From positions 55,001-119,000 of the forward strand of contig CANXME010002647.1 of the NCBI GenBank assembly GCA_948144175.1: DNA of 64,000 nucleotides, written 5' to 3'. The notes below the pieces were generated by a model. That model ran no database searches. It was given only the letters and a program-made list of their open reading frames with translations, and was not told the origin of the DNA. Positions 1 through 64,000 of this stretch are shown in pieces. Every line of letters starts with the position of its first letter. Position 1 is the stretch's first letter. Position numbers and translations under genes: made by a program. Source of the stretch: Closterium sp. NIES-65. Its lineage: Eukaryota; Streptophyta; Zygnematophyceae; Desmidiales; Closteriaceae.

Positions 1-3000
1 CGCGCGCACGACGCGGTCGAGCCAGAAGGAGTTCTCCTGCAGCCCCATCTCGTGTGCGCGCTGCTCCAACTCCCGTGCCGTCTTCACGTCTGACTCCTCC
101 GGCCCCTCCCTCTGCACTCGCTCTATCTCCGCCACACTCAGGTCCACCTGCCAGGGGTGGGTGCAAGACGAACGGATGCAGAGAGCCTTGCTGACTCACT
201 GGCGTGGCAAGGTGAGCGGATGCAGCGAAGAAGAAGGGACGAAGCAGAGTGGAAGCAGCGAGGAAACATGAAGGGCGAAGGCGGCAGAGAGGCGTGGAAC
301 GGAGTACCGCAGCAGCGTGGGAGAATATCGACACAGAGATGCGTAGAGAAACAGAATCTCCTAAAACCCGAACGAAAGTCAGAGCAAAAGCGACTGGAGC
401 AGAGCAGAGCAGAGAAGAGGAGGGAGCGCACAAGGGACCAAGCGGTGGTGGGGTCGCAGGAGAAGGCGACTGCCAGGTCCCCCCGCACCCCGCCGCCTCG
501 TGATGGCCGCGCCCCCCCCAGGAAGGACGACGCCGCCACCGTGTAGATCTGCCGAGGAAGGTGAGGGGGGGGTGAAGGGGGTTGGTGGCATAGGGAACAG
601 GTGGCAGGGGAGGCAGGTGAACGGACAGGGCGGAGGCGGGTAGAAGGAAATGGCAGGGATTTGGGAGGGGAAAGGGTGAGAGTGGGAATGGAGAGAGGCG
701 TGGAAGGCGTGGTGGAGCGGGTGAGAGGGGAAGGAAATGGGGTGGAGCAGGCGAAGGAAGGGAGGCAGGCAGTCAATGCCTCAAAAGAGAGCGACTGCGA
801 GGCGAGTGGGGGTGAGAGGCGAGTGGGAGGTGAGAGGCGAGTGGGAGGTGAGAGGCGAGGTGGCAGGGGCAGAGAGTGCAGTGAGATGAGAGAGGCGTGG
901 TGAGGTGAGAGACCTGGCCATGCTTGAATCGCAGCAGCTGCATGATGCGCGTCTCCAGCAGCTTCGTGAGGAAGCCCACCCACATCGTCTCCTCCACCTG
1001 ACCGTGCTCATGTGCATGGCGCATGGTGCATGGCATGGCATGCAGTCACATGGCACGCAGTCACATGGCATGGAGTCACATGGCATGCAGTCACATGGCA
1101 TGGAGTCACATGGCATGCAGTCACATGGCATGGAGTCACATGGCATGGAGTCACATGGCATGGAGTCACATGGTATACATGCAATTACTGCCATGCAGTC
1201 ACGTGTCATAGACTCACACAACACGGCAAATTGAATGAAAGTCAGACACGACACAGTGATGTTGCGCGTCTACACATGAGAATGAGCATTCAAAATCAGA
1301 AACTTTCCATGCAAGGCGCACTCATGACTGTGAGTCCCTCCATGTGTGCCTACACGTTGAGACGCCTCAAGCACGCATGGAGCGGCACGGCACTCACGAC
1401 TTTGGGGCTGGCAGGGATGGTGAGGGGGAAGGTGATCTGCGTGTAGCCCTGCGCCTCCACCATCACCCTCCTCACCTCCTCCCTGTGCTTCCCCACCACG
1501 CACCACACAGCACACGGCGGAGAGGGCAGAGGGCAGAGAGGGCGGAGGGCGGAGAGGGCAGAGGGAGGAGAGGGCAGAGGGAGGAGAGGGCAGAGGGAGG
1601 AGAGGGCAGAGGGAGTAGTAAGTGGGCTATTCAGAAACAGGGTAGGACAGAGCATCGACACGAGCAAAGCACATCAACAGAGAGACGCGCACAAGGGGAA
1701 AGCTGGCAGGACCCAGGCGCTTCCAGATGTCAACGACCCCAGAGCAGAGCAGAGCAGAGCAGAGCAGGGCGCACCGGATGAGGGAGTCGGGGAACTTGAA
1801 GGGCAGCGCCGTGAGCGAGTCGCGCTCGTAGAGCGGCATGGCGGCTGATGGGGGAGGCACTGGGATGCCGCCCTGGTGTGGGGGATGGGGGATGCGGAAA
1901 AGGGGGAGCAGGTGGCGTGCATGTCAGACCGGTGGGTGGCATCCATGTCAGACCGGTGGGTGGCATGCATGTCAGACCGGTGGGTGGCATGCATGTCAGA
2001 CCGGTGGGTGGCATGCATGTCAGACCGGTGGGTGGCATGCATGTCAGACTGGTGGGTGGCATGCATGTCAGACTGGTGGGTGGCATGCATGTCAGACTGG
2101 TGGGTGGCATGCATGTCAGACTGGTGGGTGGCATGCATGTCAGACTGGTGGGTGGCATGCATGTCAGACTGGTGGGTGGCATGCATGTCAGACTGGTGGG
2201 TGGCATGCATGTCAGACTGGTGGGTGGCGTGGTGGAAAAGGAAGAGAAGTGGGGAACTTGGCTCGTTGGTTGAGGTGACTGACTGAATGGGTGAGTAAGT
2301 GCGTGCACGAGTGGGCGAGAGAGTGTGATTGTGAGTGGTGATATAAGTGCTGCAATTGCTGCAGCACCCACCTCTTCCTGCCCACACACATCGACTCACA
2401 CACTTAATTTCTGCCCACCCTGCGCCTGTGTGGCTTTCATTGCCACCTCACCAGCCACTGCCTGCACCTATCAACCGTGCCCTCACCAGGTACTGCTTGA
2501 TGAGCGGCAGCGCCTGCTCCAGGCGAGTGCTGCCGACGATAACGGCAGTGAAGGGCGAGGGGTCCTTGAACGCCCGCTCAAAGTACTCACACGCCCTGCT
2601 GTAGTCCACGCGCTTCAGATCCGACTCTGTTATTGGCTGCAGGGGGAGGGGGACGGTGGGTGGGGATGCACGGGGGTGGGAGGGAGACATGCATGGGGAA
2701 AGGAGGAGCGCAGGGGGGTGCTGCCGACGATGACGGCAGTGAAGGGCGAGGGGTCCTTGAACGCCCTCTCGAAGTACTCGCACGCCCTGCTGTAGTCCAC
2801 CCGCTTTAAACCCGACTCCGTGATTGGCTGTAAGGGAGAGATCGGGAAGGGCGGGAAGAATGCAAGAGGATGGGAGGGATGCACAAAGGTGCGAGACCCA
2901 CCTTCCCCCTCCCCTCCTTGCCAGTACCACCCTAATCCCCATTCCACTCATCCTGTACCCACACAACACCTTCAACTTGTTGTAGCTGCTACCATATCCT

Positions 3001-6000
3001 CCTGACCCTCACCCCTCCGTCCCACCCCTCAATCCGCACCAACGCTGCACGTCTAACCTTGAATTCGTACCTGCGCCCGTAGCTCATCTCCCTCACCGCC
3101 ACCCCTCAACTCCACCTCGCTCCTCCCTCGCGCTTCCCAACCCCCACGCCCCGCCCCCCACACCCCTCACAGCACCTTGAACTGGTAGCTGCGGCCGTAG
3201 CTGATCTCCCTCACGCGGTTGGCGAAGGCAGTGAAGGGGTCGCGCTGCTGCCCGCGCACGGCCTCGCGTGTCATCTGCTTGATCAGCGCTATGTCCTTCG
3301 CCTCCGCCCGTATGCTGCACGTGAACAGCTGGTACACCAGCTGCACGCACAGGGCGAGGGGCGGGGGGGGGGGGAGGGATGAAGATGAAGATGAAGATGC
3401 AGCATGATTTGGAGATGAAGCATGATTTGGAGATGCAGCATGATTTGGAGATGAAGCATGATTTGGAGATGAAGCATGATTTGGAGATGAAGCATGATTT
3501 GGAGATGAAGCATGATTTGGAGATGCAGCATGATTTGGAGATGCAGCATGATCAGCGCTATGTCCTTCGCCTCCGCCCGTACGCTGCACGCGAACAGCTG
3601 ATACACCAGCTGCAGAAGGGGCGAGAGGAGGGGCGGTAAGTCAAAGGGTGCGATGCGGAGGCATCGGGTGTGGTGCGTCTCATGACTACTTCCTACACAC
3701 GCATCCCCTCACTCCCCACATCCCATCACTCCCCACATCCCCTCACTCCCCACATCCCATCACTCCCCACATCCCATCACTCCCCACATCCCCTCACTCC
3801 CCACATCCCACCACTCCCCACATCCCCTCACTCCCCACATCCCACCACTCCCCACATCCCCTCACTCCCAACATCCCCTCACTCGCACATCCCATCACTC
3901 CCCACCACCACCACCACCACCACCAGCACCCCACGGCACCTGCAGAGCCGTCTCGAGGTCGTCCGGCGAGCACTCCCCTGAGAGCACGCGCATGTAGGAC
4001 GACAGCTTGCACCCTAGACTCCCAGTCGACTCACAAGCCACCTTAAAGCCCAACAAGGGTGCGGCAGCCAGCTCACTTGCAGAGCCGTCTCGAGGTCGTC
4101 CGGGGAGCACTCCCCTGAGAACACGCGCATGTAGGACGACAGCTTGCCGCCCACCTCCACGCGCTTGCCGGCCAGCAGCTCCGCCATGACAGCTGGCGGG
4201 TGGCCGAATATGCCCGCCTCCCCCGCGATGCTCTGCGCCATGGCCGCCGTGTAGTAGTCCGCTTCCGACACCTCCGAGAGACCCCCGTACGCGTAGCCGG
4301 ATATCAGGATCTGCGGTGGAGAAGCAGAGACGTTGGAGGGTTGTTAGAGAATCGGATGCTCTGCGCCATGCCATGGCTGCCGTGTAATATTCGGCTTGAG
4401 ACACCTCGGACAGACCCCTGTATGTGTAGTGGTGGGGGAAGGGGGGGGCAGATGGACACAAGGGTTGAGTTGAGAGAGCATGCGATGGTTGCTGTGCGCC
4501 ATGCCATGGTTTCAGTGTGGCAGTCGGGGAAGCACAAGCTCGAGAGACCCCCGAATGCCTACCCGGGTATGAGGATCTGCACCATTCCCATTGCCATGAG
4601 GCAGGCACTCAAGTGGAGTGCCAGAGCCGAGCATCGAGTCCCTGGAAGAGGCACGGCACTGCACGCTAGCCCAGCAGCACAGCCTGTGAGTACAGCTGTG
4701 CGTGCTGCAGCAGGCCAGGTGGCAGCAGCGCTGACAGAAACGGCAGCGCCTTGCCTGCTGCCCCCAGAACCGCACACAACCCTGCCACATACCCCTGCTC
4801 CACCCGCTGCTCCTCCCCCCTCCCCTTCCCCCTCCCCCTCCCCCTCGCTCTCTTTCCTCCTCTCGTCGCCTCTCTCCCCCCAGAAGGAACGGGGTAGAGA
4901 GGAGAGGGGAGGGGCGGGCGGGCAGTGGGCACGCAACCGCTGGCTGTGGCTGCTCTTGCCCCTCTGCAGGCCTTCAGAGCTGCCACGTCAGCTGCCAGCT
5001 CAGTGCACATGCTTGCCACGTGGCAGCTGCAAGCAGCGCCAATCGCGGCCAGTGTGTCGAGCACCTCCTGTATCTCCCTCCCCTCCTTTCCCACCACTCT
5101 CCCCCTCCCATCCCTCTCTCTCCCCCTCTTCCGTCCTCGTCCCAGCCCTCCCATTGCTGCCCATTCGCCCCCACCACCCACACCAACACCACCAACACCA
5201 CCCCAAGCACCGCCCCCATCCACCCATCCCATCTCTCCTTCCACTCCCTCCTCTCCCTCACTCCCCTCTTCCTCCTCCTCTTCCTCCCCCCCTGCCCTCA
5301 CTGCCCTCTCCATATTCCCCAGCAGTGCACGCACACACGCTCTCACTCCGACTGAGTGTGCCGGCCGCAGGACCGCAAGCAGACACCGCCCCGCTGCCCG
5401 CACAGCCAGCGATTTGTCCTGTAGCGAGGCGAGTACAGCTGAGAGGCGCCGCCCGGAAAAAGTGGCGACTACATTCAGGAGAGAGGTCGTGGCGGATGGA
5501 GCAATGGTGGGTGAGGTGGTGACTGGGGCAGGTGCGAGCTTGGGGGCGTCTGAGGGCACAAGAAGAGGCTCCTGCCTAGTGATGCCAGCAGTAGCTGCAG
5601 CATCGTTGCTGCCACCGGTGCTTGGAGCAGCAGTTGCAGCAACGAGAGGGATGGGTGAGGAGGAGAGGAAGCGGAAGAGAGGGTCCCCCCACAGGAGCAG
5701 CAGCCGGGAGAGAGATCGAAGAGCGAGCGCTCGAATCGCCGCCACGTCATCACTGCATCCTCCAATCAGATGCGAGCACGCCTCAAGTGCAACCCGCAGG
5801 GAGGGCGAGGAGGAGGGGAGTAGGGAGGATGGGATTGAAGGGGTTGACGAGTTAAAGCATGGAGCAGCAGTATGGAGCGTATGGGGTGTGGCGATGGCAG
5901 CTGCAGCAGCAACAGCGGCAGCTCGCACAGCACGATAGTCATCCTCCATGCCCACCACCACCGCCCCTGCTGCTGCCTCCCTCAGGCACCGTAGCCACTT

Positions 6001-9000
6001 GCACTCACTGCTCTCTCCTTGCCCTCCCTGTCCCACTGCCTTCTGCTGCTGTTGCTGCCGTTCTTCTTGCTGCTTCTTGCGCTTCGCTCTCCTTCCACCC
6101 AGCTGTGGATCCGAGTGGCTTCGGCGGGAGGGAGTGAGGAGCAGGGGCAGCGGGCAGAGGGAGGGGGGTGGCGGCTGCTTGAGCTTCTTGGAGAAGGCCT
6201 GCAGGAGAGCTGCCTCGCAGGGGGCGGGGAGGAGGAGCGGTGCGGCCGCTGGGAGGGGAGGCGGCGAGGGGGAAGAGGAGGCAGCAGGGGCAGGGAGGAG
6301 AGGCGGTGAGGCAGAGACGAGGGCAGCTGTGGTTCGGAGTGCAGCGCATCGGACGGTGGGGGAGGGGTCGGTGGCGCGCGCTGAGAGGGAGAGGAATGTG
6401 ATGTCTGACACTGCTTGCCATGTCACTGCCTGCTGCTGCTGATGCTGCTGCTGCTGGTGCTGCTGCTGGTGCTGCTGCTGGTGCTGGTGGGCAGTCCCAG
6501 TGACCCGTGTGCCTCGTTCCGATTGCTTACCAACACCTTCACCCCCTCTCTCCCTTCCCCTTGCCTCCCCCCGCAGCAGCAACGCCACTCCCTCCCGCCG
6601 CACCCACGCCACCACGTGTCCCACCAGGCGCACGGCGTGCAGGCGCACGTGCGCACAGTCGTCCTCCATGCCCTCACATGCACGCTGCACCATGCCTGCC
6701 ACTGCGGCTAGCACCACACCGCCCTTATTGCCCTCACCGCTGCCATGTGGCACGGCATGCAGGCGCACGTGCGCACAGTCGTCCTCCATCGCCTCACACG
6801 CACGCTGCACCATGCCTGCCACCGCTATCAGCAGCACACCGCCCTCATCACCCTCACGGCTCTCATCGCTCCCGTCCGCCACAGCCCTGCTCCGATCCGC
6901 CTCCCCCATTCCACATGGCCCTCGCATCGCCTCTCCACCCAGCTGCCGTTGAATCTCCTCCGCCCTGTCCTCTCCCCTTCTTTCCTCCCCCGCTCCTCCT
7001 CCCCATTCCCCCGCCACCACCAGCCAGGGTACCTCCCCCAAGGCCCCCAGAGCTGCAGCGCGGACAGATGGCACGCTGTCATTGGCTGCGGAATAGAGGG
7101 CGGATGAGAGGAGGCGGGCGTATGCAGAGACAAGGGAGGTGGAGGGGCGGGGCAAAGGCAGAAATTCTGCTTCCCTGCTCGTGTCCTCTCCTCCTTCCCC
7201 TCTAGCTCCTCCAACCCCTCCTACTGCCCCTTCCTTCCCCTTCACTTCAACTCCCCCTTTCCCTTCTACCACCCTCTCTCCTTTCCTCCCCACCCGCCAC
7301 CTCTCCCGCAATGCGGCCTCTGCCAGCAGGCGGGCGAGGGCGAGGGAGAGGTCACAAAGGCGCAGGCGCACGCGGTGGGAGGGGTGGCGGGACAGGGTGC
7401 GGAGGAGGGGGGCGAGGGCAGCGCGCGAGAGGAGGGGAGAGAGGAGGAGCTGGCTGGCGGCAGTAGACTCAGGGGTGGGAGGCTTGCGAGGGTTCACTGT
7501 GTTGAGTGTGACTGTAGCAGAGTGCAGTAACTGCTCCGTGATGCACCAGGGGAGAGGGCGAAGGACAGAGTCGGCAGCAGGTGGCGTGGTGGTGGCAGCC
7601 GTGGCATCGGTGGTTGCAGTTGGGGGAGGGATGGAGGAAAGGCAGGCAAGGAAGAATGCCACGGCGTGTGCACTGGCACTTGCTGCAACAGATGCAGTCG
7701 CTACACATGATGCTCTTGCAGCAGCGGACTTCTCAAGGGAGGCGAAAGCAGTTATAGCGGAGGGAGGATGGCTCCCAGATGCTTCCGATGCGGATGCTGC
7801 CATGCGTCCCAACCCTCTTCCATGCTTGATCCACAGTCCCACACATAGATATCTGCTCTCACATGTGCACGCGTCTGTGCCTCTGCAACCCTGCACATTT
7901 ATACCACCAGCACCAGAAGAAGCAGCAGCAGCACCATTAGCAACAGCCCTTCCTTGCCTCGTCAGCAACAGCACGATCTGAGTCAGCAGCCTGACCACCA
8001 ACACTGGCGCTGACAAGGCACCAACTTCAGGCAGCATTGGCCCATCAAGCCACGTCAGCAGCAGCCTTTCCAGCTCGCTCCCGGCCGCCAGCAGGAGAAG
8101 CCGATTGGCCGAAGCACAGAGCAACGACCGACTCCCTCTCTCTGCTCTCCACTTGCTGCTCTCCCTCTCTGCCCCCTGCAGTGCTGCCTCTAAGCCCCAC
8201 AGACTGCACTCCACAGCGCACACCTCATCACCGCACAGCACTCCTCCGTCTCCTCTCTCCTCCCTTCCTCCTCCACCCTTCCGCCCCTCCCTCCTCGCCC
8301 CTGGCCCCTCTGTCTTGGCTTCCAATGCATCCCATCTGATCCCGCTCCCTCCCCCGCCTGCCTCACAGCCCACACACCGCAGCTGCTGCAGGCAATGCAC
8401 CAGCTGCACCTGCCAGGGGGTCACACCCCGCTGCTGCTGCTGCTGCCGCTGCTGCAGCTGCTCCTGCTCGGGCCCAATGGAAGGGAGGCCCAATGGCTCC
8501 ACGCACATGCAGTGTGGGCGCCAGTGCAAGCACTCCTTGCACGAGCACACACACAGCCCGCCCTCCCCTGCTCGCACCCCTCCCTCCTCCACGCCTTCTC
8601 TCTCTCCCTCCATCCCCTGCCCCTCCGCTTGCATTTCCTGTTGCCCCTCCCCTCGCCCCTCCTCGTCCTCTTCTTGCTCGTGCTGAGCCCGCCTCTGCCC
8701 CCACCAGCCCCACACAGCAAGAGGGGAGGGGAGGTGAGCAGGTGAGTCGGCTGGAGTGTCTACCATGCCATGGTTAAAGCGGCTAGAGCAGTTAGAGTGG
8801 CAACAGCGGCGCCTCAGCTTGCGGATCAAAGGCGGCCCCATCTGAACGCGGAGCACCGGGCATGGGCCCATCTCCTCCCCATAGCCTTTTTCCTTCTGCA
8901 CGCCCCACATATCCTCCTGCATCGCCCTCTCACCAACCCACGCCAGTCTGTAACCGTCTCCTTCCTCTGCCTCACGTCTCTCCTCTCGCTTCCTCCCCTC

Positions 9001-12000
9001 CTCTCAACCTTCCTTTCGCTCCTCCCGCCCTTCATTCTCCTCAGCACTTCTTCCCTCCACCTCATCCGCCTCTCGGCCTCCATTCTACCCACCACTCCCC
9101 CACACCCACACAAGCAGCAACCACCAGCAGCAGGCAGAGGGCGCACAGCAGCAACAGCAGCAGCAAGGACCACTGGAGCCACAGGCTATGGCATGGCACC
9201 AAGCGACGCACGGCACGGCACGGCACAGTCGGCGACCTCAGCACATGACACGAGGTCGCATGCGCCCCACTTTGTGTCATCAGAGGCTGACACCGGGTCC
9301 AAATTCCGCAACTCGTGAACACACCCCAGGTTGAAGCATTGCACACAGTACAGAGCCTTCTCCACATGCATCGAGTCATCACCAATGAATGGTGGATGGC
9401 TCACTTTGCAACGGTTGACAGTCAACAGTCAACGGTCACAGTTGGTGTTTCTAACACGCCAGTCAACCACTGTAAACGGTGGTCCCCCTCACCTGGTCGT
9501 CAAGGAAGTCGGTGCATTTGACCGCCACGCGCATGCCGTTGGATAACCTCAGCTCCGTCACTCCCACACCCGGATACTCCCTCTGCTCCTCCACCTCCCT
9601 GCACGGGGGTGAAATGAGAGAAGAGAAGAAAGGAAAAGGAATGGAAGGGAAGGGAAGGGAAAGGAAGCGAAGGGAAGGGAAGGAGAAGGAAAGTGTTTGT
9701 AGGAAACCAGGTTGCATTCCCTGCTGCTGCTCAACAGCTCTCACCATTTTCTTGCACCCTCATGATCACTCACCCTGCCACCCACCTGCCACGGCTGCCA
9801 CTCATCCCCCACTGCGTGCCACTCACCCCGGTACGGGTGGTGTCTGCACGATGCTCTCGGGAATGTCGTCCAGAGTCCATGGCTCTATCAGCTCCACTGC
9901 TTCTTCGCCTTCACCCCCCGCTGCTGCTGCTGCTGCTGCTTCACCGCCCCCTGCTGCTGCTGCTGCTGCAGCTGTTGCTGTTCCTGCTGCTGCGGCGGTT
10001 GTTGCTGTTGCTTCTGCCCCCTCTCCTCCCCCTTCCACCCCACCCCCACCCTCTAAACCGCCATCCCCCTCTCCTCCTCCCTCTCCTGCCTTTTCAGCAT
10101 TCCCTTCTCCTCCCCCTTTCTTCTCTCCTCCCTCTCCACCACTCTCCACCACTCCCGCCGACTCCCCGTCTTCCCTCACCGCGTCAGCAGCCTCCTTCGC
10201 CTCATCAGCCTGAGCAGCCTCGTTGGCCTGCACAGCAGCCTTGGCAGCCGCGTCAGCGCGCATGGCAGCCACAGTGGCCTCCTTGGCGCGCATCACGCGG
10301 GCGATGACGCCTTGAATCGCCTCCACGGTGGCCTGCGCCTTGGCCTCCACGATTTTCACCACGCAGCTGCTGCTGGGGGAGATTTCTGACGCCACCGCTG
10401 CCACCTCTGCTGCTGTGATGCCTGCGGGACGGGAGGCGGAGACCAAGGGAAGAGGGTTGAGAGTGTAAGGGGTAAAGGAATCGTGTGCCCACGATCTTCA
10501 CCACACAGCAGTTGCTGGGAATATTTCCGACGCCACCGCTGCCACCTCTGCTGCTGTGATGCCTGGGGAGTGAGGGGAGGGGAGGGGGAGACCAAAGGGA
10601 AGCGGGTTGGAGTAAAGAGAGGGTGGCCTGAACCTTGGCCTCCCAATCGTGACCACGCAGCTGTTGCCGGGAGATATCTCTGATGCCACCGCTGCTGTGA
10701 ATACCTTCGCTGCTGTGATGCCTGGGGAAAAAAAGGTAAGGAAGGGGGGGGTGACAGCGAAGCGAGGGGCAGAAGGAGGAAAGGAGAGACGAAGGGGGGG
10801 AAGAGAGGAGAAGCTGAGAGGGAGCGTCCACGGTCTTGACGCGCCAGTGCTGCTGCCAGCACACCTGGTTAAACCCCACACAACCGCACCATACCTGCCA
10901 GCAGCCCCAAGCGCACCTGGCAGCAGTGCCTTGGCGAGTCGTGCCTCGTACTCAATGCCGGGCGAGGGCTCTTCCTTGAGGAAGTGCGCCAGGTACTCCT
11001 CTCTCAGCGCCTCGCTGTACGTCTGCTCCCTCTCCACGTATGCCGACTCCACGTCCGCCAGACACTGCACCCGCGCCATCGCTAGCTCTCGGTCTGATAT
11101 GCCGTGCACTTGCACCCGCGCGACCTGGGGGTGGGGGATGGGAGGAAGGGAGTGAGGGAGATCGAGGGATAGTGAAAGTCTGCTCCCTTTGCTCTCCACG
11201 TATGCCGAGTCCACGTCTGCCAAGCACTGCACCCGCGCCCTCGCCAACTCACGATCGGAGATGCCATGCATTTGCACTCGCGCGACCTTGGGAGAAGCGG
11301 AGGAGGGAAGAGAGCGAACAGAGGGGGAGCAGAGGGAATAAGGAAGGGACTCTGGGGCTGCGTCACCTCCTGACGACACCTCGTCACCTCCAGCTGGGCT
11401 CAGAATGAGCGTGAGCTTAAATCCTGGACCAGGGGCCCTCGCAGTGACCAGCGAGGAGGAAGGAACGCCCAACCAACAAGCGAGCAGCCACACACCCCCC
11501 ACGCACCTCCATCCACAGAGCCTCCAGTGCCTTGAGCGTGCCCTTGTCCTGGCAGCTGGCGCTGAGGGAGAACGAGCGTGTGGACTTCACGAGCGCCTCC
11601 ACCGTGGCAGCAGCGGCGTAGAAGGGCGGGTTGGGGCGGCGCGAGAGCAGGAAGAGGCGGTGCGAGAGGGCGGCCTGGAATAGCTCCTCCACCAGATACT
11701 GCCTGTAGTCCATTGGGGTCACCATGGCGTGCACGGGCGCCTTGCACGTCACCATCACTGCTGACTGGGAGGCGGGTGGGGGAGAGACACCAGAATCAGG
11801 GAAGAGACGGAAGGGGTGTAAGGTGAGAGGTCCAGCAAGAGTAGCTCCTCCACCAGATACTGCCTGTAGTTGGAGGGGGTCACCATGGCGTGCACTGGCG
11901 CCTTGCACGTCACCATCACTGCTGACTGGGAAGGGGGACGGCGGGAGGAACAGAAAATCAGGGAAGAGACAGAAGAGGGGTAAGATGAGAGGCGAGTGGT

Positions 12001-15000
12001 GAGAGTAGCTCCCCCATCAGGTAGTGCCTGTAGTCCCAGGCGTCCCCATGGCGTGGATGGGCGCCTTGGGGGGCGACAAGCAGAGGGTGATGCAAGGATA
12101 GAGGAGAAGTGAGGTGCGCGGCGGGAGTAGATGACTGGGCAGGGAGAGGATGGGGATAGTGGCTTCAACTGAAGGGAAGCTTTTTTTGGCGTTTCAAGAA
12201 AATGTGACCAAGTGCAAATAATACAGGGAAGCACGAAGGAGGGGCAGCAGCAGCACCAGGCAGGCCCCTTCGCTACCTCTTCATACCACACCACACCACT
12301 CTTCATACCCACCAGCATCCCCACCCACCCACACCGCATTGCACACTATGCACGCTACTCCGACCTCGACTCACCCCGCCAGCCTCCCGCTCGACGAAGA
12401 CGGAGAATCGCGGTTGCGAGTGCGAATGGAAGGGCTCTTCAGGCACTGCTGGGCGCGCGGATGGGCAGAGCGGCAGCTTGGCGGCAAAGTGCTCTGATAT
12501 CAGCGCCACCACTGCCTGGTGGGGGGGGGAAGGGCGGGGGGGGGCAGGGGAGGGGAGGAGAGGGGAGGGGTGGTGAAGGGTTAGTGAAAGGGAGAGGCGG
12601 GTTTAGGGCGGCAGCTTGGTGGCAAAGTGCTCCGCTATCAGCGCCACCACTGCCTGGCGGTGGCGTGGAGGGGGGGAGAGGGAGATGGGGAATGTTAAGG
12701 GGTAAATGAAGGAGAAGTGAAGGATGGGAGGAGGGGCAGAGCGGCACCTTGTGGGCGAAGTGCTCTTCTATCAGCGCCACCACTGCTTGGTGGGGGGAGG
12801 GGGAGAAAATGGGGAGTGAAAGGGGAGCGAATGGGAACGAAGGGGAGGGTAAGAGCGGGGAGGAAATGAAGGGAGAGGGGAGGCGAATGGACAGGGTCAC
12901 AGGGGTACGGTCACGCCAGAGAGGGGGTGGGGGGGACGGGTGTGGAGGTGAGGGAGGGATGGCAGCAGCAGGAAAATAGAGGGGGGAGAGAGTAGGGCGG
13001 AAGAAGGAGGAGGAGAGGACGACAGCAGAGGTGGGCCAGCACACCTGAGCATGGGGAAAGTCCTCCCGGCCAGCACGGCCATGGCATGACAGCCATGCTT
13101 GTGGGGAGCATCGGTACCGCATGAGGTCGCGGCAAAGCAGAGTGACGAGTGAATGTTAGGCCCGTGCCCCACATGCCCCACATGCCCCACATGCCCCACA
13201 TGCCCTACATGCCCCACATGCCCCACATGCCCCACATGCCCCACATGCCGCACATGCCCCATGAACACACCTGAGCATCGGGAAAGTCCCCCACAGCGAC
13301 CACGGCCATGTTGCCAGGGTGGTACCACCACGTGTGGTAGAAGCGCTTCACAGCGGCCGCTGGCACGCAGCACTAGCCCCACGCCCTCCACACGCCCCAC
13401 GCCCTCCACACGCCCCACGCCCTCCACACGCCCCACGCCCTCCACACGCCCCACGCCCTCCACACGCCCCACGCCCTCCACACGCCCCACGCCCTCCACA
13501 CGCCCCACGCCCTCCACACGCCCCACGCCCTCCACACGCCCCACGCCCTCCACACGCCCCACGCCCTCCACACGCCCCACGCCCTCCACACGCCCCACGC
13601 CCTCCACACGCCCCATGCCTTAACAACACACCTGAGCGTCAGGAAAGTCCCCGACAGCCACCACGGCCATGTTAGCGGGGTGGTACCACGTGTGGTAGAA
13701 GCGCTTCACAGCGGCTGCTGGCACTCCGCGAATGACTGATTCCAGGCCGATGGGCAGCCGCTCTGCGTACTGTGGGAGGTGCATTCAAGGAAGGTGGATT
13801 AACGGAGGTGCATTTGAAGGAGGTGAATTCAGTGAAGGTTTCAGCTTGCGGGTGGTGCTTGGCTAGGCTTGTGGGAGAGAAGGGCAGATGGAAGACAAAG
13901 GAATAGAATCTGCATCACAGGTGTACAAGAAACGCCTCGCTGCACATAAACCTCAACCAGAAGCTCAACTCCGACCCCTAGGTCTCACATGCTGCCCCCC
14001 AGCTGCCAGCCAGTGAACGTCCTGCATAACATAAACCCCTTGACCTTTCGCCTTTCCCTCTCTAAACCAGAAATAAACCCCGAACCCATATAACCCCAAT
14101 CCATAAATCCTAAACCCTGCTACTGGATAACCCCAATCACCTTGCTGCCGTGCATGAGCAGGTGCCAGTGCGCGTCCTGCATGCGCCCCATGGCGTTGCG
14201 CCTCTCCCGCCACTCCTCCAGCACCGCTCCCCTCTCCTTCTCCACGTCCTCCTCTGACATGCGGATCTGCACCCCCCCACGCACACGGGGGAGGGCGCAC
14301 ACAGAAAGGCGCACAGGAGGGGCCACACATTATTTCCCAAACCAGTGACTCAGGGAGGGATGGATGAAGGCAGCACCTCGGGTTTATCAACAGTGAGCAC
14401 AGCCGGCCACCGGACCTGGACTTAGAGAGAGAAAAAAATATATATATTTGAATTGGCCTCGCCTCGCTCATTGTCAAAGTCAGCAAGCATGGACACGGCA
14501 TGCGGTAGCAACTCAGGCCTATCCACCTGCAACTGCATAGCACTGCACCTCGAGAGACTCCAACTCCCATCCCATGGCACAAACGCACTCCCCCTGCTCA
14601 CCTCGCTGGCGAAGTCAGCTAGGATAGACACAGCGTGCGGCAGCAGCTGGGGCTTATCCACGGGCAGCTGCAGCTCGAGGCACCCCACCTCCCATCCCAT
14701 GGCACACGCCCCCTCCTCACTCACTCCAACTCCCATTGTGTTGCTCACCTCACTGGCAAAGTTAGCCAGAATGGAGATGGCGTGCAGCAGCAGCTCGGGC
14801 TTATCAACGGGCAGCTGCAGTGCCGTGTAGTGCAGCAAGAGAGACCCCAACTCCCATCCATTGCACAAGCGCCCCCCTCCCCTGCTCACCTCGCTGGCGA
14901 AGTCAGCCAGAATGGAGATGGCGTGAGGCAGCAGCTCGGGCTTATCGACGGGCAGCTGCAGCTCAAACACCGTCTCGTCTGCTGACGTGTACGCGTTCTG

Positions 15001-16175
15001 ACACGCGCCGAACTCCGCCCCGATGCTCTCAAGGAAGCGCACGATGTCATGGTTGCTGTAACGCCTCGTTGCGCTGAAGGCTAGATGCTCGAGAATGTGC
15101 GCCACTCCCCTCTCCGCCTCCTCCTCCGCCAGGGACCTGCAGGGCCGCGGGGGAGAAGAATGGGAGGGTTTGCAAGAGAGCTTGAGTATGTGCGCCACGC
15201 CCCGCTCCGCTTCCTCCTCCGCCAGGGACCTGCAAGGCCGCGCGTGGCAGAACGGGGAAGGCGCATGGCGGATGGGGGGAGACGGACGGCAGGTTGGAGG
15301 ATGGTGGGACGGAGGAGTGAGGTGGGGGAAACGAAAGGGAAGTATTCCAAGAGAATTTGAGTGTGCTCTTTGCAAGCACGATGTGATGTGGTGGTTGCTG
15401 TAGCGCCGCGTGGCGCTGAACGCCAGGTGCTCCAGTATGTGCGCCACTCCCCTCTCCGCCTCCTCCTCCGCTAGGGACCTGGCGGAATGGGGGATGGCGG
15501 ATGAGGGAAGGGGGGTGGGGGATAGCGGAAGGGGGGACGCGGAGCGGGAAGGCGGATGGGGGATGGCGGACTGCGGGATGGCGAATAGGGGGAGGCGGAT
15601 GGGGGAAGGCGAATGTGGGAAGGCCAATTGGGGATTGCGGATGAGGGATGACGGATGGGAGACGACGGATGGGGGAGGGGGGACGGCGGATGGTGGATAG
15701 CGGGAGGCGGAAGAGAGTTGGGTGAAAGGATTGGGGCAAAACCACGCTTGAGAATAGTGGAAGTCTTCTGTTCCTTCCCACCCCACTCTCTCTCCTCACC
15801 CCGCTCTCCCCATACGGTCCTCTCCCACGAGAACCAACCCCCATGCTCTTCAGATCCTCACCCCACGCGGACCGCCAGCGCCAACGCGGCGCGGTGCTGC
15901 GGCTTGGCGTTGCGGCGCACGTAGTACGTCACGCCGTTGTCGAGCCGCCCGTGCAACACCGCGCCCTCCGGCCCCAGCGGGATCGCCGCTTTCCGCGACT
16001 CCTCGCTCCTCAAATCCAGGGGCTTTAGCGAACGAAACGACGACACGTGTCCGGCTCCTCCGCTTCTGCCGCTCATCCCGCCGCTGCCGCTTCGTGTGAG
16101 ACTCAGCCGAGTGACGTCAGGCAAAGGTGAATCTAGCGAGGATTCTGGCTGCCGGGGGGGTGATGGTGACGTCAT
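1..16175 (-). CDS. PQQL-like M16 family zinc metalloprotease (3' end outside window)
   Basis: Homologue of the plant insulinase-type (M16) protease typified by Arabidopsis At5g56730. Seventeen exons with compatible phases were traced: 15862-16175 (ATG at 16175), 14890-15136, 14141-14266, 13632-13769, 12375-12515, 11507-11764, 10917-11124, 9827-10421, 9493-9598, 4077-4310, 3176-3340, 2487-2636, 1775-1872, 1398-1482, 914-997, 432-548 and 1-147, about 1071 codons. Exon 2 carries the inverted zinc motif HILEH and the downstream Glu in TVFEL, so the active site looks intact. Exon 8 adds an Ala/Gly/Glu-rich linker between the two halves. The C-terminal half follows the family order (VTEL, GLSEV, YMRVFSGECS, RDPFTAFANR, VIVG, GVRGDLAVAFSCD) and the last visible residues, QENSFWLDR, lie near the family C-terminus, so perhaps 80 residues are missing. 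Nearly every intron contains truncated copies of the adjoining exon. The 5' end is divergent from NF-YC. Confidence 0.93.
1040..1170. repeat. 15-bp tandem repeat
   Basis: About nine units of GCAGTCACATGGCAT with CAG/GAG variants in protease intron 14. Confidence 0.93.
1917..2228. repeat. 24-bp tandem repeat
   Basis: Thirteen units of GTGGGTGGCATGCATGTCAG plus ACYG in protease intron 12. A C/T variant splits the array into two homogeneous blocks. Confidence 0.95.
2715..2835 (-). repeat. 5'-part copy of protease exon 12
   Basis: About 120 bases nearly identical to the start of exon 12 (PITESGLKRVDYSRACEYF to VIVGST) with acceptor TTACAG, upstream of the intact exon (2487-2636). Confidence 0.93.
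3055..3620 (-). repeat. Copies flanking protease exon 11, with 18-bp array
   Basis: A 3'-part copy (YGRRYEFK) at about 3060-3110 lies downstream; a 5'-part copy (LVYQLFACSVRAEAKDIALI) at about 3545-3615 lies upstream. Between exon and upstream copy is an 18-bp array (3386-3555, GGAGATGAAGCATGATTT, about nine units). Confidence 0.92.
3706..3905. repeat. 17-bp tandem repeat
   Basis: About eleven units of CATCCCCTCACTCCCCA, pyrimidine-rich, in protease intron 10. Confidence 0.92.
3950..4015 (-). repeat. 3'-part copy of protease exon 10
   Basis: Keeps KLSSYMRVLSGECSPDDLET and the exon end just downstream of the intact exon. Two 5'-part copies (about 4340-4430 and 4500-4580) lie on the upstream side. 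Confidence 0.9.
4666..8922 (-). CDS. INTS4: INTS4/SIEL-like HEAT-repeat protein nested in an intron of the M16 protease gene
   Basis: A 1418-codon open frame lies wholly inside protease intron 9 (4311-9492), on the same strand. It resembles Integrator subunit 4 (plant SIEL): HEAT/ARM segments such as DDCAHVRLHAVRLVGHV, then LLQAFSKKLK, AAAGAVVVGMEDDYRAVRAA, CSDDVAAIRALALRSL, LASLQDKSLAVRAAGRCLL and a stop just after LLQHAQLYSQAVLLG, in the order seen in INTS4. The family would continue for roughly 300 more residues, so the C-terminus is absent. The frame is padded with Ser/Pro/Gly/Gln and Glu-rich stretches. A 120-bp in-frame duplication (about 6637-6710 and 6757-6830) looks like the exon-copy duplications in neighbouring genes, so parts of this frame may really be introns that happen to be open. 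The start is uncertain. It could be an expressed nested gene, a fragment moved into the intron, or an assembly join. Confidence 0.58.
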   Translation of the reverse strand: MQEDMWGVQKEKGYGEEMGPCPVLRVQMGPPLIRKLRRRCCHSNCSSRFNHGMVDTPADSPAHLPSPLAVWGWWGQRRAQHEQEEDEEGRGEGQQEMQAEGQGMEGEREGVEEGGVRAGEGGLCVCSCKECLHWRPHCMCVEPLGLPSIGPEQEQLQQRQQQQQRGVTPWQVQLVHCLQQLRCVGCEAGGGGSGIRWDALEAKTEGPGARREGRKGGGGREERGDGGVLCGDEVCAVECSLWGLEAALQGAERESSKWRAERGSRSLLCASANRLLLLAAGSELERLLLTWLDGPMLPEVGALSAPVLVVRLLTQIVLLLTRQGRAVANGAAAASSGAGGINVQGCRGTDACTCESRYLCVGLWIKHGRGLGRMAASASEASGSHPPSAITAFASLEKSAAARASCVATASVAASASAHAVAFFLACLSSIPPPTATTDATAATTTPPAADSVLRPLPWCITEQLLHSATVTLNTVNPRKPPTPESTAASQLLLSPLLSRAALAPLLRTLSRHPSHRVRLRLCDLSLALARLLAEAALRERWRVGRKGERVVEGKGGVEVKGKEGAVGGVGGARGEGGEDTSREAEFLPLPRPSTSLVSAYARLLSSALYSAANDSVPSVRAAALGALGEVPWLVVAGEWGGGAGEERRGEDRAEEIQRQLGGEAMRGPCGMGEADRSRAVADGSDESREGDEGGVLLIAVAGMVQRACEAMEDDCAHVRLHAVPHGSGEGNKGGVVLAAVAGMVQRACEGMEDDCAHVRLHAVRLVGHVVAWVRREGVALLLRGEARGRERGGEGVGKQSERGTRVTGTAHQHQQQHQQQHQQQQHQQQQAVTWQAVSDITFLSLSARATDPSPTVRCAALRTTAALVSASPPLLPAPAASSSPSPPPLPAAAPLLLPAPCEAALLQAFSKKLKQPPPPSLCPLPLLLTPSRRSHSDPQLGGRRAKRKKQQEERQQQQQKAVGQGGQGESSECKWLRCLREAAAGAVVVGMEDDYRAVRAAAVAAAAAIATPHTLHTAAPCFNSSTPSIPSSLLPSSSPSLRVALEACSHLIGGCSDDVAAIRALALRSLSRLLLLWGDPLFRFLSSSPIPLVAATAAPSTGGSNDAAATAGITRQEPLLVPSDAPKLAPAPVTTSPTIAPSATTSLLNVVATFSGRRLSAVLASLQDKSLAVRAAGRCLLAVLRPAHSVGVRACVRALLGNMERAVRAGGEEEEEEEGSEGEEGVEGEMGWVDGGGAWGGVGGVGVGGGGEWAAMGGLGRGRKRGRERDGRGRVVGKEGREIQEVLDTLAAIGAACSCHVASMCTELAADVAALKACRGARAATASGCVPTARPPLPSPLYPVPSGGREATRGGKRARGRGRGKGRGEEQRVEQGYVAGLCAVLGAAGKALPFLSALLPPGLLQHAQLYSQAVLLG
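10497..10722 (-). repeat. Two 5'-part copies of protease exon 8
   Basis: Acceptor plus GITAAEVAAVASEI-like sequence at about 10497-10564 and 10650-10722, upstream of exon 8. Confidence 0.9.
11200..11287 (-). repeat. 5'-part copy of protease exon 7
   Basis: VARVQMHGISDRELARARVQ to SAYVES, nearly identical to the intact exon start, with its acceptor. Confidence 0.93.
11845..12070 (-). repeat. Two 5'-part copies of protease exon 6
   Basis: Copies at about 11845-11927 (SAVMVTCKAPVHAMVTPSNY, acceptor present) and 12008-12065 (more decayed). Confidence 0.9.
12605..12790 (-). repeat. Two 5'-part copies of protease exon 5
   Basis: AVVALI.EHFA.K with acceptors at about 12608-12660 and 12748-12792, upstream of exon 5. 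Confidence 0.92.
13040..13372 (-). repeat. Two 3'-part copies of protease exon 4 and 9-bp array
   Basis: Copies at about 13258-13372 and 13040-13085 end at CTCAG|GTGTG like the intact exon (13632-13769). Between them is a 9-bp array, CCCCACATG, at about 13165-13260. Confidence 0.9.
13373..13618. repeat. 18-bp tandem repeat
   Basis: About thirteen near-perfect units of CACGCCCCACGCCCTCCA between protease exon 4 and its copy. Confidence 0.95.
14465..14840 (-). repeat. Three 3'-part copies of protease exon 2
   Basis: Downstream of exon 2, copies at about 14740-14825, 14605-14690 and 14465-14545 keep LQLPVDKPELLPHAISILA and, in the first two, the GAG|GTGAGC-type donor. Confidence 0.93.
15185..15480 (-). 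repeat. Two 5'-part copies of protease exon 2 including the zinc motif
   Basis: Copies at about 15185-15236 (SLAEEEAERGVAHI) and 15390-15480 (through HILEHLAFSATRRYSNH) each have a CAG acceptor; the second duplicates the HXXEH site. Confidence 0.93.
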
Positions 16176-17488
16176 GATGACGCTAGCCGCGGGATCTAGA
16201 ATGTCTGAACCAAATCTCTCAAGGAAACGAATCGGCTAAATCCTGAAGTCGATAGTAATGACGACAGAAACTCAGCTTGAGAATAAGTGAGGAGTAACGA
16301 CGGAACGTGCAGCGGCTCACTGGTCGGGATATGCAGAGGCCGTGCTGGAACGGGCGAAAGACAGACGGCAAAAGGAACTGGCTTACAGTCGGGATTCTGC
16401 GATGAATGGACCGACTGAAGGGAGAAACTAATTGAGACCAAGGAACTAACGCCAAAATATAGATTCTCCCGTGTGACCGTTGTTCTCCTTGCAGGCCAGC
16501 CCTGTAAAAGGAATAAGAAGCCTTGCATCATTGCAGCTTCTTACAAAAAGAATTTAAAGACTCTCGGATCCACAAGATGCATATATACAAGGGAATACAG
16601 TATTATCTTAGTCTGATTGCTTCACTGGAAGGATGGCTGTACCCGTTTTAGAAGCTCAAACGGCCAGGTTTCTGAGCTAGGGTTTCAATTCCTTTCATGG
16701 ATCAATTTCAATCCAACGGCTCATCGGTTACTTCGCTAGGCTCGACTCTGAGATCTGGCTGCTTCGTCCAGCCAACTGTTGCAAAAAAGAGCACCTGGGG
16801 TTTCCAAACCTGCTCGTTTGGCTTCTCCCCTTCATCCGTCCGTCCGTCCCACCTGTCCCTCCTCATCCATTGCTTCACGCTCAACCGCTCCCTGCTTCTA
16901 GGCTCAAAACGCCATTGATCGCCCGCCAGTCGCCGCATCTCACTCGTCCGTTTACCTCCCTAGCTTGCATCTCACCGTCCTGCAAAACTTGGACGCCCTC
17001 CGCTCGCCTCTCACAGTTCAGAGTTTCCCAGTTCAATCTGATTCGTTGCTCTCCCCAGAGGTACGCACTACCACTCGTTTTGGTTCCCCCATGATTTCAC
17101 TACTCTTTTAGCACCAGTTACGATACCTAAATTCGGCAGACTATATATTTAGTCTGGAAGCCGTTACTCGAGTTCTCCTGTATTTCTGGCTTATCGATGC
17201 ACCTGGCCTCACGTCGCCGCAATATCTGTCTGGTCCTACGGTTGTGGCTAGTCTGCGTTACCACTTTTCACACCCGACCTTTCATTGATATGATGATCGT
17301 CTCGTCCTCCGTTAGGATACTTGGTTCAGCGACATTTATTACATAACCATTGAGTCAATATTTTGGACATTCGTTGTCGCTTAACTCTACGATCCGTGTC
17401 CTGGTTTATTGTGGCAGGTCTTTCGTCAACCAAGTCAACGAGGTTGTTTCACTACGTTGCGGTGGGCAGTCTTTAAAGGTATCTCGTC
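16176..17488. other. Spacer and 5'UTR region between M16 protease and NF-YC
   Basis: Divergent promoters; the right half includes the probable NF-YC 5'UTR intron. A TGACGTCA element overlaps the protease start codon (16168-16175). Confidence 0.5.
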
Positions 17489-18340
17489 ATGGCGCAGCAG
17501 CCTGGCATGATAAATATTCCCGGTCAGCCAGGCCAGATGGCCTATGCTGCCGCGATGGGTCAACCGACAATGGCTCCTCACATGATGGCACAATACCAGA
17601 CGAACCCATCTGCGGCGGCTGGTGCTGCTGGATCCGTGCCTGCTGCTCAAGTGGGGTCGCTACCCGCTGGCGCACCTGGGTACCAGCCTCAGGCGCTGCA
17701 GCAGCAGTTGCAGTATCAGCACCTCCAGCAGCAACACCAGCAGCAGCTGCAGAGCTTCTGGCAGCAGCAGATGCGTGACGTGGAGCACGCGAATGATTTC
17801 AAGAACCATCAGCTTCCGCTCGCGCGTATTAAGAAGATCATGAAGGCTGACGAGGACGTTCGCATGATAAGTGCAGAAGCGCCTGTGGTTTTCGCGAAGG
17901 CTTGCGAAATGTTTATTTTGGAGCTAACCCTGCGTTCCTGGATTCACACAGAAGAGAACAAGCGTCGCACCCTGCAGAAGAATGACATTGCTGGCGCTAT
18001 AACGCGGACGGACATTTTCGACTTCCTGGTAGATATTGTCCCTCGTGATGAGTTGCGTGAAGAGGGAGGCGTAGTGGGAGCTGTTGGGGTCGGGGCTGGT
18101 GCAGCAGCCAGCGCTTTGGGCGCCGTCCCGCGCCCGCCTGTAGGTATGCCTGGCGCAGCAGATCTGCCGTTTGGTGGCATGTATTATATGCCGCAGACTG
18201 CTGCACCAACTGCGGCCACCATGCAGCAGCCTACTGCAGCCATTATGGCACAGCATCAGATGATGGTCAACAGGCATGCCATGGGAATGGATCCTTCCAT
18301 GTACGGCCAGCAGCAGCAACAACAGCAGCAGCAACAGCAG

Positions 18341-18405
<65 letters not shown>

Positions 18406-18520
18406 GGCTCAGGCTGCCCAGCAGCAGCAGCAGCGGGCTGCAAATGCCATGGCAGGGATGGGTTACATGCAGCAAATGCCTCAACAGATGTGGCAGCAGC
18501 AAGGAATGCCACCTCAGTGA
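17489..18520 (+). CDS. NF-YC: NF-YC (HAP5) histone-fold transcription factor subunit
   Basis: 343 residues in one exon. The histone-fold core runs from about residue 108 to 188: [51 protein letters not shown], and [20 protein letters not shown], the diagnostic NF-YC pattern. The protein dimerises with NF-YB and joins NF-YA to bind CCAAT boxes in the nucleus. The N-terminus is Gln/Ala/Pro-rich with LQSFW just before the core, as in plant NF-YC. The C-terminus has an unusually long CAG/CAA-coded polyglutamine tract (about 18308-18440). A likely 5'UTR intron runs 17061-17417 (GAG|GTACGC to TGGCAG). The gene is divergent from the M16 protease and, unlike its neighbours, carries no exon copies. 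Confidence 0.97.
18308..18440 (+). repeat. CAG/CAA polyglutamine tract in NF-YC
   Basis: Mixed CAG and CAA codons give more than 30 consecutive Gln, then Ala-interrupted Gln. The interruptions argue for selection at protein level or for stabilised repeat length. Length polymorphism between strains is likely. Confidence 0.95.
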
Positions 18521-19688
18521 TTCATTGCTAGAGTCTGAATAGCATTGCATGCCTTTGATTTGCCAAGGGAGGGAAGGGCCTTCAATGATTTCTTGAGTTG
18601 CCTTTTAGGTCAAGCCAGCTGTTTGTACAAACCACTGGATAGTGTTTTGATTTGTTTTTTTGCACTTCGGAGGGAGTATCACGGACTATCTGATGTGAAC
18701 AATTTATTGAGGTTGCAATATGCTTTGGGCTGCTCCATTAGATCGTTAGTGAGTCGTGAGAAGCTGTTCCTTCGTACGCGGACAATCCATGTGCGCATGG
18801 AATTGCTGAAATTGCGCAATACCGCAGCTAGCTCTACCGAATCAACTTTACAGGCACTTCTCGAGTCGGAGTTGTGTACAGTAAATCATACCACACAAGC
18901 CCCACCAAGACCCCAAATTAGCCGACATCGCGCCTCGCTACTTCCGCCGCCCTTGAACAAGAGAAGGGACCCTCACAGCGCGTTCCGCACATCGGCTTTT
19001 GAAGACTCTAGCACCTGGTTCGCGAGTGTGGCTGCCAACAGCGACGAAGCAGGAATCCAGCATTCAGAAAGTTGGTTACACACAACAAAATTCGCCATCC
19101 CATGACTCTATGGGACTCTTCAGGAAATAAACATATCCTGAAATTATCCTGGTTCGTCTTCTGGAATTTTCAGATCAGATGCCCCTGCAACGTTTTAGTC
19201 GGCGGTGGAGCAGACTCCCTCGTCTCAAAGAATCCATGGTTGCTCCTGATAACTCGATTCGCTCCAGAACCCCTGTTTGTCTCCGTAAGCCATTTTGGCT
19301 CGTTTATCTCCTCCCTGGCTCCGCCAGATTTAACAGGAGGCCCTTGCGCACATTGCGATGCGATGCGGCTCGCTAATATGTCCTCACTCTTCTGTCGTCG
19401 TCATCCGTCGTCGTAGTAGGCGTTACATGGTGCATTCGTCGCCCTCGCAGCGCGCTGCAGCAGTTTCACCTCCGCTATCGCTCGTCCCCGCTAAGGACCG
19501 ACTCGCTTTGTAGCAATAGCTCCGCTTGCATTTGACTGAATCGCCACGCTAGATTTCACGGACTTCGGATACTGCGTACGCCTGAATTCGACTCTGAAAA
19601 GGCTTCCAAAAGCACATCCGGATATTCTTTATAGTTGTTTGAAAATCAATAGCGTTTTGTTTAAAAATATCTTGTCTTTTGACTGTTG
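18521..19688. other. NF-YC 3'UTR and TBL upstream region
   Basis: 1.17 kb. A 186-codon frame (18545-19105) begins in the NF-YC 3'UTR and resembles no family, so it is not called. AATAAA occurs near 19124. Confidence 0.45.
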
Positions 19689-22600
19689 ATGCTGCATATT
19701 CACGCGTTATATTACACGACCATGCGACTCCTGGGCACGCGTGCGATAGAATCGATAGCGCAGCAGCGGCAAGAGCACAATCAACGGTCATGGATGAAGC
19801 ACCAGCGACGAGAATTCCATAAGTTGTGGGCGACGCGTCTTCTGATGTCGTGCCTGATGACTACCGCCTTGCTGAGCGGGTCTCGCGGAGCAATTGACGG
19901 CGTAATTCGCGCAGGCTCCAGTGAGTAGCCTCACATTCGGAATTTCCGGAAGCCCTTTTTTTACAAAACATTGCATGGATCGAAACAAAGGAAACCATTT
20001 TCCTCTTCCTTTTCCTCCCCCACACCCTGCAGCAAGCACGCCTTACTTGAGGCGCCACAAAACATTTCCCCTACTCCCTTCTCCAACTCCACCGATCTCC
20101 TTCTCCTTTCCCCTTCCGGACCTCTTTCCCTCCCCTCTTCCCCCCTTTCCCCATCCCCTTCCCCATTCCCCAGCAGCGCCCGTCAAGCCTCCCCAGCGCG
20201 CATGGAACTGCACCATTTCCCGCGGAATGTGGGTGCCTTCCAGAAAGCTTCCGAGGTACAACGGCGCATCGTGTCCGTTCATCCGGTCGTCGCACAACTG
20301 TCGGCGGCAGGGACGGACGAACTTCGACTATGAAAAGCTGCAGTGGTGGGTAAGTCGGATTGTGGGCTATTCTCATAAGGTGGACGGCACGTGGTAACAG
20401 CAGGGACAGCCGCAGCGGACAAATCTCGACTACGAGAAGCTTCAGTGGCTGGTGAACCGGGTCTGACAAGGGTGCTGGATCAACTCTTGACAACAGTGGC
20501 AGCCAGGACGGATGGACTTGGAGCATCAGAAGCGACGACGGCGAGTGGGATGGGGTGCGAGGATGCTCTGAGCTGAGACAGTCTCACAACAGCTGCAGGG
20601 GCGGACGGGCTTTGAGTATCAGAAGCTGCAGTGGCGGGCGAATGCAGAAGCTTGGAGTTATTCCAGAGTCACAACAGCAGCGACACCAGGGGCGGACGGG
20701 CTTTGATGGTGGTGGAGATGGTGGATTCTGTCTGAACATACCTCGCGGACTCAGTAGGGGGATCAACTTACCTCCGTGTCTTCAAGCTTCCCCCCTCTCC
20801 TCCCTCTCCCCCCTCTCTCCCTCTCCGACCTCTCCCCCCTCTCCCCATTCTCCCCCCTCTCTCCCTCTCCCCGCCTACGTAGCCATTACGGTGCACCGTA
20901 CAGCGCTTAACCCCAGCAGTTCAAAAACAGGCTGGTGGTGCTGCTAAGAGATTCTGACTGTAACGAATCAGCCCATCTGCACCCCTCTTCCCACTCCCCA
21001 CCAGCACCCCTCTTCCCACTCCCCACAATACAGCGCTTGACACCAATTCGACTTTTGAGGCGCCTCAAAAGGGTTCAATCACCCTCACTCTCACCACACT
21101 CACTCTCCTCACACTCCTCCGTCCCCTCCTCTGCAGACCATTGGATGCAAGGTGCAGCGCCTCACCCCAGCGCGCCTCGTGCAGCAGTTCAAGAACAAGC
21201 TGGTGGTGGTGCTGGGGGACTCGGTCTCCAAGAACCTCACCAATTTCGTTTAAGAACAAACTCAATCCCCCAAACTCAATCCCCCCCCACTCCTCCCTCT
21301 CCCCTCTCCCAGCCCATAGGGTGCACGGTGCAGCGATTAACCCCAGCGCGCCTCGTGCAGCAGTTCAAGAACAAGCTGGTGGTGGTGCTGGGGGACTCGG
21401 TCTCTAAGAACCTCGCGGATTCAATCAAGTGCACGCTGCATGCTGCCAATCCCCGATCTATTAAGACGTTCCGCCTTGCCAGCGGAAAAACAGAGCTTGC
21501 AGGGACGTGGGTGAGTGAGTGAGTGAGTGAGCGGGTGAGTGGGTGAGTGTGTGTCAGATGCATTGGTGGGTGAGTCAGTGTGTGTGAGTGAGGGCGTGTG
21601 AGAGGGGCATTGGCGGCCGAGTGAGGGTGTCAAGTGCACGCTGCATATAGAAACACCCCAGTCCATCAAGACGTTTCGCGTTGCCAGTGGAAACACAGAG
21701 CTCGCAGGGACATGGGTGAGTGTATGAGGCTTTGGTCCGTGATTTAGAGTGTGTGAGAAGCATTGGTGGGTGAGTGAGGGTGTAAATTGCACGCTGCATG
21801 CCGCCCTGTCCTGATACATCGAGATTTCCGCTTTACCAGCTGAAAGACAGAGCTTGCAGGGACAGTGGTGAGTGTATGTGGCTCCGGATTGTGAATGAGT
21901 GTTAGTGAGAGGCATTGGTGGGTGAGTGAGGGTGGCAAGTGCACGCTCCATGCTGCCCCCTGGCCTGTTCCAACAAGTCGTTTCGCCTTGCTGGCGGAAG
22001 ACGGAGGTCGCATGGACATGGGTGAGTGAGTTGGTGAGTGTGTAGGGCGTTGGTGGGTGGGAGAGTGGAGTGAGTGTGCGTCAGAGGCATTGGTGGGAGA
22101 GAGAGTGTGTGTGTCGTCTGGTGGGTGAGTGAGAGTCACACCTGGGTAAGTGAGTGTGGGTGATTGAGATGCACCGGTGAGAGAGTGAGCGGCATCGGTG
22201 GTTGCGTGAACCAGCCTGTGTTGAGAAAGAGCTTGCAAGGAAGCTGGGTAAGTGAGTCAGGCAGGTATCTGTGGGTGTGTGGGTGTGCCAAACAGTGAAG
22301 TAGAGCTGTCTGGCACCTTGGTGAGTGGGTGTCTGTGAGTGTGTAAACCAACCTGGGGGTTTGAGTTTGCCTTGTTTGTATACACTCGTGCTGTTGTTCT
22401 TCAATCGCCACTTTTCTGTTTGACACGTGTTTGAAGAAGTGTTTTGAGACGTCTCAAAACTCGTGCTGTTGTTCTTCAATCGCCACTTTTCTGTTTGACA
22501 CGTGTTTGAAGAAGTGTTTTGAGACGTCTCAAAACTCGTGCTGTTGTTCTTCAATCGCCACTTTTCTGTTTGACACGTGTTTGAAGAAGTGTTTTGAGAC

Positions 22601-24455
22601 GTCTCAAAACTCGTGCTGTTGTTCTTCAATCGCCACTTTTCTGTTTGACAAGGGATCACTTCACGCCTTTTTGATGGTGCAACTTTCTCAACCCTACCTC
22701 TTCACCCCCCTCCCAACCACACCACACCAGCCCCATTCCTCCCTTTAACCCTATCCCTCCCCCACCCTGCTCTCCATCCCCGTCATTAGATCCCTCGCTA
22801 CAACATCCGGTTCGTGTCGGTGTTCTCAACGCACCTCAACAACGCAACTTCCCTGGAGGGCCAACCCAACGCTCAAGACATCAAGGCGCTGTCGCAACAA
22901 CCCGAGAGCTTGGAGTCAGTTGGAGGGAGGAGCACGGATAGGAATGGAACAGCTGAGGGGATTGCAAGGAGCGCTAATACGGTGGAGAGGATTGAGACGA
23001 TGGCCAATCAGCAGTCGCAGCGGATCGATCTGGACCAATTGGATCCACGCGTTGTGGATCTTCTGCCACTCGCTGATATCATCATTTTCCAGGCAAGCTG
23101 CCTTTGGGAGTCATTATGGAGTAGACCACTGTGACCATTTTCCAGGAAACCTGCTTGAATTGAACTCATATGGTGCAAGAAAAAATATTAGCTTTTGGGT
23201 CGAATTTCACTGTCCCAACCAGCCCACCGTGGCATTCTTGCAGGCGACCAACTGGTGGTACTCCCCCTCCAACCAATACTACCTCAAGAACCGCCGAGTC
23301 AACTCATGAGGTGCCACAAGATTTGCCTGTCTGTCCCAATCCACCATTGCACCAATGCAGGCGACCAACTGGTGGTACTCCCCCTCCAACCAGTACTACC
23401 TCAAGAACCGCCGAGTGAACCTGACTCGCAGCAATGCATACGCCATCGGTCTCACCACGCTCAGGAACTATGTCACTCGCTCGGCCCTAGCGGCTGCTCG
23501 CGGCTTGAAGGGGTTCAAGGGGAAGGCGGTGCTGCTGGGTGCTTCGCCCTCCCACTACAATATACCTGTGCCGGGGGTCAAACCGGGGTTCTGTGAAGTG
23601 CAGGAGATGATGACGCTGCCGCAGGTGAGCAGTTCGGGGTGATGACTTGGCATGTGGTGAGCGGATGGGGGGATGACGTTGCATGTGGTGAGCGGATGGG
23701 GGGATGGCGTGGCATCAGGTGGGTCATGCCTGCCAGAAGAAAAGAGGATGACATCCTGGGTTGCAAGAAGTGGAGAGTGCAGATTCCCTTAGAAATGTCC
23801 CCTGTCCATTCATTCCTACCATCTGATTCTCTCCACCCATCCCCCACCAGAGGTTTCTGTAGTGCATTTTCATAAAACCATTCCTTCCTTTGCAATGACC
23901 ACAACTCCCTGTGGTAACCCCATTCCTTGACTGCAGCAACCCAATCCACACTCAGAATTCTTGCTTACTTATTCCTCTCCGTTGCATTCCCTTCCCCCCT
24001 TCAGACAGTTGACTTCCGCAGAAGCGATGTGAAGACCAATGTGTTCAGAGAGGTGCAGAGGCGGGTGCTGAGGGACTCGGTGATTCGCTACGTGGACGTG
24101 GGGCCAATGAGTGACTGGCGCCCAGACGGGCACCTGCAGAACTGGATAGTGTCAAGTGAGTTATCTCGTCTGGTCTACATTTATTTAAAAAATTGCACTG
24201 GCTCTGCAAATCGGGACATGAATGTGGGCTGGTGTTTGATTAGCAGACCAATGGTAACTGAGGATGTGTGGCTGAAAAGGAAAACGTGTTGCAGACAAAG
24301 TTGATATGTTATGGGTGTTTCATAACCCACTCTTATTGTGCTTCCGGTTCACCCTCGCAGGTGGCTCAACCAAGAAGAATGACTGCTTGCACTGGTGTGA
24401 GGCTGGGGTCACAGATGCATGGCTGGAGATGGTCCATAATACACTACTATTCTGA
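19689..24455 (+). CDS. Trichome birefringence-like (TBL/DUF231) wall polysaccharide O-acetyltransferase
   Basis: Seven exons with matching phases: 19689-19920, 20174-20349, 21313-21510, 22790-23092, 23361-23624, 24005-24155 and 24361-24455, 472 residues. Order of parts: N-terminal signal-anchor (LLMSCLMTTALL), PMR5N Cys-rich segment (WNCTISRGMWVP, CPFIRSSHNCRRQGR, FDYEKLQWW), the GDS esterase motif in VVVLGDSVSKN, a middle segment ending in DIIIFQATNWW, and the C-terminal DxxH motif in DCLHWCEAGVTDAW. GDS and DxxH supply the catalytic triad in this Golgi family, which acetylates xylan, mannan or pectin; the substrate cannot be told here. Intron 4 is GC-AG (CAG|GCAAGC). The ATG at 19689 is the first in frame; another at 19722 would still keep the anchor. 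The spacing to the convergent SGF29 gene is only 277 bp. Confidence 0.93.
20399..20720 (+). repeat. Truncated copies of the 3' end of TBL exon 2
   Basis: Two or three degenerate copies of the GRTNFDYEKLQW segment lie downstream of exon 2, near 20410-20460, 20590-20650 and 20690-20720. They keep the 3' part of the exon; reading frames are broken by stops soon after. Confidence 0.75.
20884..22250 (+). repeat. Series of partial copies flanking TBL exon 3 (GDS exon)
   Basis: Upstream of the intact exon (21313-21510), copies near 20884, 21030 and 21138-21252 start at the acceptor side (TVQRLTP-like) and stop part way; the last retains GDSVSKNL then hits a stop. Downstream, copies at about 21630-21715, 21785-21866, 21935-22020 and 22215-22250 keep only the 3' half (CTLH..., LAGTW) followed by GTGAGT or GTAAGT donors, with decay increasing away from the exon. 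Confidence 0.85.
22386..22650 (+). repeat. 75-bp tandem repeat containing a perfect 20-bp palindrome
   Basis: About 3.5 near-identical units of 75 bp in TBL intron 3. Each junction has the palindrome GTTTTGAGACGTCTCAAAAC, at 22441-22460, 22516-22535 and 22591-22610. Confidence 0.95.
23243..23308 (+). repeat. 5'-part copy of TBL exon 5
   Basis: Acceptor TTGCAG followed by the first 60 bases of exon 5 (ATNWWYSPSNQYYLKNRRV) nearly unchanged, then a stop. It sits about 100 bp upstream of the intact exon. Confidence 0.9.
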
Positions 24456-24732
24456 CAAGCAGTGTTGCTGTTACACAAACGAAGGCGGCTGAAAGGAGAG
24501 TACAGTAGCGAATTTAGCCTATATGCTCTGCAGAGCTCGTTGTACAGAGTTGGAAAAATCAGAAGATTACTTCCACTAGCATGCTGAAGTAGTTTAGCAA
24601 CAATTCCTTATCCCCTCCCCAGTAGCAGGCTCTATTGGAACTTGTAGTGCATATTGCCAAATATATATTGTGATTGTAATCAAACAGATGAACCAGTGCT
24701 GGCTTCTGTTGATGCCAGTAAAAGGTTGCTGG

Positions 24733-26900
24733 TTATTGCCTGTTAGTGAACGACCTAGGGTTAGGAGGGGGGAGCGCCACGACATGATTGAATGGGACAG
24801 TTCTACGAGGCACGCCTTCTACACCCTCCTCTTCATCATCGTCAAACTCCAATGAGTAGCTGCAGGCACAAACAAAAGGGCAAGTTAAAAGCAACAAGAA
24901 AATAATAAAGATTTGAACAGGTGTTTAGACTGGTTAGGCCAGGTTTTGTGTACAAGCTTGACTGAAGAGGGGTGCTAGAGAAAGGTCAGTGTGACGAGTT
25001 TGTAACATGAAAGGGAGGGACAGTAAATGGAACGTGTGCAGTATCTTACTCGTCGCTTTTCCGCTGTTCATGTTGCCATCCCACCATACGGCAAGAAAGC
25101 GTTCCAAATCAGGCAGGGACAGGGCATGGGTTGGTGAGGAAAGCAGAAGAAAGAGGCTGGTTAACAAGAAAAACTGTGGTGGAAGCAGGTTACAATCCAG
25201 GTATGTTACCATCCACAAGGCCGGAATAAATGCAACGGAAGGAACTGAGGCGCATGGTGATCAGAACGATGTAGCACAAAAAGGTCAACAACTGTTGATT
25301 TTGGTAGACGAGGAAAATTAACAGAAATAGATCAACCTGGCTCCAGATAGCGCCTACCTTGCGTGGTTGCCCAACCACTGTTGCTTGATAAAGTGCAGTG
25401 GTGCTGGGGAAAACCGCCAGCACCCTGGAGCCAGGAGGGAAGTCGGAGGCTGACATCCACTCGTTGCGCTTGTGGAAGGGGATGATGCAGGAGCCAGACA
25501 GGCGGTACTTTCTGAAGTTTTGGAAACATTGGGAAATGTTGTGGGTGAGCACTACGGGGATCACTAACTTCATTTTTGGTTGCAAATTGCATTGACTGTG
25601 AGCAAGCTTTACATGTCAGTGCCTTTTTATTCTGTGCTCACCTTTGACCACCCTCGTCCTCCTCTCCTGGTTCCTCATCGATCACATCAAATCTGCAAAG
25701 AAGGTAAACACGTAAGAAGCTACGCATAACAACAAAAAGGAACCCCGGAAGTTAGAACAGTCATCCCATTTCTCCATGAAAACGGATATGGCTCTCACCT
25801 GTTCGCTTCCCGGTCAATGCGGAGGACCTTTACGACAATCCACTCATCCTTGCCATCCTCAGTGGCAGACACTCGTGCTGCGACCTGATGTTAAAAAAGA
25901 AGACGGGAGAGAGTCTAACACCAGACAAGAGAAAATCCACACCTAGATTGCGTTCAGTTGGATTTCCTTATCCCTGTAGCAAACCTTCAGACCTCACCTG
26001 TTCTCCCACCACAACCCGTGTCAGGGCAACTGCAGACGCTGCAGAAGCGCCATCATTGAGGCCAGAAGCAGATGAGGTCAGCCCTAGAGAATTTCCTGGA
26101 CCACCATCCCCACCAGCTGCTCCGTCAGCAACTGGAACTGTGCGTTGGCGCTTCTTCCTCCCACCTTCCAAAGGACCATCTGAACACCAAGGGAACGCAG
26201 AGGAAGACGAGACGCGGAGAAATAGGTAACAACCACGGCTGTTGTTTCTTTCAAGTGATACTGCACAGAGTGATTAGAAGAGTGTGATACATACATCTCA
26301 CTATGCAAACCTGAATGTCAGGATAGATTCCCGAACATTGAACATGCGATTGCAAAGACCTGCCTGATTTCTTTTTGGTTCCGTGCGGAGCTGAAATGGC
26401 TGAAACTTGAGATGGGTCGAGTTCTCTGATGCAAGAGGTACAGAGACTGGAACGGGGAAGCAGAAACGTACGAAGCTGAAGACAGATTAGCAAGTACTCA
26501 AAGTTCATAAGAGGATGACATGAGAGGTAACGCGCTTTCATGCATGACGGAAAGCGAGGGCGCAATGCAAATGTACGCACCTTTCTTCAAGATCTGCAAG
26601 GCGTTTGGCCTCCACGTAGAATCCTCGTAGCTTTATCCACAGCTTCTCTCCAAAGCGTTCTGCTGTCTCCCGCGCTGAACTCGCTCAAAAGGATGGATGG
26701 CACACACACGAACAAGTTATGAGCCAATAGTAGGAGCCTTCTACGCATGAGAACGACGCCCATTACGTACGGGTTTGGCTTAATTTAGAGTGTATTTTAT
26801 TTATCTTCTTCACAACAACGTCCTGCTCCCGTCGAACGCGATCCAATTCGCGAAATTGCTGGACAACTGATTCAGGAAGTGGTGTTGCTGTGGCAGCCAT
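24733..26900 (-). CDS. SGF29: SGF29, tandem-Tudor H3K4me reader of SAGA/ADA complexes
   Basis: Nine exons with consistent phases: 26771-26900, 26581-26659, 26364-26446, 25998-26179, 25799-25884, 25642-25692, 25358-25511, 25050-25063 and 24733-24859, 301 residues. An N-terminal coiled coil (RELDRVRREQDVVVKKINKI) and LWIKLRGFYVEAKRLADLEE precede a basic linker and a C-terminal double Tudor: GEQVAARVSATEDGKDEWIV, DVIDEEPGEEDEGG, KYRLSGSCIIPFHKRNEW, FPPGSRVLAVFPSTTALYQA, SLEFDDDEEEGVEG and RRTVPFNHVVALP. The family links methylated H3K4 to histone acetylation by GCN5. Exon 8 is a 14-nt microexon (CGGAAAAGCGACGA); leaving it out would shift the frame. Intron 3 is best read as GC-AG (TCAG|GCAGGT), the only choice keeping phase. 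No exon copies occur in this gene. It is divergent from the WbsX gene. Confidence 0.93.
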
Positions 26901-27358
26901 GAAGCGGCAAGTCAGTTGATAATGTCCAAGTTTTTGACCCAAAAATGCGGCGGCGGCCAGTGGAAAGCAGCAAGTGAGCAAATGTGCTTCCATCAATATT
27001 TGGGAGAAGCGGTACAGTACACACTGTAGAAAAAACATTCTGGCTCGAGCGAATCTGGTTACTGCGAATTCCGATGTTCAGCACTTTGCTTCAACCACAT
27101 GAAGCGACAATGATTCAGCGAAACTCTTTGGTAGCAGAAGCGGCCTTCAGACTCTAAAGTGGTTACATCCACGGGCTCGACGAAACAATGTGGTTACATA
27201 TGCTCGTTCAAGTAAAATGGATCTAGCAATCCCAACAATACTCACACAGCAGCCTGACAAGTCACAATGGCCCTCGTTGCGGGTTGAAATTTCGTCTACA
27301 TCATCACAACCAACATTCAAGATAGAAATCGTAGACATACTAGTAGGCTCCCTGTGTC
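26901..27358. other. Spacer between divergent SGF29 and WbsX-type genes
   Basis: 458 bp with no convincing reading frame. It must hold both 5'UTRs and promoters and could act as a bidirectional promoter. No TATA box or other element is clear enough to call. Confidence 0.5.
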
Positions 27359-29805
27359 ATGGCTGGGATCAGGGATGGTTCTCCCGTCTCTAGTAGACAA
27401 TGGCCTCTTGTTACTTTCCAAAAGCGCGAAAGAATTGTCGTGCTTATTCTCCTTATGCTGGTTTGTGGAGTGTGCTACCGTCTGTCCTTATTTCCAGCGG
27501 GAACTGGTTCATGGCATCGCCGGCTATCCTGGAAATCAGGAAATAGCATAGAGAGCATTGCGGATCATGCAGGCGTCCTTGCCGTGACACCAGGAGGTCA
27601 ATATCACTCATCTCTCGTTATGCATAATGAAGTCCAATCGTGGCAGGTAAACAGTCCGCTTCCGAGCTCATTTTGGCCCTTGCTTCTGATGGGGGACATC
27701 TGATCCTCGCATTCATCAGGCACCCGAGATCGCTTTTATTGCTAATCAAATGATGAAACAATATGGAAGACTCGACACCAAGGCCAAAAAGGATTGCAAG
27801 TTAATTCGAGACACTAGCGCGGTGCTGTGGAAGAATCACTCCAACTACGACGTTTTGACGCGGTGGAGGTCTCCTGGCATTCCAGGCTCGTTCTTCGACC
27901 ACGCAATTAGCTTCAGATATAAAAGGATGGAAGGTGTATCGCCTCGGCTGAAAAATTATCAGGCAAGAAGCTAACTTGGCCAATGTTTATGCGGTGACAT
28001 GCATTGTTACTAACGCGTGGCTCATCCTTTCAGTGCCGACTTCTTGTCAGAGGACAAGACTATGAGGCTCTCAGGCGCCTACCAGTGGTACAGTCTATTC
28101 CCTTCACCGACCAGCAGAAAATCGGTCCAGTGTTCAAGGACGAAAATTTGCATATGATTGCGGTGGTCTTCCCTCAGGTGTGTGACCATTTGCTTCTTCG
28201 TTCTAATGTGATCTAACGTCTTAACTAAGCCGTTTTCCCGTGTAGTACCATGCATTCAAAGAAAATGATTTGTTTTGGGGAACAAACTTCACCGAATGGA
28301 CAAACTTGAAGCTGGCATATTATAACCCGTGGAACTTTCAACCCATCAAACATCCTATTGAAGCTAACGGGGGTTATTATAACATGCTCGGCCATTCCCA
28401 ACGGTCAAGAATGGGAAAGCTGGCAAGGTTTTATGGCATCCACGTGAGCATAGCACACAATGTTACAGTTGTTTTGTGTTTTCTTTTCTCTTGACCCACC
28501 TGCAGAATGTGATTACGTTTGCAGGGCTTCGCATTTCATCACTACTGGTTTGAGTGCAACACTGTATTTATGGAGTCGGTCATTATGGAAATGCTGAAAG
28601 ATGGACAGCCAGACCTCCCGTTTATGCTCATTTGGGCAAACGAAGCCTGGACACGGCATTGGACTGGAGAGACAGGCGAAATACTTCAGTCACAGGTAAA
28701 AGAAATCTTACCACAACGAGCTGCACGGTGTGAGGCAAATATACTCAGTTCATGATCCTTTGGTGCAGAGCTACGGGAATGAGACATGCTGGCGGTTGCA
28801 TTTTCAGTGGCTGCTACCCCTTTTCAAGCACCCTAACTACGTAAGAGTCAATAATAAGCCGGCTTTTGGTATCTACATCGTCCCCCTTATCAAGGAGCTG
28901 AAGCCAATGCTGAAGCTTTGGCGATCACTCGCTAAAGAGGAAGGTTTGCCTGGCCTCCATATTATCCAGTGCCTGGGCCATAAAGACACAGGTGTTTCTC
29001 GAAATGTCAATGCTATCATGGAGTATCAGCCCAATCTGAAAAAGGGGCGGATGAAGACTGAATCTCCAACAAAAAGGCTGCACAAAGCTCATTACCGGGG
29101 GGAGTATCTTGGTTGGGACAACTTTCCAAGGCACAACCTCGACCCACATTTTGTCGTTGGGGACCTTGATGATGATCCTGTTCATGTGGAGGCAAGGCTG
29201 GAGGAGAGATTCAGAATCGCTCGAAATGATGCGAACAATGGATCGACCCCCAACCTCTTCCTCCTCACTGCATGGAATGAATGGGGAGAGGGGAACGTGC
29301 TGGAGCCAAACAACATTTTTGGGTAAGTTGGTTTGTTTTCTCTACCACGTATGCTAATAAATCATGTTAGCCTGACCTTACACTTTCCCTGTGCAGGTAC
29401 GGAAACTTGAATGCAGTTGCACTGGCGTATGAGAACAGCAAGAAGGAAGCCAGCAATGACATTGACATTCTGAACAAGCTGCACGAATCTATGGATGAGT
29501 GCAGATTGAAGCTGGACATTCAGTACTACGTCGATCTTGCTGGTACAGACCTCTTTCATCTACTGAGTGGTCCTGAACCGGAAATGAGGGTAATTGAGAA
29601 CTGGCAGACAGAAGGCTTCGACAAAGGCAGAGAGTTCAGGCTTGTGAGCGAGCTGGAGGATGCTGCTTGCACTGGAAAAGTGCATTGTCAGTTTCTGTGC
29701 GGAATGACTTTGGACAAACACATGGTAAGATACTTGTTGGAGGTGGACAGTGACAACGTTGGGCGATACAACGAGAGCTCTTTGAGTGAGCTCGGATGGA
29801 AATAA
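27359..29805 (+). CDS. WbsX-type (GH99-like) glycosyltransferase with N-terminal membrane anchor
   Basis: Seven exons in phase: 27359-27646, 27720-27962, 28034-28177, 28246-28443, 28525-28695, 28769-29322 and 29397-29805, 668 residues. After a basic N-terminus there is one membrane segment (IVVLILLMLVCGVCYRLSLF), giving a type II topology expected for the Golgi. The catalytic region shows the WbsX family pattern: WGTNFTEWTNLK, GFAFHHYWFE, PFMLIWANEAWTRHW, YVRVNNKPAFGIY and the hallmark LLTAWNEWGEGNVLEPNN. WbsX proteins are best known from bacterial polysaccharide gene clusters; the substrate here is unknown. A C-terminal extension after about residue 535 (YGNLNAVALAY onward) is not recognised. 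Intron 2 is GC-AG (CAG|GCAAGA). Introns are short (62-81 bp) apart from intron 2. Confidence 0.92.
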
Positions 29806-30155
29806 GACGCTTGGAATGCATCATGCGTATACGTGCTAGAGATTGGTTGTGTGTACTTTAACATGTACTTAATCACAAGAGTCTTTCTGTTCGCAATGAA
29901 AAGGTTTTACTGGTGTTTTTTTACGTAGAACTTATAAAGATATTGCAGTTTTAGAACACTAAGAGGTACACTATGACGTGAGATGGTTTTGGGTGACCTA
30001 AACATCACTTCACACTTCCGGAACGTGAGTTTTTGAGAAACAGCAAATCCACAGCAGTATCGCAAGTTAAAAGTTGACCACACCGCTTGTCTCAAACCAG
30101 ATCAAGTTGCAGTGTGCACTATTTACTTCACCGCGCTCTCCTGTAATCTCGCACG
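29806..30155. other. Spacer between WbsX-type gene and BDP1
   Basis: 350 bp, comparatively AT-rich, with no gene seen. It should contain the 3'UTR of the glycosyltransferase and the BDP1 promoter. Confidence 0.5.
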
Positions 30156-33100
30156 ATGCTTTCTTCGCTAGATGCAGCGCTCGAATCAGTGTCTGGTAGG
30201 ACGTCATGTTTTGAACTTCGGTAGCTTTAGCCCTTATACGCTTTCGATTTTCGTGTACCCTTTTCTACATTGACTCTTTTTTGGCTCATGCGTCGGATAC
30301 GTGCTCTTTTTGCTTAGCTGCGCCTCGTACACTACGTCCTCCTTAACTTCTTCCTCTTCGCTTGCTATTGCAGGTCCACGAACAGCTGCCTTTCAGCCGA
30401 AGCTCAAGCCTCGCGCTAGGAAGGGAGGAGCTGGCGGAGGGGCGGGTGCTGAAGCAGCTGTGCCCACAGGACAATCTGGCTCAGCAGCCGGTCCATCAGG
30501 ACGGCACACTGCTCCAGCGGGAAATGTAGGGGGTGCTGCGCAGGCGGTAGCGCCACCTGTTCGCGCTACAGCCGCTGCAGCTGCTACCGTCCCATCTGGA
30601 CGAACATCAGCATCAGCGCAACGTCCTCTTCCCGACGCCCCGGCTTCCGGTCCACAACTTCCCTCCCGGTCTGCAGCGCCAGAAGCTCTTGGTCTTTCCT
30701 CACCTGCGCCGTCCCTTTCGGCAACAGTAATAGCCAGGGAGACTCATCAAGCAGAAGGGTTAGGTTCGGTTCAAGGGGGTTTTGACGCCCCTTCCAGAAC
30801 TGCCACTGCTGCTCCTTCCCCTGCCGCAACAGCAGCCACTGGTGCAAGAGCGTCGTCTGCATCTGCCCCTGCTGCCCCTCCAATCGTTCCCTCCTCACGT
30901 GCTCCTACCCTCCCCGCTCCTGACACGTCTGCTCGTCCCCCTCCGCGTGCTCCTGCTCCTGCCCTAGAAAACGGTCCTCATATAAATGCCGCGCGTTTAG
31001 CCCATACTGCTGCTGCCCCTAGTGCTGCGCCTGGCACTGCCCCGGGAGCAGCAGAAGTAGCAGTGCGGGGAAATGGGAGAGGGAGGGAGAAGGAGAAAGG
31101 GGTATCTGGGGCTGATAAAAGCCAAGGCGTTATTGGGTCGGGAACCAAGGGAGTGTTCTTCCCACACTCGTTCCGGAAAGGAAAAAGGCGTAAGTATCTC
31201 TGACTAAATCCTGAACCCTCAACCTGAAGCGCTAGTAACCCCAAATCAGGATTCATCCGTCGACATCCTGGCATGTGCAACAAGGCATGCTGCGACTTTG
31301 CATCATCCCGCTTCCCATTTAACCTCACAGGCCACGCCCGAGCTGCTGACAGCAGAGGGCCTAATCCCATTCCCGCTGCCCTTCGCTCTTCCCCAAAACC
31401 CCCCAACACCCCTCCCGCTCCCCTCTCTCCCCTCTCTCCCCGTGACCTCTCGACACACCAGGGTCGCAAGTGACTCCGGAGCTGCTAGCAGCGGAGGACC
31501 TGTCGGGCTTCACCATCCAGCAGATCATTCAGCGCTCCGAAGTGCTCGACCGAGAGGTGAGAGAGCGAGGGGCTTGGATCAAGTTTTGCAAGCTTGTGGA
31601 GTTGCAGTATCAGGAGGCGGCGCATTGGTCTTTGAGTGGAGACTCTTTTTGTGTTTGGTTTGGTTTTAATTTACTGTTCTCCCTCACTCATTCACCCCTC
31701 CATCCTCCCACACCCGCCTTTCCTGCTTCCCTACCCTTCCATCCTCTCCCCTTCCCCAACCCTGCCATTCCCCTCGCCCTCACTCTGTGCGCAGAAAGAA
31801 AAGGAGGAGCAGGAGAAGAAGCGGATAGAGGAGGAGGTGGAGCGGAACAGAAGGAAGCTGGCCAGGAGGCGAGGCGAGGAGGTGCTTGATGGCAGTGAGA
31901 GGTGCGTGGGGGAGGGTGATGCGGGGAGGAGTGGTATTGAAGGGTGATGTGGAGAAAGGTTGGGAGGGTTTATTTGGTGTGGTAATGTGAAAGGGGTGGG
32001 TTGGGGATGTTGCTGTTGAGGGATGGGTGGTTGAGGGGAGAATAAGTGAGATGTTTGGACAGGTGGAAGGGGAGAGACAAGCAGGGTGGTGGGGAGGAGT
32101 GTGAGAGTGTAGAGGGAAAGTTATATTTTTTTGCGGCGTTAAAAGGAACGAAAACAGTTTCTTTCTGCATGTCCTCCCATCCTCCTACCCCCCACCCACC
32201 AGCCCCGGCGCCTCTGCACCTGCCAGCAACCCCCCACCCAGCAGCAGCGGCGGCGGCGGTGGGGTATTCGCTCCCCAGGTGACAGTGATAGACGGGCGCA
32301 TTGTGGTGAACGAGGCGAGTCTCACGGTGGACGCGCAGGGGGGGAGGGACGATGCGATGGAGGGGTACAAGCGGGTGGAGGAGAGCTCAGCGCGGCTCAA
32401 CTATGGCACGCATATGAAGAGAGAGAAGAGCGACCGGTGGAGCGTGGACGAGACAACCCAGTGGTACCAGGTGGGTGGCTGTTTTCATGCGCCAAGGAAA
32501 TCGTTTCAAACCTGTGAGGCTCAACCATGGGCACCAGCAGTTCAACCGTTTGTCACGGACTTCTAGATGCTGCAGCTGCTCTTTTTCAAGCTCTACTCCT
32601 CCTTCCCTCGTGCCCTCCTCTGGTACTCTTGTGTTTGCCTCCAGGCTCTCCAGCAGTTCAGCACGGACGTTGAGATGCTGCACTGCAGGTGCTCTTCCCT
32701 AAGCCCCTCCCCTCTCCTTTGCTGCCCCTGCCTCCTGTAATGCTTCCAGGCGCTGCAGCAGTTCGGAACGGACTTTGAGATGCTGCAGGCGCTCTTTCCT
32801 AAGCGATCTAGACGGCAGATGAAGGCCAAGTTTAAGCGGGAGGAGACGCTGCACCCACACCTTGTCACTCATGCGCTCACACACCGATGCACAGGTGGGT
32901 CGCACAGGGTTGCAGTGTAGTATATCTTTAAGTGATGCTCTCTGAAGGATTAAGGCCAAGTCCAAGCAGGAGGAGAAGTTGCATCCACACCTTGTTACTC
33001 ATGCGCTCACACACCGATGCACAGGTGGGTTACAGCTGGTAACGTTTGCTCTCACACACTACTTACTGCACAGGTGCTTTACAGGTAATTACTCTTTATT

Positions 33101-34028
33101 CACGTGCATGCAGCGACTTCACAGGTTGCTAGTTACACATTCTCTCACACATTGACACACAGCTGTTCGTCACGATTCTCCACCATCCATCCCTTCTGTC
33201 TCTCATCCATGATCCATCTCATCTTCCATCCCTTCCACTCACTCCTATCCAGACACGCAGCAGTACGAGCGGCTGGCCTCGGCTCTCAACCCCCAGCTGG
33301 CACTGCAAGTGAGAGAAACACTGGCCGGCTCCTCTGCCTCTCCTCCCGCTCGTGCCTCTATTGCCGCCACTGCTGCTGCTTCTGCTGGTGCTGTTGCTGT
33401 GAGGGGGAGGGAGGAGGCGAGCAGGCAGAGAGTAAGCCGGCGGCAGCAGGGAGGAGCAGTGATCGGAAGGCCCGGGGCGGCCGTTGCTGCTGCCACCGCA
33501 GCTGCTGCCAATGCGCTCCATAATATAGTTGCCTCTGCCTCGGCTGCTGCTGTTGCTGCTGCCGGTGGTTCTCTTGCTGGCGCTGAAATGGATGATGGTG
33601 CGGGTAACGAGGAGGCTTATGGGGAGGATGAGGGGATGATGGAGGAAGTGGAGATGGAGGAGTGGAGAGCGGTAGCAGCAGAGCCTGCTGGAGAGGGGGA
33701 GGAGGGAAGGGCAGAGGAAGCAGGAGTTGGGCTAGAGGAGGCGCATGGGGAGGGAGATGGTGTGGATGGTGGGGAGGAGGGAATGGGTGGTGAAGGTGAC
33801 TATGGGGAAGGTGATTATGGCGCAGGGGCGGATGGAACAGGGGAGTATGGGGTTGTGACACAAGAAAGCGCTGCTGCGACTCAAGTAGACGGTGACTATG
33901 GTGAGGCGGAATATGGGGAGGGGGAGGAGGAGATGGGAGGGACGATAGGGTATGAAGACCCGTTTGCTGCATATGGAGGGGACGGGGAGGTGGAGGAGGA
34001 GGAGGATCCTCTGGGTGGGTATGGCTGA
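30156..34028 (+). CDS. BDP1: BDP1, TFIIIB B'' subunit (SANT domain) of RNA polymerase III initiation
   Basis: Seven exons in phase: 30156-30195, 30374-31189, 31462-31556, 31795-31901, 32203-32470, 32750-32894 and 33253-34028, 748 residues. The short first exon (MLSSLDAALESVSG) joins a Pro/Ala-rich region beginning with FQPKLKPRARKG. Next come TPELLAAEDLSGFTIQQI, a charged helix (KEKEEQEKKRIEEEVERN), QVTVIDGRIVVNEASL and the SANT domain split over exons 5 and 6: RWSVDETTQWYQ, ALQQFGTDFEMLQALFPKRS, RRQMKAKFKREE. This arrangement is that of Bdp1, which with TBP and BRF1 recruits Pol III to tRNA and 5S genes. The tail is highly acidic with repeated GDYGEG/EYGEG units and ends DPLGGYG. Truncated copies of exons 3 and 6 lie in the introns. 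Confidence 0.9.
31332..31375 (+). repeat. 5'-part copy of BDP1 exon 3
   Basis: About 40 bases matching the start of exon 3 (CCGAGCTGCTGACAGCAGAG against the exon's CCGGAGCTGCTAGCAGCGGA), upstream of the intact exon and preceded by CACAG. Confidence 0.75.
32495..33030 (+). repeat. Partial copies on both sides of BDP1 exon 6
   Basis: Upstream copies at about 32530-32585 and 32643-32690 keep the acceptor side (QQF.TD.EML) and break off. A downstream copy at about 32950-33025 keeps the 3' side (KAK.K.EE.LHPHLVTHALTHRCT) and the donor ACAG|GTGGGT, nearly identical to the exon. Confidence 0.9.
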
Positions 34029-34492
34029 TGCACTGGTGCGTCTCCATCTTGATGCCCAACTTGAGGTAGTCATGGATCATGGAAAATCATGGATCAGATT
34101 ATGTACGTGCTTCTAGTAATATCAAATAGTTACAGCTGTTTGAACAGTGCAACCACCAGTAGGGAAGCTGCAAACTCGTGTTCACACCACCATAGCCCAC
34201 TCCCCAACACTTGGCTCAACCACTCCCTCGTCCTATCAACCGTTCCTATCCAGCTTCCAACCATGATCATTCAAGCTTTCAACACGATACACATCACTTG
34301 CTCCTCCAGCATCTCCCCTGCCGCTTCACGATTTATGCTCAAGCTGCTTCACCGCTCTACAAACTTGTCTCCTTGGCCGATTCCCTGCCCTGCTTTGCTA
34401 ATCCAGTCAGAATGCTAAGCTGCTTTCTGTAGCTTAATCAATGTTTTGAAATACCACTCCAGCCCAACAATTCAGATCACTGTTTCACCAAT
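34029..34492. other. Spacer between convergent BDP1 and DUS2
   Basis: 464 bp with no supported gene; it should carry the 3'UTRs of both genes. Confidence 0.5.
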
Positions 34493-40576
<6,084 letters not shown>

Positions 40577-41205
40577 GGCTGCAGATACACAGTTAAAGTT
40601 TCATCGAATGCGCGAATTAGTCCACTTCAACGCAGAGGCTTCTTACTGTTAACGATCTTATGTCGCGAACGCGAACGTAGCAACTGCTTGTTGAAAGAGC
40701 AAAAGCTTGACTTGCGAACTTCTGGCTACCTACCAGCCACACTGGCTGGAATTCGAGGTGTGGTGCATTTGCAGCCTCAATGATCATGTTCAACGCCAAA
40801 GGCACTGGGTTCTCTACGTTGCGGTACGTTTGATTTCGGTTTTGCGTGATTTTGCTAATTCCACCTTCTACCCCATTTTGACCCCATTTTGATAATCCCA
40901 CCCAAGCACTCTCCCACCGCCAATTTGCGGCAGCAGATGCTTGTGGCGGAAATTTCTCGAAAACTTGCGGAGCTCCCAAGGTTTGGGAGCACCCGAAATT
41001 CACACTACAGAAAGGTTGCGATTCAAGCCACCAGGCCTTACTCAAATGGAAGAATACATATTTAGCTCTATAAACAAATGGAAGACAAAGACTCATACTT
41101 TCTCAGCTCAAACACATCCCTAATCCCAGCTTCCTCAAAAGCAGAAACTATTAAACTGGTGATTTTAGGGCTCCCACAAGATTTCCATGAGTACAACCAG
41201 GACTA
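40577..41205. other. Spacer between DUS2 start and NOPCHAP1 stop
   Basis: 629 bp. It holds the DUS2 promoter and the NOPCHAP1 3'UTR; no further gene is supported. Confidence 0.5.
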
Positions 41206-43321
41206 TTACAATTCCGCTATCTTTGGCTTTCCCTTACTGCTTCTCGAACTCCCTCTTCCCCGACCCCCCTTCTTGACTTGCCCCTTTTTTCTTTTGCCGC
41301 CATATCCCCCCTTGTGCTGGCGTGGGTGTATATTCTGCCCCCGACCTCCCTTCTCTCCTCCCAATCCAACATGAAACACCCCACAATCCCCACCAGCCAC
41401 AGCACCGTCAAGTGAGCAGCCTAGAACCGCTCCCACACCCCCACTTCCACCTGCACTTCCATCTTCCCCATCCTCCTCCATCGCTACACACCTGTCTCCA
41501 CCGCCCAAGCCATCTCCCTCATGCGCATCAGCCCTTCGTATACCACCCTGATTCCCACCATCATCACCATCAGAATCTTCACTCTCTGATTCTAGTTCTG
41601 AGTCAGAATCGCTGCTACAAGCCTCGCCCTCCTCCCCTTCCCCCTCCCCTCTGCCCACAGAGCTCCCCTGTCCGGCCCCAGACAAAGCCCTCTCTGCTGC
41701 CGCCACGGCATCTGCCGTGCGCAAGTCAACCAGACCTAGTGATAGGTCCTGAAGTTCAGAGGGAGGGGGGGGAAAGTGTTATGAGAGCAGAGAGAGTGGT
41801 GAGAGCAGAGAGGGTGGCGAGAGCAGGGAGAGTGGTGACAGCAGAGTGGTGAGGGAACGGGCGACTGATGAGAGCACGGGAGAGATGGACAGCACAGAGA
41901 TGTGGGAGGAACGGCCACTGACTCATCATCTTTACATGCTGATTCACCATCTCTTAATGCTGACCCACCATCTCAAAATGCTGACTCACCATCTCAATGT
42001 GTTGCTGTGAGTCGTCCACTGCCTCCATGCTCACTGAATGTTGGCCCTGCTCCTGTGGTGTGATCACGGGACGGAGAGGCAGAGGGCCGAACAGAGAACA
42101 AAACATTATGTATGAGGCGAATCAAGAATTAACTAACCGCTTCATGCCCCTGCTCCTGTTGGTGATCAAAAGAGGTCTGGTCAGACATGGTTGAGGAGTG
42201 AAGACCAAGGGCAGCGTGTCCAAAGTCCTAATCTTCCCTCGTACCTGTATTCGCCCATCCGCACCTGTATTCGCCGCTACGAATCTCTAAGGTTCGTTGC
42301 AGCTTGTATATCATCTGCTCTCAATATGGAATAAATTGCCGACATTCCGACCCCCATAACCACAACCACGTTCGTCCAATTGCTTGATTTCTCGTCACCA
42401 ACTCTCACCATCCACGCCTCTATTCGCCCATCCTTACCTCCATTCACCCCTTTGCACCTCTCTGCACCCCTCTGTACCTCTATGGCTCGCTGCAGCTTCT
42501 GGTTCTCCTGCTCCATCTGGGGTAAAAAACCCCGCAGGCGAGCCAGCACTGGCAGCACACGCGAGGAGAAAGACGCATGGAGATAAGCGGGGAGATAAGT
42601 TGGGGGGAAGTCAGAGAAAGATGCAGGGAGATACGCAGGGAAATGGGAGGTTTCACGGTTGGAGATTATTCAGTCAGGTGCGAAGAGGTGGCGCGAAAAA
42701 TGAGTGGCTGAGGCACGACGAATGTAGTCCGCAAGCGATTTCACGCCAAGAAAGAATTTGGGTTTGGAGGTTCGGGGGTTAAACGTTAAAAAATCCCGAC
42801 CCCTGAACCCTGACCCTGGGGAATCTAACATATCGCGAATTTACGAGTAGCACGGTAACGCACCCGAGCTCTCCCCAACCGGCGATGTGAACATAGCTGG
42901 CGGCGCTTGCCCCTGCCATGGTGGCTTCTGCTGTTGCTGCTGCTGCTGTTTCTGTGCGCGCGGGTTCGTTTTGCCTGGCTGCGCCAACAGACGCTCCACT
43001 GGATCGGGGAGAGAAGAGGAGGAGAGCCGGACAGGTCGTTACGTTGAGTCGACTTAAAGAAAATGCGAAGTGATATAAAAAATCGAACGGTAGGTCAGGA
43101 AAGAAATTGGCGGACGGAGGGGTTGAGCATGGTCGTGAAACCACATTTGGAGGTAAAGATATCTACTACAAATAAAAAACAATCTAGGTGACGGCCAAGT
43201 GGGAATATGACGTACAGAAAGGCAACGAATCACCGCCGACGGTGAGTAACTCTTTGCTTGCCGCGATTGACGCTGGCGGCTTTCTCGGACCGCTGCGAGC
43301 GCCTTCCGTCGAATCGGCCAT
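41206..43321 (-). CDS. NOPCHAP1: NOPCHAP1-like protein (C12orf45 family)
   Basis: Five exons in phase: 43216-43321, 42864-42998, 42478-42548, 41990-42052 and 41206-41748, 305 residues. Conserved blocks come in the order of human NOPCHAP1: SKELLTVGGDSLPFLERLL, SPVGESSGVLARLRGFLPQM, QENQKL, QQHIEMDLSLGL, then an acidic serine run (SSDSDSELESESEDSDGDD) and a Lys/Gly-rich tail. NOPCHAP1 helps load NOP58 onto R2TP during box C/D snoRNP assembly in the nucleus. Exon 2 has a Gln run. The last exon is longer than in animals, with Gly-rich filler. A truncated 5' copy of exon 4 (QEQG) lies upstream at about 42140-42170. Family assignment rests on motif order, not on an alignment. Confidence 0.85.
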
Positions 43322-44768
43322 TGGAAGGAATGCGAAAGAACGAGCTACACTGCGATGCAAAACCAATGGAATGATGGGTGGGTGGTAGTGGGAACTGGGA
43401 GGGGAGATAGTAGTGCCAGCAAATGTACGTGTGCTTGTCAAAGGTTTTGACCGCGTGTCCAGCGCATACGTTTTGAACTGAGGTACAGTTCATTATCTGC
43501 GGTTTATTTTGTTGCGGCATGGTGCAAACGGTGAAGATTTAAAAACGCTTTGAAACTCCTGATAACGTCTCAGACCACGACGGATGACTGTATAGTACCT
43601 GTTAACGTACGCGCTGGACCCGCCCTGAACGTAGGAATGGACTTGGGTGGTTGGGGAGAGGGGTAGCTTTGTAGGAAGTGTAACCAGCTCGACGACTATG
43701 CGAGCTGGCGAGGTTTCCTTAATGCGAAAGCGCGACTGTCTGTATAACGTCGTAACCAATGGAGTGGGCTTGGTGGATGACGGTCCCACCTACCTGCAAC
43801 CTGGACAGGCGATGCCACGACGGCCGTTTTGCCGACGTTACTTGTCGCAACCAACGCTGCTCTCACAACCCGAAAACAATTCAGGGGCATCACAAACACT
43901 TACAGGAGTCCAGGAGGATGACGCTGAAGGAAAACATAGGTTTTGAGCACGAGTAGTGTATATGAAGTTCCCAGTGTGACGCGGCTGAGGATGTGTGAAA
44001 CTAAGGTCAGAAATAACATCGATGAGGGCTACAAATTAAATTTATGTACTTTTGGCTCTCATTTCGTCGCCCGGCCATATTCGCAAATCTTACACCCCTG
44101 ATGCCCCCATGTGATTCTTCTCCAATTGGCCGATAGCGGTTGGCAGCAGTTACAGCATCACAAGGGGCGGCAAGAAGCTGTTTCGCCTCCACTCGTAGCG
44201 CCTCGTTTTTGCTCGCATTGTCTCGCCTCCCCTCACCTTGCCCTGCCTCGCCTCCATCGCATCGTATAACCTTACTTCGCCTCACCTCGCCACACATGCT
44301 AATCTCTTCGCGTAGCAGGAAAAGTGTTGGCACTTGCCAACCACCGAACTGGAAAATGGAGGGGAAACTGTAGTGTGTAGGGCGAGGCAGGAAGGCAGCA
44401 CAGAGCAGCATTGCTTTTGCGTTGCTGCGGCACCATGCTTCGTAATTTTGCAAGTTACTTTTGTTCGTGTAGGTATTGTACGTAGTTGTGGCACAATCAC
44501 CGGCTCGTCTTCGTAACGCATACCTCCTCCCGCAACGTTTCTTTATTTCGAAAGAACGCGGCACGATCATAGATCCACCACAAAGCACAGATTTCGGTTG
44601 GCGTTTCTTTTAGATCCACCACAGTCCCCGTCCACCTCGTCACACTCCCCTGGTGTTGAACAGTACCGGGTCCATAAACGCGCAGCTCTTGTTCCAGAAT
44701 AAGAAGCAAACGATAACAAATGCTTCGGAAATATTAGTTTCCAAACTTTTCTGATTCAGCTCACAGGT
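43322..44768. other. Spacer between divergent NOPCHAP1 and PADRE genes
   Basis: 1.45 kb. Open frames on the minus strand at 43493-43789 and 44007-44588 have no recognisable family and no clear splice context. It should hold both promoters; the PADRE ATG is preceded directly by a possible acceptor (TCACAG), hinting at a 5'UTR intron. Confidence 0.45.
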
Positions 44769-47700
44769 ATGGCTGCTGCAATCAACTCCGCCACGGCGGA
44801 GCATTCACCACTAGCCTCCACCTCTCACTCCCCCGATTGCGCCTTCCGCCACCGCTCCCCCTCCCCATGCGCTGCGACCTGGTCGCTCCCTATCAGCCAC
44901 GCGGCTTCCGCTTCCGCCTCCGCCATGCTCCTCGTCCTCCCCGACGGCTCGGCGCGCCTATACACGGAGGAGCTGACCGTCGCACAGCTCGCATGCGACT
45001 TCCCCGACCTCGTCGTCAGCTGCACGGGTATCGACTCTGGCGATAAGTGCGACGGGGGAGTGCGCGACGATTGCGACTCGAAAGCTCAAGAAAAGGAGTC
45101 CAAGCCTCGAGGCGCGTTTCTCTCTGACCACACGGTCTTGCAATTGGGCAGGACGTATTATCTCTCGAACCGCGACGGTCCCTGCTCGGATCCTTCTGCT
45201 GCTTCTGGGGCGATGAACGATTCGAGACGCAGTAGCAACCCCAGCAGTAGCAGCTACACTACTAGTACCTCTATTATCGAGGATATACGCAACCGCGAAG
45301 ATTACTGTACGAGCGGTGCGAGTATTAGCAGCAGCGGAGACGGCAGCAGCTTCAGTGGGGGAAGTTGGCGAACTTTCTCGAGTGGCGACGAAGTTTTGTG
45401 TAACAGATCGGATGCTGGTTCCAGTAACAGTGGTAACCTCTCCGCTGTGGTTTCGACCGGAACGGAAAGCAGGCGCTTTTTGTCTAAAGAATGTACGATA
45501 GCCTGTCACAGGCGATCACTGTCGCTCGTGTTCGCGGACGCGCAGATGCCTTCGCCACGGCAAAGCGTGCCCTGTAATGTTGGTAACCAGCAAGCTCGAC
45601 GATCACTCACTCCCACCATTTCGCGCTCAGGCGAGCTTTCGCCCGTTCTCTCTCACATACGATCTGCCCAGCGACCTCCTGCGACAAGCTCCCCCGTCGC
45701 AAACCGCCGCCAGTTCCTTCGCACGACCACTCCGATGCGCGATCGTCCCATCGCACCTCGTCACTTGCGAACTCGCACGGAAATCCTCGGTGATGCTCCG
45801 ATATTGACTGACTCACTTGTGGGTGATGCGCCCATTGCTGGATGGCGGACTATAACGAGCGCTGATTGGGCTTCGCTACAAGACACTCTTCGCCAAAATA
45901 AGCTCCAGCTCCAGCGGTCGCAGTTACAGCCGTCGCAGCTACAACCGTCGCAGCAGTGGTCGCGCGCGGCTCCCCGCCGCAGAAACTTCTCCGCCACCAC
46001 AGCGGTTTCCCCCGCTGACTGGATGAGCGCCACTCCTTCCGCCGCCTCCCTTCCCCGCGACCGTGTGCGGAGCCCCGGTCGCGCACGAGCGCAGCTGGCG
46101 GCGCACGGGGCAAGCGGACGTGGCGCGGCAGCAGCAGGAGTTGTGGGCGGCACTGCAGTCGACCGACCTGTGGAAGTGTGCCACGTGGCAGTGCCAGCTG
46201 GCAGGGCACTGAGGCGGTGCGTTTCGCACACGGAGACACGGGTGGGGGAAGGGCGGGTGGTCTGGTGGGGCGGGGAAGCGGAGCAGGCGCAAAGGCAGGG
46301 GGAGGCGGAGGCGGAAGGGGGGGAAGCACATCAAGAAAATGACAAGACCAGGATAGACGATATCCAAGAGCTAGAACCGGTTGATTTAGGCAGTGGCGGC
46401 GTGGTTAACGGTGGTGACTGTAACGAGGGTGACACAAACGATCTTCCTGACTCCCCTAACAGCACCAGCAGCGGTGACAGCACCGATAGCGAGGCAGATG
46501 CTAACGAGGCGTTTTGGGACTCCCCTCGCTGCTTCTTCTCCCCCCTCTCCCTCTCCCTCCCTCGCTCCCCCTTTACTGCGTCCGTCCCTGCTCCCTCGCT
46601 CCTCTCTCTCACCAACACTCCCACCAGCAAGTCCGCAGAATCACCCACTACAGTCACGTCTGCTACAGGAACAGGTGTTGTGCATGCACCTGTTACAGTC
46701 ACGTCTCGCCCTGGCCACACCCGCCGTCGCACCATGGATATATGCCTGCCTCTGCCGTCGCTCTCCCCTGCTCCTGCTACAGTCCCTGCTGCAGTCTCTG
46801 CCCGGAGAGGATCTTTTTCAGCTGCCCAGTCACCGAAAAAGACTCCTTCGGGCGGTGCAGGAGGTACGGGAGGTGCTGCGGCTGCTGCCTTCTCTCCATC
46901 CCCTTTAAGAGCCAACTCGGGTGATGGGATAAGGAGTGCAGCTACACCTACACAGGAAAGCTCGCAAAGCTCTAGCAGAAGCAGAGCGCTTCTAAGGAGC
47001 ATGAGCAGCAGAGAGCGGCAACGCAGCAGGGAGAATATGCCATGCAGCAATTTGAGTGGGACTAGTTCCCCTTGCCCAGAGTCGAATTCAGGGTGTAATG
47101 CTGGAAGAAACCCTAGCCCATTGCCCTGGGTGCACGCCAGGGCAAACTCCCTCTGGAATTCATTACCCCAGCTGTCCTCTGCACCATTGGATGCTTCCTG
47201 GAAGGTGCAGGAACAGAACACTTGCAATAGCAATGGAGGCAGCACAAGCGACAACTGTGGTAGCACCAGCAGCAGCAACAGCAGAGCAAGCAGCAGCAGA
47301 ACGAGCAGCGGCAGCAGCCGCAAGTTCAGTTTGCTCAATTTCAAATCTCTCTCCATCTCCATCCGTTCAGGCAACAACAACTGCAGCAGCTGCACCAACT
47401 CTCCTCACTCCCCCTTCTCTCCTTCCCCCTCAGAATCCCCCATCCCAACTGCAAGCTCCGTTTCCTCCTTTGACTCTTCCTTCAATTCGTCATTCCCCCA
47501 CTCCTCCACTTCCTCCTCCCCTGCCTCTTCCACCTCCTCCCCTTCCTCCTGCTTCTCCTCCCCTTCCTCCTGCTTCTCCTCCCACTCACCCTCCCTCGTG
47601 TCCCAATCTCACACACCCAATCCCCACATCCCTCAGAAACATCCCACCCAAAACCTGCTTCCCACAAACCAGCTCCTACCTTCCCTGGCCCACCCCTCCC

Positions 47701-47933
47701 TCAGTTGCACCTCCCCCACATCCCACCTGGACGCAGTCAAACCCAGCTCGCCCCACTGCAGCCACTCACCACACTCCACCGCATCCAACTCATCCCCCTT
47801 GCCCCCTCTGCCTTCACCGTCCGGCCTGCCAGTGCATGTGGGCCGGTCCCCTGTGTCGCCTCACTCGCTCGCCAAGGGGACAGGGAAGGTGGTGAGGGCA
47901 TCACGATTCCAGAGGCAGGAAGGAGAGGGATAA
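44769..47933 (+). CDS. Long PADRE-domain (DUF4228) protein
   Basis: 1054 residues in one open frame. The PADRE core is near the N-terminus: AMLLVLPDGSARLYTEELTV and AQLACDFPDLVVSCTGID, then a short loop and SDHTVLQLGRTYYLSN, the usual ending of this plant domain. PADRE proteins are stress- and pathogen-responsive in land plants, and their biochemical role is not settled. Typical members have 150-250 residues; here about 900 residues of Ser/Pro/Thr-rich low-complexity sequence follow, with a short basic end (GKVVRASRFQRQ) that may be conserved. No introns or exon copies are seen. The ATG at 44769 is the first in frame; a later Met at AMLLVLPDG would still give the whole domain. Confidence 0.75.
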   Translation: MAAAINSATAEHSPLASTSHSPDCAFRHRSPSPCAATWSLPISHAASASASAMLLVLPDGSARLYTEELTVAQLACDFPDLVVSCTGIDSGDKCDGGVRDDCDSKAQEKESKPRGAFLSDHTVLQLGRTYYLSNRDGPCSDPSAASGAMNDSRRSSNPSSSSYTTSTSIIEDIRNREDYCTSGASISSSGDGSSFSGGSWRTFSSGDEVLCNRSDAGSSNSGNLSAVVSTGTESRRFLSKECTIACHRRSLSLVFADAQMPSPRQSVPCNVGNQQARRSLTPTISRSGELSPVLSHIRSAQRPPATSSPVANRRQFLRTTTPMRDRPIAPRHLRTRTEILGDAPILTDSLVGDAPIAGWRTITSADWASLQDTLRQNKLQLQRSQLQPSQLQPSQQWSRAAPRRRNFSATTAVSPADWMSATPSAASLPRDRVRSPGRARAQLAAHGASGRGAAAAGVVGGTAVDRPVEVCHVAVPAGRALRRCVSHTETRVGEGRVVWWGGEAEQAQRQGEAEAEGGEAHQENDKTRIDDIQELEPVDLGSGGVVNGGDCNEGDTNDLPDSPNSTSSGDSTDSEADANEAFWDSPRCFFSPLSLSLPRSPFTASVPAPSLLSLTNTPTSKSAESPTTVTSATGTGVVHAPVTVTSRPGHTRRRTMDICLPLPSLSPAPATVPAAVSARRGSFSAAQSPKKTPSGGAGGTGGAAAAAFSPSPLRANSGDGIRSAATPTQESSQSSSRSRALLRSMSSRERQRSRENMPCSNLSGTSSPCPESNSGCNAGRNPSPLPWVHARANSLWNSLPQLSSAPLDASWKVQEQNTCNSNGGSTSDNCGSTSSSNSRASSSRTSSGSSRKFSLLNFKSLSISIRSGNNNCSSCTNSPHSPFSPSPSESPIPTASSVSSFDSSFNSSFPHSSTSSSPASSTSSPSSCFSSPSSCFSSHSPSLVSQSHTPNPHIPQKHPTQNLLPTNQLLPSLAHPSLSCTSPTSHLDAVKPSSPHCSHSPHSTASNSSPLPPLPSPSGLPVHVGRSPVSPHSLAKGTGKVVRASRFQRQEGEG

Positions 47934-48600
47934 GACCCTTAGGCATCTGACTGTCAACCTTGCCCTGCAGAGGCATGAGGGCAGGGCCCCTCTGTCCCCT
48001 CACCCGCTCTCCAAAGCAAGGGCCTTGCGACGGGTGAATGATGGGCAGCTTGTCTGTACATAGCATCCTGTAATGTATATGTACTAACTTTAATTGTTAG
48101 TAACATTTTGTCTACATACGTTGATACTGTACAGCTACACTTACAGTTATGGTACAGGGTTTGAGAAGAATCTAGGAAATGCAATTTAGATCCATTACAT
48201 GTTCAAACCCTGGGATATTATTGGTGACGTGACATGCCGCACACGAGCCCCCACCCCACCCTCCTATAGCTCCCCCATCCTCCACGTCCCCACCCTCCCT
48301 CTCCCCACCTTGCATCATCATCGAGTCACTCAAGAACCCAAACCCGGTCCCTCAAATCTACACCCTAGTCTCATGAACCCAGCAGACCATTCCACACTCC
48401 CATGCCCCTCCCCTTGACCCTTCATTCTCCATGCCCCACCAGGTAAAGGATGCTTATTGCCCATACCCCTCTCCCTCCTCGCCCTCGTCCACCTCTTTCC
48501 CCATACTCCACGCCTCCAGCTCTTCCTCCCCTCCCTCCCTACGTCACCGCTCACTTCTCTCAATGCCCCACCCTCCTAGAACCCAGGCGATCGCTCCACG
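47934..48600. other. Spacer between convergent PADRE gene and HAUS1 region
   Basis: Contains the PADRE 3'UTR and pyrimidine-rich sequence grading into the 162-bp repeat array of HAUS1. No gene seen. Confidence 0.5.
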
Positions 48601-48699
48601 CCCCTACGCCCCTCCCCTTGGCCCCCCACGCCCCACGTCCCCATCCCCCCTCCCTCTCCGGGAGACTGATGCCCGTACCCCTCCCTGTCCTCCCCATCC

Positions 48700-49383
48700 T
48701 CCACCTCCTCCCCCATGCTCCATGCCTCTAGCTTTCGAGACAAGGCCCTCAGGCGCTCCCTCTCCCTCTGCAAGTGTGTGCGAGCCAGAGTGATATCCTG
48801 AGGGGGGCAGACGAAGAGGGAGGGGGGGGGGGGGGGGGGAAGAGACAGGCACTGAGGCACGCCAGCGGAGTCCTGTAGTGTTGTACTTTGTTAAAACGGG
48901 CAACCCCCCTCCCTCCTCCACCTCCTCCCCCATGCTCCACGCATCCAGCTTCCGAGAGAAAGACCTCGGGCGCTCCCTCTCCCTCTGCAGGTGCGTGCGA
49001 GCCAGAGTGATGTCCTGAGGGGGGCAGACACAGGGGGGGGGACGAGTCACACTGAGGAATCACTCTCCCTCCTCCCCCTCCACCTCCTCCCCCATGCTCC
49101 ACGCATCCAGCTTCCGAGAGAAAGACCTCGGGCGCTCCCTCTCCCTCTGCAGGTGCGTGCGAGCCAGAGTGATGTCCTGAGGGGGGCAGACACAGGGGGG
49201 GGGACGAGTCACACTGAGGAATCACTCTCCCTCCTCCCCCTCCACCTCCTCCCCCATGCTCCACGCATCCAGCTTCCGAGAGAAAGACCTCGGGCGCTCC
49301 CTCTCCCTCTGCAGGTGCGTGCGAGCCAGAGTGATGTCCTGAGGGGGGCAGACACAGGGGGGGGGACGAGTCACACTGAGGAA
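48700..49383 (-). repeat. 162-bp tandem copies of the HAUS1 terminal exon
   Basis: Downstream of the first terminal exon (49384-49500) lie four more copies, spaced 162 bp in the best-kept part (about 49080-49340). Each has an acceptor (CCTCAG), D-I-T-LARTHLQRERER and RKL.AWSMGEEVE. The last, most distal one has different bases after GEEVE and a longer open tail. All could serve as 3'-terminal exons. Confidence 0.9.
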
Positions 49384-52300
49384 TCACTCTCCCTCCTCCC
49401 CCTCCACCTCCTCCCCCATGCTCCACACCTCCAGCTTCCGAGAGAAAGACCTCGGGCGCTCCCTCTCCCTCTGCAAGTGTGTCCGCGCGAGATTGATGTC
49501 CTGAAAGGGGCAGACATAGGGGAGGAAAGAGACACTCGTAGGAATCCCTGGGCAGGTGAGAGTGGATAGCTCAATGGTTGAGACCCTGGGCAGGTGAGAG
49601 TAGATCGCTAGGCACTGTTGCAGCTGGCCCACCTCCTCCTCCTGCTCCTGTAACTAAACCCCAACTCTGCTAACATCCCTTTTCACCACATCTTACCGCA
49701 TCAGATTAGACTACACCGCACCACACCATACTGAGGGCAGGTCTGAGAAGATTGCCAGGTGCAGCTGCCCCACCTCCTCCCCCTCCCACTGCACCTCCAG
49801 CTAACCCCATCCCCTCTCACATCCCTTTCCACCGCATTGCACCACATCTCATCACACCACACCACACCACACCACACCACACCACACCACAGCACACCAC
49901 AGCACACCACAACGTATCCCACCACGCCGCACCACACCGCACCGTGGGCAGGTCAGAGTAGATGGCGAGATCATGCTGCAGGCGCCCCACCTCCTCCTCC
50001 TCCCCCTGCACCTCCGCTGCCAGCTGTAACAGGGCAGCCATGTCCACGTCAGCACTGTACCCCGCAGCTTCTAGTGAGCCCTGAGAGGGAAGAACGGAAT
50101 AGAAATTCAAGAAAGGAAAAGAAGAAAGAGCATTCATTGACCCAGATGTATCAGGGCAGTCATGTCCACGTCAGCACTGTAGCCCGCAGCCTCTAGTGAG
50201 CCCTGTGGGAAAGGGAAAGGAGGGAGAGGGAACAAGAGGAATAAAAAAACTCCATTCTTTTGCTGCTGCGCAGGAGAGAAAGAGGGAGAGTTAGAGCGGA
50301 GACCCAAAGACATGGAAAACCCCATTTGTTCTCTTCCGCCAGCCATGCCATCACATCCACCTCACTGGTGACGTGGCAATGTTACTGTGCCCACGTCGGC
50401 AGGTCGCACGAGCGCCGCCAGGACTTTAACCACTGCCACCATGACATGTCGAGCACGGGCTCCGAGCAGGGGCGCAAGGGCGACTCAAACATCCAGGTGC
50501 CGACTCTGGCTGCACGCCTGATAATGAAGTGCCGCCTTTTTTGTGCCTCACTCATTGCTTGGGAAAAGGCAGAACTTCTTTTTCTGGCGTGCAGCCAGAT
50601 TCGACACCTGGATGTTTGAGTCGCTCGAGAGTGCGCCTGTGCTCGATATGTCATGGTGGCAGTGGTTAAAGTCCGCGCTTGTTCTGTCATGCCATGCCAT
50701 GCCATCATATCCATTTCACAGGAGAGGTGGTACTGCAACTGTGTCCACGTCGGCAGTACAGCACTTTGCCGCCGCGAGTGAGAAGAATCGGGGAGAATCG
50801 AGAAAATCCTCCATCAATCTCCCCAACCCCCTCACCCACGCACACCTGAGCACCAAACTCCTGCAGATTTAGTTGTTGCTGCTCCTGTTGAGGCTCAGCT
50901 GCTGCCGCTCCAGTTGATGCTCCTCAAACGGCACCCTCTATTCCCCCTTCTCCGCTTATCCTTTCCCTATCTCCCCCATCCACTCATCCACCCACACCCA
51001 TCCCACTCACGCCCACCTGTATGGCGGATTGCTGCAGGCCCAAAACTCTGCTGCTGCTGCTGTTGAGGTGCCTCAAACATCATTCCCCACCTTCTTCCCA
51101 TGCTGAAACTCTCCCACTGTCCACCCATTCACCCACACATACCTGAGCGGCAGATCGCTGCAGGCTCAGCTGCTGCTGCTCCTGTGCCGTTCTCCTGATT
51201 TTGTCTGCCACGTCATCAGTGGCCCTGCTGATGTCATCGTCCGATGGCAGCTGCGCCTTCCAGCTGGCAGCACAGCACAGGGTGCCACGTGGCAGAGGGA
51301 GGTGGAAAAGAGAAGGTCAAGGAGGTTGACAACTACAAATAAATGTAAATCCAACAAGAAAAAAACTGCAAGAAAGAACGGAAAGAAGGACGAGTGTGAG
51401 AGAAGCTAGATTAAGCTGCTCTTAGCCTTCTCCCCTCACACCCACCCTCACCTCTCGATGCACTCAGCCAGAGCTGTGACCTGCTCCTGTCTTGTCTGCA
51501 GGCTGGCCTGGGTCTGCTGCATCCGCCGCAGCAGCTGCTCGCAGTGCCATGCGCGCGTTGAAAGGTGAGTCACTGCGCTGGGAAGACTGGAGAGATGGAA
51601 ACAAGGCATGGAAAGTAAGGGGTGGGGGGGCGGAATGGGCAGGTGTAGCAGGCTTGTGTGGGTCTGGTGCATGCGCTGCAGCAGCTGCTCGCAGTGCCAT
51701 GCGCGCGTTGACAGGTGAGTAACGGTGCTGGGGAGGCTGGGGGGAGGGGAAAGGAGGCAGGGACGAGGGAGAGGGGTGAATGGGTGGGTGTAGCAGACTG
51801 GCGTGGGTCCGCAGCATCCGCAGTTGCTGGCAATGTCAAGCGCGCGTGGACAGGTGAGTGACGACGCTGAGGAGGCTGGAGAGAGGGGAACAAGGCATGG
51901 AAAGAAAGAGGGGAGAGGGTGAATGGGTGGGTGTAGCAGGCTCTGCTGCTGTAGCAGGCTCTGCTGCTGTAGCAGGCTCTGCTGCTGTAGCAGCGGTGGC
52001 TATATGCACTTACCGTGGTCCTAAATACGCCATGCGTATGGTTAGTAACCTATTGCACACAGCACATGCATGTGAAATCTCACCAGTGTGGGTCCGTGAC
52101 AGCGAGCAATTGGCAGAGCTCTGCAATCTGCAACACCGCTTCTGTTGTGTCAACGTCATGGAGCTTGATCGCGGAACTCGCCCAACACTGCTGCCAGCAT
52201 GGCTTTCAGGTGCGCTGCCGGGAGGAAAACAAAAAGGACTCACCAGTGCGGGTCGGTGACTGAGAGCAGTTGGCAGAGCTCTGCAATCTGCGACACTGCT

Positions 52301-53172
52301 TCTGTCGTGTCAACGTCACGGAACTCGCCCAACACTGTTGCCAGCACTGCCTTGAGGTGCGCCGCTGAGAAGGAAAGAAAGGGAGAGAGGAAGGAAGGAG
52401 GTGACTTATGAGTAGACCCAAAAGAGCTCTGCAATCTGAGACACTGCTTCCGTGGTGTCAACGTCGCGGAATTCGCCCAACACTGCTGCCAGCACTGCCT
52501 TAATGTGCGCCGCTGGGAGGGAGGGGGCAAGAGGAAGGACGGATAAGGAGGGAATTCAGGCCACCACAAGGGATTCGCAGAATACTGATGAGAGCACGAC
52601 CCTCTGACGTCACGTTTCAGGCCACCACAAGGAATTCGACTGACATCGAGCGAGATCCACCCAATGCAGCATCTTCATCGTCACCAGAACCACCTTCAAC
52701 AGAATCCCCTTCACCAGAATCACCTTCACCAGAAACACCTTCACCAGAATCACCTTTGCTAGAACCACCTTTACGTGAATCAACTTGAGCAAAATCACCC
52801 TTCACTGGATTTACTTTCACCAGAATCACCTTTACCGATTTTCCTAATATCGCCTTAACAGACTTCACCTTCCGCTCGGTATCCTCGAGCCTGGATCTCC
52901 GCTTCCGCCATCATCGGCGACTTAGCGGCGGACGTTGCTACGCTCCGCGCACCCTGATTCCCACCGGCGTTTCGGCCGCCGCTGCTGCTGCTGCCGGCGT
53001 TAATCCTGCTGCCAGCGCTAACGCTGTTGCCGGCAATATTGTTGCTAGAATCGCTGGCTCTGCAGCTGCTGCCGCTGCCGCTGCCGCTGCCGCTCCTCGC
53101 GCTGTCGCTCAGAGCTAACGAGCAGCCTTCCGGACTAGAGAAAAGCCTGGTTCTACAGTCACTATCCGCCAT
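49384..53172 (-). CDS. HAUS1: HAUS1/AUG1 subunit of the augmin complex
   Basis: Eight exons in phase: 52869-53172, 52244-52364, 52014-52049, 51452-51577, 51143-51263, 50846-50860, 49943-50080 and 49384-49500, 325 residues. After a Ser/Gly-rich start come KAVLATVLGEFRDVD, LTIRMAYLGPR, a coiled coil (CEQLLRRMQQTQASLQ, DDVADKIRRTAQEQQQL), and the best block GYSADVDMAALLQLAAEVQ, LAIYSDLPTDINLA, RERERPRSFSRKLEVWSM, which matches the plant HAUS1 C-terminus in order and ends EEVEGEEGE. Augmin recruits gamma-tubulin to existing microtubules in spindle and phragmoplast. Exon 6 is 15 nt (EFGAQ) and optional for frame. The central coiled coil is shorter than in Arabidopsis, so an exon may be missed. Copies flank exons 2, 4, 5, 7 and 8. 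Confidence 0.8.
49555..50205 (-). repeat. Copies flanking HAUS1 exon 7
   Basis: A 5'-part copy upstream (about 50150-50205: GSLEAAGYSADVDMTAL, acceptor present) and 3'-part copies downstream (about 49740-49795, 49595-49660, 49555-49580: EEVGQL..LAI.S.LP). A CCACA run at 49850-49915 separates them. Confidence 0.85.
51660..51885 (-). repeat. Two 5'-part copies of HAUS1 exon 4
   Basis: At about 51670-51740 and 51795-51880, copies of the acceptor and first 60-70 bases (VTHLSTRAWHCEQLL). The farther copy is more decayed. Confidence 0.88.
52085..52520 (-). repeat. Copies on both sides of HAUS1 exon 2
   Basis: Upstream copy at about 52425-52515 keeps acceptor and AHIKAVLAAVLGEFRDVD to IAEL. Downstream copy at about 52090-52205 keeps most of the exon and the donor CACTG|GTGAG but has a short insertion that breaks frame. 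Confidence 0.9.
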
Positions 53173-53749
53173 GATAGCGTTGCAGTCTCTTGTTCAGAAG
53201 GCACAGACTTTCTACCAACACCAAACAAAATCAAGCAAACATCAATCCTGGATCCCAAGCAACAAACGCTGATTCGTCGGTCCTAGTTCGCGACTGTCGC
53301 TAAACCGTTCGCAATGTCGTAGGCCACGCAAGTTCCGCGACACCCAGACAACCCGATGTTGCAACGAAAAAAACGCTTCATGCAACTTTCGTTACTGAGT
53401 TGCGACAGTCGTCAAGCAGCTGAGCGGGCATTCAGCATTTTTGAGACTTGTCGCAAACAACACCAAGAACCCAAACTATGTTCGCCCACTTCGCCATGAC
53501 ATGTACGTCCCAGTGACATAGGATTGTAAGCATTCACCCTACTCAGTCCATGTGTACAATTGTGTTTTCTGTAATTGAAAGCTCGTACTCACTTTGTTTC
53601 ACATTGCGCATCCACCAGAGAAATACTGTACATGAGATCGTTATGGAAGCATAATGATACCGTACAACAAGAATCAACAGGCCCCAAAACCTTTGGATGT
53701 GTCCAGGTAACAATCTGCGACAACATCCAGGTCAACGCAGTCAACGGAG
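53173..53749. other. Spacer between HAUS1 start and BRCC36 stop
   Basis: 577 bp holding the HAUS1 promoter and BRCC36 3'UTR; no gene seen. Confidence 0.5.
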
Positions 53750-56700
53750 TCAACGCTGCTGCCCTCCTGGATGCCTATTGTGGTGATCACTGCGTGGATG
53801 TTGCGGGTGGTTTCCTGGAAGCTGTTGGTACAAATCAAGCGACTGCTGGTTCATTGGCAAATACGCGTATCTGGGCGAAGGGGGGTAAGCGGGCAGCAAC
53901 TGCTGACTTGGCACTGCCATTCCGTGCTCTGCAGGGACCACTTGTGCTCCTGCTGATGCTGCTGCTGCTCCTGATACTGCGCGCATAGCTCCTGGTGCTG
54001 CTGCTACCGCTGTTGAAGCTCCGGCTGCAAACTCTGAGCCAAATGCCACATGCTGCAGGCTTGCATTTCTACTACCTGTGCTCACGCCTGTGGCCGTGCC
54101 TGTAACCATGCCTCCGTCTGTGCCTGTGCCCATACCTGCTGACAGAGCAGGGCTCCTCTGACCTGCCCTGTCGCCTCGTGCAGGGGCTTCACGCCGTGAG
54201 GCTTGCACCTGCCCCATCGCCTGCCCTGTTTCCCTGGAATGACTGGAATTGCCAGAATGCCGTTTTGCATACCCCCCTGCCTGTGTGCGCGTGTCCCGAG
54301 TGGAAGGTCCAGCAGTCCTTGATACAACAGGCTGTGCTGCTGCTTCTGTGCTAGATCTCACACCAGGTGTCACACCAGGTGTCACAGGAGCAGGTTGAGA
54401 AGAGGACATGGGAGGTGGAGAGGAGGCGATGGGAGAGTGAGGGGAGGAGACGTGCAGAGCACTCAACTGGGCCATGTAGTCAACTGCTCCCTTCCCCGCC
54501 TCTGCTCTCTCTCCCTCCCTCCCTTCCTGACCAGTCTGCAGCTGCAGCTGCTGCGGCTGCTGCTGTCGCTTCTCTGCCTGCCTTCGTTGCTGCTGCCTCT
54601 GCTGCTTCTCTAGCTGCCTCTGCTTCTCTGCCTGCTGCTGCTGCTTCTCTAGCTGCCGCTGCTGCTCGGCCTGCTGCAGCTTCTGCATCTCAACATGCAC
54701 TGGAGACAGCACACCGCCTGCAAGTTGCGCTACAGCCGGATTTTGCGCTACAGATGGATTTTGCGCTGCAGCTGGAGTGTGCGCCACAGCCCGATTGTGC
54801 GCAGCAGATTTATTAGGATGTGCTGGAGTTGGGGCATGTGCTACAGCTGCAGCAGATGGGTGCACAATAAACTGTTCCTGCGCATGGCTTGCCCTCTCTG
54901 AGGCGCGTGCCTGCTCCTCCTGCTTCAAAAGCAGCTGGTGAAATCACATCCGTGCAGGGCATGGGAATGCAATGGGGAGAAAAGAGGTAGGGGGGGGGGG
55001 GGGGGGGGGAATAGTGAGTCGACTCAAAACGCCCTGCTCCTGAACGTGGCTTACCCTCTGTGCGATGCGTGCCTGCTCCTCCTGCTTCAACCGAAGCTGG
55101 TGGAATTGCAGTGCCGTGAGGAACGGCAATGCACGGGGGACGGGGGCAGAAAGCAGGGGGGAAAACACATGAAGGGCGGATGGAAGGAGAAAGTGAGAGC
55201 ATGGAGAGAGCAGTGAAAAACACCAGTGGGAGAGAGGAATGAGAGAGATTGGTGAGAAAGCGCAGTGAGAGGAAGCAGTGAGGGAGGGAACTACGAAAGT
55301 GCTCACCGCTGCTTTGTTGCTCCGAGTTATGTTTTCAAGAGCTGCGATAGCCGGGACGAGACTGCAAAAATATTATTATCACCACAAACAAAGAAAAGAA
55401 GGGAAAGGACTCAACAATAAGGAGGATAACAAACACCAAGCTGTATACAGCACTGAGGTGGATATAACACGCAATAAGGTGTACATACAGTAAACAAAAC
55501 TAACGACTGACGATGTATTGTGCACTATGTAGTGTATCTTTCATTGTGCACTATGTAGTGTATCTTTCATTGTGAACTTTAAAAAGTAAGGTGGATATGA
55601 AAGCATGTTAACGAGGCCAAGGGGGATTGAAACTGGCCAATAAGCATCGCCATGAGGTGCCATGAGGTCTCCTGGGGTGTAATCAGGTGGAATGTGCTTC
55701 TGTACCCTTTAAAAGCCTTTTGTGCCTCACCAAGTTTCCATTAAGCGGCACAAAGCTGCTTGATAGGTGGCGTGGTGGTGTATCAACTCCAGAGGGTTAG
55801 GCTCGCCGTGTCTGGAGTAGAGAGAGGGGAGGGAAGAGGGTGGGAAGAGGGGAGGGGAGAGGGTGGGAAGAGGGGAAGGGAGAGGGTGGGAAGAGGGGAG
55901 GGGAGAGGGGACAGGAGAGGGGATGGAAACGAGAGGATGATAGGTAAGCCTGGTAGGCGGCGGTGGCGGTGAATCAGCTCCAATGGGTTGGGCTCGCCGT
56001 GTCTGGGGCAGAGAGGGAAAGGAGGCAGAGGAGGAAAGAGGTGGAGGGAACGGAGGGTGGAGGAAAGGACAATATGACAGTCAAATGTGGTAGGTGGTGT
56101 GGTGGTGACTCAAAAGAGGGGCCATGGCGTGTGAGCGGGGCAGGGACGGGGAGGCTCGGGCCGAGGGGGGTGCAGGAGTGCAGGGGCAGGGGGCACACAG
56201 ACAGGAGTGCAGGGGCAGGGGCACACAGACAGGAGCGCAGAGGGAAACAGAGCAATGTGTACGTGCCTGCCTGTATGCTCTACCGCCTTCTCATACGCCT
56301 CCTTCTCCTCCATTAACAGCATCCACTGCAGCTGGGTGAGCTTGAGGCAGAGAGGAGAAATCGCGGGCTGAGGGCACCACATGAATGTAGAGGGGCACAT
56401 TGCAGTGTGCACATACCTGTGCGCTTCTTCTACCGCCTTCTCATACGCCTCCTTCTCCTCCATTAGCAGCATCCGCTGCAGCTGGGTCAGTGGTGCCAGA
56501 TCACCGTGTGTGTGAGCGGCAGGGATGGGAAGGGAGCACTCATGGGAACGGGAATTACCATAACCACCCACCTGCCTGCATGCTCTACCGCCTTCTCATA
56601 CGCCTCCTTCTCCTCCACCAACAGCATGCGCTGCAGCCCAGTCAGGGGCGCCACGGCATGTGCACGGGGCAGGGAGGGGAAGGCTCGGGCTGAAGAAACC

Positions 56701-59700
56701 ACCTTTATTGGCACCTCCCATGCTGTGAAGTCGGATGATGGGCTGCGAGGGATGAAGAGTGTATGGCAGAGGACATGAGATGGGAGAATGCGGAGAGATA
56801 GCAAGGGAATGAAGGGGTTTAAGAAGGGGACGGGGCAAAACAAAAAGGGACAACATATAACGAAGGGGCCAAAAAAACCGACGGGGATCACACTTGCAAT
56901 TGCAAACACGCATGCTGTCGACAACACGAAGGGTACCAGCACCACTTGCACACATCCTCCACGTTAGACAGCATGACTTTGCACTCATCCACGTCAGCCA
57001 GCACCACTTACACGTCATCATCCACAGCAGCCAGCACCACTGCCAGCTCCTGAGGCTCGAGGTCTGAGACAGAGGGGTGTGACGAGTGCTCTCTCTGCAA
57101 GGCGCGACACGGAAGATATGGGGGACAGGAGGAACAGGGAGGAAACAGGTATATGTAGACTGGCCAGCTCTTGAGGCTCGAGGTCTGAAACAGAGGGGTG
57201 CGACGAGTGCTCTCTCTGCACGAAGGGCAAGGAGTCAGGAGGGGATGAGAAAATAGAGTTGATTTCTAAGGCGCATAAAAAATCAGCACCATCCCTCTGG
57301 AAGAAGGGCGAGGTCGATATTGGAGGAGGCAGGAAGGAACAGGAGAGAATCGGGTGGGAAAGGGAGAGAGACGGCGAGCAACGGATGGAGGTGGGGCATT
57401 GTCCCCCAAAAAGGGCAAGGGCATTGTCCCCCAAAAAGGGCAAGGGCATTGTCCCCCTAAAAGGGGCTGCCAAAGAGCTCCTGCCTGCTACAGACAGAAG
57501 GGTCGCCTCACGTAGGGGCTGCCTCACTTGCACTTCCCCCTGTTCTCCTTGTCAGTCTCCCACCTTCAACCATACACCCCCCCTGCTTCTGAGACGTCTC
57601 AAAAGTCTTCCCCCTGTTCTCCTTGTCAGTCTCCCACCTTCAACCATACACCCCCCCTGCTTCGCCCCACCTTGGTGCCCAGCTGCGCCCACTGCCCCCG
57701 TGCCGGGGTGTGCTGTGACCGCTGCTCCCTCTGCTCCTTGTCGCGTGCTGACACGGACTGAAACGCCACTGCCTGTAGCTGACCCGCCTGTGAGGGGGAA
57801 AGCGGGAGCAAGGGGAGAATTGTCTTCCCATGCTCACACAGCTCCTTGTCAACAACGCACCTTTCAGGCACCTAAAAGACCCTGAAAACAGAATAGAATC
57901 TCTGAGCATGGTGATCTGAGAGGGAGGAGGCATTCACCTGGGCATGCGAGGAGGCGCGGTTGAAGGCAGAAAATATGAGCCCCACGAAGCCCTCGTCCAG
58001 CATCTGGTACATGCCCTGTGTGCGCACGTCTGGAGGAAGATGGAGCAAGGTGGGGGGAGGGAGAAGAGAAGGCACAAGGGGCGTTTGAGTTCCACAAATC
58101 CCTCGTCTAGCATGTGGTACATGCCCTGTGTGCGCACGTCTGATGTGAGGGAGGGCATCAAGGTGGGGGGAGGGATTGGGGCACATGGGGTGTTTTGAGT
58201 TGGCAAGAAACACACACCGGACTAATATGAGTCCCACCCACGAACCCCTCGTCCAGCATGTGGTACATGCCCTGTGTGCGCACGTCTGATGTGAGGGAGG
58301 CAGCGAAGGGAGGGAGCGAAGGGAGGGGTGAGGAGAAAGAGACATTGGGGGGCACATAGAGGTGTTTTGAGAGGCCGACGAACCCCTCGTCTAGCATCTG
58401 GAACATGCCCTGTGTGCGCACGTCTGGTGAGGAGAGAAGCAAGGTAAGGGGACATGGAGGTGAGAGGAAACAAATGTAAGAGTATATAACTCCCATGAAC
58501 CCCTCGTCTAGCATCTGGGACATGCCCTGTGTGCACACGTCTGGTGCGCTCCCGAGAGAGGCGAGGGAGGAACAGGGAGCACACCGGGTGTTTTGAGCGC
58601 ATCAAGAGAATATGAGTCCCACGAAGCCCGAGTGCAGCATCTTGGTGCATGCCCTGTGTGCGCAGCGCACGTCTGATGGACAACATAGAGAGCAAAGGGA
58701 AGAGGCCTATGGGGTGTTTTTTTAGTCGACCAGAACAAGTGAATGTGCGTCCCGCGAAACCCTCATATAGAATTTGATACGTGCTCTGTGGGCACACGTG
58801 CTCTGTGGGTACACGTGCTCTGTGGGCACACGTGCTCTGTGGGCTGGGCACACGTGCTCTGTGGGCACACGTGCACTGTGGGCACACGTGCAGACGTGTG
58901 CACACAGAGCAGTGCAAGCCCTCGTCCCGCAAGCTCTGTGTGCACACGTGCTTTGCACATTGCAGCAAGAAGTGGGGGCGAAAGGGAGGGGGCTAGGGAG
59001 GGAAGGAAGGCAGCACATGAGGAGGCAGGAAGAGGAGAAACAAAGAAAGGCGGTGGTGCTTTATAGTTCAGAAAACAGATGAAACGTGAGCGATGCAGTG
59101 CAAATACAACACACTCTTTATCCTATGTGTGCAGATCCTGTTGACAGGCATGCTGACATAATCAATGTGTGCTGAGCCAAGCCACATACCGACATGGGAC
59201 GGGTGAACAGTGATGTGTGGGTGCGAGTGGTACCACCCAATGACACGTGTCCTCATGCCAGTGGCCACTGACATTCTGCAATTTTCAGCATCAAAAGGAA
59301 TGGAATGAATTGGAATGACATTCAGAGACAATCAGCTTATGGCATGGAATGGCATGACGTGACATGCATAGACATGGCTGGCCGTGGTCAACGTGGTCAA
59401 CATGGTCAACGTGGGCAGCATGCATGATGGCATGAAGCAGGGGCTGGGATAAGGAAGCAAGTAAGTAAACACAGAGGATGCATGAAAGCATGCATGCATG
59501 AACAACAGGTGAGCCTCGTTACTAGCCTTATGGAAATCCACTAGCAAGCTTGCAGGTAATTCTCATGCATAGCGAAAACAAAAGAAATCAAAAATACAAG
59601 AAACACGGTGCCAAGCGTACCTCTCAGCCTCGGCAGACGCTGCTGCCAGCTGCTCCGGAGTCGTCTCGACTCGATCTTTTCTCCTGTCTGCCCGAACCTG

Positions 59701-60388
59701 CGGGGCAGCACCCCAAATCTTTGCAGAGACCACAGGGGTTCGTCCACTGTGGTCGTACTGTAGTTGAAATAGTGGAGGTGGGAGGGGTGGGGGGGGAGGA
59801 AGGAAAAAAGTGAGGGAGAGAGTACATATGAGGGTAGTGTGAGGAAGAGAGGATGATGTAATCTTCAGGCAGTATGAAAAGAGACGGTGAATGGGAGGCA
59901 TCTGGCAAGGGGTGAAGAGAGATGGTGAGGTGGAAATTCCCTACGAGTGTTTGAGAAAGACGAACAACGGTGAAGAGGGATTGAGGTCCAAAGATGCTAA
60001 TCAGAACTTTACAGAGGCACAGATGTCTCCAAAACAAACGTTATCAATAAGAGGCATCAATGGAAGGAGACTTTATAAGGAGGAGTCCTCTACGTACATG
60101 GAGATGACTTTTGAGTCAACTAATGAGTCAGCAACGTACATGGATATCCCCGAGCAACAGACTTTTGAGTCGACATAAAAGAGGAGCTTAAAAGAGAAGG
60201 CTACGTACATAGATATCCCCGAGCAGCAGACTTTTGAGTCGACATAAAAGAGGAGCTTAAAAGAGGAGGCTACGTACATGGATATCCCCGAGCAGCAGAC
60301 CCATGATTTCCTCCGCTTCCGTTGAGAGCGCGTGCGTGGCACACGTCAGCCACACTTCTGACGAAACCACCACCTCCGTCAGCGACAT
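53750..60388 (-). CDS. BRCC3: BRCC36, K63-specific JAMM deubiquitinase, with long Q-rich tail
   Basis: Ten exons in phase: 60278-60388, 59621-59757, 59190-59275, 57938-58029, 57671-57787, 57012-57094, 56572-56742, 55731-55811, 55307-55361 and 53750-54934, 705 residues. The MPN+ site is intact: the Glu of STEAEEIMGLLLGD, then WYHSHPHITVHPSHV joined over intron 3 to D-VRTQGMYQMLDEGFVG (H-x-H-x7-S-x2-D). Later blocks also fit plant BRCC36: AWEVPIKVV, LQRMLLVEEKEAYEKAV, HGEPNPLELIHHHATYQAAL, METCLVPAIAALENIT. The protein cleaves K63-linked ubiquitin chains in BRISC/BRCA1-A-type complexes. The last exon adds 394 residues (KQEEQARAS, Ala-rich repeats, then Gln/Lys and Ser/Pro-rich) absent from known family members. 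Exons 1, 4, 6, 7, 8 and 10 have truncated copies in the introns. Confidence 0.92.
55060..55110 (-). repeat. 5'-part copy of BRCC36 last exon
   Basis: Acceptor (CACCAG) and about 50 bases matching LKQEEQARASERASHAQEQ, upstream of the intact exon; beside it is a GAGTCGACTC palindrome (55017-55026). Confidence 0.88.
55815..56010 (-). repeat. GA-rich repeat and 5'-part copy of BRCC36 exon 8
   Basis: A copy of HGEPNPLELIH with CCCAG acceptor lies at about 55965-56010, upstream of exon 8 (55731-55811). Between them is a roughly 22-bp purine repeat (GGGTGGGAAGAGGGGA) at 55830-55925. Confidence 0.85.
56275..56490 (-). repeat. Two 3'-part copies of BRCC36 exon 7
   Basis: Downstream of exon 7 (56572-56742), copies at about 56415-56490 and 56275-56340 repeat LTQLQ.MLLMEEKEAYEKAVE and end at donor-like CACAG|GTATGT and CAGGC|AG. 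Both stay open and in the same phase as the exon, so alternative use is possible. Confidence 0.9.
57165..57222 (-). repeat. 5'-part copy of BRCC36 exon 6
   Basis: 58 bases almost identical to the start of exon 6 (REHSSHPSVSDLEPQELA), with acceptor TGCAG. Confidence 0.92.
57400..57475. repeat. 25-bp direct repeat, three units
   Basis: GGCATTGTCCCCCAAAAAGG plus GCAAG, repeated three times in BRCC36 intron 5. Confidence 0.9.
58084..58960 (-). repeat. Six 5'-part copies of BRCC36 exon 4 and derived 17-bp array
   Basis: Copies at about 58084-58141, 58233-58290, 58378-58426, 58498-58543, 58620-58676 and 58745-58800 each carry a CAG acceptor and the exon start (VRTQGM..MLDEGF.G). The farthest one runs into a 17-bp array (58783-58900, GTGCTCTGTGGGCACAC) whose unit resembles the first bases of the exon on the minus strand. 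Confidence 0.92.
60119..60277 (-). repeat. 69-bp repeats of BRCC36 exon 1 donor with palindromes
   Basis: Downstream of exon 1, 69-bp units repeat the end of the exon (LLLGDI.) with its GTACGTAG donor. Each unit includes CTTTTGAGTCGACATAAAAG on the plus strand (60162-60181, 60231-60250). Confidence 0.92.
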
Positions 60389-62150
60389 CGCGGCGAACGT
60401 AACCAGCTGTCGCAGAACACTTGACCGCGGGTCCTGAGCGTGCGATTACACGTGCGAACGCACACCGAACGGATGTTGATCGCCGTGCGACACTACTCGT
60501 ACGATGCATACATGCTAGTACGTCGCTGAGCTATGTTGCTGAACACTATTGCCCGAGAACGTTCACGTTCTCACATGTATCATGCTAGCTAAATGGCAAC
60601 ACCAAGCACATCGACTGTCCCAGGGATTTGTGGAGATTCGAGAGCACACATAGAATTTGAAAACCGTAACTTGTTCATTATTTATTCCTAAGAGTTAGCG
60701 AACGCATATTAATCCCTGTGAATTTCTCGACGACCTAAAGCGAGTAAAGCTGTTACACCTCGATGAACTGGTTTTCGCTTTTCGCATGTCGTCTACCAAA
60801 CTCTGTTGGCTGACTTTTCAGCCAAACCACCCAGGGTTTGGTCTTGTTTCTAATAGCGGAAGCTACTCTGTTAACGAGTCCTTTCGAACCGCCGGGGCTT
60901 TCTGATTAGTCATGCATCGCTACAATCACTATCAGTGTCACGCATCACGCTTGCGCAAGCACCGTTAAATGTAACCCGTAAACAGAGCTGTCGCTTGCAG
61001 GGCGTTTGCCCTGCTGGACCTTGAATTCCAGGGCTGGGTTGCCCTTGAAACTGAAATTGATGGGTTGGAAATATTCTGGCCCTGATTCTTTACAGGGTTG
61101 ATTTCGGGCTCAGGCTCGGTGTGTAGGGGGCAGATTTTAGGCGAGCCCTGGAACAAAATCTCTCGAGACCCCCCTTCCACCCCCCTCCCCCCCCCCCCAA
61201 CACTCCTCCCTCTCCTTCCCCTTCGTTTCTAACCTGATTGCATCCAACAAGGCAATTTCGAGTTGCTTGGTTGGGCCACAAATTCAACTCAGCCTAGAAC
61301 TTGTGCTTAAACCAATCACAGCTCGCTCTCTGTGGAGTGGGTGACGGTTAAGGTTTGGTAGAAGTGCACAAGAACTACCCTGAAGGTTGGGTAGTAAAGA
61401 TGTGCAGACGATCATCGGTTCTGCAAAGGCTAGGAAGCCTGCAAAGCGTGCGTAGTGATATGACGCTAACTATTTCTCTTCTTGTCGTGTTTGCTTGCTT
61501 GTCGTTGATCTCAAACGTAGTTGTGAGCTTGGTAGTTGAAATGAGGCTCCCGATTTTTTCGCGCCAACCCTGATTCAAGGGAGGAAAAATTTCTAGCCCT
61601 GAAGCCTGAAGGGCCGAGTTCGCCCCAGCCCTGCTAAATACAGGGTCATACATGCCGGGCCCCCTGATTTGTCCAGGGGGCCCAAAACGAAACAACAGGC
61701 CTGCCCGTAAATAAACTTCGTAGCCGCTCACTGGATCCCCCCTTTGCCCCCTCTAGTCCTGATCGCTGCGGGGCTATCAGCCCCTCTGCGCTCCGTATTA
61801 GCCAATGGTAGGGCTGAGCCTTTCGCGCTTCGATTTCACCAGCCATCAAACCGAGCCGCGCAAAGCTGACAGCCCCTCCCCGGAAGTTCCGAGTCGGAAC
61901 AGCCCCTACCAAATTGGCCCTTCACTGGTTTGCCTCGCCCTGCCTTGCCGTTCTCTAGCAAAAATTCACATAAATCTGCGTTCTTGAAAATTTAGCAGCT
62001 ATCAGTTGTGCCTGCGATTCCCTCACCGTTCAATCACCTGAACTACAACCGTACTAACGGCCTCACCGACAAGAGATTTCCTACCTCTCCCTTCAATCCT
62101 GCGAGTACTAGTCCCTACTGTACTCTTATAAGCTTCTTCAGTTCCTGAAG
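60389..62150. other. Spacer between divergent BRCC36 and PMEI-PME
   Basis: 1.76 kb, less GC-rich than the gene regions. Short frames (for example 61355-61573) resemble nothing known. No RNA gene or repeat was recognised. Confidence 0.5.
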
Positions 62151-63136
62151 ATGGAGATTGCTTGGATGAAAAAGGCTGCGATATGGACATTCGCTGGACT
62201 GGGCCTCGCGCTGGCAGTCATCTCCTGCTGCGAGATGGCCAACAACTATTTCGTTCTTACCCACCCTGAAGCCTGCATCGCTTCTTCCAACGGAACCCAC
62301 TGCGCGGCAGAATTTCGCGTGGCGCGGCGATCCCTAGGCGTCGTGCCGCAGACGCCGGAGCAAGTGACCTCAGCCATGATCGCAGCGGTGTGAGCGCAAG
62401 TGGCGGCGCTAATCGAGGCGGCCGACGAGACTAAGACAAACAACGTACGGGAAGACCATTTCACAAATGTCATGGCGAGGACTTGCGCGCGCCAAGCCAC
62501 CATCGCGCTGCGCTACCTGGAGCAGGCGGGAGATGCGGTGGAGGCGGGCACGAATCAGCTCGACGTGCCGTACTGGCTGGCGGCCGCCGACACGCAGATC
62601 GACAACTGCGTCGACGGCTTCCAGACTTTCTCGCCCGCTGCGCAAGGCTTCCCCGCTTACGTACATCTCGAGGTTCGTTCACAAACCCTTCAATTAGAAG
62701 CATTCGTCTGCATTACTCGCATGTGCTGTTTTCCCCAACTAGGCTTTCGCTCAACTATGAATTCTTTAACCATGAAAAAATTCTCAATAGTAGCACTCGT
62801 TTATTTTCCTTTTTCTGAATCCCGTCCCCACTTCTCATCAGTATACGGCTAAGAAGGCGGGAAGCACGCTTGACGCCCTCTTATCCATCACCAACGCCGC
62901 CGCCAAAGCCGCTGCATCCGTCGCATCAACGGAGGAGGATGTGGCGCCCGTGCGTGGACGCCGCATGACCGTCCGATCCAGCAGCTCGGGGAGCGGCGCG
63001 ATGGATTGGCTTGAGGCGGGCTTGTACGAGCAACTGCAGGAGCTCCAGACGAGGCTGAACGCCGAATTTGCCGCTGCCGGCGGGGAGGATTCGGAGAGCG
63101 GTTCTATCTCGAGGAGGCAGTTGCGGCGCCACCGCC

Positions 63137-63167
<31 letters not shown>

Positions 63168-64000
63168 GGATAAGAAGGATAAGAGCAGTAGCAAGAGCAG
63201 CAAGAGTAGCAAGAAGAGCAGCAAGAAGAGCAGCAAGAGCAGCAAGAAGAAGGCATCACCGAACCAGGGTCCGATGGTCGTCAGCCCGTCACTTGCGGCC
63301 AGCGCGACCGTCGGATCCGGATACAAGTCGATTCAGGACGCAGTTGACGCCGATCCCGGCGGCACGCGCTTCGTGATTTACATTCCCGCGGGAACGTACA
63401 AGGAGCAGGTTGTCATCTCGACGACGGACATCGTTCTGATTGGTGCGGGCGCGGGTAAGACGATCATCACGGGCGACGCGAGCTACGGCAGCGGATCCGG
63501 GACGTTCGAGTCGGCTACGGTTGAGGTGGATAGCGACAGGTAATGCCGCCGCCCTTTCCCCGTTCTGTCCTTACCTCCCTTTTCTGCCCAATTCTCTCCC
63601 TCCCCCCCTTTATGTAATTTCGTTTCTTCTCTCACGCACAGCTTCCCTCTCTTCCCTCTCTGCCCTTGCCCCATAATGTACGCACCCACCTGGTAACCAC
63701 ATAACAGGTTCGTCGCCTTCGGGATCAAGTTCGTCAACACGGCAGGCCCCGAGAATCACCAAGCAGTTGCGATTCGCGCCACCGGCGACCAAACAGCTCT
63801 TTTCAACTGCGCGTTCGACGGATCGCAAGATACATTGTATGTGGACGCGGGCCGCCAATACTACAAAAACTGCTACATTGGCGGCTCGCAGGACTTCATT
63901 TTCGGCGACGCGGCCGTGGTTATCGATGCGCCCAAGATTCAGCTTCACCCAAGCCCCTCTTTCGGGACCCTAACTGCGTCGGGACGGGCCAAGGACACCC
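62151..64000 (+). CDS. PMEI-pectin methylesterase (3' end outside window; in-frame TGA)
   Basis: Exons 62151-62672, 62842-63539 and 63708 to the window end, in phase. An N-terminal membrane/signal segment (IWTFAGLGLALAVISC) leads to a PMEI-like helical domain (CARQATIALRYLEQAG, YWLAAADTQIDNCVDGF), then a linker of poly-Asp and Ser/Lys repeats (63136-63260), then the right-handed beta-helix esterase: AGTYKEQVVI, FVAFGIKFVNTAG, NHQAVAIRATGDQ, GSQDTLYVDAGRQYY, GSQDFIFGDAAV with catalytic Asp in FIFGDA. Such proteins de-esterify wall homogalacturonan. A TGA at 62391-62393 interrupts the PMEI part in a frame that stays coherent on both sides; reading CGA (Arg) before a C-to-T change would explain it. 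This could be a pseudogene, a sequence error, or a gene started downstream. Confidence 0.9.

Follow-up and report, generated by a model that had tools for sequence, protein, structure and literature searches.

The introns of the 64,000-nucleotide stretch of Closterium DNA analysed here (the window) carry many cut-off copies of the exons that they adjoin, and we consider it likely that each copy is a relic left when a short local segment, reaching from inside the exon into the adjoining intron, was duplicated in tandem. We verified exons and copies in four window genes: those for an M16 peptidase, a PC-esterase-like protein and BRCC36, and an unnamed minus-strand gene at 51.4–52.5 kb (Table 1); Pfam searches on stretches of whole frames were insensitive. 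Profile-level tables of CCT, kinesin and SNF2 genes display the pattern too, as judged by eye rather than by an exhaustive count. Such cut-off copies belong to a known kind of event, although their density is seemingly unusual, and listings of the open-licence PMC literature (searched as listings, not full texts) contained no account of such a pattern in Closterium or other algae.

Self-comparison of the window at E≤1e-3 yielded 103 direct matches, every pair at most 1.4 kb apart, and 2 inverted ones, both self-palindromes. This is well above shuffled sequence: none of five block-wise dinucleotide shuffles produced a direct match, and a single inverted match arose in one of them. The loci of CCT (chaperonin) genes likewise contained mostly adjacent repeats in direct orientation (335 direct versus 5 inverted matches in 99.4 kb, with homeologous pairs counted twice). 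The 80 kb that we sampled irrespective of genes held 46 direct matches within 1.5 kb and 17 inverted ones, so that the scarcity of inverted matches is a trait of the gene regions studied. The large arrays of the window, at 35.2–35.9 kb and 36.0–37.0 kb, are minisatellites with 40-bp and 25-bp units, respectively. Since the nine scored window exons were picked for having copies, the frequency among CCT exons, which were not picked for the trait, is less biased: 16 of 21 had copies, this set comprising 19 exons of the copy-scoring run plus CCTi 34-112 and CCTi 1-39, both without copies in an earlier run. That earlier run, which covered 25 exons including four of the window, found copies beside 18. 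Together with the self-comparison, the CCT figure bears out the initial impression that exon copies are pervasive.

The copies also have a marked polarity. We scored 70 copies around 29 exons, window and CCT exons among them. Upstream copies kept the acceptor and the 5′ exon part in 40 cases and the donor side alone in 0, and downstream copies kept the 3′ part and the donor in 16 cases and the acceptor side alone in 0. The claim that copies "always" follow this rule thus holds for those with exactly one splice edge (56/56; 40/40 upstream and 16/16 downstream) but not for all copies, as 13 of the 70 were interior fragments and one (window 52084-52215) was a complete exon copy. This polarity follows from the geometry of duplication and not from function: when a segment a..b with only one end in an exon is duplicated in tandem, the intact exon is retained and either an acceptor-side fragment is left upstream or a donor-side fragment downstream. 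The preliminary description proposed that duplications persist only where the exon stays intact; we rejected such selection as the source of polarity because it is superfluous, the exon being left intact by construction. Complete copies with both splice sites, characteristic of tandem exon duplication with mutually exclusive splicing, were limited to that single case, and the 40 upstream acceptor-side copies correspond to the duplication across the 3′ side of an intron and the 5′ side of an exon that characterizes potato-type intron gain.

Table 1. Intact exons and their copies in the window (positions within the 64,000 nucleotides).
Feature	Position	Strand	Remarks
M16a exon, intact	14890..15136	-	Pfam PF00675 6.8e-26; splice sites and frame
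M16a upstream acceptor-side copy	15385..15478	-	
M16a upstream acceptor-side copy	15180..15229	-	
M16a downstream donor-side copy	14749..14820	-	
M16a downstream donor-side copy	14602..14676	-	
M16a downstream donor-side copy	14477..14537	-	
M16x exon, intact	13632..13769	-	inside diverged-allele block; outside exon set of the 70 scored copies
M16x downstream donor-side copy	13270..13365	-	by eye
M16x downstream donor-side copy	13040..13100	-	by eye
M16b exon, intact	12375..12515	-	
M16b upstream acceptor-side copy	12730..12786	-	absent from homeologous allele
M16b upstream acceptor-side copy	12605..12653	-	absent from homeologous allele
M16c exon, intact	11507..11764	-	borders diverged-allele block
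M16c upstream copy, scored interior	12003..12068	-	
M16c upstream acceptor-side copy	11839..11925	-	
M16d exon, intact	10917..11124	-	
M16d upstream acceptor-side copy	11178..11286	-	
M16e exon, intact	9827..10421	-	low-complexity 3′ end
M16e upstream acceptor-side copy	10622..10721	-	
M16e upstream acceptor-side copy	10489..10562	-	
Diverged-allele block	11772..13773	.	homeolog C1213 has a diverged allele with different exon copies
PC-esterase-like exon, intact	21313..21510	+	PF13839 3.4e-5, below family cut-off
PC-esterase-like upstream acceptor-side copy	20887..20963	+	
PC-esterase-like upstream acceptor-side copy	21138..21238	+	
PC-esterase-like downstream donor-side copy	21630..21715	+	
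PC-esterase-like downstream donor-side copy	21785..21868	+	
PC-esterase-like downstream donor-side copy	21936..22021	+	
G5a exon (unnamed gene), intact	52244..52364	-	
G5a upstream acceptor-side copy	52423..52512	-	
G5a downstream complete exon copy	52084..52215	-	small insertion; polarity exception
G5b exon (unnamed gene), intact	51452..51586	-	
G5b upstream acceptor-side copy	51793..51869	-	
G5b upstream acceptor-side copy	51648..51735	-	
BRCC36 exon, intact	57938..58029	-	BRCC36_C domain nearby, same strand, PF18110 9.9e-9
BRCC36 upstream acceptor-side copy	58605..58664	-	
BRCC36 upstream acceptor-side copy	58484..58540	-	
BRCC36 upstream acceptor-side copy	58371..58423	-	
BRCC36 upstream acceptor-side copy	58237..58285	-	
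BRCC36 upstream acceptor-side copy	58086..58139	-	

Nearest copies lie at a median spacing of 160 bp (quartiles 141–190). An intron part was recognisably common to both units in 15 of 31 nearest-copy gaps at z≥3, namely 9/12 in the window and 6/19 in the CCT genes, where one of the six was no better than other-gene controls. In the window, 15 of 19 copies reached z≥3, and the count was restricted to the 12 gaps below 120 bp because those of far copies may include nearer copies. The other 13 of the 19 CCT gaps had no clear intron homology, though the exonic part was well kept, and similarity in these genes often ends at the splice site. Every exon-edge pair of more than 22 bp at the CCT loci is at most 96% identical; some intron-only pairs reach ~97%. 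Direct orientation, adjacency, the shared intron part in those 15 gaps and recurrence at many loci support tandem duplication with one breakpoint in the exon and one in the intron, as originally suggested. Such duplications, usually of 100–300 bp, would start in an exon and end in the adjoining intron or vice versa; they may stem from the repair of breaks or paired nicks with local re-copying, and would be frequent enough for introns of ~500 bp to be seldom free of them, while unequal exchange may also alter unit number in arrays. Some intact exons would later be replaced through exchange with diverged alleles of their gene, the intronic copies staying as older relics, which would produce the synonymous excess seen in CCT genes. 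Within the M16 gene, a diverged 2-kb tract directly records exchange between alleles.

This excess is what neutral decay by itself fails to explain. Copies and exons differed at 448/1818 third positions versus 243/3654 first and second positions (scored copies), and Ka/Ks was 0.15 (95% interval 0.12–0.19) at a Ks of 0.44 (0.19, 0.12–0.29, for the window alone), compared with 0.26–0.37 in simulations where the copy evolved neutrally and the exon stayed under constraint. On the near-copy branch, changes amounted to 20/593 at positions 1+2 and 26/287 at position 3, the latter above the neutral-decay prediction. We therefore discarded neutral decay alone for every copy as being in tension with both observations; later exchange with diverged alleles probably explains the low ratio. 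Hypermutability of third positions was rejected as well, since context rates predict a ratio of only ~1.3. Six copies in the M16 block, the sole place with an outgroup (the diverged allele), had private changes at 22/263 positions 1+2 and 14/133 third positions, close to that context-predicted ratio, and so have decayed neutrally since birth. Kinesin relatives proved unsuitable as outgroups, being 76–78% similar in parts or 99% identical.

The low Ka/Ks could also arise if the duplication itself joined two diverged alleles or homeologs, the copy coming from one and the intact exon from the other, for example when repair of an exon break copies from a diverged homolog and then joins the ends without annealing. 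The halt of similarity at CCT splice sites, the diverged M16 allele held by this genome and the published within-strain Ks peak near 0.35 (PMC10407611) agree with this idea, which we nevertheless regard as unlikely. Against it speak the neutral-like private changes of the M16-block copies and their third positions, which match the resident allele at 14 sites and the other allele at 8, as expected of resident-lineage copies born near the allele split. The homologous introns in 9 of the 12 nearest window gaps and one recent unit gain (locus L062) that is near-identical to its neighbour also speak against it. Identity of copy and template at birth is consistent with the L062 unit and the six M16-block copies, the synonymous excess being found elsewhere. 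A regression intercept of 0.166 was discarded as proof of a two-template birth because noise in small d12 counts inflates it.

Selection at the coding level, which would retain copies either for use as alternative parts of exons or because a mutated copy could damage the exon through conversion, would account for the third-position excess both in the copy–exon comparison and on the near-copy branch; we find it improbable. Truncated copies have either no donor or no acceptor, and private changes in the M16-block copies are nearly even across codon positions. Splice dinucleotides, with AG retained in 31/36 upstream and GT in 14/15 downstream copies, are lost at about the neutral rate. Between homeologs, copies changed like the surrounding introns (12/2922, against 153/25126 in the remaining locus sequence and 5/3913 in exons), their differences being distributed 3/3/6 over the codon positions, a comparison of low power (p 0.17 versus the observed copy–exon mix). 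Same-gene origin and the present lack of coding constraint place the copies among pseudogenic exons, the homeolog part of this assignment being of low power with its 12 differences.

Exon edges might instead be duplication hot spots, for instance as a consequence of splicing, of R-loops or of the way nucleosomes are positioned on exons. Copies do accompany most CCT exons, and adjacent pairs number 1.66 per kb in the 15 CCT loci (some overlapping, one via a homeolog) versus 0.24 per kb in the 80 kb of gene-blind sequence. However, exon-involving pairs in gene regions (24/35) hardly differed from the 21.1 expected from random placement (p 0.20), and we rejected exon targeting; hot spots appear improbable. 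An assembly artefact, for which we found nothing beyond the generic risk of repeats, or an origin from reverse-transcribed exon pieces is extremely improbable: the copies lie in direct orientation beside their own exon, include intronic acceptor or donor signals and recur as the same set on separate homeolog contigs, and the presumed source study (PMC10407611) gives a read N50 near 30 kb. Among the best candidates, only the two homeologous loci matched M16a and its copies, unlike the many unrelated places expected of introners or dispersed elements.

Copy number is still changing. Homeologs are ~96–99.9% identical, and insertions between them are, by eye, mainly short-unit repeats. Repeat units have been gained or lost at two loci with homeologs 96–99% identical: L062 has an additional 138-bp unit, matching its neighbour unit at 123/124 bases (homeologs 99% identical), and L032/L033 differ by a 136-bp unit. 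As these are the only two exon-copy unit differences seen, the "very high" duplication rate of the preliminary description is not upheld as a present rate. Between diverged alleles, copies per exon also differed (M16b 2 versus 0, M16c 2 versus 1, M16x 2 versus 1, by eye and blastn). An age gradient appeared in 9/13 cases (not significant, sign test p 0.27; pooled Fisher p 0.013). Three-base periodicity, assessed in the window without annotation, was weak (5/34 pairs at p<0.05), as were mosaic patches in copies (6/45 at p<0.05, combined p 0.002).

If most exons of this genome have decaying decoy acceptors or donors alongside, they offer a ready test of exon definition, and the genome would also serve to test how introns are gained by tandem duplication and to gauge how often short duplications arise and what sizes they take. 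In the M16 diverged-allele tract, the relative timing of allelic exchange and duplication can be worked out within a single locus, and annotation pipelines may mistake relic copies for exons. Much more tentatively, a dominant duplication process of about one nucleosome in size (median 160 bp) might write exon-edge copies into most introns and, with diverged-allele exchange, leave a datable record of exon alleles in almost every gene and a natural assay of splicing that ignores near-perfect decoys.

Partial duplications within genes, as in Closterium, were reportedly treated by Gao and Lynch in 2009 in connection with internal gene duplication and intron creation. Mammalian pseudogenic exons likewise decay close to the exon from which they were copied, but a survey places them in 0.4–1.0% of genes, with about 12–22% on the opposite strand (PMC2718932). 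Closterium has copies at 16/21 CCT exons and a strict edge polarity, so that the density called "exceptional" is indeed high beside these counts, as a rough comparison because detection methods differ. Small tandem duplications made by break repair are local and direct as in Closterium; the human ones, as its introduction describes them, are short insertions of <100 bp (PMC8355091), whereas the Closterium spacing is mostly 130–190 bp and break repair is a candidate mechanism there. The geometry of the upstream copies recurs in the potato RdRp gene (PMC4974935), where the 3′ end of an intron was duplicated in tandem together with the 5′ part of the exon that follows; a cryptic donor was activated there, and the gene acquired a new intron and an exon piece. 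That case concerns a single gene; in Closterium many exons are affected and the copies are, as far as sequence tells, intronic relics.

Self-comparison of the window (E<=1e-3) returned 103 direct matches, each pair less than 1.4 kb apart, plus two inverted matches, each a self-palindrome, whereas five block-wise dinucleotide shuffles of the same sequence returned no direct match. The exon-copy repeats announced in the preliminary description are therefore well above chance. In 30 loci of chaperonin (CCT) genes, a comparison set not chosen for this trait, 335 direct matches were found versus 5 inverted, and an 80 kb sample taken regardless of genes contained 46 direct matches within 1.5 kb versus 17 inverted. 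The window had 0.66 adjacent-copy pairs per kb, compared with 1.66 in 15 CCT loci, some of them overlapping, and 0.24 in the gene-blind sample. The dense duplication record is thus genuine and visible at many loci of this genome (874 Mb in 2400 contigs), and the underlying type of event is ordinary. According to PMC10407611, genes of NIES-65 are widely duplicated and its introns have a mean length of 485 bp. Kinesin motor fragments on three other contigs are inverted, unlike the direct exon copies.

Exon calls rested on protein-family matches together with splice signals and reading frame, and the final run on polarity covered 29 of them (19 CCT, 9 window and 1 SNF2) with 70 copies. Upstream copies kept the acceptor side in 40 cases, the donor side alone in none and an interior part in 5; downstream, 16 kept the donor side, none the acceptor side alone, 8 were interior and 1 was complete. 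The fixed polarity previously claimed consequently holds for copies with one edge but does not extend to the 13 interior copies and the complete one. Profile tables of CCT, kinesin and SNF2 genes, judged by eye, displayed a like polarity at additional loci. The nine window exons had been picked since copies were already noticed there. In an earlier run (21 CCT and 4 window exons) copies occurred at 18 of 25 exons, and since two copy-free CCT exons of that run were left out of the final one, the less biased share is 16 copy-bearing CCT exons out of 21.

A tandem duplication with one breakpoint in the upstream intron and the other in the exon would leave intron, acceptor and the 5' exon part, followed by intron, acceptor and the whole exon; with breakpoints in the exon and the downstream intron, the whole exon would come first, followed by its 3' part and donor. 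Since an intact exon remains in either arrangement, polarity is a geometric consequence of duplication, and the earlier idea that only exon-preserving outcomes survived is unnecessary. Duplications showed no significant excess at exons: around 21 CCT exons, 24 of 35 pairs spaced by at least 80 bp involved an exon, versus 21.1 by random placement (p 0.20). Copies are frequent at exons because duplications are dense overall and introns measure ~500 bp. The median spacing to the nearest copy was 160 bp (n=37, interquartile range 141–190 bp), and 24 of the 37 values lay within 130–190 bp. Since the search reached out to 1.5 kb, the scarcity of long units in this set is real, whereas short spacings are underrepresented partly through detection limits and probably also through the room that a branch point and a pyrimidine tract need ahead of the intact exon. 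The range of unit sizes is narrow; a possible tie to the size of a nucleosome is no more than a lead.

The exon copies are decaying relics. AG was intact in 31 of 36 upstream copies and GT in 14 of 15 downstream ones, approximately as expected at 7–8% change per site. Between homeologs, differences affected 12 of 2922 sites in the exonic part of copies, 5 of 3913 in intact exons and 153 of 25,126 in the remainder of the loci, mainly introns; the window itself differed from its homeolog on contig C1213 at 218 of 55,874 aligned bases. Insertions between homeologs were, by eye, mostly short-unit repeats, and two differences in exon-copy units were found. One, of 136 bp between loci L032 and L033, involved an extra unit 72–85% similar to its neighbours; the other, found in a kinesin gene (L062 versus L063) and 138 bp long, an extra unit matching the adjacent one at 123 of 124 bases. 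Four SNF2 homeologs, 99.4–100% identical, had one common set of upstream copies.

Coordinates of features in the window, its homeolog (C1213) and other contigs
Feature	Location	Observation
Diverged M16 peptidase allele in homeolog	window 11772-13773	spans 2 kb
Homeolog insertion	C1213 ~843946-856555 (vs window 34300-34301)	12.6 kb; two mutually inverted Ty1/copia-type elements; target duplication ACTTG (by eye)
75-bp unit, perfect tandem	window 22384-22650	225 bp of repeat missing from homeolog
40-bp minisatellite	window 35225-35918	homeolog length difference 840 bp
25-bp minisatellite	window 36031-37023	homeolog length difference 776 bp
Open frame, 1076 codons	window 44703-47930	weak plant-type PADRE-domain match, under family cut-off
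Imperfect palindrome	window 50421-50674	254 bp, 77% self-complementary
Kinesin motor fragments	C511:712945-713361	almost adjoining
Kinesin motor fragments	C1725:169179-169595	almost adjoining
Kinesin motor fragments	C1052:556971-557362	almost adjoining

The diverged M16 allele served as an outgroup. Pooling two intact exons within the block and M16c at its edge, the alleles showed 6 differences over 358 first and second codon positions and 33 over 179 third positions, and a large part of their introns was unalignable. The flanking megablast blocks were 99.1% and 98.6% identical, and the tract is probably one of exchange with a diverged lineage, set between homeolog flanks ~99% identical. Copies in the window versus the homeolog numbered 2 versus none found for exon M16b, 2 versus 1 for M16c and 2 versus 1 for M16x: copy sets turn over within the time span of this allelic divergence. 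The six window copies carried private changes at 22 of 263 first and second positions and 14 of 133 third positions; 2 and 8 changes, respectively, were assigned to the intact window exon (sites set against two copies enter twice). Given this near-even distribution over codon positions, the six copies have evolved as neutral DNA since birth.

Over 26 copy-bearing exons, copies compared with their exons gave Ka 0.065, Ks 0.438 and Ka/Ks 0.15 (0.12–0.19), with 0.13 in the CCT set and 0.19 in the window, a misfit with neutral copies simulated from constrained exons (0.26–0.37 across the CpG and transition biases tried). The simplest added ingredient would be exchange with diverged alleles after duplication; the M16 block is a trace of such exchange within this genome, and in strain NIES-4550 PMC10407611 describes exchange among sequences that differ in origin. 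Alternatively, CCT copies were possibly born by the joining of two diverged templates. Intron likeness next to the copy, counted for nearest copies only, reached z>=3 in only 6 of 19 CCT gaps and in 9 of 12 window gaps. Hypermutability of third positions is too weak a cause of the low Ka/Ks. The mix of tandem duplication and diverged-allele exchange is the part that merits further study.

Among the open-licence PMC papers listed by our literature search, none reported edge-polarised exon copies in Closterium or another alga. Pseudogenic exons are given for 0.4–1.0% of genes in four mammals (PMC2718932) and full exon duplications for 4–7% of vertebrate genes (PMC12343006), a contrast in density with Closterium that is rough, since methods differ. 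Small tandem duplications arising from break repair are well known (PMC8355091), and the account of a potato gene in PMC4974935 presents an identical duplication geometry, there in one gene and with a new intron as the result.
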